A DNA stretch of 64,000 nucleotides, taken from positions 16,458,088-16,522,087 of the forward strand of contig CM037593.1 of the NCBI GenBank assembly GCA_021018995.1, written 5' to 3'. Positions within the stretch are counted from its first letter, which is position 1, and each line of letters begins with the position of its first letter. A program made the position numbers and the translations under genes. The notes under the pieces are model-generated. The model was not told the DNA's origin and did not search any database. It worked only from the letters and a program-made list of their open reading frames with translations. Below, in pieces: positions 1 to 64,000 of the stretch. The DNA is from Chloranthus sessilifolius (taxonomy: Eukaryota > Streptophyta > Magnoliopsida > Chloranthales > Chloranthaceae).

Positions 1-2338
1 TTGTGGAGAAGACTGTGTTGTAGATGATAACTCTGTGGTAGTTGTTGCAACTGGAGGTGTTTGATTTGTTACTGTAGTAGTAGGAGATTGAGCTGCTACT
101 TCCTCATGCAAAATGCTGCTTTCACTCATGTCTTTGTCATTGATCCAGTCCCAAGTTGCTGCTTCATCAAAAACAACATCCCTACTTACCACCAATTTCT
201 GGGTGAGTGGATTGTAGAGTTTGTAAGCTTTTGATTCTTCACTATAACCCACAAAAATGCATTTCTGACTACGATCATCCAGTTTCTTCCGTCTGTTTTC
301 AGGTATTTGGGCATATGCAAGACACCCAAAAATTTTCAAATGACCCACACTAGGCTTGTTTCCACTCCATGCTTCTTGTGGTGTCATGTATTTGACACTT
401 TTCGTTGGACACCGATTGAGAAGATATGCCGAACATGCAACAGCTTCAGCCCAAAAACGTTTTGGCAAGTTCTTCTCTTTAAGCAGTGTTCTTGTCATGT
501 CAAGTATGGTACGGTTCTTCCTTTCAGCAATCCCGTTTTGCTGTGGAGTGTATGCAGTTGTCAGCTGATGCCGTATACCATTTTCCCTGCAAAACATTTG
601 AAAAGCATTGGAGGTGTACTCCCCACCTCTATCAGACCTTAATGTGCAAAGCTTACAATTGCTTTCAATTTCTATACGTGCTTTAAACTGTTTGAAGACA
701 GTCAATGCCTCACTTTTTTCTTTAAGAAAAAATACCCAAACCTTTCTACTAAAATCGTCAATAAAGGTTATGTAGTATTTATTCCCCCCAAAGGAGTAAG
801 GTTCTATTGGTCCACAAATATCTGTATGTACTAATTGTAAGGGTGAATTTGCTCTCCAAGAAGAAATACTAGGAAAAGGAAGACGAGATTGCTTACCAAT
901 CACACATCCTTCACACACCTGGTTGGATAGTTCAATATTTGGTAAGCCATGCACCATGCCTGTTGAAGATAGCAGCCTTAGCCCATTAAAATGAAGATGC
1001 CCAAATCGCAAATGCCATTTTCCTGACTCACTTTCAATCAGTCCGAGAAGACATGATTCATTTGTGGTATGCAATCTAGAGGAACATGCGATTCTTCGAC
1101 ATTTGGACTCGAGCAATGAGTTGTCCATTTGTATTTCTTAGATAAAGCTGATTACCTTCCATGTGAATAATATCTCCTTTTTCAACCAGCTGGCCAAGAC
1201 TTAGAATATTATTTCTCATACTAGGAATATAATAGACATCAGAGATGTACTTGGATTGTCCATCCTTCTGATAAATTTGGATTTGTCCCCTCCCCGCGAC
1301 TTGTAATTTAGAGTCATCACCAAGACTGACTGATCCACCAGTTTCTTCTTTTAGATTCACAAAATATTCCTTCCTCCCACACATATGATTGGAAGCACCA
1401 GAGTCAAGATACCAGACATTATTCTATCCAACAGAGTCATTGTGGACAAAAAGGAGAGTAGGTTCCTCAGTAATATCATTAGAAGCTTCAGCTAGGTTGG
1501 CATAGTTTTCAAGTTTATTTGAACATTCAGATGAATAGTGTCCAAATTTTCTACATTGGAAGCATTGAACATTTGATCTACCTCTGCCATATCCAGTTTG
1601 AGAATAATTACGACGACCTCTACGCCCGTCGCGATAGGATGTGCCACCACGTTGTGAAAGACCGACCATGTTCACGTTCACCACAATTCTCCGGTGAGCT
1701 TTGTTCGATGCTTGCTCTATTGTAGTGATAGTGCTCGAGTATTCTTTAGAATCTGCTCATGAACTTGCAAAGAACCTAAAAGTTCTTGATGATAGTTTCC
1801 AAGTTCTTGGACTCCTCTATTCTTGTTACTACATGCTCAAAGTTGTGTGTGAGATCTGGGGATCTTCTCCATCACCTAACGTCATCAAGTTTTTCACCAT
1901 TCCTCTTCATTTGATTGACAATCAATCAGTGAGTAATAATCCGAGATTGTCTCCCCTTCTGTCATGCGGGCTGCTTCAAATTCACCTCTTAAAGCTTGTA
2001 ATCGTACCTTCTTTACTCTGTCAACTCCTTTAAATATTGTGCTCAATTTGTCCCAGACCTCCTTGCTTGTTGATGCTTCTGAGATTTTTTCAAATGTATC
2101 ATCCTCCAATCCTTGATCTGATGAAAAGAGAGCCTTCTTATCCTTTTTCCGATGATCTTTGAGAGTGGTCTTACATTGTGTAGAGTGCTTCTTCCTCTGA
2201 ACTTGGTTCAATATAGCCATTACTAACTATCTCCCACAACTCTTGTGAACCAAACAGTGCTTTGAACTGAATGCACCATTTTTCAAAATTTTCTTTTGTT
2301 AACTTAGGAACTTGAGGCTGGATCAAGTTTGATGACAT
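1..2338 (-). pseudogene. Copia gag-pol (gag, CCHC knuckle, protease, integrase), partial
   Basis: Translation leftwards from the ATG at 2338 opens with MSSNLIQPQVPKLTKENFEKW, shortened here to its recognisable start MSSNLIQPQVP, a typical copia gag beginning. A UBN2-type gag domain spans about 2330-1750. A CCHC zinc knuckle (CFQCRKFGHYSSEC) lies near 1564-1523. The aspartic protease region is near 1440-1150, the GAG-pre-integrase region near 1060-900, and the integrase core about 900-100, followed by the post-integrase linker. In a living element the polyprotein packages RNA, matures it and inserts the cDNA. Here it is decayed and cut by the window edge, so it is not functional. Confidence 0.85.
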
Positions 2339-2381
2339 GGTTTTTGAATAGACAAAAGGAGAGAAAATGCTGAGGCAGAAA

Positions 2382-2397
2382 CCGGGCTCTGATACCA
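2382..2397 (-). other. Primer binding site, tRNA-Met type
   Basis: The minus strand reads TGGTATCAGAGCCCGG three bases inside the LTR end at 2401. It matches the 3' end of plant initiator tRNA-Met and fixes the orientation of the element. Confidence 0.9.
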
Positions 2398-2400
2398 CTA

Positions 2401-2700
2401 TGTTGGTATTTTAAAGAAGAAGCAAGATAAAGACAAAAACAGAGCAAGAGTTGTACAAGATGAAGAGAAAACAGAGATAAAAAGTTGTACCAAAAAGGTA
2501 ACCCTACTTGAATTAATTACTCGAAAAAAAACATATACTTATTTGAATCTCAATCTCCTTTTTATAGGAAATGCAGAGCTTACAGCTGTTAAAAACGTAG
2601 AAACAAACAAAACAGATTTCAGCAAAAAATCAGGCCTAAGCCTAGGGAGGTGGCAGAGGAATAGGTCAAACTGAAGACCAGACTTTATTCTTCCTTAACA
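2401..2700 (-). repeat. 5' LTR of the minus-strand copia element
   Basis: On the plus strand it begins TGTTGGTATT and ends CCTTAACA, so it has TGTT...AACA ends. It is 300 bp long and lies directly against the primer binding site. A TATA-like CCTATAAAAAGG is seen on the minus strand near 2566-2577. The partner LTR lies beyond position 1. Confidence 0.85.
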
Positions 2701-3807
2701 TGTGCACCTAATTTTGATTTGTTACTTCCAACAGACTTCGTCAGGCACCTCAGGCCTGGTTTGACAAGTTCAGCCTCACATTGCTCTCCTTGGGGTTTTT
2801 CTGTAGTTCAGCCGATTCTTCCCTATTCATCCGTCATGGTACCCATGGAAGTATTTTTCTGATTCTTTATGTTGATGACATCATCATCACTAGCAATAAC
2901 CCGATAATGCTTCAACAAGTTATAACACTTCTAAATCAAGAATTTTCGATGAAAGATCTTGGACCACTATATTACTTTCTTGGTGTGGACAAATTTGATG
3001 GAGGACTTTTTCTTAATCAAGCAAAATATGCCACTAATTTGCTCAAGAAAGCTGATATACTTGGGTGCAAGTTCATTTCTACGCCTATGGTTTCCAAACG
3101 TAGGCCACAAAAAAATTCTAAAGAAGAATTCTTCGATTTACTGTTCTATCGAAGTACAATAGGCGGACTCCAATACCTAATGTTCACAAGGCCCAACATA
3201 GCCTACAACGTTAATCATGTATGCCAACACATGCATGCACCATCTATATTTCATTTTCAGTTGGTTAAGAGAATTCTACGTTATATTCAAGGAACCATCG
3301 ATTATGGAATAAGGTTGCATTCCCATAATTCCCTTGTTTTATGCGGGTTTGCGGATACTGATTGGGCAGGTTGCCCCGTCAAACGAAGAACAACTATGGG
3401 TTATTGTACCTACTTGGGCGGTAATTGCATCTCGTGGATTGCGAAAAAGTAACCTACGGTAGAACAATCCAGCAATAAGGCTGAATATCAGGCCATGGTA
3501 TCAACGACGGCCGAAATTAATTGGCTCACATTTCTCTTCCGTGATATTAGTGTATATCTTGATCAAACTCCGGTTATCTATATGATAATGTGTCGGCCCT
3601 TCATCTCACAATCAATCCCGTGTTTCATGCTAGAACGAAACACATAGAAATTGATTATCATTTTGTCAAAGAAAAGGTGTCCTTGATTACTAAATTTGTT
3701 CCCCCCGCACACCAAGTGGCAGACATTTTCACCAAAGAGCTTCCGCGGCTACAATTCATGCATCTTCAAAACAAACTCGGTCTTGGTCCTTCTCCCCATA
3801 CGAGTTT
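2701..3807 (+). pseudogene. Copia reverse transcriptase C-terminal part and RNase H
   Basis: The text runs from the QAPQAWFDKF-like region through the copia catalytic motif LYVDDIII (near 2866-2889). It continues with the RLVKRILRYI and GFADTDWAGC regions (near 3260-3375). RNase H follows with the SNKAEYQAM motif near 3467 and the KHIEIDYHFVKEKV region near 3637-3680, close to the usual C-terminus. These are standard landmarks of the copia pol 3' end. The N-terminal half of RT is missing because of the neighbouring insertion. The copy is decayed. Confidence 0.85.
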
Positions 3808-4116
3808 GAGGGGGTGTATAAGCAAATCGATCACACAACATCACGGGTCGCATGGGCCACAACATCATGGGTCAAAACAATCACTGAGATCCAATACTAG
3901 GCAATCTCTAGAGAGTTCTACAAAAGACTCGAAGGATCAAAGGAGTTAAAGTTATTTTACTAAAGATAGTTCTTCAATTGTAATTATTGTGCTTATCTTA
4001 TGTTTTGTACTTATCTTATGTTGGGAGGTTTCCATCTTATAAGGAAACAACTCAACTCAATACCTATCTTTTGTACTTAATTATCTGTAAAAAAAACTAA
4101 TCACTGAGAGCTCTCA
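3808..4116 (+). repeat. Polypurine tract and 3' LTR (visible part) of the plus-strand copia
   Basis: The tract GAGGGGG (3808-3814) is followed by TGTATAAGC at 3815, the expected LTR start. The sequence to 4116 is AT-rich with TTATCTTATG repeats near 4000. Where this LTR ends is uncertain. It may continue for a few bases after Tekay-1 (16934 onward), where TCTCAACTCACC resumes and TTGACA is met near 16951. Confidence 0.6.
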
Positions 4117-6644
4117 TGTAACATCCTGAAAATTCGGTACCTGAACGGTCCACCTCGATAAGCGGACCAATTAGTCAAACATTTGATCGAGTCAACTTAG
4201 GCTTGGTTGACTTGAGTTACTTAGTATGTGATGGATGTATTATGCGAGGGAGGTGTAGTGGATACAGGCAAAGGCATGTACGCACATATATGTTAGTAAG
4301 TTATAAGTGCTTAACACACAAGGCATGTGTTAAGATTATAAGACCAAAGAGAAAGAGAAGTTATTTGTCTTATGTTTGTTATTTAAAAATTTAAGGAGAG
4401 TAAATGAGAGAGAGAAGTGAGTTGTAAAACCTAGAGAGGAGCATTCAATGCAAGTGTTGGGCTCGGAAAGTTAGAGGATCGATCTCAGAATCAAGAGTGT
4501 AAAAGTTTGGGGTTTGGGAAACCCTAGTGACGGAGATCCAACCGTTCGAATGGGGTAAGAATTACAAATCTATGTTTTTTTTTTGTTTAAACTGTTAACT
4601 AGAGAATTAAGATTTTTGTGTAATAGTTAAATGGTTGATAAATAGAATAGATGATGAGGATGGATGATGAGGAGATGAGAAGGAGAGTGTTCAGATCTAG
4701 GAATGGGTGAAACCGATTGAACGAAATTAGAGTTCGTTCAATCGATTTTGACTAAAGAAAAGATAAGGAAGAAAGCAAATGAGTTCTGAGGAGAATCGTT
4801 CGAACGATTTATAAAATCGTTCGATCGATTCGAATTTTGAAGGAACCGATCGAACGACATTGAGAAATCGTTCGATCGATTTATTGGAACCTGTGTGAAC
4901 GATTTGAAAATCGTTCAATCGGTTTTGCTAACTGACAAAGGTATTGTAGAATGAATAATAGTGGGATCGATCGAACGAAATAGAATTCGTTCGATCAATT
5001 TTAGAGTTTCTTTCGATCGATTTAAATTTCGTTCGAACAATTTTGCAAATCGTTCGATCGATTTAAATTTGTTTGATTAATTTACAAATCGTTCGATCGA
5101 TTTGGATGAAATTCAGCTTTTGTTAAGTTTTTACATACGAGTAGTTGTGTATTGGTGTTAGGCTTATAACCCAATATTTTTACACTGATAGTGATGAAAT
5201 AAATGTGTTTGGCCAGGTCTAGTTTAAGCCGGACCTTGTGATGGTTGAATGCTAACTTGGATTAGAGAATCCGAATGTGTAAACGCGAGTGAGGTAGGGG
5301 AATATCTGACCTCGTACCCTTAATTACGATAACATGTATATGATGATAACCTATTAATGCATGTTTCCTTAAAGTTGAGTTGAATTCTAATGTATTCACT
5401 TTCAATATAAGTTGAAAATATTAAATATAGAATAGTATAAAAAAATGAGAAATGTTATGTGAATGTGAAGAAGTGAACTAGTAAAGAGTTTAATCATCCT
5501 AGGGATATATGTGTAAAATATGCATTTGAAGGATGCATCAGCAAGTGTGACATCCCAGGGATGTACGGTGGATGTAAGGACCCACAAACTTGAACATATG
5601 TAAATGAGGTTAAACAGGCTGGGAGCTTATATTTATTTAGCATGATCACACGGTGAATAACTATATGTAGCACATAATTGATTTAAGGTTTGGAGAATAC
5701 CCAACTGACGCAGTGGTATATCCGTAACTGACGCGGCAGGATATCCGTGACCGGTACGGCGGCGAATCCGTGCACTAGTAGACATCCCAGGGATGTATAG
5801 TAGTGATGTACCCGTCGCCTATGAGAAAAGGACGTGGGACAAGTTAATAGTAAAAATAGTTTGATTAGATGACGATAGAGGGTATTCCATCGGGGCTCGA
5901 TGCTATATTGCTCGGAGATTATTTAAGTTACTGTTTTAAGTCATGGGACCAGCCTTGTTGAAATCATAAGCATTAATGAACAACAGATGTCATGAGTAGA
6001 ATGGTAAAAGCACTCTATTTATTTTGTTGCACCTCTAATTGTTTCCAATCAAATTACATTGATGAATTCATTCTTTATATATGTCATTAAATGTATGTGA
6101 GTAAGTAAGATTTACCTTATAAGATATTATCCATATTGAGCTAGGATGTAGCTCACCTCTTTTGACTATACGTCACAGGTTCAGAGTTAGAAGCTACTAC
6201 TGGTGAGGTTGATCCCGAGGACTTAGATTACGTTTCGAGGGAAGAATCTGAGCCTCCTCCTGAGAAGGTCTTCTAGGAGTTACTTTGAAATTTTGTAAGG
6301 GAGAAATTTAAGGCTTGGCACGTCCAGCCATATTTTATTTATTTTGTAAGAATTAAGATATTTGTAATATTCTTTTGTCGAATCATTTTGGGTGACCGTA
6401 GTAACGGCACTGATGGTTCGAGTTAGTTCTTTTGTCCATACAGAGGTATGGAATTAGAACTATCTTTTGGATTAATGTTTTGATGTGGTATATTGTAGAA
6501 CTGGAGATATGTTCTGCACTATATTCTTATTGTATTTTTAGTATGGTTGGGATGTACCAAGTGTTCCGCATGTTATATGGGGCACGGCCTCGAGGGTCAT
6601 GCTGATGACACGGATTTCAAGGTGCCAAAATCGGGGCTGTCACA
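4117..6644 (+). repeat. 5' LTR of Tekay-1
   Basis: The LTR is 2528 bp, TG...CA bounded, and matches 14398-16933 along its full length. It holds a phased palindrome array (4712-5110), palindromes of the CATCCCAGGGATG type near 5496, 5549 and 5783, and a short tandem of GACGCGGCAGGATATCCGTG-like units near 5705-5770. Small ORFs read inside it also appear in the other LTR and are not genes. Confidence 0.95.
4712..5110 (+). repeat. Phased palindrome array, core TTCGATCGAA/T (5' LTR of Tekay-1)
   Basis: Many variants of ATCGTTCGATCGATTT occur. Successive cores near 4990, 5012, 5032, 5053, 5072 and 5092 are 19-22 bp apart, about two helical turns. The array is repeated in the 3' LTR (14990-15385) and, in a diverged form, before the accessory ORF (12026-12355). 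Confidence 0.85.
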
Positions 6645-6646
6645 GT

Positions 6647-6658
6647 TGGTATCAGAGC
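6647..6658 (+). other. Primer binding site, tRNA-Met type
   Basis: TGGTATCAGAGC begins two bases after the LTR end at 6644. Confidence 0.9.
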
Positions 6659-6750
6659 AGTTCATTAGGATTTCTGACAAGTCTTAGATTATTGTCAGAG
6701 TAAAAAGGGATCTTCTGCTAATGAAACTTTGGTTTCATGTGCAGAGCGCT

Positions 6751-8043
6751 ATGTCTTCTGGAAGAAGGGGTCAACTGAGAGGTAGCCAAAATAGGACCTA
6801 GAGAGGTGAAGAGGGATTTCAAGTAGGGTCTAGTAGTAGAGACCAAGAAATTCTCGTGAAGGAGATCGGAGGACTGGAACGACCGATCGTATCGCATTGG
6901 CTATATGCGCTCGATGGCTCGTGAGACCAGGATATCTTGGTGACGAGCGACACTATTGGCAGCTAATAATGTCAATAATGGCAATAGTCATCAACCACCA
7001 CCACCGCCTCCTCCAGCATTGTTGCCCTCATCGTTTGTTGATTTTAGGAGATTGAGACCTCCTAGCTTCTATGGGCAGACGGATCCGTTAGAAGTAGAAA
7101 AATGGTTGAACCAGATAGAGAAGCTTCTAGACAGACTGTAAAGTACAGAAAATGAAAAGGTAGGATGGGCTTCCTTCCAGCTGGAGGGAGATGTCGATTC
7201 GTGGTGGAAATCTGTACTGAGGAGGAAGGAAGTAGAGGACCCACACCATCTATGGACTTGGGCGGAGTTTGTTAGGGAGTTCAATAGGGAGTATTTCCCT
7301 AAGCAGGTGCGAGTCCAAATGAGAAGGGACTTTGCAAATCTCCAGCAAAGAGGCATGTCCGTGCGAGAGTACGGTGTAGAGTTTACACGATTGTCCCAAT
7401 TTGCACCGGAGTTAGTGCCCACTGAGTTTATGAAGGCAACCAAGTTTGAAGAAGGCCTTAGACCAAACATCCATGAAAGAGTGTCAATTTTCGAACTTGA
7501 ACGTTACGCGCATGTGATGGGAAAGGCAATAGTGACTGAGAGGGATATTTATGGTGTATACAAGAGGAGAGATCAAACGGATGCAGTGCAGCCAGACCAT
7601 GGGAGGGTGGGTGAGTATGACTCGGGGAATAAAAAGCCGAGATTTACGACACCGACACAACTCCCTAGGCAGATAGCATATACAAATTTTTCCAGACCAG
7701 CTGTATTTGTGTTGGCGAAACCCATCAGGTATGAGAACTCTACAGCCACCACCAGAGTGTCCACGAGCCAAGGCTTCTCAAGGGCAGCCTCTTCTACACC
7801 AAAGGAGACTTGTGCCAAGTGCGGCAAGCCTCATAGGGGCGATTGATTGTGGCAGAAGTGCGCAAGGATGTTATCGATGTGGAAAGATCGGCCACATCAT
7901 CCGAGATTGTCCTGAGATGGCAAAGGGCAGAACGGCTTCTGCGCCTGCACCAAGACCAATCCAATCTAAGAAGCCAGTCATGCAGGGAAGAGCCTATGCA
8001 GTTATGGCTCAGGACGCTCAAAATTCCAACGATATCATACAGG
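6751..8043 (+). pseudogene. Tekay-1 gag
   Basis: It starts at an ATG whose product begins MSSGRRGQLRG, equivalent to the MLPRGRGRPRG start of Tekay-2 gag. A proline run and the FRRLRPPSFYGQTDP motif (near 7042-7088) precede the retrotransposon gag domain (about 7090-7560). A CCHC-type knuckle (CYRCGKIGHIIRDC) lies near 7873-7914. Gag would coat the genomic RNA. The copy carries several breaks. Confidence 0.85.
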
Positions 8044-8197
8044 GTGAGTTTTTACTTAGATTGATTTTTATCATATTAGATATCTCGAAAATGTATTTAT
8101 GTTTTGTTTTATTTTGAGAAGCATCCACCTAAATAATATACATGTTGCATGAGTGTGTGTTGCATGAGTGGAATGCTGAACTAGGTATGCCTTATAG
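8044..8197 (+). other. Intron-like AT-rich segment between gag and pol
   Basis: A segment bounded by GTGAGT and a 3' AG separates the gag end from the protease start. Tekay-2 has a similar GTGAGC...AG segment at exactly the same place (29089-29251). The shared position suggests a family feature, possibly a spliced or read-through spacer. Splicing is not shown. Confidence 0.45.
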
Positions 8198-11100
8198 GTA
8201 CCTTGCAAGTGTATGGGAGGGGAAGTGATGTCGCGTACGTAGCAAGAGCACTAATGGACCCGGGATCTACCCATTCATATGTCACACCTCGATTAGCAAA
8301 GAAGATGAAAGTTCAGCCTGAGACTTTGGATTTTGTCTTGGCAGTGTCCATTCCGACGGGAAAATCGGTGGATACGGACTTAGTCTGCAAGTCAATGGTC
8401 GTAGCTATTAAAGATGGGGATATTTATGGGGAAGTTTTTGAGTTGCCAGTAGATTTAATTTTGCTCGACATGCAAGGATTCGACGTGATCCTTGACATGG
8501 ACTGGTTGTCACAACACTGTGCAACAGTCGCTTGTAAGAATAAGGTGGTCACCTTTAGGCCAAACATGAGACGTTCTTTTCAATTTGTAGGAGTGAGGAC
8601 GAAGTTTCTACCACTCGTGTCCGCTATCAAAGCGGAACGTTTGATTAGAAGTGGATGTAAGGGCTATCTGGCTTTCCTAAAGGATGACAAGGATGGGAAA
8701 AATGTTGCTTCGGAGATTTCAGTAGTGTATGAGTTTAATGACGTCTTCCCAGACGAATTACCAGGACTACCTCCGGAAAGAGAGGTCGAGATTGCTATCG
8801 AATTGGCACCGGGAACGGAGCCGGTTTCTAAGGCCCCATATAGGATGGCTCCGGCAGAGTTAAAGTAGTTTAAGGAGCAATTACAGGAACTCTTAGACAA
8901 AGGGTTTGTGAGACTAAGTGTATCTCCTTGGGGTGCTCTGGTCTTGTTTGTCAAGAAGAAGGATGGATCAATAAGGTTGTGCATTGACTACCGTCAGTTG
9001 AACAAGCTCACTATAAAGAACAGGTATCCATTGCCGAGGATAGATGATCTGTTTGACCAACTATAGGGGGCAAGATATTTTTCTAAGATCGACTTGAGAT
9101 CGGGGCATCATCAACTAAGGGTCAAGGCAGAGGATGTTCAAAAGACTGCTTTTAGGATGAGATACGGACACTATAAATTCTTAGTGATGCCGTTTGGATT
9201 GACGAATGTGCCGGCGTCGTTTATGGATCTAATGAATCGGGTGTTTAAACCACACCTGGACTCTTTTGTCGTTGTGTTCGTCGACGATATCCTCATACAC
9301 TCTAAATCAAAGCAAGAATATGAAGTGCACTTGAGAACCGCTCTACAGACACTGTGTGAACACCAGTTGTAAGCCAAACTCAGTAAGTGTGAGTTTTGGT
9401 TGGAAGAAGTAAGTTTTTTGGGGCATGTTGTCTCAAAGGAAGGTGTCACGATGGATCCAGCAAAGATCGTAGTCACTGGTGGGAGCGACCTAAGGCGATG
9501 GTGATATCTGATTTCCTTGGTCTAGCTGGGTATTATCAACGCTTTGTGGAGGGATTTTCAGCGATATTGGGGCCACTAATGAGGCTCACACGGAAGGATG
9601 TGAGATTCGAGTAGACCGAAGCTTCTGAGAAGAGCTTCCAAGAGCTTAAAACGCACCTCACGTCAGCTCCAGTACTTGTAATTCCAACAGGCAGTGGGGG
9701 TTTTGCAATCTATAGTGACGCATCACATCACGATTTAGGTTGTGTGCTTAACCAGTATAAGAAAGTGATTGCGTATGGATCGAGGCAGCTGAAAGAACAT
9801 GAGAAGAATTACCCAACGCATGACCTTGAACTAGCCGCAGTCATTTTTGCATTAAAAATTTGGAGGCACTACTTGTACGGGGAAACTTTCGAGATCTTCA
9901 CTGACCATAAAAGCCTCTAATATTTGTTCACACTGAAGGAGCTAAACATGCGACAATAAAGGTGGATGGAGTTTCTCAAAGACTATGACTGCTCCATTCA
10001 ATATCACCCAGGCAAGGCAAATGTCATCGCGGATGCTTTGAGTCGGAAGGGTTCGGCTCAGTTAGCTAGTTTGATATTGGGAATGCACAGGTGGAAATTG
10101 TTTGAAGACCTATCATTATATGACTCGACGATTGAGGTACAAGCTTCAGGTACTCTGTTGGCCAATATTTCAGTTAGACCGACAATTTTTGAGCACATAC
10201 ACGAGCTATAGATGAGAGACTCTGAGTTAGTCAAGATTCGAAAAGAAGTGATGGAAGGTACTAGACCGGACTTCTCTATAAAGAAGGATGGTTCCTTGTT
10301 GTTCAGATGACACCTATGTATTCCTGTTGATGCCTGTCTAAGACAAACCATTTTGGATGAAGCTCACAAGTCTCAATATGCGATCCATCCTGGTAGTACC
10401 AAGATGTATCAAGACATGAGTAACAACTACTGGTGGAGAGGTCTGAAATGTGACGTAGCGGAATACGTGTCAACAGATGAAATCCATGGAGATCATCGAC
10501 ACCCTGCTGGGTTATTGCAACCTCTACCCATACTAGAGTGGAAATGGGAGTCGATCTCCATGGATTTCATAGTAGGGTTGCCACGGACGGCAAAGAGGCA
10601 CAACGCTATATGGGTTGTTGTGGATAGACTGACGAAGTCAGTTCATTTCTTACCCTACAATACGATGTATACTGCTGGACAGCTCGTGGAACTTTATATG
10701 AAGGAGATAGTGCGGTTGCACGGCATTCCGAGCAACATTGTATCTAATCATGACCAATTGTATACCTCAAAATTTTGGCAAAAATTTCAAGAAGGTATGG
10801 GCACTCGATTGGATTTTAGTACGGCATTTCACCGACAAACTGATGGGCAAACAGAACGAGTAAATCAAGTGATCGAAGACATGCTCAGGGCATGTATGCT
10901 CGAATTACAAGGCTCGTGAGATCAACATCTACCGTTGATTGAATTTACATATAACAACAGTTTTCAAGCAAGCATCGGAATGGCACCGTATGAAGCTCTA
11001 TATGGGAGACGATGCCGATCGCACATCAACTGGGAAGAAATCGGAGAAAAATTTGTGTTGGGTCCGGAAATCCTTGAGGACAATGCCATGTTTGTACGAA

Positions 11101-11603
11101 TGATAAGAGATAGGCTTAAAGCAACCCAGAGTCGGCAAAAGAGCTATGCTAATTTTAAGAAAACAAGCCTCGATTTTACCATTGGCGATCACGTTTTTGT
11201 GAAAGTGTCACCCATGAAAGGTGTGATGAGGTTTGGAAGGAAGAGGAAGTTAAGTCCTCGTTATATAGGACCCTTTGAAGTTTTGGGTCGAGTCGGTGAA
11301 GTAGCCTATCGCATCGGTTTACCTCCATTATTTAATAGCGTCCACAACGTTTTTCATATTTCAATGCTCCGAAAGTATGTAAAGGACCTCACGCACATTT
11401 TAGGCTATCAGCCAATAGAGCTACATGAGGATATGACTATGATTGAAGACGATACTCAAATTTTGGACTGGAAGGACAAAACTCTGGGTACTAAAATCAT
11501 TCCCTTAGTACTCGTCAAATGGGTTACTCATCCAGTCGAAGAAGCGACTTGGGAACGGGAGGCCGAAATCAAAGAATTGTATCCTCATCTGTTTGAGCAA
11601 TAG
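8198..11603 (+). pseudogene. Tekay-1 pol (protease, RT, RNase H, integrase, chromodomain-like tail)
   Basis: The aspartic protease shows MDPGSTHSYV near 8251. The RT landmarks are [20 protein letters not shown] and the catalytic VVFVDDIL (near 9271-9294). RNase H covers about 9640-10050 ([25 protein letters not shown]). Integrase covers about 10350-11150 (SMDFIVGLPRT, FHRQTDGQTERVNQ). The C-terminus (about 11450-11603) has the VKWVTHPVEEATWE pattern of the Tekay/Del chromodomain, which in the family guides integration to chromatin marks. It is decayed at several points and cannot make an active polyprotein. Confidence 0.9.
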
Positions 11604-11708
11604 AATGCGAGTGCTAGTCCCAAATTCTGTTTTGTCATTCTCAGTGGACAGTCAAATTTGTGTGAATAAATGTATGTAAATTGGTTTTGGATGATTTTCT
11701 GTAATGAT

Positions 11709-11997
11709 AAGTGCTAATATCTTACGTTCCGGTCTAAGCGTTCGAGTATTTAGGGTTGACATGTCCTATGATCCATAGGTGTGTTGTCAGATAATAAACT
11801 TGAAAGTGCTCCACTAACAAGGTGGCAGCTCCACGCCGAGAACCTAAGTGCTAATATCTTACGTTCCGGTCTAAGCGTTCGAGTATTTAGGGTTGAATTA
11901 TGAATAGGTTCTCGGCGTGGAGCTGCCACCTTGTTAGTGGAGCTACTTTCAAGTTTATTATCTCACAACACACCTATGGATCATAGGACATGTCAAC
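11709..11997. repeat. Inverted duplication with an interleaved direct repeat
   Basis: A 51-bp direct repeat (11709-11759 and 11846-11896) is interleaved with a near-perfect inverted repeat of roughly 90 bp (arms about 11756-11845 and 11906-11997). The transcript could fold into a long hairpin. The layout looks like template switching during reverse transcription. No equivalent was found in Tekay-2. Confidence 0.85.
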
Positions 11998-12025
11998 ATA
12001 CTCTCAAAGAAGAATTTTTAGAAAT

Positions 12026-12355
12026 TCGTTCGATTGAAATTCGAACCGTTCGATCGAATTTTTGTAGGCTAAAACCTTTGAGGTGTTGCCAAAAAATCAT
12101 TCGAATGATTTTGAAAATCGTTCGAACGAAATGCAAGGCCCAGTAAGTGTTCCAGTTGTTGCCAGAAATCGTTCAATCGATTTCTTAAATCGATCAAACT
12201 AAGTGAGTTGGCCAGTAAATCGTTCGATCAAATCTTCAAACCGATCGAACGAAAGTTGGGAAGGTACTTTAACGATGGAAATTCATTTGATCGAAATATA
12301 ATTCGTTCGATCGAATTTGTGGGCTGCCATTTAAATTTTTGGAAACCGATCGAAC
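12026..12355 (+). repeat. Second phased palindrome array, upstream of the Tekay-1 accessory ORF
   Basis: TTCGATCGAA-type motifs (for example CCGATCGAACGAA and TTCGTTCGATCGAATTT) recur from 12026 until just before the TATA box at 12361. They are the same motif class as in the LTR, although the surrounding sequence is not an LTR copy. Confidence 0.8.
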
Positions 12356-12360
12356 GAACC

Positions 12361-12369
12361 TATATATAG
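12361..12369 (+). promoter_or_regulatory. TATA-like box of a possible internal promoter
   Basis: TATATATAG lies directly after the motif array, about 250 bp before the accessory ORF start at 12612. Tekay-2 and Athila have the same order: array, TATA, ORF. Confidence 0.5.
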
Positions 12370-12611
12370 AGCACGCAAACCATTTTACCATTCACTTAAA
12401 TCTTCAACCTCTTGCGTTTTCCTTCTTCAAAGGAGAGTCTTCGAACTGTGTAAGCCGCCGGTTTCCGTCAACTCCGGCCACCTACGACCAGATTTTCTTC
12501 ATCACAGGTAACCTTAAACCTCTTCTAGGGTTACTACAAGCATTTCCCTATTTTAGCTATCATTTGAGCTAGCTTTGAATTAAAAACCCTAGTTTTAATT
12601 TTTGCCCCACA

Positions 12612-13936
12612 ATGCCACCTAAAACTCACCAAGCATCGGCGAGTGCGGCACCTAAGAAGACCACTACGGGTTCTTCTTCCCAACAGCCACCGAAGAAGCC
12701 ACCTATGATTCTTCGTCGGCACCACCCCCATCACAACCAAGGGAACGACCAAATGAGTGGTGGTCTGACAAAGATTTTGAACCCGAGTGGATTATAGATC
12801 CGAAGATTTTCACCAAGCAGGATGAGACCCGGTGGGCCTTTGACTATATTTCCACCGCGGGTTTGATGGGCATCCTTTGCCCCTGTCATGATACTTTTTA
12901 CCCTAGGATAGTTCGACTGTTCTATCAGAACATGAAACTGGTTAAGGACCCGAACATCCTCAAAACAAAGATTGATAATCGGCCTTATACATTTACTTTT
13001 GATGGCGTGGCCGATGCATTGGAATGTTTCCATACGTATAACCACAAAGAGATCGCCCTGGCTAAACCTTTTTCGGCCACATTGGATTATAAGTATGTCG
13101 CTGCTCAGATGACCCATGGCCGAACGGGTTCAGGTCACTCAATTAAGCTGGTCGACTTGCCTCGCGAGCTTTTGATGCTCGATTCTATAATCCAATGTAA
13201 TTTGTATCCCTTACGCCATAAAACCGAAAGAGTCAGTGAAGTCCAAATGGCATTTTTTTTGGCATTTAGCGGTCGATGGTTTAACGCCCCAAAAATGGTC
13301 CTTGAAGGGATGAAATATGCTTACAAGAAGATGCTTGAGGGCGCCAAGAAACCAATTGATGATATGTCGTATGCCCGACTTATTTCTTTAATGGTCGAGA
13401 ATTATGCGGGTGATGACACCTACACCCTCTCCAAGAGTGAACACAAATTGACGGGTAACGTCCAACCATACACCATGGTGGATTGGAACATAACGTATGT
13501 TAAATTGACCAAGAAGCCCTTGGTGGAGGAACCGCCACCACCTGAACAACAACCTGCGGATCAACCACATGGCCCTAACCTACCAGCCCATGATACTCCA
13601 CTTTATGATGAGCCTCCTCGACACCCGGCACATGAGTACATGCCACCACCTTACGGAGGCATTCCTATGCCAACCGTCGCCGATCTCTATGCATTGTTGG
13701 AAGCCAGTACGCGTCAGATGGCGAAGAACAATCGTCTTCTCAACCGCCGACTTGATTACTACGACGCATTGCGCGCCGAGGAGATGCGTTTCATGTATCC
13801 TGACGACTATCTCCAGCGTATGGCGGCAGCGCAGGCTTGGGTCCGGGATGCGTCGACTTCGAGTACGGGCGCTCATGGCGATGGCGGTGCTCAGCCCGAT
13901 GTTGGTGCTGATCCTCCTAGTGATGAGGAGTCTTGA
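12612..13936 (+). pseudogene. Accessory ORF of Tekay-1, downstream of pol, unknown function
   Basis: It begins MPPKTHQASASAAPKKTT, a basic, low-complexity N-terminus. The middle has RIVRLFYQN (near 12908), GSGHSIKLVDLPRE (near 13130-13170) and GRWFNAPKMVLEGM (near 13270-13311). The C-terminus is proline-rich and then possibly helical. The RLFYQ, GSG.S and WF...LE.M landmarks recur in the Tekay-2 ORF (33702-35240) and the Athila ORF (46863-49580), so the three are homologous. It resembles the plant retrotransposon accessory ORFs often filed as putative plant transposon protein. I see no membrane segment supporting an envelope role. It is nearly whole, with about one break. Confidence 0.75.
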
Positions 13937-14384
13937 GGGTTCTTTCCATTTATGAGATATGTATTTATGGGGTGTATTTTGGGGCGAGTTTGAAACAATT
14001 TTGAACAAATGTAAATGTTTAAAACAGGTACTTGGGACTGATGTCCTTTTGAACAATCGTGGCATGGTTGCCACTCACTATTATATCCATACTTTTTGCT
14101 ATATGTGTATTTTGTGTTTTCATGTGGATAATGATTCGTGGTTTATGTTGTTGTGGGTGTTCTATGATTTAATGGTGTGGTTGTTGTTTGAAACTGAATT
14201 TCTTATAGGGTGTGTGTTTGCACAGCTACATTATGTGCGATGTGTGTGCATATAAATGTCAGTTCCTTCTTGTTAAACCTCTACTGTAATCAATAGCTAT
14301 GTTGTCTGGGTGCGCTCCCATCCCAGTGTGTGTGGGGAGGGGGGGGGACCCTTGCGTTTAAAATTTTCGCAGACGAAAATTCCC

Positions 14385-14397
14385 AAGGAGAGGAGAA
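14385..14397 (+). other. Polypurine tract of Tekay-1
   Basis: AAGGAGAGGAGAA lies directly before the 3' LTR start TGTAACG. It is the plus-strand priming site in this family. Confidence 0.85.
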
Positions 14398-16933
14398 TGT
14401 AACGTCCCGAAAATTCGGTACCTGAACGATCTACCTAGATAAGTGGACCAATTAGTCAAACGTTTGATCGAGTCAACTTAGGCTTGGTTGACTTGAGTTA
14501 CTTAGTATGTGATGGATGTATTATGCGAGGGAGGTGTAGTGGATACAGGCAAAGGCATGTACGCACATATATGTTAGTAAGTTATAAGTGCTTAACACAC
14601 AAGGCATGTGTTAAGATTATAAGACCAAAGAGAAAGAGAAGTTATTTGTCTTATGTTTGTTATTTAAAAATTTAAGGAGAGTAAATGAGAGAGAAGTGAG
14701 TTGTAAAACCTAGAGAGTGGCATTCAAAGCAAGTGTTGGGCTCGGAAAGTTAGAGGATCGATCTCGGAATCAAGAGTGTAAAAGTTTGGGGTTTGGGAAA
14801 CCCTAGTGACGGAGATCCAACCGTTCGAATGGGGTAAGAATTACATATCTATGTTTTTTTTTTGTTTAAATTGTTAACTAGAGAATTAAGATTTTTGTGT
14901 AATAGTTAAATGGTTGATAAATAGGATAGATGATGAGGATGGATGATGAGGAGATGAGAAGGAGAGTGTTCAGATCTAGAAATGGGTGAAACCGATTGAA
15001 CGAAATTAGAGTTCGTTCAATCGATTTTGACCGAAGAAAAGATAAGGAAGATAGTAAATGAGTTCTGAGGGGAATCGTTCGAACAATTTGTAAAATCGTT
15101 CGATCGATTCGAATTCTGAAGGAACCTATTGAACGACTTTGAGAAATCGTTTGATCGATTTATTGGAACCTATGTGAACGATTTGAAAATTGTTCAATCG
15201 GTTTTGCTAACTGACAAAGGTATTGTAGAATGAATAGTGGTGGGATCGATCGAACGAAATAGAATTCGTTCGATCGATTTTAGAGTTTCATTCAATCGAT
15301 TTAAATTTCATTTGAACGATTTTGCAAATCGTTTGATCGATTTAAATTTATTCAATCGATTTACAAATCGTTCGATCGATTTGGATGAAATTCAGCTTTT
15401 GTTAAGTTTTTACATACGAGTAGTTGTGTATTGGTATTATACTTATAACTCAATGTTTTTACACTGATAGTGATGAAATAAATGTGTTTGGCCAGGTCTA
15501 GTTTAAGCCGGACCTTGTGATGGTTGAATGCTAACTTGGATTAGACAATCCGAATGTGTAAATGCGAGTGAGGTAGGGGAATATCTGATCTCGTACCCTT
15601 AATTACGATAACATGTATATGATGATAACCTATTAATGCATGTTTCCTTAAAGTTGAGTTGAATTCTAATGTATTCATTTTCAATATAAGTTGAAAATGT
15701 AAAATGTAGAATAGTATATAAAAAATAAGAAATGTGAATGTGAATGTGAAGTGAACTAGTAAAAGAGTTTAATCATCCCAGGGATGTATGTGTAAAATGT
15801 GCATCTGAAGGATGCATCAGCAAGTGTGGCATCCCAGGGATGTACGGTGGATGTAAGGACCCACGAACTTGAACATATGTAAATGAGGTTAAACAAGCTG
15901 GGAGCTTATATTTATTTAGCACGATCACACGGTGAATAACTATATATAGCACATAATTGATTTAAGGTTTGGAGAATACCCAACCGACGCGACGGTATAT
16001 CTGTGACTGACGCGGCAAGATATCCGTGACCGCTACGGCGGCAAATCCGTGCACCAGTAGACATTCCAGGGATGTATAGTAGTGATGTACCCGTCGCATA
16101 TAAGAAAGGAACATGGGTTAAGTTAATAGCAAAAATAGTCTGATTAGAAGACGATGGAGGGTATTCCATCGAGGCTTGATGCTATATTGCTCGGGAATTA
16201 TTTAAGTTACTGTTTTAAGTTATGGGACCAGCCTTGTTGAAATCATAAGCATTAATGAACAACAGATGATGTCATGAGTAGAATGGTAAAAGCACTCTAT
16301 TTATTTTGTTGCATCTCTAATTGTTTCCAATCAAATTACATTGATGAATTCATGCTTTATATATGTCATTAAATGTATGTGAGTAAGTAAGATTTACCTG
16401 ATCAAATATTATCCCTATTGAGCTAAGATGTAGCTCACCTCTTTTGACTATACAACACAGGTTCAGAGTTAGAAGCTGCTGCTGGTGAGGTTGATCCCGA
16501 GGACTTAGATTACGTTCCGAGGGAAGAATCTGAGACTCCTGAGAAGTTCTTCTAAGAGTTTTGTTGCGTACTTTGAAATTTTGTAAGGGAGAGATTTAAG
16601 GCTTGGCACGTCCAGCCATGTTTTATTTATTTTGTAAGAATTAAAATATTTATAATATTCTTTTGTCGAACCATTTTGAGTGACCGTAGTAACGGCACTA
16701 ATGGTTCGGGTTAGTTCTTTTGTCCATACAGAGGTATGGAATTAGAACTATCTTTTGGATTAATGTTTTGATGTGGTATATTATAGAACTGGAGATATGT
16801 TCTGCACTATATTCTTATTATATTTTCAGTATGGTTGGAATGTATCAAGTGTTCCGCATGTTATATGGGGCACGGCCTCGAGGGTCGTGCTGATGGCACG
16901 GATTTCGGGGTACCAAAAATTGGGGCTGTCACA
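14398..16933 (+). repeat. 3' LTR of Tekay-1
   Basis: The LTR is 2536 bp and is the partner of 4117-6644, with the same internal arrays. It ends GGGGCTGTCACA and is followed by the target duplication TCTCA. Confidence 0.95.
14990..15385 (+). repeat. Phased palindrome array in the 3' LTR of Tekay-1
   Basis: This is the 3' LTR copy of the array at 4712-5110, slightly diverged, with the same TTCGATCGAT cores and about 20-bp spacing. Confidence 0.8.
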
Positions 16934-16938
16934 TCTCA

Positions 16939-17149
16939 ACTCACCTCGAGTTGACAATTATTATTCAAAATACTCATTTGTCTTTATTGAGAATCAACAT
17001 GTCACATGCCTCTTTATAACATTTGAAAAGTGTTTTCTAAAAAAGGGTTGCCAAATAAGGCCTAAGGCAATATTTGTCAAAGGCTATGTTCAGCGTGGCT
17101 TTAGCTTTGGTCTTCCACTTGAAATGAAATTAATTTTGGTGAACACTAA
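16939..17149. other. Spacer without recognisable gene
   Basis: This is the continuation of the target that received Tekay-1. It may include the last bases of the plus-strand copia LTR. No coding signal is seen. Confidence 0.5.
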
Positions 17150-17517
17150 TGCTACATATGGCATAGCTCTCTGCTAGCCCCTCCCATAACAGAGTTTACC
17201 TGTTTTAACAAGTTCCCATCCTCCTTACTAACATCTCGCTACCTACTTTAGCAGGTACCCCTTCTTATTGATAACTCCTTGCATAGTAAGATTTTATGCA
17301 AAATTTACCTATTCAGTAGTTTTACCCGCCTCTCTACTCACTCCTTGCCGGAGCAAATTTTATTTGCTCTGATGGAGAATTAGTAGATAGCAAGGAGGTT
17401 GCTGCTATAGCAGGTAAATCCTCCTTTGGAGGGAGTTAGAAAAGAGAATGGGAACCAACTAAAGCAGGTAAACTCTGTCGTGACAAGGGTTAGCAAAGAG
17501 CTATGCCATATGCAGCC
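17150..17517. mobile_element. MITE with long terminal inverted repeats, PIF/Harbinger-like
   Basis: The left end TGCTACATATGGCATAGCTC and the reverse complement of the right end, GGCTGCATATGGCATAGCTC, pair over roughly 60 bases. Both sides are flanked by TAA (17147-17149 and 17518-17520), the 3-bp duplication typical of PIF/Harbinger. It has no coding capacity. The exact outer bases are slightly uncertain. Confidence 0.65.
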
Positions 17518-17530
17518 TAAGACAATATGT

Positions 17531-17700
17531 TGGTTTTAGTCGCTTTCATTTATTTTTTTTGGCTACTTTCAAGTGTTACATGGCTTTTCTTGGTAGTTGG
17601 TTTAAGTAAATAACTGCTGGTTTTGGTCGCTTCCATCTTTTGGCTATATTCAAGTGTTACATGGTTTTTCAAGAAAGTTGGTTTAAGTAAATAAATGCAG
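17531..17700. repeat. Imperfect tandem duplication of about 80 bp
   Basis: Two units share GGTTTT.GTCGCTT, TTCAAGTGTTACATGG and GTTGGTTTAAGTAAATAA. The sequence from 17701 to 18062 shows a poly-A run and nothing else recognisable. Confidence 0.7.
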
Positions 17701-18062
17701 GAAGCTGTATTAAAACAAACAATATCAAAAAAAAAAAAAAAAGAGCAAACAAACAATATCAAGCAGAGAGCGGTCATTAAAGTCATATCAAATAGGGCTT
17801 AAATGGACATTTCAAGATTCTTTGGCATGACATTACTAAAATTTAAAATATAATCAAATTGCCCTTAAACGCTTTCAACCCTTACACCATTTCAATAAAG
17901 TATATGGATGGAAACTTTTCCATATATGATCAAAGCTCACTTAAAAAAATTGGATATGATCCGATGAATATCCACCGTCCTAAATAGGGTCAAAGAGGGA
18001 AGAGTTCAATGAACCAAAATATATAGGGTGGTACCCAAAATTTGACCACTAATTTTTTGGGG

Positions 18063-18560
18063 GGGAGAAATTTCTAAAATCACCCCCTTTTAAAGATACT
18101 TTTCTAAATCATTCACATATTTTTGTAAATATCTAATAAACCCCTGTACTTAAAACTTAGTTATCTAAATGTCCCCTCAACCATAAATATTCACCTTAAT
18201 ATTTACATTTAAAATGCAGTTTTTACTTCATCTTTTTTAAATTAAAAATATCTATTTATTTTACATATTTATTATTTTTTAGATTTTTACTAATTTTTTA
18301 ATATTTTTTTTGTGTAAAAAAATACAATATTCAATTTTTTTTTAATGTAATTTTTACTAGCCTATTGGCCCAGCCAACCAACCTATTTTCTAGAATCTTC
18401 CCCTTTTAAGGATAATTTTGGTATTAAAGTATATATTTAAGTTAGAGGGGGCATGTAGATAACTAAGTTCTAAGTACAGGGGTTTATTAGATATTTATAA
18501 AAGTATGAGGATGATTTAGAAAAGTAACTTTAAAGGGGGGAGATTTTAAAAAATTTCCCT
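18063..18560. mobile_element. Non-autonomous element with terminal inverted repeats over 100 bp
   Basis: The left arm (18063 to about 18180; landmarks CTAATAAACCCCTGTACTTA and TAGTTATCTAAATG) is the reverse complement of the right arm (about 18425-18560; GTAGATAACTAAGTTC and TACAGGGGTTTATTAG). The centre is AT-rich. The long arms suggest a Mutator-like MITE, but I could not fix a target duplication. Confidence 0.7.
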
Positions 18561-18695
18561 TTTTTAATTTTTTTTTTTTCATTTTTTAGATCACATGATC
18601 CAAAAATGGGTGTTGTTTTGAGATCAACTACCACGTGGCACTTTATCAGGATTGGAATGCATGGACTCATCCATATATTCTAACACATATGTCAT

Positions 18696-20130
18696 TGATC
18701 GGTGCCGAAATGTGACTATATTTCGCACCTTAATTCCTACATTTAGCTATCCGATGAAAGCATGTAATGGCTATTATATAGTTTTAGCGGTTGGAGGTGT
18801 TTCTGACCGCTGGATTGTTAAAGAGCATAAAAGAGGATAATTAAAGATTACGCGGGAACAGTGGACCAAGAAGTCAACAAAAACATCAAAATTCGTGAAA
18901 GCAAGTGGCTGGCCTAGCATCCATCAGAAGAAGGAAGATCTTCTCTCTATGTGTCAATCGATTGAGGACAAACTCTCAATCGATTGACCATAAAGATAAC
19001 TTAAAAGATTCAAATTCAAATTCCAATCTGGAAAATCTAGACTCATTCGATTGAGAAAGGATTCTCAATCGATTGAGGCTATTAGGGAATTTATCTCACC
19101 GGCTCATATAAAAAGAAAGCTATGGCTTTGTGTTGGAGCTCTCTCTCTATTCCGGGTTCTTTTTTTAGGGTTCTTTTCGAATTAGGCTCTCTCTTCTCCT
19201 TTAGGATTTTCTTCTCGGGGTAGATTTGTATTTAGGCTTTTACAGTTCTTTTCTTTTACAGTTTGTAAAATCTATTTGTATTTAGGCTTTTACAGTTCTT
19301 TTCTTTTACAGTTTGTAAAATCATAGATTGTATCTAAGAAAAGCATTGTAATGAGATTTTTGGTGATAAATATAAAGTGCATATTTAAGAGAATGGCTTT
19401 AAGTTTTCAACGAGATTGCACACCAAGGATGAGCTGCTAAAACATTTATTTAAGGAGGATGTGATCCCCAGATAAGTAACATTTTTATTATTATCTCCAC
19501 AATTTTTTAGTTTCATCATGGAATCATTCTGCTAAAAGGTGTCTTTCATTGAATATCATTTGAATGTTTCATTATGACCGTTGACCGCGATTATCAACGA
19601 CCATAACCTCTAGATCTGTACCTGTAGGCCGATCTAGGCTGCAAAGTGATTATTTGTTCATTGTCATGATTTAAGAATCTTGAGATACGTTATACTTTTT
19701 ACATAATTCATACCGCAATGATAGGCTGAGTCATCGTTTTTAGATAGGGCATGCCGGATCGATGATCATGTTTTCTTACGATTCATTTTTCTTTAAGATA
19801 AATGATGGTGTGATTGATGTGTTATAGAATTGTGGGTGTAATGGTAGAAAGGTTATAAATCTGGGGTAGCAAATTTCTTGATCATTCTTTTAAATTGTCA
19901 TTTTATTTATCAAAATTTATTTTTGCTTAGATTAATCTTCTTTGTTGCGTTTAGAATCGTGTGGTGATTGTTTGACAAATCGAACTCTCTTCCTTAGTAC
20001 TTCCTTGGGTGTTTTAAATCTCTTTAAAGAATAATTAAATTTTACGCTTCCCTGTAGGTTCGACACCCTTGATTTCACCGTGCTATAACCGATCTTGTGC
20101 ACTTGCAAGGGTACAATTTAAAACAGATCA
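18696..20130 (+). repeat. 5' LTR of the Athila element
   Basis: The LTR is 1435 bp and is the partner of 52965-54354. It carries two motif pairs (18954-19076), a TATA box at 19107-19115, and a perfect local duplication of the GTATTTAGGCTTTTACAG region near 19228-19320 that the 3' LTR has only once. Confidence 0.95.
18954..19115 (+). promoter_or_regulatory. Two 22-bp-spaced palindrome pairs upstream of the LTR TATA box
   Basis: TCAATCGATTGA-type motifs start at 18954 and 18976, and at 19043 and 19065, each pair exactly 22 bp apart. TATAAAAAG follows at 19107-19115. The 3' LTR repeats this (53223 and 53245; 53312 and 53334; TATA near 53376). It looks like the LTR promoter. Confidence 0.75.
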
Positions 20131-20136
20131 AATTTT

Positions 20137-20152
20137 TGGCGCCGCTGTCGGG
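20137..20152 (+). other. Primer binding site, Athila type
   Basis: TGGCGCCGCTGTCGGG begins six bases after the LTR end. This GC-rich site is characteristic of Athila-lineage elements. Confidence 0.9.
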
Positions 20153-20207
20153 AAAACGACAAAAATTTTTAATTCGGAAAGAGATTTGTGTGAAATTGTT
20201 TGACAGT

Positions 20208-20708
20208 CAATCGATTGAGATTTTTTCTTCAATCGATCGACTGTGTTCTGTGGTTGTGGCGTACTAATTTGTCAATCGATTGAGTCGAAAGCATCAATCG
20301 ATCGACTGTTTTGAGTTTTAATTTTTTAAATTCCAACAAGTTAAAATCTGAATTTTTAATTTTGAATTGTGGATTTTCAAAATTTGAATGATGAAATGTT
20401 TGAAATTGTTGAAATTTAAAATTTAGAGCTTGAAAGTTGAATTTTGATTTTTGAAATTTGAAATTTGCAATTTGAATTTTGAAATTTAATTTTTAAATTG
20501 AATTTTGATTTTGAAATTTAGAATTGGCATTCTGGTTTTTGATTTGCAAAATCTTCTTTTTCTTATTTTCTTTTCTTTGGTAAGATTTTGTGGAGTTCTT
20601 TTAGGAATTTGAGAATTTTTAGGTCTCTTGTTTAGGATTTAAAGGATTCTCTTTTATTTTCTTCCTTCTTTTAAGTAAAGTTTTGTAGGATTTTGTGGGA
20701 TTGCTTTT

Positions 20709-20739
<31 letters not shown>

Positions 20740-21217
20740 GAAATTCAAATCTTGATTTGAATTTGAATTTTTGAATTTTAAAATTTTGATTTTGAAATTT
20801 GAATTTCAAAATTTGAATTTTGATTTTAAAATTTTCAATTTTAATTTTGATTTTGATTTTGAAATTTGGATTAAAATTTTAAATTTTCAATTTTTAAATT
20901 TAAATTTTTGAATTTTGAAATTCGAATTTTTATTTTAAAATAAAAAATAAAAATAAAAATAAAAATTATTTTATTGTTAATTGATTGAGACTGGGATATC
21001 ATTTGCCAGCATGTTGACTGAGAAATTTGTGAAATTCTATCAATCGATTGACATTTCTCTGCCAATCGATTGACTAGACCTCTATTGTTGCCAGCTAGAT
21101 TTTTGAACCTCAATCGATTGATTTTAATACATCAATCGATTGACTGATAAGTCTCTGCAGGAATATTGTTGTGTGTTTTGTCTCAATCGATTAAGACCAT
21201 TTCTTCAATTGATTAAA
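20208..21217 (+). repeat. Leader with 22-bp-spaced palindrome pairs and low-complexity DNA
   Basis: Motif pairs start at 20208 and 20230, 21040 and 21062, 21110 and 21132, 21183 and 21205, each 22 bp apart. A further pair lies near 20272. Between them (about 20341-20960) is a low-complexity tract of GAAATTTGAATTTTGA-like words and a T run near 20710-20740. It has no coding role; it is the untranslated leader before gag. Confidence 0.8.
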
Positions 21218-21386
21218 GTTGAAGTTTGTGGGTTTATTGTGGCTTCACTAATCCTTGTCCTGGGTGTTGTGCATGAGTTTTACTCGATCTCATCACCCAC
21301 ATCTACAATCGTTGAATCGTGAAATTGAAAGGTCTTGTAGAGAGAATCGTAAAACCCAAAGGATTCAACATCATCATATTGAAACC

Positions 21387-22800
21387 ATGATAGATCAAAG
21401 ACAAGAAAGGAATGGGAACAATCAAAATATTAATAATGGAAATAATGGGAATAATAATCATAATGAGGGCCCAAGAACATTGGAATATTATAATGATCCT
21501 AATTTTTACAAGGATCAAGATATTATCATGCATGCCCCCATTCTAGGAAACCATTATGATTTCAAATCCGCAGTGATTCAAATGTTATCGATTTTTCATG
21601 AATTGTCCAATGAAAATCCGCATGTTCACTTAAATGAATTTACTGGCGTGTATAAAATGTTCAGAGTTCATAATGTCACCGACGAGATAGCTAAGTTAAA
21701 AATTTTTCCCTTTTCTTTAAGGGATAAGGCAAAAACCTGATTCGATTCCTTAGAACCATAATCTATTCAAAGTTAGGTAGAGCTACACCATCAATTCCTA
21801 AAAAAATATTTTTTCATGACCAAAACCATTGAGTTGCTTCAAAGGATTCAATTCTTCTCCCAACAACCTACCGAAACATTTTATGAATGTTGGGAATGCT
21901 TTAAGGAATGGATTAAAAGTTGCCCTAATCATCAAATTCCAAGATGGCAACAGGTCTAAAGTTTTTACAATGGACTGATTCTAAAAGAGAAACGCATGGT
22001 TGATGCATCTTGTGGATGATCATGCACCACAAAAGAGGCCGATGAATTATGGGCATTGTTTGAAAAGTTATACCAAACCTTAATACAAAATGAGACCATG
22101 GGGCGAACTAACTTGGATGTGACAACTAAATCTCATGTGTTGACTAGAGATAGATTATACGATGTCAACAATAATACTTTAGATCTATCAACAATAGTTG
22201 ACATGTTGTCCAAACAAATGACCATGTTGTTAGCTGCAACCAAGCAAGCTAAAATTTCCATCACCCCCACTGTTTGTTCAATCTGTAACCACTCAAGTCA
22301 CATGGCTAATGAGTGTCCAACTACCTTGTCACTCTTTCCTGATAAACCTACTCCTCAAGAGCAGGTGAATGTGACTCAATCTTATCAGCGGCAGGGTAGA
22401 AACATGTACTCAAATACCTACAATCCGGAATGGAGAAATCATCCCAACTTAGGATGGGGAGGATCAAACCAAACTGGATAGGTGAACCAGCAGTACAGAT
22501 CTAACTCAATGATGGGACAACAGAACTTTTGTCCACAATAGAATTCTAATTTTCAACAGAATTCTCCTTATTATCTTCCAAATTCTGAGTACCAAAAAAA
22601 TCCAATTTTCAATCAGAATTTCAATCAATCTCATACCACCACTTCGAAATATTCTGATTTGGAAGAAAAGAATATGCGAAACATACAAGTTTTTCAGCAT
22701 ATGATAATGGACCAAGTCAGCTAATTGATCAATCAATTGAGTCAATGAGAGGAAGGTAGACTTCCTAGCCAACCCATCAACAATCCTCGAGGTCAAGCAT
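21387..22800 (+). pseudogene. Athila gag
   Basis: From the ATG at 21387 the product starts MIDQRQERNG and is asparagine-rich. The Athila gag domain follows (YKMFRVHNVTDEIAKLKIF near 21647-21705). A zinc-finger-like CSICNHSSHMANEC lies near 22279-22320, then a glutamine- and asparagine-rich tail. Gag forms the particle and binds RNA. Decayed. Confidence 0.85.
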
Positions 22801-22832
22801 CACCTGATGAAGGACCATTGAATAGTCAATAG

Positions 22833-24024
22833 TTGAAAGTTGTTACTGTGTTGAAAAGTGGGCGAGTGATTGATAATCAAGTGGCAATGCCTACGAAATC
22901 TGATAAGGAAGAAGAAGACGCGATTAAGGACAAAGAGCCAGAGAAAGGAAAAGAGAAAGAGTTCCCTCAAATTGTCCAACAAGGACCTGAAGAAGAACCA
23001 GAAAATGAACCCAATCCCTATATTCCAAAGGCACCATTCCCTAAGTGCCTAACACCTCCATCTAGAATGGGAAAAGAACCGTCAAAAATGGTAGAAATCT
23101 TTGAAACATTCAAGCAAGTAAAGATAAATCTTTCATTACTTAAAACAATCAAACAAGTGCCTGAGTACGCCAAATTTTTCAAAGATTTATGCACCCGTAA
23201 GAGAAAGGCATGTACTCAAGTTTTAAAGAAAGTGTTCCTGACTAATCAAGTCAGTTCGATATTGCAATTAAACGCACCTCAAAAACTCAAGGACCTTGGA
23301 GTCCCAACTATTCCATGTGTTATAGGAGGGCAACCAATTGGTAAGGCGCTACTGGATTTGGGAGCAAGTGTCAACCTGATCCCATACTCAGTGTATGAGA
23401 AATTTGGATTAGGAGTATCATTGAAGATGTTTTGGTTGGAATAGATAAATTTATCTTTCCAGTGGCCTTTGTTATTTTGGATATGGAACCACCAGTTAAA
23501 TCAATAAATCAAGTCTCAATCATTCTAGGACGTTCGTTTCTTGCAACCGCTAATGCCTGCATCAATTGTCGAACAGGAGTCATGGATGTTTCTTTTGGAA
23601 ATATGAAAGTCAGGCTCAATATATTTCATACGATGAATCATTCTCCCATTGAGGATGAGGTTGACTGTTTCTACATCGATCAGGTAGACGAAGTAGTGGA
23701 CGAATCTTTACCGTCAATGCTGACCAAAGAAGAATTTGAAACTATTTTGTTGGCCATTTGTGAGGAAAAACGATCTGAAAAGAAATAATCAGAAGAGAAG
23801 AGGGCAAATTCATCAAGTCAAGATGATAAGTTATGCGAGACTGAGACTAAGGTAGAATAGTTACCCATTGAGGCAAAGGATGAGCTGACTCCATCAATCG
23901 AGCAGCCACCAACTGTTAAATTAAAGAAACTGCCTGAGTCACTCAAATATTCTTTTTTGGGACCTCAAGAAACACTGCCGGTAATTATTTCATCAACATT
24001 ATCAGAAAAGCAAGAGCATGATTT
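22833..24024 (+). pseudogene. Athila protease region and linker up to the hAT insertion
   Basis: A charged lysine- and glutamate-rich linker precedes the aspartic protease, whose active-site region DLGASVNLIPYS lies near 23354-23389. The flap side IILGRSFLATANA is near 23519-23557. The reading then enters the protease-RT linker and is cut at 24032 by the hAT element; RT resumes at 43379. Confidence 0.85.
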
Positions 24025-24032
24025 GTTGAAAG

Positions 24033-24150
24033 CAAGGGTCAAAATATCGGTTTTCCGATACGTATCGTCCTGACCTCCAGGACGATACGTATCGAGTATC
24101 GGCCGATACATTAATGTATCGGCGATACATTGAATGTATCGGTTTGATAC
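24033..24150. repeat. Left hAT terminus and subterminal repeats
   Basis: The terminal repeat is followed by several copies of CGATACGTATCG and GATACATT words in both orientations. In hAT elements such repeats bind transposase. The stretch 24150-24615 is AT-rich and holds no gene. Confidence 0.75.
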
Positions 24151-25297
24151 ATTGAAATTATTTTTTTTCCTTCAAAAAATCCTTAAAAATTAAGAAAAAT
24201 AAATTTAATGATTTTCTACTTTTTTTTTACTTTTTTTAAAATATATTTAAAGCTTATTTGATGCATATTTCATAATAGGACGAATCCCTAATTAAAGTAT
24301 TGCATAATTACGACTAAAAGCTTTCAATTTTTTCCTTTCTTTTTTATTATTTAATAAATAAAAATTTTATTTACAGACAACAAAAATATATTAGGATATA
24401 AGTCCACAACAAAGGACAGATCACTCTTAACATAGTTGATTCATTGTACATGACTAATTTTCATTGTACATGACTAATGATCAAATTGTTATTATACATG
24501 ACTAATTATGAAAATTAAAAGGTATATTATAAAAAAAAATTAATTACTTTAGAGCCATATTGAATTTCGTGGTGGTTCTTGGCCCTCGTTATCATCATCA
24601 TCGATGCACGAGCTTTCCCTAATGTTGGCCATATTGATACCCATGATCATGTGTGCCTCCTTGAAACTGAGGCATTAGTGACGAATATGGCTCAGTGTAA
24701 TAGGTGAAGGTTGGTCCTCCAAAAATTTGACCAATAAAGTCATATGGCCCGGGATAGGTTGGTTGAGGCCGATAGTATGGGTTACTTGCTGTTGAATCTT
24801 TGGTATTTTGCAAATTAAATCCCCCGAAGCTAGAAGTCATATAACCCACATCATCTTGTGGACCTTGTGATGGTGGTGGAGGTGGTGTTTGGTAAGATTC
24901 TGACGCTCCTCTTCTTTCAATCCCTTCACCTCTAAATGTAGGAGTGTCATACATTGTTAGCGGGTCCTCGTCCCATGCGACAATACCTCCAGAAGTATAG
25001 AAATCAATATCATCCGCTCCACCACTAGTGCCAGCGTGGGTTTCATCGCCTCCATCATCACCCCCACCATCATCATTATCACTATTGGTGTAATAACCCA
25101 AAAAAATTACGTTAAACGGTGACCTCGAGATTCGTGCCCGACTGGTCATAAGTTTGACCAAGTAGGAGTTCACTAGTTGACTCGAGGAGTGATGAACGGA
25201 TGCGATGTGAAATTAAAGTAAACGTGTGGAGTGTGAGGTGAAATCTGGAACCACATACACCATTTAGGGTGTATGTGCTCAACACATGGAAAATGAG

Positions 25298-25305
25298 TAT
25301 AAAAG
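25298..25305 (+). promoter_or_regulatory. LTR TATA box of Tekay-2
   Basis: TATAAAAG is followed by GGTTAAAGAACC and, about 45 bp on, a GA repeat. It is conserved in the 3' LTR (35702-35709). Confidence 0.65.
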
Positions 25306-25679
25306 GGTTAAAGAACCCTAACTTACTCTTGTTTGGTTGTTGAAAGAGTTAAGAAGAGAGAGAGAGAGGGGGAGAAGTAAAGAGGGGTTGTTGTGCAAGG
25401 AGTGAATGCAAGCCAAGGGAGAGGGATTCGAGTATTTAAAGTCGAATTCAACGCGAAGGAGCCTTTGGAGCTAAAGCTGGAACCCAGGCCATTCCAACTT
25501 TGAGATTCAATCAAATTGGGATTTGATTGAGGTAAATTTTATTGAATTAAATGCATAAGATTGTAGGAGTTTAATTGAAGTCAAGAATGCTTAAAATTAT
25601 AGGATAAAGGCTTAGAAAAAGAAAGAAAAATAGGTTGAAGAGGAATTAGAAGATCAGCCCGAAAGGGGGCTGAATCTAA

Positions 25680-26062
25680 CCAAATCGATTAATCGAAATT
25701 GGATTTCAATTGATCGATTTTGGCCCAAAAGTTGAAAAGTCATGGAAGCCTGATTTCGATTAATCGATTTGGATTTCGATTAGTCGATTTGGAAATCGAC
25801 TAATCGACTGGGAAGCTCCAGCCACTGGAGAAATGAAACCTGGGGAAATCGACTAATCGAATTAGAATTTCAATTAATCGATTTTGAGATCTCGACTATT
25901 CGATTTAAGAATCGACTGCCTTATGTTGGAGACCTCGATTAATCAATTTGCGATCGATTAATCGAATTTGAATCTCGATTAATCGATTTTGAGAATCGAT
26001 TAATCGATTTTAGAAATCGATTAATCGAATTGCATTTCGATTAATCGATTAATCGACTTTGA
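25680..26062 (+). repeat. Phased palindrome array, core TCGATTAATCGA (5' LTR of Tekay-2)
   Basis: Consecutive motifs in the best-preserved part start at 25935, 25954, 25975, 25996, 26017 and 26037, that is 19-21 bp apart. Variants TCGATTAGTCGA and TCGACTAATCGA are interspersed. Confidence 0.85.
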
Positions 26063-27588
26063 CAATTTTGCTTAAACTTTATAATTTTCTTTGAGATTCA
26101 TGGAGGGTCCAGGACCTTCTTCTTTACATCTTTAGCGATATATTATATATGTTGTGATGTACCATAGGTGGTACGTGTGACCATGAGCATAAGGAGCCGC
26201 GTGGGACCTTGATGCTTGGACCATCAGAGAATTGAGGTAGGGAACACCTTGAACATGTACTTTCATTTCAAGAGCATGTATGTAGTGATATAATTATCAA
26301 ATTGAAGTTGTTTTTAAATGGTGAAAAGCTTTGTGAAAATAGGTGCGTGTGTGATACCAAAAATATGATAAAGGCATCTGTGTGATGCAAGTAACTAAGA
26401 ACAAGTAATCTAATGAGATTAAGACATCCCCAGGGGATGAGGAAGTGATAAGGCATCAGGTGTGATGCGGGTATATATACATCCCAGGGATGTATACATA
26501 GGATTGAATAATTACTGTTGAGGCCTAACTAATATAAGATAGCACACTTACACGGTGAACAACTATATGTAATGCACATGATATTTTTGTTATTTGAGGT
26601 TTGGAGGATACCCCACCGACGTGGCGGGATACCCACGACTGACGCAACAGGATATCCGTGATCGGTACGGCGGCGAATCCGTACACCAACACGGAGGTTT
26701 ATCCGTGACCGTAAGTACATCCCTGGGATGTTGTGTGATTTTAACCCCGCCGCCTAGTGAGAAAGGGGCTTGGGTCGTATTCCCAGGAAATACATTTTTA
26801 CAACTGTCTAATTAGATGACGATGAAGGGTATCTCATCGGGGCTCGATGCTATATTGCTCAGGGATTACTTAAGTTGAAGATTTAAGTTTTGCTTTAGGC
26901 CTGTTCAGTGTCATTCATGATTAAATCAACAGTAAAGTAATACATGCAACTTACCAGTAAATTGAGTATAAATCATTTGTTTTAATTGGTTTTCTAGCAA
27001 ATGCATAGATTCATCATGCTTTGAATATCATGGAATATATGTGAGTTTTGATTTATATGTTCATTGTGTTGTTCCCTATTGAGCTAGGATGTAACTCACC
27101 CTTTTAGACTATACGTCATAGGTCCTATGATAGCAGCAGCTGAGGCTTCGGGGGGCGTAGATCCGGGTGATTCGGATTACGTGCCGGGAGACGAGTTGGA
27201 GCCTCCACCCGAGGACTTCTTCTAGGTGACTCTGCTGCGTACTTTGACGGAGAGTAGTTTGAGAGTTTAGTGCGGCTTGGTATGTCAAGCCTTTATTTTC
27301 GAAACAATATAATTAAACTAGATATTCTGTTAGCGAACCATCTGGGGTGATCTATGTATCATCGATGGTTCGGGTCGGTTCTCTATTCATGTAGTGGCAT
27401 GAGAGTAGAATTGTCTTTTGAATATGCCAACTGGGCATATTAACGTTTTCTGCTTTAATGAGATTAATTGCTTTATTTATTATGTGGTGCTTGTTATATC
27501 AATGTTTCGTGCTAAGCTTTGGGGCACGGTCTGGAGGATCTTGCTGATGGCACGAGTTTCGGGGTGTCAAAATCTAGGTTGTCACAGT

Positions 27589-27600
27589 TGGTATCAAAGC
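27589..27600 (+). other. Primer binding site, tRNA-Met type
   Basis: TGGTATCAAAGC lies two bases after the 5' LTR. It has one difference from the usual TGGTATCAGAGC. Confidence 0.85.
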
Positions 27601-27677
27601 ATTTTCTTTTAGAAACTTTGACAATCATTCTTTTGTCAGAGCATAGGGACTTCTGCTAATGAAAACTTTGTTTTCAC

Positions 27678-29000
27678 GTGCAGACCGTGATGTTACCTAG
27701 AGGAAGGGGCCGACCCAGGGGCGGCCAAAGTAAAAGTCTACGTAGTGGAGATGGGTGCATCTCTCCTACAAATAGAGTACCTATAGGAGATAGAGGGGTT
27801 TCCGACAGTGGTGGCCAAGGAAGCCAAGATCAGGAAGAGAGTCGTGGTCGAGATCGTCAGGTTCGAGATCAGAGAGAGCAGAAAAGAGTTAGAGAAATGA
27901 ATGAGGATAGAGAGGAGCGTCAGAGGATGATGCACACCATAGAGACCATGGCAGCTGCTATGGCTCAACAGGCAGCATCTCTGGCAGCTCACACGTCTCA
28001 TGAGCAGCATCAACCACCGACACCTCCAGTAGCACTGACACCGCCACCATCATCTACTTTTACTGAGGTTAGGAGGATGAGACCTCCTAGCTTTTCTGGG
28101 CAAGGAGAGCCCATAGTGGCAGAGCATTGGTTGAGTGAGATGGAGAAGGTGTTCAGTGTGCTCACATGTACTGAGGACAAGAGCGTCCGTTGGGCAGCTT
28201 ATATGTTGGACGGGGAGGCTGGGCCTTGGTGGAAGTCTGTTTCTAGGACTAGGGCTCAGGAGACCCCAGACATGCCATGGACTTGGGATGAATTCGTTGA
28301 GAAATTCAATAAACAGTACTTCCCTGAGGTAGTGAGGAACCAAATGGAAATCCAATTTCTACAGCTTACTCAGGGGAAGATGACAGTGAGAGACTATGGA
28401 GTGGAGTTTATGCGACTCGCTCGCTTTGCGCCTGACTATGTCATCACAGAGATGATGAGAGCAAAACGGTTTCAGCAAGGGCTAAGATCAGACGTGAGGG
28501 GAGGAGTAGCACCATTCCAACTAAGGACCTATGGTGAGGTCATGAGCAAAGCACTTGTAGTGGAGGAGGAGAATAATAATAGATATTGCCAGAGAGAGCA
28601 ACAAGGAAGGTGGAACTCTGATCAGAGCAGAACGGGGAATTATGAATCGGTGAACAAAAAGCCTAGGTTCATACCAAACAATCAGAAGCCACTGTTTCAA
28701 GGAGGCTATGGGAGACCGACGCAACAGAGCAACCAGCAGAGATTTCCATTGCTAGCATCGGGGAGACCGATACGCTATGAGAGCCCTGCGATTACTACAG
28801 GCGCTACAGTCACACAGGGGGCTTCTCGAGCAGCTTCTTCCACGCCACGTGAGATTTGTGCCAAGTGTGGCAAGCCTCACAAGACATCGGACTGTAGGGT
28901 AGGCACTCGGGGTTGCTTCCGATGTGGCAAGGTGGGCCACTTGATCAGGGAATGCCCCGAGGTGAACAAAGGGAAGATGGCTTCAGTACCTATTTCGTGA
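27678..29000 (+). CDS. Tekay-2 gag, open over its full length
   Basis: The product is 440 residues. The likely true start is the second Met (27690), giving MLPRGRGRPRGG as in related gags. The first third is low-complexity and charged (about residues 15-100). VRRMRPPSFSGQGEP (near residue 130) leads into the gag domain (about 140-290), with WWKSV and the FVEKFNKQYFPEVVRNQ region. A basic linker and a zinc knuckle with CFRCGKVGHLIREC (near residue 415) follow; an upstream CAKCGKPH half-motif is also present. It would bind and package the element RNA. It looks whole, but the element as a whole is dead. Confidence 0.9.
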   Translation: MQTVMLPRGRGRPRGGQSKSLRSGDGCISPTNRVPIGDRGVSDSGGQGSQDQEESRGRDRQVRDQREQKRVREMNEDREERQRMMHTIETMAAAMAQQAASLAAHTSHEQHQPPTPPVALTPPPSSTFTEVRRMRPPSFSGQGEPIVAEHWLSEMEKVFSVLTCTEDKSVRWAAYMLDGEAGPWWKSVSRTRAQETPDMPWTWDEFVEKFNKQYFPEVVRNQMEIQFLQLTQGKMTVRDYGVEFMRLARFAPDYVITEMMRAKRFQQGLRSDVRGGVAPFQLRTYGEVMSKALVVEEENNNRYCQREQQGRWNSDQSRTGNYESVNKKPRFIPNNQKPLFQGGYGRPTQQSNQQRFPLLASGRPIRYESPAITTGATVTQGASRAASSTPREICAKCGKPHKTSDCRVGTRGCFRCGKVGHLIRECPEVNKGKMASVPIS

Positions 29001-29088
29001 CCGATACAAGCAAGGAAACCGATCGTCCAAGGAAGAGCCTACGCAATCACAGCTCAGGAGGCTCAGAATACAAACGATGTCAGTCAAG

Positions 29089-29251
29089 GTGAGCTTTCTT
29101 TTAAATAAAGAATTTCGATTCTTGAAATTTTAGATAGAGAAGGTGCATCTATATTTAGAAAACATAAGAAAAGCTTGCATGTGATAAATTCTAGTATAAT
29201 GATAATAAACAATAAACATATATATATATATATATGTGTATGTATAATTAG
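29089..29251 (+). other. Intron-like AT-rich segment between gag and pol
   Basis: It is bounded by GTGAGC and a 3' AG and contains a TATATA run. It sits at the same site as 8044-8197 in Tekay-1. Confidence 0.45.
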
Positions 29252-32200
29252 GTGGATTACACATCTATAAGAAGGGAAGCGACGTGTCATACGAAGCTCG
29301 AGTGTTGATAGACCCGGGGTCTACCCACTCATTTGTTACACCTCGCTTCACAAAGAAGATGAAAGTCGACCTAGAGGAGTTAGACTTCATTTTAACCGTG
29401 ACGGTTCCTACTGGGAAAGCGGTCGATACCGAGAAGGGTTGCAACTCCGTGATCGTGAGGGTCATGGATGGGAGCGATTTTGAGCTACCCGCGAACCTAA
29501 TTCTGTTAGATATGCAAGGATTCGACGTGATCCTTGGCATGGATTGGCTATCGACTCACTGTGCGACGGTAGATTGCAAGAACAAAGTCATCACTTTTAG
29601 ACCGAATACAAGGAGATCATTTCGATTTAGAGGAGAAAGGACGACGCACCTACCACTTATCTCGGCAGTCAAGGCCGAGTGATTGATCAGAAAGGGGTGT
29701 AGCGGATACTTAGCATATTTGAAGGAGCAAAAAGAGGAGAAGAATGTGATCTCTGAAATAGGAGTTGTGCGAGACTTCGCCGATGTATTTCCAGAGGAGT
29801 TACCTGGATTACCTCCAGAGAGATAAATAGAATTCGCCATCGACTTAGCACCAGGAACGGAGCCTGTTTCTAAAGCACCATACCGAATGGTTCCTGCTGA
29901 GTTGAAGGAGTTGAAATAGCAGCTACAAGAGTTAATGGACAAGGGTTTTGTTAGACCGAGCGTGTCTCCATGGGGAGCACCGGTATTGTTTGTAAAGAAG
30001 AAAGATGGGTCAATACGTCTGTGCATTGACTATCGAGAATTAAACAAACTCACTATTAAGAACCGATACCCTTTGCCTAGGATAGATGACTTATTTGATC
30101 AGCTGCAAGGAGCGAAGTATTTCTCAAAGATCGATCTGAGATCGAAATATCATCAATTGAGAGTCAAGGCAGAGGATATTCAGAAGACTGCATTCAGGAC
30201 TCGATACGGACACTATGAGTTCCTAGTGATGCCGTTTGGGTTGACAAATGCCCCGGCGTCATTCATGGATCTAATGAATAGGGTGTTTAAACCACACCTA
30301 GATACTTGTGTCGTAGTGTTTGTTGACGACATCCTGATCTATTCAAAGTCAGAAGAAGAATATGAGAAACACTTGAGATTAGCCCTACATACTCTACGTG
30401 AACACCAGTTATATGCCAAGCTCAGCAAATGTAAGTTTTGGTTAGAAGAAGTCAACTTTTTAGGACATGTCGTCTCAAAGCTTGGTGTCACTGTAGATCT
30501 AGCAAAGATCGAAGCAGTAGTGAATTCGGAGCAACCAAAGACAGTGACCGACATCCGCAGTTTCCTAGGATTAGCAGGTTACTACCGGCGTTTCGTTTAG
30601 GGTTTTTCAAAAATATCAGGACCACTCACGAGACTTACACGGAAAGATGTAAGGTTTGAATGGAGTGAGGCATACGAGAAGAGTTTTCAAGAACTTAAGA
30701 AGAGACTCACTTCAACTCCAGTGTTAGCTATACCTTCAGGCAGTGGAGGGTTTGCAGTGTATAGCGATGCTTCGTATACTGGTTTGGGTTGTGTGTAATG
30801 TCGGCACAAGCGGTGATAACATATGATGAGGCAGTTGAAAGAGCATGAAAAGAATTACCCGACACATGACCTGGAATTAGCAGCGATCATTTTCGCGCTC
30901 AAGATTTGGAGACATTACTTGTACGGTGAAATGTTTGAGATTTTCACCGATCACAAGAGCCTCAGATATCTATTTACACAGAAGGAGCTAAACATGAGGC
31001 AGCGCAGATGGATGGAATTTCTCAAGGACTATGATTGTTCCATACAGTACCATCTAGGCAAGGCTAATGTAGTAGCCGACGCCTTGAGTCGGAAGAGTTC
31101 AGCTCAATTGGCTAGTCTAATTTTGGGTATGCACAGATGAAAGTTGTTTGAAGATCTAGCACTATACGATGCAAACATCGAGTCACAAGCTACAGGAGCC
31201 TTCTTGGCTAATATCTCAGTGAGACCGATGATATTTGAGCATATCCATGAGTTACAGATGAAAGACCCGGCGCTAACCAAGATTCGTCAAGATGTGACTG
31301 AAGGCATTGCATCTGAGTTTTCAATCAAGGAGGATGGTTCCTTATTGTTCAAGGGTCGTCTCTGTATTCCGGATAACGCCGACCTACGACGAACAATTTT
31401 GGATGAATCACACAAATTAAGCTATGCTATTCACCCGGGAAGTACAAAGATGTACCAAGATTTGAAAAAGAATTACTGGTGGAGAGGCTTGAAACAGGAT
31501 GTAGCAGAGTACGTGTCGCGGTGTTTGACGTGCCAACAAGTGAAGATCAATCATAGACATCCCGCAGGTCTATTGCAGCCTCTACCTATACCGGAATGGA
31601 AGTGGGAATCGATCTCTATGAATTTCATTGTTAGACTTCTGCGCACAGCAAAGAGATACAACGCCATTTGAGTAGTAGTCGATCGATTGACCAAGTCAGC
31701 GCACTTCTTGCCTTACAACACGATGTACACGGCGGGAAAACTGACAGAGCTCTATATGAAAGAGATTGTCCATTTGCATGGGATTCCGAGTAGCATTGTT
31801 TCGAACCGTGACCCATTGTATACATCAAAGTTCTGGAAGAAATTTCAAGAAGGAATGGGAACGCGACTAGATTTCAGTACGGCATTCCATCCGCAAACTG
31901 ACGGACAGACTGAGAGGGTCAATCAGATCATCGAGGACATGCTTAGGGCATGTATGTTAGAGCTACAAGGATCATGGGATCAACACCTACCCTTAATTGA
32001 GTTTGCATATAACAACAGTTTTCAAACGAGCATTGGGATGGCACCGTATAAAGCTCTTTACGGACGGCGATGTAGATCGCCCATCAATTGGAAAGAAACA
32101 GGTGAGAAGTTTATTTTGGGTCCCAAAATACTTGAAGATAATGCCACCTATGTGCGTATGATAAGGGCAAAACTCAAAGCGGCTCAGAGCAGACAGAAAA

Positions 32201-32663
32201 GCTATGCCGATATCAAGCGGACGAGTGTAGACTTCAAGGTGGGTGAACACGTGTTTGTGAAAGTGTCCCCTATGAAGGGAGTCATGAGATTTGGAAAGAG
32301 AGGGAAGCTAAGTCCCCGCTATCTTGGACCGTTTGAAGTTTTGGGTCGAGTAGGGGAAGTTGCTTACCGCATTGGATTACCACCATTATTCGATCCAGTA
32401 CACAATGTCTTCCACGTATCTATGCTTAGGAAGTACCTTAACGACCCTGACCACGTGTTGAGCGGTCAAGCTTTTGAGATGCATGAGGGCATGACCATGA
32501 TCGAAGAGCCGGTGGAGATTTTAGATCGAAAGGAACAAGTGTTGTGAACGAAAGTCATTCCACTAGTACTTGTCCGATGGAAGCATCATTCGGCCGAGGA
32601 AGCTACCTGGGAATGAGAGGCCGACGTGAAAGAACAATACCCAGACTTGTTTCCGACGGCTTG
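29252..32663 (+). pseudogene. Tekay-2 pol (protease, RT, RNase H, integrase, chromodomain-like tail)
   Basis: The protease shows IDPGSTHSFV near 29308. The RT has [20 protein letters not shown] and [12 protein letters not shown] (near 30313-30348). RNase H covers about 30750-31130 ([18 protein letters not shown]). Integrase has the zinc-binding region near 31420-31540 (CLTCQQVK) and the core near 31600-32030 (FHPQTDGQTERVNQ). The chromodomain-like end is near 32530-32663. It is closely similar to Tekay-1 pol and better preserved, but still broken at several points. Confidence 0.9.
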
Positions 32664-32892
32664 AGAGTCAAATTGTATCACCGCAAGCATGTTTGTGGAT
32701 TTAAATCATGTGTTGTGAATTAATATCGACCATGTGATCATTTTATTTCAAAGGACAACTTATCCACATACCGATCCTAGGTTGAATTCCATAATGATGT
32801 ATGTTGTAAATCCAATGATCAATTGATCATAAATTACTAAGAAGAATCAAATAGACAGAGAATTTTGAAAATCTGGAAAAATTTGATCAAAA

Positions 32893-33470
32893 CCGATTAA
32901 TCGATTTTCAAATCGATTAATCGATTTGGAAATTCAATTAATTGATTTTGTTCGATTAGTCGACTGGCATGTGCCAATGACTGGAAAATTGATGAGGATT
33001 CAGGAAATGAAAGAAGGGAAATTTCGATTAATCGATTTGGGTTTCGATTAATCGATTTTGGATTTTGATTAATCGATCTGGAGGTTCGATTAATCGAACA
33101 ACTTAAGAAATTTTGAAAATTTTGAAGAACTTTGTGATTTCGATTAATCAAAGAAAAAGTCGATTAATCGATTTGAGATTTCGATTAATCGAACTAGGGT
33201 TCGACTAATCGAGTAACTTAAAGAATTTTAAAAAATTTGGAAGGATTGCACGATTTTGATTAATCGAAGTGAATTTTGATTAATCAATTTTGGAATTTCG
33301 ATTAATCGACTGGCTCACGCCAGTGAGCTTCAAAACTTAAAATTTTTAACGGATACGATTTCGATTAATCAAAATGGTTTCAATTAATCGATTTCGCGCG
33401 GCTTAACCTAGTTTTGAATCTCGATTAATCGACTTTGGAAATCGATTAATCGAGCCGGAGCCTATATATA
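32893..33470 (+). repeat. Second TCGATTAATCGA array, upstream of the Tekay-2 accessory ORF
   Basis: Motif starts include 32893, 32913; 33024, 33044, 33065, 33086; and 33140, 33160, 33181, 33201, so steps are 20 or 21 bp. The motif is that of the LTR, while the flanking sequence differs. Confidence 0.85.
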
Positions 33471-33472
33471 CA

Positions 33473-33480
33473 AATCGATG
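33473..33480 (+). promoter_or_regulatory. TATA-like box of a possible internal promoter (Tekay-2)
   Basis: TATATATA lies directly after the array and about 230 bp before the ORF start. A CT-rich leader follows near 33527-33545. Confidence 0.5.
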
Positions 33481-33701
33481 GTTTTTTTCATTTCATTCGA
33501 AACCATTTGGATTTTTGTATTGCGCGCTTCTTCTTCTTCTTCCTTCAACCATCCGAGCTACCTAGGGTTTGGGCTTTTCGGATCGATTTAGGATCGAAAA
33601 CAATTGCATTCGGATAAAACGTCTAAGGTAAAACCCTAGATTTCATTTTCTTTCCAAATTCAAGCTATAGAAACCCTAATTTTTGTTGAATTTTCACCAA
33701 A

Positions 33702-35240
33702 ATGCCACCCAAAGCCCGGTTGTCTTCGAAGAAGGCAACCTCTAAACTCCCGGTCCGGCGTAAGAACGCCGCACCGCCACCACCTACCCCATCACTAGTG
33801 AGGACTCCATCACTGTTGACATCAGAGACCACCTCTGGTTCGACGAGCGCGTCTTCGCGTGAGTCTTCACGAGAATCCACACCCATGCCGCCACCACCCA
33901 CCAACGCGCTTCAACCCAATGATTGGTGGGAGGCCAAAACCTTCGAGATCGACTACGTCATTGACCAAACCCTCTTCACAAACCCCAAGGTATCGGGCGA
34001 GACCCAATGGGCTCGCAATTGCCTTCAAAATGTCGGCCTCGGCAGCCTTCTAAAACCAATCCGGGGTTCCTACTACCCTAGGTTGGTTCGACTCTTCTAC
34101 CAGGGACTCGTGGATGGCCCTACCGACGACGTGGTTAAGACCATCATTGAGGGTCGGGAATACACGAACACCCGTCGCCATATTTACTAGGTATTCGAGT
34201 GTTACCTCGATTTCACACCGGAGACCACCCTCTTTCCACCCTTCGCAGAAGAGGTTATGTTTGAGGAGATCATCACCCGTATGACCAACAAGAAGACGGG
34301 GTCGGGATCCTCCATTAGGAGGGTCGGACTTCCTCACTATATGTGGATGCTTGATTCAATAATCAAGTGTAACCTGTACCCAATGCGCCACGACACTGAG
34401 AGCGCCAAGAAAGTGCAACAGGCACTTTACGCGGCCTTCTGTGGCCGTTGGTTTGACACGACCATGCTCATCCTAGAGGGGATGAGATACATTAAAGGCA
34501 AATTGATGAAGGGAAATCTAAGGCCCAAGGAGAAGATGCCATATGCTCGGCTCATCTCGAGTATATTGGAGTGCTACTCCGACGCCCCCGCCTACACCGT
34601 ATCGCCTCACGAGGTGAGGGCTACGAATTGCGTGAAGCAATTCTCCATTGCTTCATGGCGCCGTAGTTACAATTTGTTGAAGCGGACCCTACCGGCTACG
34701 GGTCCCATCCCAGCAGCAGCTCCAGTACCACCACCACCCCCACCACCACATCTAGACCCACCCGTGGGTGGGGCACACCCCGTTGAGCCACTAACGGAGG
34801 GGGCACCCTCCCATACCACCGCTTCACCTACGCCGCCAGCACAGTCTGCGGCAGCTACACCTACTTCATCATACCGCCGCCGAGCACCTCATTCCGGTCT
34901 TACCATTGAGGACGTGTTGGCACGCATGGAGGCCAACAACGAGAGGATGAACTTCCTTATGTTCTATACCTTCCGCTACATCTATCCATTGGACTACTAG
35001 CGGCGCCTAGCTCAGGAGGAGGAGTGGACCGCGGGACGAACCGCCTTCCATAGGGGTCCAGTCTTCCATCCGACCACCGCGGCTACCGACGCAGCGAGTT
35101 CGGCACCACAGCCACCGGAGCAGCCAGCCCAGACTTCACAGCGTCCGCTACCACACACCAGCCAGCCCCCATACCTCTGCCAGTCCAGATGGAGCAGCCT
35201 GCACCTACATCAGATCAGCCAGGGGAGGGGACAGCCTGAG
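33702..35240 (+). pseudogene. Accessory ORF of Tekay-2, homologous to the Tekay-1 one
   Basis: It begins MPPKARLSSKKATSKLPVRR, a basic serine- and lysine-rich start like the MPPK start of Tekay-1. RLVRLFYQG lies near 34081. GSGSSIRRVGLP is near 34301-34336, and DSIIKCNLYPMRH and GRWFDTTMLILEGM near 34350-34485. A proline-rich stretch (near 34710-34870) and an acidic or glutamine-rich end follow. The function is unknown. No catalytic motif, signal peptide or clear membrane helix is visible. Lightly broken. Confidence 0.75.
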
Positions 35241-35477
35241 ACTGAGATGAGGCCGTTTCTTTTTGTATGCTTGTTTTTGGCACTTTTGATGTCATGAAAA
35301 CAATGTAATTCAAAGTTGTACATTTAGCAAATTAATGAAATATAGAAAAAAAAAAAAAAAATTTGTATCTGCGTAAATTAACTGTGTCTAATTACTTTGG
35401 TATGTGGGTACGCGCCACCCCCGTGTGCGGGGTACCCAAAGCGACCACCTTAGGGTTATTTTCGAGGACTAAAATTC

Positions 35478-35492
35478 CCAAGGTGGGGAGGA
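35478..35492 (+). other. Polypurine tract of Tekay-2
   Basis: CCAAGGTGGGGAGGA lies directly before the 3' LTR start TGTAATAACCC. Confidence 0.85.
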
Positions 35493-38066
35493 TGTAATAA
35501 CCCGAAAAAATCGTGTTAAACAGTGACCTCGAGATCCGTGCCAGACTGGTCATAAGTTTGACCAAGTAGGAGTTCACTAGTTGACTCGAGGAGTGATGAA
35601 TGGATGCGATGTGAAATTAAAGCAAACGTGTGGAGTGTGAGATGAAATCTGAAACGATATACACCATTTGGGGTGTGTGTGCTCAACACATGGAAAATGA
35701 GTATAAAAGGGTTAAAGAACCATAACTTACTCTTGTTTGGTTGTTGAAAGAGTTAAGAAGAGAGAGAGAGGGGGAGAAGTAAAGAGGGGTTGTTGTGCAA
35801 GGAGTGAATGCAAGCCAAGGGAGAGGGATTCGAGTATTTAAAGTCGAATTCAACGCAAAGGATCCTTTGGAGCTAAAGCTGGAACCCTAGCCATTCCAAC
35901 TTTGAGATCCAATCAAATTGGGATTTGATTGAGATAAATTTTATTGAATTAAATACATAAGATTGTAGGAGTTTAATTGTAGTCAAGAATGCTTAAAATC
36001 ATAGGATAAAGGCTTAGAAAAAAAAAGAAAAATAGGTTGAAGAGGAATTGGAAGATCAGCCCGAAAGGGGGCTGAATCTGGATAAATCGATTAATCGAAA
36101 TTGGATTTCGATTGATCGATTTTTGCCCAGAAGTTGAAAAGTCATGGAAGCTCGATTTCAATTAATCGAAATGAATTTCAATTAATCGATTTGGATTTCG
36201 ATTAGTCGATTTGAAAATCGACTAATCGACTGGGAAGCTCCAGCCACTGGAGAAATGAAACCTGAGAAATTCAACTAATCGAATTAGGATTTCGATTAAT
36301 CGATTAATCGATTTGGGATCGATTAATCGATTTTGAGATCTCGACTACTCGATTTAAGAATCGAATGCCTTATGTTGGAGACGTCGATTAATCGATTTGG
36401 GATCGATTAATCGAATTTGAATCTTGATTAATCGATTTTGAGAATCGATTAATCGATTTGGGTTTCGATTAATCAATTTTGGAAATCGATTAATCGAATT
36501 GCATTTCGATTAATCGATTTTGGGAATCGATTAATCGACTTTGACAATTTTGCTTAAACTTTATAATTTTCTTTAAGATTCATGGAGGGTCCAGGACCTT
36601 CTTCATTACATCTTTAGTGATGTATTATATATGTTGTGATGTACCATAGGTGGTACGTGTGACCATGAGCACAAGGAGCTGCGTGGGACCTTGATGCTTG
36701 AACCATCAGAGAATTGAGGTAGGGAACACCTTGAACATGTACTTTAATTTTAAGAGCATGTATGTAGTGATATAATTATCAAATTAAGTTGTTTTTAAAT
36801 GGTGAAAAGCTTTATGAAAATGGATGCGTGTGTGATACCAAAAATGTGATAAAGGCATCTGTGTGATGCAAGTAACTAAGAACAAGTAATCTTATGAGAT
36901 TAAGACATCCCCAGGGGATGAGGAAGTGATAAGGCATCAGGTGTGATGCGGGTATGTATACATCCCAGGGATGTATACATAGGATTGAATAATTACTGTT
37001 GAGGCCTAACTGATATAAGATAGCACACTTACACGGTGAACAACTATATGTAATGCACATGATATTTTTATTATTTGAGGTTTGGAGGATACCCCACCGA
37101 CGTGGTGGGATACTCACAATTGACGCGGTAGGATATCCGTGACCGGTACGGCGGCGAATTCGTCACCAACACGGAGGTTTATCCGTGACCGTAAGTACAT
37201 CCCAGGGATGTTGTGTGATTTTAACCCCGCTGCCTAGTGAGAAAGGGGCTTAGGTCGTATTCCTAGGGAATATATTTTTACAACTGTCTAATTAGATGAC
37301 GATGAAGGGTATCTCATCGGGGCTCGATGCTATATTGCTCAGGGATTACTTAAGTTGAAGATTTAAGTTTTGCTTTAGGCCTGTTCAGTGTTATTCAAGA
37401 TTAAATCAACAGTAAAGTAATACATGCAACTTACCAGTAAATTGAGTATAAATCATTTGTTTTAATTGGTTTTCTAGCAAATGCATAGATTCATCATGCT
37501 TTGAATATCATGGAATATATTTGAGTTTTGATTTATATGTTTATTGTGTTGTTCCCTATTGAGCTAGGATGTAGCTCACCCTTTTAAACTATACGTCGCA
37601 GGTCCTTTGATAGCAGCAGCTGAGGCTTCGGGGGGCGTAGATCCGGGTGATTCGGATTACGCGCCAGGAGACGAGTTGGAGCCTCCACCCGAGGACTTCT
37701 TCTAGGTGACTCTGCTGCGTACTTTGACGGAGAGTAGTTTGAGAGTTTAGTGCGGCTTGGTATGTCAAGCCTTTATTTTTGAAACAATATAATTAAACTA
37801 GATATTATATTGGCGAACCATCTGGGGTGATCTGTGTATCATCGATGGTTCGGGTCGGTTCTCTATTCATGCAGTGGCATGAGAGTAGAACTATCTTTTG
37901 AATATGCCAGTTGGGCATATTAATATTTTCCGCTTTAATGAGATTAATTGCTTTATTTATTATGTGGTGCTTGTTATACCAATGTTCCGTACTAAGCTTT
38001 GGGGCACGGTCTGGAGGATCATGCTGATGGCACGGGTTTCGGGGTGTCAAAATCTGAGCTGTCACA
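35493..38066 (+). repeat. 3' LTR of Tekay-2
   Basis: The LTR is 2574 bp and is the partner of 25089-27586. The motif array is at about 36085-36545 and has more copies than in the 5' LTR, suggesting array expansion or contraction. Confidence 0.95.
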
Positions 38067-40865
38067 ATCGGGCTGTGTTTCATCATCAGATCCAACCACT
38101 GAATGACGATTCAATCTCCGTTTTCGCCTCGGTGGTTGGGAAGTCTGCTCATCTGCTACTCTTTCAGCATTATCCAGCCATGCGGTGTCCTCAGTATCCA
38201 ACACTGGCTCTTCTCTCTCTTTGATCCACTGATTTAAAGGGTCATCCTCCATGAATATATAATCCAACTAGATAGGATCAAAATATTCACTATCTGTAAG
38301 GTAAAATATGATAGATGAATTAGTACATGTTTGATGTCTCATCAATTAAATCAAATAAAAATTGTATGAACTAAGACTTCATATAATATCTTACCGCGAT
38401 TGGCCCTCTGCATATTTCTGGCCCTTAATCTCATGTTGTAGTGGCAATAGACTAATTTTTTCAATCATTCCATAGTTAGCCTATTCCTTGTCTTCGTGTG
38501 AATGAGAGAGAAGGTGCTCCAATTTCGCTCACAGTTGGACGAGGAATAAGTTTGCGATAAAACCCTCATGGTAACCTGCCTTAAAATCGGGCTATCACTT
38601 CCATAATGCATCCACCAATCAGCGGGTTTATCATACTTGATTTGGGATTGCGCCAATGGGGTCCTAAATGACCCTTGTCTCTTGCGGAATATATCAATCT
38701 ATATATCAATAAACAAATCATATGACACCTGCATTATTACATATAAGGTATTATTACTCACATCTTTTATGGCTTGACCTTGCTCTGCCAACTCAAGGAG
38801 CATCCGCTGGATCACATTGAGCAAACTGCTATACACGTCATTGGTTTCAATCAACTCAAAGCGTCGCGTATACTGGAAGGCCGGATTTAAGTAGTGTGTT
38901 ATACATCAAATATGAGCAATCTCATCAATATATAGAAACAATGAATAATATAAAAAATAATAAATAAATAAAAATCACTACATAAGTAGTTTAGCATGTT
39001 ATACCTACGGCATGTAAGTACTGGTAGAATTGTGCATCCCACCTCTTGTCAATGATTGCCCAATATCGTTTATATTTTGTCGGACATTTACTTTTAATAG
39101 CTAATTTGGCTTTAGCTATCGACTCATAAACGTACCCCATCGTTGGTTTCTCATTACCATCTACCAACCTCAACATTTGTACTAACGGGATAGTGACGGC
39201 AATCTGGTGGTCAACATCTGCCCAAAATTGGGGACTGTAGATCAGGTCGGCAACTTTATTGCAAGCAGGTCTCTTTGCTCGTGGGAGTTCTAACTCATGT
39301 TTTCTCCATTCCTCATAAGAGACCATGCTTTTCAGCTCACGCCTATATTTAGCCAAGCTCTGTAAGGCTAAAAATTATGTCACAAATCGTGTAATCGCGG
39401 GCCAGAGTAACTCATTCTTGGTAAAATCTCTCATCAAATTCACCAACTTGTCACTATTGTATAGGTAGGAAGTAATCGTTCTTCCCTTCTGAATAGTTGC
39501 TTGTGCTTTGCTCCTCTTTCCTAAATCTTTAAGAATGAGATCCACGCAATGAGCAGCACACGGAGTCCAATACAAGTGACGCCTCTTCAACATTAACTGA
39601 CGACCTGCAGCTTTATAATTGGCGGCATTGTCTGTTACCACCTGCACAACCCGGTGCTCTCCAACATCTTCAACTACTTTATCCATTAGTTGGAAGAGGT
39701 AATCAGCTGTTTTCGCATGTTTTGAAGCATAAATTAATTTTAGAAATATTGTCCCGACATCGCTGTAGACTAAAAAGTTGATCAAACTCTTCTTTGTGGG
39801 ACCTGTCCATCCATCGCACATAATTGTGCAACCTCTCTCATCCCATACTTCGTGTAAGTTATCCATGTAAGTTCCTATCTCTGCGTACTCATCATCTAGT
39901 AGGGGCCCGGATACCTCGTATGCAGAGGGCTTTTTAACTCCTGGACCAGCTTCTGCACTTGTATCAATCTTACTTTTGAAGTACGGTGACTCAACAACTT
40001 GACTCGAAATGTGATTGTATATCACGAACTTTGCAATCGATTTTCCAAGCGTCTTTCCCCATTTTTTTAGTGAAATTGTGCTCAATTTACTTTGCTTTGA
40101 GCTTTCTGTCTGATGCATGAATGGATCCATGGGACCTATAGTACGACCTGTAGTAGACGGCCTGGTGTCCCTCACTGATGCTGACCTATGCAACCCGACA
40201 GTGCTATGAATATCCTCATCATCATTAATAACATGTGGCCTCTGACTAGATCGACCACCAGTAGTACGCATGGATGGGCCCCTCAAGCTGGATCGAAATC
40301 GATAATCAGCTTCTTCTTCATCTCGTCGTTATCGTGCTTCTCTAGCACTCTCCCTCATGACTCTCCCTGTCACAACATCCTCATCCTCATCTTCATCATC
40401 CCCATGTTTAAGTGCGGAAAACTCTGGATCTACCCTCCTTATTCTGTCATACATTTCTCTATCACGATCGACTTCTACCTTTTTCTTTCCCTTAGCCGCC
40501 TGTAAACTGGCTCTGCCTTCTTCTATTACCTCTCTGGGTACATTGGGACACCCTTTTGTCTCTCCCTTTACATGAGTCAAATGCTCCTTCAACCGTGTGA
40601 TACCTCCTCCCAATAATTTTTTTTCACAAAGTTTACATTCTATTCGGAGTCTATCGCCATCTATTGTTGTGTCGTATTGTAAGGCTGAATCTGATGATCG
40701 TACCATATTTATTTCTTTCACCTGCATTAATAACCAAACGATTGGACTAAATTAAAACATTTAGATAATAGTTGAAACTAAAATTTATTTGATATGTATC
40801 GTCCAATATGTATTGGTTTTGGACCTCGGCGGTATGATACATAGCCATTGTATGATTGTATTGTA

Positions 40866-41540
40866 CCCCCTAAAAAAGTTTACTAATTTTTTTTATTACT
40901 AATTTTTCTTCAAACTAAATTCTTTTTAATTTTTAATGTTACTAATTTTAGTGTTACTTTTTTCAACTAAACTTTTTTTATTAGTAATTTTAGTTTTAAA
41001 ATTATTTTTAATTTTGTGTTACTAATTTTTTTTTAAAACTAAACTCTTTTTTTACTAATTTTATTTTAAAACTAAATTTTTTTATTTTGTGTTACAAATT
41101 TTAAAAACTAAACTAGTTCTAAATTTGTTTTTAAAACTATACTCTTTTTTTTTAAATTAAATTTTTTTTTTGCTTTCTGTTACTAATTAGTAATTTTTTC
41201 TGTTACTAATTTTTCTTTAAACTATTTTTTTTTAATTTTTAGTGTTACTATTTTTAGTGTTACTTTTTTAAACTAAACGTTTTTTATTAGTAATTTCAGT
41301 TTTAAAATTATTTTTAATTTTGTGTTACTGATTTTTTTTAAAACTAAACTCTTTTTTTTTATTAATTTTGTTATAAAACTAATTTTTTTTGTTTTGTGTT
41401 ACTAATTTTTAAAACTAAACTAGTTTTAAATTTGTTTTTAAAACTATACTTTTTTTCTTTAAATTAAACTTTTTTTTTGGTTTTCTGTTACTAATATTTT
41501 GTTACTAACTAGTAATTTTTGTGTTACTAATTTTTTTTTA
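40866..41540. repeat. AT-rich tandem duplication of about 300 bp in the hAT 5' region
   Basis: Two diverged halves share the order TTTTAGTGTTACTTTTTT, ATTAGTAATTT.AGTTTTAAAA and TTTTTAATTTTGTGTTACT. It is non-coding and lies upstream of the transposase start. Confidence 0.65.
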
Positions 41541-41562
41541 AAGCTAAACTTTGTATTACAAA

Positions 41563-42036
41563 ATTAGTGTAATTGATGTGTCATAGGTTATGTGTCACAT
41601 GTGTGACATATCAATTACATGTGCCGCGACACCTGTGTCACTGTGTCACATGTGTCGCGACACATCACACGTGATATGTGTCACATGCATGGGTCAAAAA
41701 ATTAGTAGCACAAAATTAGTAACAAAAAATTAGTGTAATTGATGTGTCATGGGTTATGTGTCACATGTGTGACACATCAATTACATGTGCCGCGACACCT
41801 GTGTCACTATGTCACACGTGTCGCGACACATCACACGTGATATGTGTCACATGCATGGGTCAAAAAATTAGTGTAATTGATGTGTCATGAGTTATGTGTC
41901 ACATGTGTGACACATCAATTACATGTGCCACGACACCTGTGTCACATGTGTCACGACAAATCACGCGTGACACGTGTCACATGTGTCGCGACACATCACA
42001 CGTGATATGTGTCACATGCATGGGCCAAAAAATTAG
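41563..42036. repeat. Palindrome-rich minisatellite carrying hAT-end-like sequence
   Basis: Three units of about 167, 137 and 166 bp begin at TTAGTGTAATTGATGTG. Each contains nested palindromes such as TGTGTCACATGTGTGACACA and TGTCGCGACA. Each ends with CATGGGTCAAAAAATTAG (41688 and 41854; CATGGGCC variant at 42019), almost the hAT terminal repeat. Confidence 0.8.
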
Positions 42037-42629
42037 TAGCACAAAATTAGTAATACAAAATAAGTAATACAAAATAAACAAGTTTAGCTATAAAATAAAA
42101 TTAGTAAAAAAAAAGTTTAGTTTTAAAAAAAAGAGTATGATAGATCTAATGATAAAATTAGTAATAAATAAAAATTAATCTAAAAAATAATTATAATAAA
42201 TATAATAGATCTAATAAAAAAATAATTAAAAATTCAAGTTAGATGATGGAAAATCATACCTTCTCTTAAATATCCGACGAAAATATAAGTGTGACAATCC
42301 GGTGTCTACGATTTCGGTCTCCGATAGCTAAGAAACAAGAAGTATAGTGAATTATAAGTGGCGAAAGAAGACGTCTACTGGTGTAGAAGAAGGGATCCTC
42401 AGGTGATTTGTAAGTAAAGAAGAAGAAGAGATCCTCGTGTGATTTGCGAGTGAAGAAAAAGAAGATATTCTCGGGTGGTTTGCAAGTGGAGAAGAAGAGG
42501 ATGGTATGCAAATGAAGAATCCCTCTCCGGTGGGTTTTATAGCGGGTGGGATTTATCCGTTGCCACTTGCCAACTTGCTAATAGCAGGTGGGTTTTATAG
42601 AGGATGGTTTGCTAATAGCCGTTGCAAAT

Positions 42630-42890
42630 GCAACGGATATAATTTATTATATTCGTTGCTTTTGCAACATTTTAATTAATAAAATAATAAAAAAATACTA
42701 TGTAACGGATATAATTTATTATATCCATTGCTTTTGTAACGTTTTAATTAATAAAATAATTAAAAAAATACTATACAACGGATATAATTTATTATATTCG
42801 TTACTTTTGTAATATTTTAATTAATAAAATAATAAAAAAAATACTATGCAATGGATATAAAATTATATCCGTTGCATGATTTGCGGCTAT
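42630..42890. repeat. Tandem repeat of about 72 bp, 3 to 4 copies, in the hAT
   Basis: Units start with AACGGATATAATTTATTATA near 42632, 42705, 42777 and 42848. Each holds an inverted repeat around CAACGGATATAA and TTATATCCGTTG, with an AATTAATAAAATAAT tail. The preceding stretch 42240-42600 may be a promoter or 5' exon of the transposase gene; I see no clear signal. Confidence 0.75.
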
Positions 42891-42964
42891 TGTAACGAAT
42901 ATAAAAATAAAAAAATAAAAAAACAAATAGAAAAAGACAAAAAACTAAAGAAAAAAAGAAAGGA

Positions 42965-43378
42965 GATGGGCCCATCCGAAAAAAGAAATTATCGGCCGTA
43001 TCGGACGATACAAGCGATAATTTGCTCGTATCGGACAATACGAGCGATAATTTGCTCGTATCGTCCGATAAATTCATTTGCCCATTTTTTATTTTTTATT
43101 TAAATTGAACGATAATTTGAAAATATCATCCGATAATTTCAAATTATCGGGCGTATCGGACGATACGGGCGATAATTTGCCTGTATCGCCCGACAAATTC
43201 ATTTTTCCATTTTTATTTTTTTTTAAATTATCGCTGTATCGTCCGATATGGGCGATACATTGCCCGTATCGGACGATAATCACCTTATTTTTGAAGGGGT
43301 ATGATACATAGGCAATGTATCGTACCGCTTAGGTCCAAAACCGATACGTATCGGTATCGGACGATTTTTTGACCCATG
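42965..43378. repeat. Right hAT terminus and subterminal repeats
   Basis: At least eight TATCG-CCGATA-type palindromic words (for example CGTATCGGACGATACG) alternate with GATAATTTGC until the terminal repeat. Apparent small ORFs here are repeat shadows. Confidence 0.75.
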
Positions 43379-46144
43379 GTTGAAAGTGCTTAAGGACCAT
43401 AAGGAAGCTATCAGATGGACCTTAGCTGATCTTAAAGGGATTGATCCGTTAGTATGTATGCATAAAATACATCTGAAAGATGATAGCACATCGTCGAGGG
43501 AACGACAAAGACGACTGAATCCAAATATGAAAGATGTTGTTCTAAAGGAGATAATCAAGTTACTCGATGTTGAAATCATCTATGCGATCTCTGATAGTGG
43601 ATGGGTAAGCCCGGTCCGAATTGTTCCCAAAAAGTCAGGAATAACCATGAAAGAGACTACTAAAGGAGAGTTAGTGCCTACATGTAAAACAACTGGATGG
43701 CGTGTATGTATCGATTATTGAAAATTGAATACTGCCACGAGAAAGGGCCATTTTTCCTTTCCATTTATTGATCAGATTCTCGAAAAGTTTGTAGGACAAG
43801 AATATTATTTTTTTCTTGATGGTTACTCGGGATACAATCAAGTGCATGTGCTTCCATCGGATCAAGAAAAGAAAACATTTACTTGCCCGTATGGTACCTT
43901 TGCATATTGGAGGATGCCTTTCGGACTTTGCAATGCGCCGACCACTTTTCAGCATTGTATGTTAGCAATATTCTCGGATATGATTGACAAATTCAACGAA
44001 ATATTCATAGATGACTTCTCAGTTTTTTGGAGGACCTTTGAAACATGTCTTAACCATTTGACACAAGTATTACAACGTTACATCGAATCTAATCTTGTCT
44101 TAAGCTGGGAAAATAGTCATTTTATTATTCAACAAGAAATTGTGTTGGGGCATATCGTTTTCAAGAAATGAATTGAAGTTGACAAGGCAAAGGTCGACTT
44201 AATTGCTAATCTGCCCCCTCCAAAAAGTGTTCGTCAAATTCAATCATTTTTGGGTCACGCTGGATTTTACAAACGATTCATCAAAGATTTTAACAAGGTC
44301 GCCAAGCCATTATGCAACTTGCTTGAAAAAGATAAAGGCATTTTTGAAAGTGAGAGAACTATTATCCAATGCTCCAATAATCCAACCGTCGGATTATTCG
44401 TTGCCGTTTGAACTCATGTGCGATGCATCGGACTATACTATTGGAGCAGTCTTATGGAAAAGGGTAAATAAATTACCTCATGTGATTTACTACGCTAGTA
44501 AGACACTAATTGATGCACAATTGAATTACACCATAACAGAGAAGGAGTTATTAGCCGTGGTGTATGCATTGGATAAATTCCGTTCATATTTGCTCGGGTC
44601 AAAAATAGTAGTCTTTTCAGACCACTCTGCATTGAAGTATCTATTGGCGAAAAAGGACATGAAACCAAGGTTGACCTGATGGATTTGCTCCTCCAAGAAT
44701 TTAACTTTGAAATTAAAGATAAAAAGGGGGTTGAAAATATTGTGGCTGATCATTTGTCATGAATTTTGCCTGAAGAATCATCTGTATTTGAGACTATCCG
44801 TGATACCTTTCCGGATGAGCAGTTAATGGTAATCGATGCAACAGCTATAAAACTTCCTTGGTTTGCCAATATCATGAATTATCTGGTCACTGGCAGAATC
44901 CCTACGCAATGGGTAAGAATGATAAGAATCTCTTTTTCTCCCAGATAAAATACTATTATTAGGATGAACCACAGTTGTTCAAATTTTATTCAGATCAAGT
45001 CATCATAAGATGTATACCTGAAGAGCAACTAAGTATCATTAATTTTTGCCATACTAGGGCCTGTGGAGGTCATTTTGGAGGATAAAAGACTGCACAAAAA
45101 ATTCTTCAAAGCGGATTTTATTGGCCCTCCATTTTTCGGGACACTGTAAAATTTTGCAAAGAGTGCCAACGATGTCAACAGCTTGAAAATATTTCAAGAC
45201 GAAATATGATACCACTGAACCCAATTTTGATTGTTGAAATTTTCGATGTATGGGGGATCGACTTCATAGGTCCTTTTCCCCCATCATTCAGTTATTTATA
45301 TATTCTGGTAGCCGTTGACTATGTTTCAAAATGGATAGAAGTTGTGGCAACCCGATCAAATGACCACAAAGTAGTGGTCAAATTCTTGAAAGAAAATGTG
45401 TTTAACAGATTTGGGATTCCAAGAGCAATCATTAATGATGGCGGTTCGCACTTCTGCAACAGCCACTTTGCCACTTTTATGAGGAAATACGGCGTCACCC
45501 ATAAGGTGGCAATGCCATTCCACCCACAGACTAGTGGTCAAGTGGAAGTGTCAAATCGAGAGATCAAATGAGTTTTAGAAAAGACGGTACGATCAAATAT
45601 GAGAGATTGGTCGAACCGATTATCTGATGCTCTTTGGGCATACCATACTGCACTCAAGACACCGATTAAAATGTCGCCATTCAGGATTATATATGAAAAA
45701 AAATGCCATCTCCCAGTAGAATTGGAGCATAAGGCATTTTGGGCTATAAAAAGATTTAATTTTGACATGCAAGAAACAGGGTCCAATCGAAGGCTATAGC
45801 TAAACGAATTAGAAGAGCTACGCTATGATGCGTATGAAAATTCGAAGATGTATAAGGAATGGTATAAGAAGCTGCACGATCAATCAATTTCTCGGAAGGA
45901 GTTTCACATCGGACAAAAGGTTTGGTTGTTCAACCCCAAACTTAAGCTCCATCCTGGAAAATTGAAATCAAGGTGGGAAGGACCATTTCAGGTTGTATCT
46001 ACTACCGTGCATGGTGCAACTGAGGTTAGAAGTCTTAAGGACAATCGAATTTTCAAAGTAAATGGGCAACGACTTAAACCAATGTTTGAGCCAATGACTA
46101 AGATCAGAATTGAAGCGATGTACCTCAGTGATCCGAAAAGGTAA
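43379..46144 (+). pseudogene. Athila RT, RNase H and integrase
   Basis: RT resumes with the AIRWTLADLKGIDP region (near 43408-43449). GWVSPVRIVPKK and MPFGLCNAPTTFQ follow, then the catalytic IDDF motif (near 44010). RNase H has LMCDASDYTIGAVLW (near 44413) and FSDHSALKYL (near 44615). Integrase has the zinc-binding CKECQRCQQ (near 45157), GIDFIGPFP and [19 protein letters not shown] (near 45510). The C-terminal end is near 46144, with no chromodomain, as expected for Athila. Decayed. Confidence 0.9.
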
Positions 46145-46242
46145 AAAACCAAGTGATCAAGCTATCGACACATAAACGCAGTGCTTCCTGGGAGGCAACC
46201 CAGTGTGTTTTAAGTTTTTGTGGTAGGAATAGGGAGTCTTTG

Positions 46243-46777
46243 TCAATCGATTGACCTTTTACAAGGATCAATTGATTAATAATTACACTGTCAATCGATT
46301 AACACTTCAGTCATCATCATCATCATCTCGCTTCATCAATTGTGTGCCAGACCAATCGGCACATCTACGATGTCAATCAATTGAAACTCAAATATCAATC
46401 GATTGATAGTACCTCAAGTTAATGAGAAGATTTCAGAAATCAGAGTGTCAATCGACACGTCTTTTCGATGACGGGTAAGTCAAGGGGCACTTCAATGTCA
46501 ATCGATAGAGACTAACCTCTCAATTGATTGACCTAAATGTCACTTAACTCCGCCAGTTTCGACGGGCACCTAAACATCGCAACTTTTCTCGAAAAGGCCC
46601 TTGTCAATCGATTGACACCATTATGTCAATCGATCGACATTATGAAGGCATGCACACCTACCCCACGTTGCTTCCAGGTCTACACTACCCTTTGAAATTC
46701 TCGCAATGTGGTGAAGGTCAATCGGTGTCAATCGATTGAGGCTAGTCTCTCAATCGATCGACGATTAGATTATATAA
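46243..46777 (+). promoter_or_regulatory. Palindrome pairs and TATA-like box before the Athila accessory ORF
   Basis: TCAATCGATTGA-type pairs start at 46373 and 46395, 46498 and 46520, 46604 and 46626, 46728 and 46750, all exactly 22 bp apart; one looser pair near 46243 is 25 bp apart. TATATAA follows at 46771-46777, about 90 bp before the ORF start. The order and spacing mimic the LTR promoter (18954-19115). Confidence 0.65.
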
Positions 46778-46862
46778 TGGGGACACCCGTGGTCCCCTTC
46801 TTCACAAGCCTCTGCCAACCCGAGCTTTGCATCTCTACTTTCATTCTCCTCGTACGATCGAA

Positions 46863-49580
46863 ATGGCGGCACCTGGTTCACTGATTTACCGACCACCTCG
46901 TCCTGCCAACAATCCTATGCGCATTTCAAACGATGAGTACGTAAACCGCCAATTTCAAACGGAGAATTTCTTTGATCTTACAAAGTATCGACATATCGCT
47001 GAAGCAGCACGTTCCATCGAATTCATCGAGGTCCTACATTTGGAAATGCTGCTTGCTCCTCCTATTGATGTCTCGTTGCGTGTCCTGCGATTGTTCTACC
47101 AAAATATGGAGTGGGTATCAGCTCCACTATCACCAACGGGATTTCCATTCTTCCGCCTCGAGATTGACAATTGGTCGTACAATTTGTATGCCGCCGATCT
47201 TGCCCGTGCATTCAACTTCTACGTGGTTCGCCCAATAAACCGCCATATCAATCCAGTCGTTGATCTTAGCCAGGAGATTATGATCAACAATATGTGTGGG
47301 GGACGGCACGGGTCCGGTTTGTCCACCAAGCGAATTTTCCTACCTATGGACATTCTGTTTTGGGACATTGTTATGTCCAATAATTTATTATCGCATGGCA
47401 CGAAAAGTGAGAGGACAAAGAGTAGGGTGTTGGCACTTTATGCGGCGCACACAAATACTTGGTTCGAAGCACCGGGACTGATGCTTGAAGAGATGTATCT
47501 GTGTCATAGCGACATCGTGATCACCACTGCACCGAAAAAGTGAGAAGTCATCCTTTTGCATTTCCCGCACTATGTAATGCATCTGTTGGACCAAGTTGGG
47601 TGCCCAATTTTTTATGATGAAGAATTCGGTGATTGATGAGTAGTGAAATATGATGATATTTCACCCCTAGATACTTATATTTAGCTATCCGGTGAAGGCT
47701 ATCTGATAAGAATTATTAGATTTGAAGTGTTTCAGGTAAATACAAGCCAAGTGCAGAAAACAGCTCAAGAATTCTGAAAATAATGTCAAAACACTGCAAC
47801 TTTGGGTCATCGAGAACTTGGTGTGACTTGTAGCTCAATTTGGACATTCACGATGGCCGAATTATGAAATTGTTAAAACACAAAAGTTGTAGATTTTCTG
47901 TCAGCTTTCCAACGGATCAAGAATCGCCTCAATCCGAGTTCGGAACAAAGAGTTATGGCCAAAATACCAAAGCAGTATCTGATGCAAAGTTTGGCAGGAA
48001 TTCACGAAAATCTGGGAGGTCGATGCATCGACCCTATTGGGTCGATTAATCGACCCTAAATTTTCGAGTTGGAACACCTCTGTGTTGCTGGAAAACTTCG
48101 GCTCTATTTAAAGCGGATCAAATACTTCAGAAAATAGAAATTAGAGATAAGAATTAGAGAGAAAAATTAGAGATAGAGAATTAGAGAGTTAGTTTTAGTT
48201 TTTTCTTTTTTTTAGAGTTTTTGGAGAGAATTTTTTTAGAAGATTATTATTCATTATTATTATTTTTGGTTTTAGGCTCCTCTTGGCATCTTTTCAAGAG
48301 TTCTTCTTTCTCTTTCTTCTAGGGTTCCATCTGGGTAGATTGTACCTAGGATTTGCATTGTTTTTCCTTTACGTTCATGAAAGCATAGATTGTATTTAGG
48401 AAAAAGCATTGTAATCAAAGATCTTTGGAAGAAATAAAAAGAGGAATGGCTTTGAATGAACAAGGAGATCATACATCAAAGATGAGCGGCTAAATCAGTA
48501 GATCGGGGAAGATGCGATCCCCAGATAAGTACCCTTATTTATGATTAATACCATAGTCGATTTATTGTCATCATGGAATCGTTTTGTTAAAAGTTTGTGT
48601 TATTAAAAATATATTGAATGCTTGTTATGATCGTTGATGGCGCTTATCAACGGCTATAAGCGCTAGATCTGGACCTGCAGGCTGATCTAGGCTGCAGAGC
48701 GATTATGTGTTTACTGTTGTGATCTAAATATCATGAGATACGCTATGCTTCTTACATGACTCATACCGCAATGATAGGCTGAGTCATAGTTTTTAGATAG
48801 GGTATGCCGGATTGATGATCATATTTTATTACGAATCATCTCTATAGCTGAATGATGGTGTGAATGATGCTTTAATGAAACAGTGGGTTTTAATGGTAGA
48901 AAAGGGGTACAAATCTGGGGTAGCATATTCCTTGATCTCATTTAATTATTATTTTAGATTCATCAGTAATTTGTTGTTTAGATTAATTTATTTTTCTGCA
49001 TTTAGGAAAAGTGTGATAAATTTTGGTAAAATTGAATCTGCCCTTTGGTACTTCCTTAGGGACGTTTTTAAATCTCTGAAAGAATTAATTAAAATTCAAT
49101 ATTTTCCTGTGGGTTCGACACCTTTGTTCTTGCCATACTGCAATAGATCTTGTGCACTTGCAAGGGTTACACTTAAAATCGATCAGTGATATGCAATTCT
49201 ATCACTATAGTCCAAACGTGTGAGACAAAAGCATCAAGGGCATTCTTCGTGTAGCGCCACCACCTGTTGATGTCGATGAGATACCTCCTCCTCCTCCCCG
49301 ATCAAACCCCGCACAACACCAGCGTGGCGGCATTCGACGACCTCGTCCTGAGGAGGTCCCCGATTTTAACGCCGAGGCAGCAGTAGCTCGCCTCGAGGCG
49401 CGGATGGATGAGTTGAGTACAACAGTTGGAGGTATGAGTCAGCAGTAATAATTTCAGAGTTTCCTTCTCATGCGGATTGCCCGAGAGTCATTCTCGAGGC
49501 AAGCCGACGACTTCATCGCAAGAGAGAGAGCGGCGATGGATGGAGAAGGTGATCCTGAAGATGATGATGATGATATTTAG
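46863..49580 (+). pseudogene. Athila accessory (env-position) ORF, split by a solo LTR
   Basis: It begins MAAPGSLIYRPPRP. RVLRLFYQNMEW lies near 47080-47115. GSGLSTKRIFLP is near 47310-47345 and WFEAPGLMLEEM near 47461-47496. These align with the Tekay accessory ORFs. The C-terminal part resumes after the solo LTR (49191-49580) with a proline stretch, an AEAAVARLEARMDELS helix-like segment and an acidic end. Athila elements are known for an ORF in the env position. I see no convincing signal peptide or membrane anchor here, so the envelope label is not supported. Decayed. Confidence 0.75.
47634..49185 (+). mobile_element. Solo LTR of an Athila-related family
   Basis: It starts TGATGAGTAG, ends AAAATCGATCA, and is flanked by a perfect 5-bp duplication GTGAT (47629-47633 and 49186-49190). 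Its end region (GATCTTGTGCACTTGCAAGGG) and middle blocks match the Athila LTR here, but the rest is diverged, so it is a sister family. It has a TATA-like CTATTTAAAG near 48103. It arose by recombination between the two LTRs of a later insertion. Confidence 0.93.
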
Positions 49581-49806
49581 TATGTTTATGTTTGTGTTAG
49601 TGTTTGTTTTTAGTTTGGTCTATTTGTTTGTGTTCACATTTGTTTTGTTTTTGTGAATTGTAGTTTATGTTAGATGTAGGATTTGTTTTAGTTTTGTTGA
49701 TGGGATAACGTTTGTGTAATCAAATCATGATGGAATGAATGAAAATCGGAGTGTTCTAGTGTGTTATTTTTCTATGTATTCTCAGATTGGTGCATACATT
49801 CATCAG

Positions 49807-50203
49807 TCAATCGATTGAGATGAAAATCTCAATCGATTGAGAACTTTAATTCCCAAATTCTCGAAAAGTAATTCAAAACTGTTGATCGATTGACAAGCCT
49901 TTTTCATTCGATCAACTGTGACCTTCAATTCATATTCAATGTTTGAGGATCTTTGGTTTAATCCTGTCAGTGCGCATTGTGTAGAGTCAATAGATTGAAG
50001 TGAAACTGTCAATCGATTGACACTTTGGTGGACAGAACATTCTTTCTGTCATGAACAGAGAGATTTCCATAATTTGTATCGATTGCGTTGTGTGCATGTG
50101 TGCAAAAAAGTTTCTCTAAAAAAACAAGTGATTCTGGCTGTGCACCAGATTGCACCCTTGCATCATGTGTCAATCGATTGACACTCAAGAGTCAATCGAT
50201 TGA
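49807..50203 (+). repeat. Palindrome pairs downstream of the accessory ORF
   Basis: Pairs start at 49807 and 49829, 49882 and 49904, 49987 and 50009, 50170 and 50192, each 22 bp apart. A weak TATA-like TTTATTTAA lies near 50296, before the small ORF at 50380. Confidence 0.8.
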
Positions 50204-50379
50204 CTGATGTATGTTCCCAGAAAATACCTCTTTCATTCCGAAAAATCCAGATTCTAGTCCCCTCTTTAGAATAAACGTGTTTTAGCAAATTTTCTCTTTA
50301 TTTAACCCCTTCGTAGGTTAGTTCTTTTTAAAGCATTCCCTTAGTCAAGAGAATCAATCACCCTCCGTAATTTGGCATC

Positions 50380-50763
50380 ATGGATTCAATCCGATACCGC
50401 ACCCGTTCCGCCGTCAAACGCCTTGTTGAACCAGCTAGGAAAAAGTTACGTCGAGAATCGCCACAGTAACCGCTCGATTTGTCAAATAGAGAAGTCATTG
50501 ATCTTGACTTCGTATCAAATCAAGAAGTCCAATCGAGTTTTGCTCGTTCCATCGAAGCCGGGAATGATCCAACAATGAATTTGATTTCGACTTACTTATG
50601 GGCGGAAGTGGATCCGCAAACGCCACTCGTACCGCCGCCTCCTACCCCACCAACATCTCCGCCACAAGCGCCCATTCCACCACCCGACGAGGGCGGGATC
50701 ACTGAGGAGATGTGGTGTTACGCATTCCCACAGTCGAAGCGAGGGAGCGCTTCCAATGATGAT
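50380..50763 (+). pseudogene. Small Athila 3' ORF, unknown
   Basis: The reading from the ATG at 50380 starts MDSIRYRTRSAVKRLVEPARKK, a basic segment shown here as its first residues. It is followed by VIDLDFVSNQEVQ and a proline-rich stretch (PPPPTPPTSPPQAPIPPP), ending KRGSASNDD. I do not recognise a domain. It lies after its own motif array, as the other Athila ORFs do. It may be a second accessory gene or a remnant of the first. Broken at least once. Confidence 0.4.
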
Positions 50764-52950
50764 TAAGGGATTAGGATTGTTAGCTTTAGGGTCTAGTTTT
50801 AGGAGTCCTTTAGATTTTATTTTATTTTCATATTTTAGTTTAGGTTATTTTCTTTCAATTTTTAATAAGTGTAATAAATTGCACAAGTTTAATAAAAATT
50901 TAATTTAGTTCAATATTCGTGTTTTAAATTTCGGTCGCAATACCTTTCACTTGGCCCGCCTTTTGGTCCTCAATTGCATTTAATAGGTTTGGGGGTCTCA
51001 TACACTCTCCAAAAATCCAGCCAATGAGGACATTGGACGATTCAGGTTTGGAGGAGGGTATTTCTTTCGATTCATATGTGTGGAATTTCACTATTTAAAA
51101 AAAAAAAAAAGGAGAGAAAAAGGGGTTGTTCTCGGATTTTAAAAATGTGTCAGTCAATCGATTGAGACCATTGTCTCAATCGATCAACTGATAGTCATCA
51201 GCCCAGAAGCTTCCTACAGGTCATGGAACTGTCAATAGATTGATTCACAAAAATTAATCGATTGATAGCTGAATTATCAACTCTTTAATCTATTTAAAGA
51301 TTGCATCAGTCAATTGATTGACTGATAACCATTAAACTCATAAATTCTGAATTGATCTCATATTCTTAAATTGTTAATGACCGAAAACTTGTAAAGGAAT
51401 TGTCGTCACACCATGATTGTTCTACAATTGCTCATTAATTTCAATATGTGTTGAAAGATGATTTTCATTATTTTTGTCTGAAAAATTTTGTACCATCACC
51501 ATGTTTTAATTCTAAAATCTGAGAATTAAGTCTAGAACTTGAAATCCTAAGATCCCAAAGAAAGACTAAAACCTAGTAAGCTTTGGAACTTTGTCCTCGT
51601 TTTTAATGAGTGTTGAAAATTTTCGGAATATCTTTGAACTTTATTCTTAATTGTCGAAATCTCATATATTTTATCTCGATCTGTTGATTTTGCATGTGTT
51701 ATATTATTGTGCTAGAAATCATTGTGTAAAAATACAAAAAAAATAGGCATCATTACCATCATGAGAAGAGATGACCAAAGGACATCTTTGGCTCGTTTGT
51801 GTCCAAAATATCTTACTATATATTGTTTTATCTTGTTGCACCCCCTTTGAGCCTCAACTAAAAGATTTTGCCTTAAATATTCCTTGTAAGCTATATTAAC
51901 CATACCCCACACCAATTTAAAAAATCTTACCCTTTAATCTCTGATAAATTAGGGATGAGAGCAAGAAAGGAAATAGAGAGTTATGGCAATAGTATTCGCA
52001 AAGAGTATATGACAGAAAAATAAAAAGAAGAGCAGAGAAGAAAATATATCTTTGAGCAAGAAGTAGAGAAATATGTAAAAGTGGTGTTAAAAAAAAAAAA
52101 AAAAAAAGAAAGAGAAAAGTGATAAAAAGGAAAAAATTTCTGAAAATTTCAAAAAAAAAAGTGTAAAAAAATCAGAAAATCAATTGTGTTTCTTTTTCCA
52201 ATTTCTCAGAGAAATTTGAATCTAATTTCCCCTTTCTTTCTTAATCTTTACCCGAGCCCCATTACAACCTTAGTAAAGACCTTCTTGATCCAATCATGAG
52301 TGGTAAATTCCTTGTGGAGAGTGATTATACAATGTCTATGATTCTTGGTATATGCATGCTTAGGACACAAATATCTTTTCTAATGAGATTTCTTTTTAAA
52401 TTCTTTGTTGCACCATCTTTCTTATAACATGTGAGATTTTTCTAATTTATGTTGTAATTTCATCTCACATGTGGGTGAAAAGTAAAACTATTCATCGGAG
52501 TGATTTTATTTTGAGTGCATACCTATGGTGAGGATTGATCTAGAGGTGGAATCTAAAGACTTCTCGTTTAAACTGATTCTCAGATGAAAGAATTTTAGCA
52601 GTGATAATAGCATGACACTTTGGGCACGAATCATGAGTATTGGAAAAACAATGGATTGAATTGAATGAGCACTAATAAATTGAGCATGGCCAGTAGCATC
52701 TTATAAGTTTTCACGAACATTTAACTATTTAAGGGCATGACTACAATTCTAGAATTTATTAGTTTATGAAGTTTGTAGGTACCTTCACTGAAAACCTTCA
52801 GGAGACACAACTCCTCCACTAGGGATCACCTAGGGGTTTAAAGGCTTATTGCATAGGCTAAATGCAATCGTGTTCTCTACGAAAGTGGCATTCATTTTAT
52901 TTGTTAAATTGTTAATTATTTTATATCTTTGCTCGAGGACTAACAAACTG
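50764..52950 (+). other. Non-coding 3' region of the Athila element
   Basis: This is AT-rich sequence without a convincing ORF. It holds two further palindrome pairs (starts 51154 and 51176, 51232 and 51254, both 22 bp apart), a poly-A run near 52088 and GA-rich stretches near 52000-52150. The tract from 51320 to 52950 shows no recognisable feature. Confidence 0.6.
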
Positions 52951-52964
52951 TAGGTTTGGGGGTG
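52951..52964 (+). other. Polypurine tract of the Athila element
   Basis: TAGGTTTGGGGGTG lies directly before the 3' LTR start TGATCGG. Confidence 0.8.
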
Positions 52965-54354
52965 TGATCGGCGCCGAAATATGACTATATTTCATACCTT
53001 AATTCCTATATTTTGCTATCCAATGAAAGCATCTAATGACTGTTATATAGTTTTAGCGGTTGCAGGTGTTTCTGACCGTTGGATTGTTAAAGAGCGTAAA
53101 AGAGGATAATTAAAGGTTACACAGGAACAGTAGACCAAGAAGTCAACAAAAGCATCAAAATCCGTGAAAGCAAGTGGCTGGCCTAGCATCCATCAGAAGA
53201 AGGAAGATCTTGTCTCTATTTGTCAATCGACTGAGGAGAAACTCTCAATCGATTAACCATAAAGATAACTTAAAAGATTCGAATTCAAATTCAAATTTGG
53301 AAAATCTAGACTCAATCAATTGAGAAAGGATTCTCAATCGATTGAGGCTATTACGAAATTTATCTCATCGGCTCATATAAAAAGAAAGCTACGGCTTTGT
53401 TTTGAAGCTCTCTCTCTATTCTCTACTCTAGGTTCTTTTTTAGGGTTCTTTTCTAATTAGGCTCTCTCTTCTCCTTTAGGATTTTCTTCTCATGGTAGAT
53501 TGTATTTAGGCTTTTACAGTTCTTTTCTTTTACAGTTTGTGGAATCATAGATTGTATCTAGGAAAAGCATTGTAAAGAAATTTTTGGTGATATATACAAA
53601 GTACATATTTAAGAGAATGGCTTCAAGTTTTTAACGAGATTGTACACCAAGGATGAGCGGCTAAAACATTTATTCAAGGAGGATGTGATCCCCAGATAAG
53701 TAACATTTTTATTATTATCTCCACAATTTCTTCGTTTCATCATAGAATCATTCTGCTAAAAAGTGTCTTTCATTGAATATCATTTGAACGCTTCATTATG
53801 GCCGTTGACCACGATTATCAACGATCATAATCTTTAGATCTGTACCTACAGACTGATCTAGGCTGCAGAGTGATTATTTGCTCATTGTCGTAATTTAAGA
53901 ATCTTAAAATACGCTATGCATTTTACAAGATTCATACCGCAATGATAGGCTGAGTCATCATTTTTAGATAGGGTATGTCGGATCGATGATCATGTTTTCT
54001 TACCATTCATTTTTCTTTAAGATAAATGATGGTGTGATTGATGTGTTATGGAATTGTGGGTGTAATAGTAGAAAGGTTATAAATTTAGGGTAGCAAATTC
54101 CTTGATCATTCCTTTAAGTTGTCCTTTTATTTATCAAAATTTATTCTTGCTTAGATTAATCTTCTTTGATGCGTTTAGAATCGTGTGGTGATTGTTTGAC
54201 AAATCGAACTCTCTCCCTTGGTACTTCCTTGAGTATTTTAAATCTCTTTAAGGATCAATTAAATTTCACGCTTCTCTGTAGGTTCGACACCGTTGATTTC
54301 ACCATGCTACAACCAATCTTGTGCACTTGCAAGGGTACAATTTAAAATCGATCA
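52965..54354 (+). repeat. 3' LTR of the Athila element
   Basis: The LTR is 1390 bp and is the partner of 18696-20130. It keeps both 22-bp motif pairs and the TATA box, and is followed by the target duplication GTCAT. Confidence 0.95.
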
Positions 54355-54379
54355 GTCATCTTCCTTTTTTTATATGTAA

Positions 54380-56902
54380 TGTGACAGCCCGGATTTCGGC
54401 ACCCCGAAACCCGTGCCATCAGCACGATCATCTTGACCGTGCCCCTTAGCTAAGCACGGAACACTGGTATATCAAGCATGCAATAGAATAATAAACGAAA
54501 TTTCGGAATTTAAATCTATATTAAGCAACTCCCCAAAAGACAGTTCTACCCTCATGCCTCTGCATGAATGGAGAACCGATCCGAACCATCGATGATAGCA
54601 ATCATCACGGATGGTTCGTCCCAAAAGAATAATCCCAACTCCTTATATACATGGTTTAAACAAAATCAAAGCTTGACATACCAAGCCGTACAAAACTCTC
54701 TCAAAAAGCCCTCAAAGTGGCACAACGGAGTCCTCTAGAAGAAGTCCTCAGGAGGTGGCTCCAACTCTTCGCCGGCCGCAAGGTCCGACTCACCGGGGTC
54801 AGCGTCTCCTGAAGCCTCGGCAGCTGCTAGTAGTGGACCTGTGACGTATAGTCTATAGGGTGAGCTACATCCTAGCTCAATAGGGAACAAACACAGTTGA
54901 ACATATAAATTATTACTCACATATATTCCATAATATGCCATGCATGATGTGTCTATGCAGTTATTGATGAAAACAGTTAAAAAGCATTTCATTACTGTTG
55001 ATTACTTATATTTTCATTTACTCATGAATGATGCTGAAAAGGCCTAAAGCAAAACTTAAACTTTCAACTTAAGTAATCCCCGAGCAATATAGCATCGAGC
55101 CCCGATGAGATACCCTTCATCGTCATCTATATAGACACTTTTAACGTATTCCACAGGAATACAAATATAGTACCAAGCCCTTTCACGGGATTGGTGGCGG
55201 GTTTCACTTATCTCAATTTAACACACAGGGTGTGCTTCTATCTCGGATAAGCCTCACGGCCTACGGTTTAGCGCCGTACGTCCACGGATATCCTGCCGTC
55301 GATCGTGGATATCCCGCCACGTCGGTGGTACCCTATCAAACCTCAAATAACAAAAATATCGGTGCCTTACATATAGTTATTCACCGTGTAAGTGTGCTAT
55401 CTTATATCAGTTAGGCCCTATCAATCATGATTCAATCTTGGATACATCCCTGGGATGTATCCATTCACTTGCATCACACCTGATGCTCTCATCTCTTTAC
55501 TTCTTCATCCCCTGAGGATGGCTCATTATAATTACTCTTATGGATGTCACACGCACACACACTTTTCACAATTCTTAAGCAATAAAATATTTGAATTGAA
55601 TTCTATATCACTACATACATGCTCTTGTAAATAAAGTACATGTTCAAGGTGTTCCCTACCTCAAGTCTTCATTTGATCATTGCACCAAGGTCCCACGTGG
55701 CTCTTTGTGCACTAGTTCACACGTACCACCTATGGTACCACATAACAGGTGAAACACATCACAAAGGATGCAAAAAAGAAGGTCTAAGATCCTCCAAGAA
55801 TCTTAAAGTCAAACTCAAAGGTCAACATAAATTATCTCAGTCGATTAATCGAACTCCAAAATCGATTAATCGAATCTGATTCGATTAATCGATTCCAAAA
55901 ATCGATTAATCGAAAGTCAATATCGATTAATCGATTTTCAAATCGATTAATCGAGATTCTCATTCGATTAATCGAATTCTAATTCGATTAATCGAAATTC
56001 TGACCAAATCGATTCTCGATTGAGTAATCGAGTTCTAAAATCGATTAATCGATCCCAAATCGATTAATCGAAAATTGAAATCGATTAATCGAAATCCCAT
56101 TTGATTAGTCGATTTTCCCAAATCATTTCCTCCATTGGGTCCTTTGGAGGTTCCCGATCGATTAATCGATACCCAAATCGATTAATCGAAATCCAAAAGT
56201 CGATTAATCGAACTCCAATTCGATTAATGAAGTCGTAAAATCTGACTTTTCAACTTCCTGGCCAATTTCGATTAATCGAAACCCAATTTCGATTAATCGA
56301 AATTGTCAGATTCAGCCCATTTCGAGTTGTTCTTCCCAATCTTTTTCCACACTTTTTCCTCTATTTTTATAAACCATTATCCTATGATTTAAACCATTTT
56401 CAACTACAATTTAGCCTCTACGATCTATGCATTTTATTCACAAAAATTTACCTTGAATAAATCTCAAATTGATTTCAAATCGAGCGGTTGGAAGGCTAGG
56501 GTTCCAGCTTTGCTTCTAGCGGATCCCTCGCGTCGGAAGCGTCGAATCCGACGTTTTCTTGCTCGAATCTCCCTTCTTCAACTAGCATTTACTTCTTGTA
56601 TTAATCACTCTCTTTACTCTTCTCTCTCTCTTCTTTACTTCTCTCTCAACCACCAAACTCTTGATTTTAGGGCTATTAAACCCTTTTATCTCCCCTCCTA
56701 GCTTGTGTGTTGAGCACATGCACCTCAGTAGGTGTATGTGACTTTAGATTTTCAACACACACCACATGGCTACACAACCCATCACATCACATTCACTCAT
56801 CACACCCTACACTAACTATCGAACTCCTAATTGGTCAAACCTGTGACCGATCGGGCACAGATCCCGAGGTCATAGTTTAGCGTGATTTTTCGGGCTATTA
56901 CA
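54380..56902 (-). mobile_element. Solo LTR of a Tekay-2-related family, minus orientation
   Basis: The plus strand reads TGTGACAGCCC at the start and GGGCTATTACA at the end, the reverse complement of a Tekay LTR (TGTAATAGCCC...GGGCTGTCACA). It is flanked by a perfect duplication TGTAA (54375-54379 and 56903-56907). It is 2523 bp and carries its own TCGATTAATCGA array (55838-56310) and CATCCC.GGGATG palindromes (near 55440). It begins only 20 bp after the Athila target duplication. The small ORF near 54735 is a shadow. Confidence 0.95.
55838..56310 (-). repeat. TCGATTAATCGA array inside the solo Tekay LTR
   Basis: More than fifteen motif copies at roughly 20-bp steps. This third independent LTR confirms that the array belongs to the family and not to one copy. 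Confidence 0.85.
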
Positions 56903-57054
56903 TGTAAAAAGATGAAATCGCATCTTTTTAAACCCATACATGGGAAGTTCAGTCTAAACACTTGCAATTTGTTCTTTTAATTATAATAAGGCATTTTTAT
57001 ATATAACTCGAGACTCATTCTTTTCAAAATCGTTCATTGTTGTGTATCAAATAA

Positions 57055-57265
57055 TGGGGATCGTTTTTTTCTAAATTCCAATCTACCATATAATAGATTT
57101 TGAGATCATGAGCCTACCATTAGACTGTCAAATGTTGATTCTATGAGACACATTCCAAAAAGTGAAGGTAAATTTGGGATGTGTGCAACATGGAATCAAC
57201 ATATGGCAACTAATGGTAAGCCCATGATCTCAAACTCATTTCAATGGAATATCGAGATAAATAAC
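57055..57265. mobile_element. MITE, family C, short copy
   Basis: The arms around GAGATCATGAGCCTACCATTAG and CTAATGGTAAGCCCATGATCTC (both over 20 bases in full, cited here by their position near 57100-57122 and 57209-57231) are inverted repeats. The inner part matches 61600-61800. No gene is present. The flanks 56908-57054 and 57266-57412 show nothing recognisable. Confidence 0.55.
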
Positions 57266-57412
57266 AATTTCCAATGTCTGATTCAAAAGCATTCACCAAT
57301 TTTGGCACGTGAAACTAGGATTGAGAATGAAGAATCTCATGCTATAAATAAAGGTGCCCTTAATTGTTGAAGATCGATTTTATGTAGCTGAAGCACACCA
57401 AAGAAAGAAGAG

Positions 57413-57852
57413 TAGGGGTGTATTCGGTTCAGTTTGGCCAGTTTTCGTCCAAAACCACAAACCAAACCAGTCCTAATGGGTTTCTAGATTTTCAATCCAA
57501 ACCAAACCGTCCAACTCTTAAACCAAACCAACCCGATTAGATTCGGTTCGGTTCGGTTTGGTTTGGTCGGTTTCGGGTTTCCTATAAGTTCTACTTGCAC
57601 ATCAAAATTTTCTCAACCAATTTTCTTATAAGTTCCACTTTACCGCTTTAGGATTTAGAAATTGGCTAAAGACAAGGGTAGGGTTTTATATAAAAATATG
57701 TATTTAACTGAAATGCCCTTTAAACCGAAACCAACTAAACTTTTCGGTTTTCCTTTTTTCCAAAGTAGTACCCGTCCAAACTGGACCAAACCCGACGGTT
57801 TGGTCCAATTCACTCCGTTTGGTCGGTTCGGTCCAAAAAATGCACAGCCCTA
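57413..57852. mobile_element. hAT-type MITE
   Basis: The left end TAGGGGTGTATTCGGTT and the reverse complement of the right end, TAGGGCTGTGCATTTTT, begin a terminal inverted repeat rich in CGGTTTGG words. The flanks AAGAAGAG (57405-57412) and AGGAAGAG (57853-57860) agree at 7 of 8 bases, the hAT duplication length. It is 440 bp with no coding capacity. Confidence 0.75.
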
Positions 57853-57918
57853 AGGAAGAGCAACAGCTAATGGGGACTAGGGTATTAGAATAAAATAGAA
57901 ACTCTCATGAGTTTTATA

Positions 57919-57920
<2 letters not shown>

Positions 57921-57969
<49 letters not shown>
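57921..57969. repeat. TA microsatellite
   Basis: A pure TA run directly left of MITE-A. Another TA run (58924-58958) borders its right end. Confidence 0.95.
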
Positions 57970-57971
<2 letters not shown>

Positions 57972-58921
57972 GAAAGGGGAAAATGCGCTTGGGTGTAGAG
58001 ATATCTTTACGCCAATTGATATGGGCGCGACACGTAGCACCCTTTTATGAAGAGATGGATGATATTGGAACTAATTTACTAACTAGAGTTACCTTTTGTG
58101 AAGAGATGGGTGATATTAGAACTACTTTACTAACTAGGGTTATAATTTTAAAATATTTTAAAAGTTAAATATCATTTCAGCCATCATTCTTGACTTTTTT
58201 AAAAGTATTTTTAAAGTTTTTTTCTTTTCTCTCTTTTTCTAACAAAGTGTCAGATTTACTTTTTCAAATATATTTTACTCAAAAAAATGAGGGCTCGATA
58301 GCGAAGCGCTAGCACCTCTGCAGAGAAGCGTTGTCGCCTTGTTTTAGGGGCGCTTGCGCTTCGATTAAAAAAAATAAAAATAAAAAATTATGGAAGCGCC
58401 AGTGCCCCTAACACAAAGCGCTAGTGCTTCGGGGATTATTCTTTTTTATGGAAGCGCCAGCGCCCCTAAACGAAGCGCCGACGCTTCGTTTTAAGGGCAC
58501 TGGCGCTTCGATAATTTTTATTTTATTTTATTTTATTCGAAACACTAGCTCCTCTTTTTAAGGGCACTGACGCTTCATTTAGCGGCACCGGCGCTTCATT
58601 TTAGTGGTGTCGACGCTTCGTTTCCAGGTGTTGGCGCTTCGCTCCCAAAGTGTTAGTGTTTTGATCTCGGACGCCATATTTTTTGTGTAAAATATGCATG
58701 AAAAAAGTAAGTTTGACACTTTCTTGGAAAAATAGAGAAAAGAAAGAAACTTTAAAAAAAGTCAAGAATGACGGTTGGAAGGGTATTTAACTTTTAAAAG
58801 CATAACCCTAATTAGTAAAGTGGGCCTCATGCCACCCATCACCTCACAAAAGGGACGCTACGTGTCGCGCTCATATCAATTGACATAAAGATATCTCTAC
58901 ACGCGAGCGCATATCCCCGAG

Positions 58922-58923
<2 letters not shown>
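57970..58923. mobile_element. MITE-A, large inverted-repeat element set in TA repeats, copy 1
   Basis: The left arm contains GTGTAGAGATATCTTTACGC and ATTGATATGGGCGCGACACG. The right arm is its reverse complement (GTGTCGCGCTCATATCAAT near 58862). The pairing continues inwards for about 250 bp through CACCCTTTTATGAAG and its complement. The centre (58290-58640) is a GC-rich set of AAGCGC and GGCGCT words in both orientations. TA microsatellites flank both sides, as in the Micron-type elements of rice. No ORF is supported. Confidence 0.8.
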
Positions 58924-58962
<39 letters not shown>

Positions 58963-59160
58963 GCCCTTACCTCGGATAACCGCCACAAACCTTGTGACTC
59001 GTAAACAATTGCACGAGCAGGCACATCACCATTAGAAAATGATATTTGCATGCTTATTTCAAAAACCTTTATTTTAAAATAAGAAATTCCAATCTTTTTT
59101 AGGAAGTGTAATCATTCAAGTAAGCATGATTACTTCAATAGCAGAAGCCAAAAAAAAATT

Positions 59161-59419
59161 CGAGACTAACTCTCTTAAAAAGTTAATTTTCTTGTAAAGC
59201 ATTCTCGGAGATCATCGTGAAGTCCTTGCTTGAATAAAAGACACCAAGTAAGGTTGGCAACATCGCAACCTCGAGGTCACAGGTTTAAGCCCAACTTACC
59301 TATCAAAAAAAGAAAAAGAAAAGATATCAACTAAATTCCGGTCAAAAAAACTAATACTATTATATCAAATACATGAGTTGCTTCGGCCATTTTAACCTTT
59401 CGGACAATATTTAAAAGAA
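59161..59419. repeat. Duplicated segment S, copy 1
   Basis: It matches 62023-62302 over its whole length (landmarks CTAACTCTCTTAAAAAGT and CATGAGTTGCTTCGGCC). A GGTTTAAGCCC word at 59282 weakly resembles a tRNA B box. The preceding 58959-59160 holds nothing recognisable. Confidence 0.8.
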
Positions 59420-59602
59420 GAGTACCTTTATTTTCACCCAGCAATTCTTTTCATCCACCCTTATAAGTGGGTGGATGAAAAGAATATGTGGGTAGAAATA
59501 AGATGAGACAATAATAATCTTTATTCCCACTCACATATTCTTTCCATCCACCCACATAAATGGGTGGATGGAAAGAATATGTAGGTGGAAATAAAGGCAC
59601 TC
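59420..59602. mobile_element. Mutator-like MITE with proven empty site
   Basis: The left end GAGTACCTTTATTTTCACCC and the reverse complement of the right end, GAGTGCCTTTATTTCCACCT, match at 17 of 20 bases. It is flanked by a perfect 9-bp duplication TTAAAAGAA (59411-59419 and 59603-59611). The other copy of the host segment has a single TTAAAAGAA at 62294-62302 and no insert. It is built of two hairpins around CATCCACCC. Length 183 bp. Confidence 0.9.
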
Positions 59603-59610
59603 TTAAAAGA

Positions 59611-59777
59611 AACCCAAAGAGAGTTATGGAAAAAAAAAATTTAAGCATTAATAAAAAGGTCACTATGCCAACTATATATCCCATCCAAAATGAAGTGTTG
59701 TTTCCAGTCGTAATCAAAGTGGCGACTCACCCTGCAAACTAGACCAGAGTGGAAGAAGACTTTTTCGAAGCACCTTT
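59611..59777. repeat. Repeat U, copy 1
   Basis: A unit AACCCAAAGAGAGTTAT...CCAACT.TATATCCCATCC...TCACCCTGCAAACTAGAC...GAAGAAGAC. The same unit recurs near 60044, 62302 and 63611. Confidence 0.85.
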
Positions 59778-59796
59778 TATATATATATATATATAT

Positions 59797-59965
59797 GGGA
59801 AATGATTATATGACTCGAGTTATATATGGGAGATAAACTCATGACTCGAGCTCCTATTGATTGCATGCCATATCATTTAAGTTAAAAAGTTAATCTGATG
59901 TGACATGTAATTAATGGTTGCTAGAGTCATGAACCTATGTTTCATAACTCAAGGGAGAGGATCAT

Positions 59966-59972
<7 letters not shown>
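59797..59972. mobile_element. MITE-B, copy 1, between TA and CT microsatellites
   Basis: The ends GAAATGATTATATGACTCGAG and GATCATTACTC (with CTCAAGGGAGAG) form an imperfect inverted repeat of about 20 bases. The centre has AAAAAGTTAATCT and GTGACATG words. Copy 2 is at 62497-62659. Both are preceded by TA and followed by CT repeats. Confidence 0.65.

Positions 59973-60031
<59 letters not shown>
59973..60031. repeat. CT then TA compound microsatellite
   Basis: About 40 bases of CT repeat followed by about 18 bases of TA repeat. Confidence 0.95.
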
Positions 60032-60033
<2 letters not shown>

Positions 60034-60043
60034 TTCTCACTAT

Positions 60044-60336
60044 AACCCAAAGAGAGTTATAAGAAAAAAAAAATTAAAGCATTAATAAATTGGTCATTAT
60101 GCCAACTGTATATCCCATCCAAAATAAAGTGTGGTTTCCAGTCGTAATGAAAGCGGCTACTCACCCTGCAAACTAGACTAGACTGGAAGAAGACTTCTCC
60201 GAAGCATCTGGAATGTTTTGGTCAATATATTGACTACAGTAATCAAGTGACTCAAGCGAGTTACCGTCAGATCATGATTAAACATTGACCGCAACATGAT
60301 CTAACAGTCACCAACTTGAGTCAAGGATGACTCGAT
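60044..60336. repeat. Repeat U, copy 2, with palindromic tail
   Basis: It matches copy 4 (63611-63893) to its end, including the imperfect palindrome around GTCAGATCATGATTAAA and GCAACATGATCTAACAG (60270-60320) and the final GACTCGATAT before a TA run. Confidence 0.85.
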
Positions 60337-60355
60337 ATGTATATATATATATATA

Positions 60356-60400
60356 CTAGTGGACCCTCCACGTGTAATGCACGTGAGAGCTATTTATTTG
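60356..60400 (-). mobile_element. Possible Helitron 3' end (minus strand)
   Basis: Read on the minus strand, the hairpin CACGTGCATTACACGTG is followed after 9 bases by CTAG and then a T, as at Helitron 3' ends (hairpin, CTRR, insertion between A and T). The 5' end was not located and no Rep/helicase gene is present. Confidence 0.35.
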
Positions 60401-60462
60401 AAAAATGAATCGTTACAATATAAATTTTAAAAATATTTTTGCATTTTAAAAAAAAATCATTG

Positions 60463-61420
60463 GGCACCGAAATTTTGGGATTTAGGCCGAAAATCCTGCA
60501 CGAAATGTGGTGGGCTAGGCCGAAAATTCGCTGCCCATTTTTTTATTTTTTTTTTAAAACTCAAAATTATCGGCCTTCAAAATGTCAGCCGATAATTTGG
60601 TGATTAGCAAATTATCGACCAACAACTTCAAATTATCGGCTGAGAATTCGAAGGCCGCTGTTTTTGACCGAAATTTTTGGGATTTCGTTTCAGTGGGATT
60701 TGAAACTGATGCGTTTCGACCGAAATTTTCGAATTTTGGATGAAATTTTAATCCATGACCCCAACTAAAATAAAGTGTTTATCGTTTGGGATCGAGGTGT
60801 CAAACTCGATATTGGGTATCGGTCCATGGAGAACCGATACGAATCAGCCGATACAGATACGTATCGGTCCTTGTGAAAAATAAAATAAAAACTCAAGGTC
60901 TCGGCACAAACCGATACATATCGGCTGATACCCGATACATATCGGCCAATACGGGCCTGTATCAGTCGATACTGATAACGAGTTGGAGGACCGATAAGTA
61001 TCAGAACCGATACATATCAGTTTGCTGAAAAACCAATACGTATCGCCGTTATGTATCGGTATCACCCAGGATGTCATACCGTATAGCATAAATCAAAATT
61101 TCGATCGAAATTCAAATATTTCGACAGAAATAAATTGGTTTTGAACTCCATCGAAATTTCGGGATTTTGGCCGAAAATCTCGGATGAAATTTTGGCCGAA
61201 ATCTTATGGTCTAGGCCGAAATTTTTGTGCCCAATTTTTTTTTTTTTTTTTTAAACCCAAAATTATTGGCCGATAATTTGAAGTTATCGGCCGATAATTT
61301 GATGATTAGCAAATGATCGGTTAATAACTTCAAATTATCAGCCGATAATTTTAAATTTTTTATAAAAAAAAATCATTGGGCACCAAAATTTCGATGAAAT
61401 TTTTTATTTCGGTTGGGACC
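60463..61420. repeat. Tangle of subterminal-type repeats (CCGAAATTTT and CGATACGTATCGG words)
   Basis: The blocks at about 60463-60650 and 61150-61340 are direct repeats (TCATTGGGCACC, GGCCGAAAAT, GATTAGCAAAT, ACTTCAAATTATC). They flank a block (60786-61080) dense in GATACGTATCGG-type palindromes like those at the ends of the hAT element. It is probably one or two nested non-autonomous elements; ends are unresolved. Apparent ORFs here are shadows. Confidence 0.55.
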
Positions 61421-61439
61421 AATTATAGATATAAGAAAA

Positions 61440-61935
61440 AGAGTTTGCTAAAAACCAAAAACCTTAAAAAAAAGGATTTGTTAAAGACCAAAGAGTACCT
61501 TTAACCACCCACCAAATCTTTGAGTTCACCCACGCTAAAACACATTGATTGCATTGAATTAGATGCTAGAGATCGTTTGTCGTCCCAATCTTTCTTATGA
61601 TGGATCTTGAGATGATGGGTGTACCATCAGACGGTCGATTTTTTTATTTCATGTGGTACACACCCAAAAAAGTGACCTTAAAATTAATTTTGAGCGTGCA
61701 CGTGATGTTAAGGTCACTTTTCTAAGATGTGTGCTACGTAAAATAAAACACTTATTGTCTAATAATACGCTCATGATCTCAAGATTCATCATGTGAAAGA
61801 TTGGGAGGATAAACGATCTCCATCATCTAATTCAACACAGTCCATGTGTCTTAACATGGGTGAACACAAAGATTCAGTCGATGGATTTAATGGTACTCAA
61901 AACTAAAAAACCAGAAAAAAGAGAATTTGTCTTGT
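61440..61935. mobile_element. MITE, family C, long copy
   Basis: Inverted arms: TTCACCCACGCTAAAACACA and GAATTAGATGCTAGAGATCG on the left pair with CGATCTCCATCATCTAATTC and TGTGTCTTAACATGGGTGAA on the right. The arms are over 150 bp with modest mismatch. The centre holds AAAGTGACCTTAA. No coding capacity. Confidence 0.75.
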
Positions 61936-62022
61936 AGCAATAAAATTCAAAATGGGAGAATATAATGTCTTTTAGCCTTGCCTTTTTAATAGGTTATGTA
62001 TATAGCAAAAGTTAAATTTTTT

Positions 62023-62302
62023 CGAAACTAACTCTCTTAAAAAGTGAACTAACTCTCTTAAAAAGTGAATTTTCTTGTAAACCATTCTGGAGATCATTGT
62101 GCAGTCCTTTTTTGAATAAAGGTTACGAAGAAAGGATGACAACGTTGCAACCTCAAGGTCATAAGTTTAAGCCCAATTAACATATAAAACGAAGAAAAAG
62201 AAAAAATACTAAGTAAAGCCCAATCAAAGAAACTAACAGTATTATATCAAATACATGAGTTGCTTCGGCCGAATTTAACCCTTATTACAACATTTAAAAG
62301 AA
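62023..62302. repeat. Duplicated segment S, copy 2 (empty site for the 59420 MITE)
   Basis: It matches 59161-59419. It has a local 21-bp tandem of AACTAACTCTCTTAAAAAGT, and a single TTAAAAGAA at 62294 where copy 1 carries the MITE. Confidence 0.85.
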
Positions 62303-62475
62303 ACCCAAAGAGTTTTATCTAAAAAAAATAACCCAAAGAGAGTTATGAAATAAAAATGAAGCATTAATAAAAAAGGTGACCAAGACAACTGTATATCCCA
62401 TCCAAAATGAAGTGTTGTTTCTGAGTGGTAATCAAAGCAGCAACACTTCTGCGAAGCACCTCGAATGCTTTAGTA
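62302..62475. repeat. Repeat U, copy 3
   Basis: The same unit as at 59611, ending GCGAAGCACC..GAATGCTTTAG before a TA run. Its AACCCAAAGAG head is locally duplicated. Confidence 0.8.
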
Positions 62476-62496
62476 TATATATATATATATATATAT

Positions 62497-62659
62497 GAAA
62501 TGATTATATGACTCGAGTCATACAAACTCACCCGCAAATATGACTCGAGTTGTTATTGGCTGCATACGATCATACCATTTGACTTAAAAAGTTAATCTAA
62601 TGTGACATGCAACTAATGATTGTTAGAGTTTCGTGACTCGAGTGAGAAAATCATTACTC
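62497..62659. mobile_element. MITE-B, copy 2
   Basis: It matches 59797-59972 along its length, again with TA repeats before it and CT-rich DNA after it. Confidence 0.65.
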
Positions 62660-62705
62660 TTTCTTTCTCTCCTCTCTCTTTCTCTCCTCTCTCTCTCTAT
62701 ATATA

Positions 62706-63528
62706 GGAAAATGTGCTCGTTGATATGGGTGCGACACGTACCTCTTTTGTGAAGTGATGGGTGACATGGGACCCACTTTACTATATAGAGTTAAACTTTT
62801 AAAATATTTTAAAAGTTATGTTTCTTTTCAGTCGTCATTCTTGACTTTTTTAAAAGTTTTTTTAAACTCTCTTTCTTTTTGTTCTCTTCTCGTTTCTCTT
62901 TTTTTCTAAGAAAGTGTCATACTTACTTTTTCAGGTATATTTTACTTAAAAAATATAAGCGCCCGCTTTCCAGTAACAAAGCGCTAGCACCTCTACGGAA
63001 AAACATCGATGTCTCGTTTTAGGAGCGCCGACGTTAAGGGCGTCGACACTTCCATTAAAAAAAAAAAAAATTATGGAAGCGTTAGCGCCCCTAAACAAAG
63101 CGTCGGCGCTTCGTTTTAGGGGCACCGGCGCTTTGATAATTTTTTTTTTTTTTTTTTTTAAAGCGCTAGCGCCCCTAATTTAACGAAGTGTCGGCGCCTC
63201 TAAAACGAAGCGTCGGCGCTTCATTTTGAGGTGTTAGCGCTTCGCTCCTCGTGATGCTAGCGCTTGATATCGAACACCACTTTTTTTAAGTAAAATATAT
63301 ATGAAAAAGTAAGTCGGATACTTTTTTGAAAAAATAGAGAAAAGAAAAAGACTTTAAAAAAATCAAGAATGACGATTGGAAGGGTATTTAACTTCTATAA
63401 GTGTAACCCTAGTTAGTAAAGTGAGTCTCATGCCACCCATCACTTCACAAAAAGGACAATACATATCGCGCTCATATTAATTGGCATAGAGATATCTCTA
63501 TGCCCGGATGCATATTCTCACGGGCCTC

Positions 63529-63529
<1 letters not shown>
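62706..63529. mobile_element. MITE-A, copy 2
   Basis: It matches 57970-58923: the same arms (TGATATGGGTGCGACACG and its complement near 63465) and the same GC-rich AGCGC/GGCGCT centre (62970-63260). The left arm lacks the outer GTAGAGATATC part, so it has a small internal deletion. A long TA run begins at its right end. Confidence 0.8.

Positions 63530-63594
<65 letters not shown>
63530..63594. repeat. TA microsatellite
   Basis: About 64 bases of uninterrupted TA directly right of MITE-A copy 2. A further TA run lies at 63894-63932. Confidence 0.95.
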
Positions 63595-63598
<4 letters not shown>

Positions 63599-63610
63599 TT
63601 TTGCTAATAT

Positions 63611-63892
63611 AACCCAAAGAGAGTAATAAATAAAAAAATTGAAGCATTAATAAAAAAGTCACTATGCCAACTGTATATCCCATTCAAAATAAAGAGTTGT
63701 TTCCTGTCCTAATCAAAGTGGCGGCGACTCACCCTGCAAACTAGATTGAACCGGAAGAAGACTTCTCCAAAGCGTCTGGAATGTTTGACTATAGTCACCA
63801 AGTGACTCAAGTGATTTACCGCCAGATCATGGTTAAGCATTGACCGCAACATGATCTAACGGCCACCAGTTCGAGTCAAGTCACATGTGACT

Positions 63893-63893
<1 letters not shown>
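63611..63893. repeat. Repeat U, copy 4
   Basis: It matches copy 2 to the end, including the palindromic GATCATGGTTAAGC...GCAACATGATC tail. The last 68 bases of the window after the TA run (63933-64000) show nothing recognisable. Confidence 0.85.
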
Positions 63894-63937
<44 letters not shown>

Positions 63938-64000
63938 GGTTGTGAGGGACCTGCTCACATGTTGCACTTTAGGCCCATGTGCATAGGGCCTCCGCTTTAA

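Follow-up and report, generated by a model that had tools for sequence, protein, structure and literature searches.

In a 64,000-nucleotide stretch of the Chloranthus sessilifolius genome (hereafter, the window), an Athila-type retrotransposon carries short palindromes set in pairs exactly 22 bp apart, and related palindromes mark other Ty3-type elements nearby. From their spacing and placement, we consider it roughly an even bet (probability about one half) that these pairs act as operator-like cis elements, each bound by two protein dimers, with the product of an extra ORF downstream of pol as the likeliest single source of the protein.

Paired palindromes in the Athila-type element

The element (Table 1) has the outer ends TG and CA and the TSD GTCAT (18691-18695 and 54355-54359), as expected of an LTR element, and its pol runs from an RT piece (RVT_1) through RNase H to integrase pieces. 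We take it to be an Athila on the basis of the first-pass annotation and of features known for that lineage. With a site defined as TCAATCGATTGA with up to 2 mismatches, and with 100 dinucleotide shuffles as the null, the window holds 67 sites. Motifs no more than 60 bp apart give 31 spacings, of which exactly 22 bp accounts for 18 and every other distance occurs 0 to 2 times; all 18 pairs fall inside the Athila-type element, in agreement with the earlier count of at least 18, and the 22-bp peak, which had been expected to vanish in shuffled sequence, does so (0 in 100 shuffles). In the Athila segments by themselves we count 45 sites, where shuffles give 2.9 on average and 7 at most, and 18 pairs at 22 bp, where each of the 100 shuffles gives none. 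Chance and base composition are ruled out by the shuffles, both for these pairs and for the generic motif described below.

Two of the pairs (53223 and 53312) are 3' LTR copies of 18954 and 19043, leaving 16, and a further degenerate pair, 49882/49904, has 3 mismatches in its second arm. Nine of the 45 sites lie outside 22-bp pairs (46243/46268/46291, 20977, 22729, 49882, 51306/51310 and 52648), with 22729 in the gag region. Eleven of the twelve pairs listed in the first-pass annotation are placed exactly, the remaining one, 20208/20230, being really 20207/20229; its statement that pol is free of pairs also stands, since 43301-46150 is without any site. Distances from pair to pair are irregular, no regular pair-to-pair spacing being seen by eye. 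Across 17 Athila pairs (the two 3' LTR copies left out), pairwise identity is 34% in the spacers versus 32% and 31% in the flanks. The spacers, described from the outset as unconserved, are thus no more alike than the flanks, which rules out duplication of one block with a conserved spacer, raised earlier as a way of explaining the pairing away, as the source of the pairs.

Table 1. Positions of the elements, palindrome arrays and extra ORFs in the window
Feature	Position	Strand	Remarks
Element A, LTR array	4713..5100	+	Sites with at most 2 mismatches from TCGTTCGAACGA, TCGTTCGATCGA or TCGATCGAACGA; neighbour spacings 20-22 bp in 7/12
Element A, array upstream of extra ORF	12026..12357	+	One single site and five pairs spaced 20-21 bp; ends 4 bp before CTATATATAG (TATATAT at 12361)
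Element A, extra ORF P0001	12656..13936	+	426 aa from stop to stop; matches PF20167 (Transposase_32) weakly, below cut-off
Athila-type element, whole	18696-54354	+	Athila segments counted: 18696-25088 plus 38067-54354
Athila 5' LTR	18696..20130	+	TGATCGG start; 88% to 52965-54354
Palindrome pair 1, U3 of Athila 5' LTR	18954..18987	+	22-bp spacing
Palindrome pair 2, U3 of Athila 5' LTR	19043..19076	+	22-bp spacing; TATA-like CATATAAAAAG (TATAAAA at 19107) lies about 30 bp downstream
Two Athila leader pairs	20207..20305	+	20207/20229 and 20272/20294
Three Athila pairs before gag	21040..21216	+	21040, 21110, 21183
Element B, LTR array of TCGATTAATCGA	25685..26056	+	Neighbour spacings 19-21 bp in 8/12
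Element B, array upstream of extra ORF	32893..33453	+	Spacings 19-21 bp in 9/16; ends 10-11 bp before CTATATATAC (TATATAT at 33463)
Element B, extra ORF	33690..35000	+	Homologue of P0001, with an in-frame stop that ends at 34190
Element B, 3' LTR copy of array	36087..36538	+	
Athila site triplet	46243..46302	+	Irregular: spacings of 25 and 23 bp, departing from the 22-bp rule
Four Athila pairs upstream of extra ORF	46373..46761	+	46373, 46498, 46604, 46728; array end 10 bp before TATA-like TATATAATGGGG (46771)
Athila extra 3' ORF, P0002	46863..47543	+	ATG at 46863; stop to stop 46746-47543; homologous to A and B extra ORFs
Second Athila-like solo LTR	47634..49185	+	TSD GTGAT; pair of another palindrome (centres at 48025 and 48047, spacing 22 bp); TATA-like CTATTTAAAG follows 52 bp downstream
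Athila pairs upstream of ORF-like stretch 50380-50766	49807..50203	+	49807, 49882 (degenerate), 49987, 50170
Athila 3'-region pairs	51154..51265	+	51154 and 51232
Athila 3' LTR	52965..54354	+	Holds copied pairs 53223/53245 and 53312/53334
B-like solo LTR (54380-56903), array	55841..56300	-	16 TCGATTAATCGA sites

Related arrays and homologous extra ORFs

Related palindromes, mostly 19-22 bp apart, recur in the Ty3-type elements A and B, in a B-like solo LTR and in an Athila-like solo LTR; the first-pass annotation had treated the arrangement as a feature of the Athila element only, a restriction that has to be dropped, since the window's other recognised Ty3-type elements show it with other palindromes. 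The LTR arrays of A and B lie at positions 598-985 of 2529 and 597-967 of 2498, respectively, and differ in motif, and their starts align over 41 bases; since the two elements are also related, they do not count as independent cases. Between the Athila LTR and the Athila-like solo LTR most of U3 is unalignable, and in both a 22-bp pair lies upstream of a TATA-like box.

The palindromes of all these elements fit TCRWT-NN-AWYGA. Its exact sites in the window number 109, of which 104 are in non-coding and 3 in coding parts of elements and 2 elsewhere; palindromes general to the local DNA are ruled out, the left flank, the pre-Athila gap, the hAT-like block and the right flank together accounting for 2 of the 109. 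In ten non-redundant non-coding segments there are 80 exact sites, where shuffles average 1.1, and 34 pairs spaced 20-22 bp, such pairs being absent from all 100 shuffles; this enrichment is partly built in because the motif was derived from the same window. The hAT-like block contains its own type of palindrome, and copia-type RVT_2 is found only in the left flank (2718-3452).

Half of the ten array ends tested have a TATA-like box within 60 bp. For the other five the box lies at 88, 96, 336, 435 and 1346 bp, and the LTR arrays of A (336 bp) and B (88 bp) are in this group. All three arrays before the extra ORF (A, B and Athila) end 4-11 bp before a TATA-like box; such a box occurs within 20 bp of 2.7% of sampled element positions.

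The extra ORF after pol is common to A, B and Athila, and its versions are homologous (28%, E 2e-21; 41%, E 3e-43). P0001 aligns with PF20167 (Transposase_32) over 146 of the 177 profile positions, at 15.8 bits versus a gathering score of 45 (E 0.013). Pfam gave no match for P0002 or for two pieces of the B extra ORF, and no recognised DNA-binding domain in the extra ORF, the sub-threshold PF20167 hit being the sole match of P0001. Among 5158 candidates in the protein collection none matched P0001, PDB sequences gave no match to it, and viral contigs held no relatives of P0001 or of the Athila RT/RNase H piece. An AlphaFold2 model of the extra ORF, built from a 4-row alignment, is unusable (pLDDT 40). 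The extra ORFs of plant Ty3 elements have no agreed function in the portions of PMC7264820 and PMC11728184 consulted.

Proposed dimer binding and its alternatives

We propose that each 12-bp palindrome (TCRWT-NN-AWYGA) would bind one protein dimer and that two dimers, separated by about two helical turns (20-22 bp), would share one face of the DNA and contact each other, which would fix the spacing and leave the spacer free to drift. The pairs would stand upstream of presumed promoters, one for the genomic RNA (LTR U3) and one for the extra gene after pol, and bound pairs may activate or de-silence both promoters. If one source of the binding protein has to be named, the extra ORF itself (Transposase_32-like) would be the likeliest; the module would then regulate itself, possibly by VANC-like anti-silencing, with a motif that drifts between families. 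Strict spacing, unconserved spacers, near-confinement to non-coding parts and TATA-like boxes at 5 of 10 arrays favour dimer pairs on one DNA face, as the first-pass annotation had suggested from the sequence, although that suggestion has a live rival in RNA folding.

The pairs could act as RNA (or cruciform) hairpins with a 12-16 bp stem and a short loop, serving RNA stability, packaging or small-RNA production. This is kept alive by the strong RNA fold of the 34-bp Athila unit and its dyad symmetry about the middle of the spacer, the base just inside the arms being complementary in 11 of 17 pairs (expected 5.0, p = 0.001; GC, CG and TA types). All 10 units folded, comprising 8 of the 17 Athila pairs, one from the Athila-like solo LTR and one from element A, form strong hairpins, with z between -3.0 and -7.2. 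In element A, ten chosen pairs (unused sites include 4911, 5009, 5089, 12346 and the whole 3' LTR) show cross-arm complementarity (p = 0.036), and the inside-arm trend is alike in A (7/10, p = 0.087), B (11/22, p = 0.154) and the B-like solo LTR (9/15, p = 0.042), in a test that omits the two Athila 3' LTR copies and the B 3' LTR. However, a hairpin requires neither palindromic arms nor a loop of exactly 10 nt, and cross-complementarity within the arms does not exceed the permutation expectation in Athila (p = 0.18), in B (p = 0.17) or in the B-like solo LTR (p = 1.0). The second arm TCAATCGATCGA, present in 4 pairs, disrupts one base pair in the sense RNA, the B arrays consist of many consecutive sites rather than isolated pairs, and, with 17 non-arm positions compared, a single p of 0.001 carries modest weight. 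Templated correction in the copying of quasi-palindromes could also render arms complementary. On balance we hold a hairpin role to be unlikely.

Binding by a host plant transcription factor, to sites copied by the elements and with the extra ORF uninvolved, strikes us as quite unlikely. Half-sites such as CAAT/ATTG presumably resemble homeodomain sites, which speaks for such a factor. According to PMC2829016, short-repeat arrays in LTRs are often host factor sites, and the comparison of Sirevirus motifs with known plant sites by Bousios et al. yielded mainly stress-related ones. The motifs here, however, vary by family while spacing and position stay constant, which better suits co-evolution with a family-specific factor, and all three elements with arrays before the extra ORF carry homologous extra ORFs. 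Functionless tandem repeats, grown by slippage or unequal exchange, would suit the arrays with periods of 20-42 bp and more that Tandem Repeats Finder reports in A, B and the B-like solo LTR, and the partly conserved spacers of B and that solo LTR (25-67% identity by group); yet the Athila pairs are dispersed over several regions at irregular distances, with spacers at flank-level identity, and the sites avoid coding parts, which makes this origin very improbable. Scarcely credible is a role as recognition sites for the reverse transcription, packaging or integration machinery: some pairs do lie in the leader just 3' of the 5' LTR, but most are elsewhere, many before 3' ORFs, and 18 pairs in the element are many where few sites would presumably be expected.

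Relation to known systems and implications

The repeated motifs of Sireviruses (Ty1/copia), of which the first-pass annotation was unaware when it stated that it knew of no description, are palindromic, present in at least 8 copies per element, and clustered both ahead of the TATA box in the LTR and ahead of an extra ENV-like gene, with a CGG-CCG core in all but Tnd-1, which has ACAATCGATTGT (PMC2829016, in the part consulted). Measured against that account, the Athila element exceeds the copy number (45 sites at up to 2 mismatches), motifs lie shortly upstream of the LTR TATA-like box, 30 bp away in the Athila LTR and 52 bp away in the Athila-like solo LTR, and a motif cluster precedes the post-pol extra gene in A, B and Athila (3/3). 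In contrast, the LTR array is not close to the TATA-like box in A (336 bp) or B (88 bp), the hosts of the motif here are Ty3-type rather than copia elements (the Athila RT is RVT_1), TCRWT-NN-AWYGA has no CGG-CCG core and is similar to the exceptional Tnd-1 motif, and pairing at about two helical turns is not described in that part of PMC2829016. The layout is related to the known Sirevirus kind, and the strict pairing and its link to the extra gene appear to be new. Among the matches listed in literature searches, with subscription journals and preprints outside their scope, no title or abstract opening mentions paired palindromes in Athila or other Ty3 elements. Sirevirus palindromes were reportedly the subject of work in 2016.

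A second parallel is offered by VANDAL/VANC, Arabidopsis DNA transposons with the motifs YAGTATTAY and AGTTGTCC/AGTTGTAC, for which VANC binding is experimental (PMC5735166 and PMC10398659, in the parts consulted). In both systems short motifs recur in non-coding DNA, differ among related families and are accompanied by an element-encoded accessory protein; however, the elements here are retrotransposons, the binder is a putative one, and the extra ORFs were compared by Pfam scan only. The word palindrome is absent from PMC5735166 and had 0 matches in PMC11728184. The latter, as far as consulted, describes in sunflower Athila a post-pol extra ORF of unknown function that partly resembles Transposase_32 (PF20167) and has a predicted nuclear signal, to which P0001 is alike in position and, below the cut-off, in its PF20167 match; in sunflower Tekay the extra ORF is 5' of gag, whereas those of A and B follow pol. 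In a scan of a prokaryote collection, the identical TCAATCGATTGA-N10-TCAATCGATTGA unit adjoins divergent TetR-type regulator genes in two Acidobacteriota records (L001 and L002), a setting where dimer operators would be expected and which we counted toward operator-like function. The organisms and proteins are unrelated, so the analogy is one of geometry, with binding presumed there too. Viral contigs held 0 matches to the exact TCAATCGATTGA pair.

A broader possibility, which we regard as doubtful, is that Athila and the A/B type, as separate Ty3 lineages, have in common a module that regulates itself: dimers of the extra-ORF product would bind palindrome pairs spaced by two helical turns, in the LTR and in the ORF's own internal promoter, and activate or de-silence the element, the motif drifting between families while the geometry is kept. 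Retrotransposons would then have their counterpart of VANC, and the unexplained Transposase_32-type ORFs would gain a possible function. The operator grammar shared before homologous extra ORFs of different families lends itself to a direct test, namely whether the ORF product binds the pairs of its own family. How retrotransposons escape silencing is an open question that these arrays touch. If dimer binding by the extra-ORF product proves true, an orphan protein family would be tied to promoter control or anti-silencing, and the Sirevirus motif layout would extend to Ty3 elements.

Palindrome pairs in the Athila element

The interrupted element at 18696-54354, which we label by lineage as putatively Athila-type, carries RT, RNase H and integrase matches in that order (43722-45571). 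The window contains 67 sites that match TCAATCGATTGA at no more than 2 mismatches. Across the whole window, 18 of the 31 site-to-site spacings of at most 60 bp are exactly 22 bp, any other value occurring at most 2 times, and all 18 pairs fall within the Athila-type element. Its segments hold 45 sites, against a mean of 2.9 in dinucleotide shuffles, in which no 22-bp pair arose in 100 trials. The first-pass annotation had claimed at least 18 such pairs and proposed this comparison with shuffled sequence; run on the window, it gives a sharp 22-bp peak absent from the shuffles and bears out the count. Eleven of the 12 pairs listed there are placed exactly, and the remaining one, given as 20208/20230, lies at 20207/20229. 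The 3' LTR pairs at 53223 and 53312 are copies of those at 18954 and 19043, and 9 of the 45 Athila sites are unpaired at 22 bp.

The sequence between paired motifs had also been described as not conserved, and it is not: among 17 Athila pairs (16 plus the degenerate pair, the two 3' LTR copies being excluded), pairwise similarity is 34% for the 10-bp spacers, against 32% for left and 31% for right flanks. Spacers are thus about as unlike as flanks, so that the arms and their distance are conserved and the block is not, which rules out the pairs as copies of one duplicated block.

Features of the window and the two bacterial loci
Feature	Position	Remarks
Element A	LTRs 4116-6644, 14397-16933
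Element A extra ORF (P0001)	12656-13936	sense, after pol
Athila LTRs	18696-20130, 52965-54354	88% identical; target duplication GTCAT
Element B	LTRs 25089-27586, 35493-38066	nested within Athila
Element B extra ORF	33690-35000	sense, after pol; in-frame stop ending at 34190
hAT-like block	BED 40329-40751, DUF659 39375-40328	domain matches, minus strand; nested within Athila
Irregular triplet	46243/46268/46291	unpaired sites; spacings 25, 23 bp
Athila extra ORF (P0002)	46746-47543	sense, after pol
Athila-like solo LTR	47634-49185	duplication GTGAT; inserted in Athila 3' ORF region
Degenerate pair	49882/49904	partner with 3 mismatches; 49882 counted unpaired
Other unpaired Athila sites	20977, 22729, 51306/51310, 52648
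Bacterial 22-bp palindrome pair	L001:3649-3682, L002:5233-5266	junction of divergent genes with TetR_N matches

Other repeats accompany the element. TTTGAAT-like 7-base repeats form two stretches in the Athila leader (20349-20930), between palindrome clusters. GTATCG...CGATAC palindromes at 24055-24156 and 42990-43370, possibly the subterminal repeats of a transposon, flank a block with the hAT-like remnant and element B, and a 166-bp tandem repeat region (41560-42065) apparently has GTGTCGCGACAC palindromes inside. An ORF-like stretch at 50380-50766, basic in its N-terminal part and interrupted by one in-frame stop, has its own palindrome cluster upstream. In the right flank, more 21-bp tandem units with ATCGGCC-like palindromes lie at 60911-60952 and 61263-61302.

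Related arrays in neighbouring elements

Ty3_capsid, gag and Tf2-type matches above cut-off suggest that elements A and B are Ty3-type; a chromodomain match in A falls just below it. Element A sites resemble TCGTTCGAACGA and TCGATCGAACGA, with five pairs spaced 20 or 21 bp in the region before the extra ORF, and those of element B and of a B-like solo LTR at 54380-56903 are TCGATTAATCGA, often in longer arrays. Neighbours lie 19-22 bp apart in 8/12 cases in the B 5' LTR, 9/16 in its pre-ORF region, 12/16 in its 3' LTR and 12/15 in the B-like solo LTR, and in the Athila-like solo LTR the centres of GGTCGATGCATCGACC and GGGTCGATTAATCGACCC are 22 bp from each other. A generic motif, TCRWT-NN-AWYGA, accommodates the palindromes of A, B and both solo LTRs. 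Because this pattern was derived from the window itself, with coding boundaries that we set from ORFs, its enrichment counts serve as description. Exact sites in the window number 109 (104 in LTRs or other non-coding element parts, 3 coding, 2 outside elements). Ten non-redundant non-coding segments contain 80 sites (shuffle mean 1.1, maximum 5); pairs spaced 20-22 bp number 34 there, against 0 in 100 shuffles.

The array occupies positions 598-985 of 2529 in the A LTR and 597-967 of 2498 in that of B, and these LTRs otherwise align mainly over their last 1000 bases. Given a short alignment joining the array starts (41 bases, 78%, 4710-4750 with 25682-25722), both arrays probably share an origin at this LTR position, their motifs having since diverged. 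Alignment of the Athila LTR with the Athila-like solo LTR covers 55 bases close to their beginnings and the last 855 bases; in both, a pair lies upstream of a TATA-like box, at 30 and 52 bp, respectively.

Extra ORFs and known systems

The extra ORF product of element A, P0001, matches that of Athila, P0002 (28% identity, 234 columns, E 2e-21), as well as the longer of the B pieces (41% identity, 169 columns, E 3e-43); its match to Pfam Transposase_32 is weak (E 0.013, 15.8 bits, cut-off 45). In the present copy, the A ORF is probably broken near its start (12612-12656), since the ATG at 12612, in a stretch aligning with the start region of B, is out of frame with the ORF body. A proline-rich stretch with stops after the Athila-like solo LTR may be the C-terminal end of the Athila extra ORF. 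No P0001 homologue turned up in the protein collection searched, viral contigs searched for relatives of Athila and the A/B family gave nothing, and structure prediction for the extra ORF produced no usable model. The pre-ORF array ends 4 bp before a TATA-like box in A (CTATATATAG), 10-11 bp before one in B (CTATATATAC) and 10 bp before one in Athila (TATATAATGGGG), which are not three independent cases, as A and B are related; among sampled element positions, 2.7% have such a string no more than 20 bp downstream. Five of 10 array ends tested have a box within 60 bp (background 7.6%), and the other 5 have none.

Excerpts of Bousios et al. 2010 (PMC2829016) describe palindromic repeated motifs in the LTRs of 13 Sireviruses, upstream of the TATA box (ACAATCGATTGT in Tnd-1), and, where an ENV-like gene is present, also upstream of that gene (77/79 linker copies). 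The layout is much alike, whereas lineage, two-turn pairing and homologous extra ORFs set the window's elements apart. VANC proteins, which bind element-specific motifs in non-coding DNA of their own element (PMC5735166, PMC10398659), offer a possible mechanistic model in which an element's own protein would act on its palindromes. A sunflower study (PMC11728184) reports that Athila has an extra ORF which resembles Transposase_32 and carries a nuclear signal, and a later paper raises the question of whether Transposase_32-like products shape methylation; the word palindrome is absent from both. In Retand elements, 97% of clusters have an antisense ORF whose TRP28 domain is predicted to be DNA-binding. 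Plant mobile domain proteins, which derive from transposons, affect genes among which a common promoter motif shows partial enrichment; a link between these proteins and the extra ORF is only a thought.

Dyad symmetry and a bacterial analogue

The 34-bp unit is symmetric at two levels, each arm being palindromic and the arms also able to pair mutually. Immediately inside the arms, the two bases are complementary (GC, CG and TA types) in 11/17 Athila pairs, where 5.0 would be expected (p = 0.001, uncorrected for the 17 non-arm positions); p is 0.019 for flank and spacer combined and 0.055 for spacer alone. Among ten chosen pairs of element A, cross-arm mismatches are below permuted values (p = 0.036) and direct mismatches are not (0.88); the within-arm effect is not significant in Athila (0.18), B (0.17) or the B-like solo LTR (1.0). 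Templated correction during copying would fit such arm complementarity. A hairpin also fits the mutually pairable arms, and all 10 units folded as RNA, 8 of them drawn from the 17 Athila pairs, give strong hairpins. However, a hairpin does not require its arms to be palindromic or its loop to be exactly 10 bases long, and the B arrays are more than simple pairs. For these reasons we favour protein binding over hairpin and copying correction, with a dyad-symmetric tetramer that would sit on the palindrome pair.

Scanning a prokaryote collection recovered the exact 34-bp unit in two Acidobacteriota records, one an Acidobacteria bin and the other Geothrix rubra. As mechanically called, the ORFs run across the unit; with internal start codons it would be intergenic, which by eye is likelier. 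The L001 record has an outer membrane efflux gene after the divergent TetR-type genes. Both loci appear to be homologues of one another, with no relation to the plant elements, with which they share the unit. The bacterial pair is likely a dimer-pair operator. By analogy, these loci show that the 22-bp pair geometry can emerge at places where binding by dimeric regulators would be expected.
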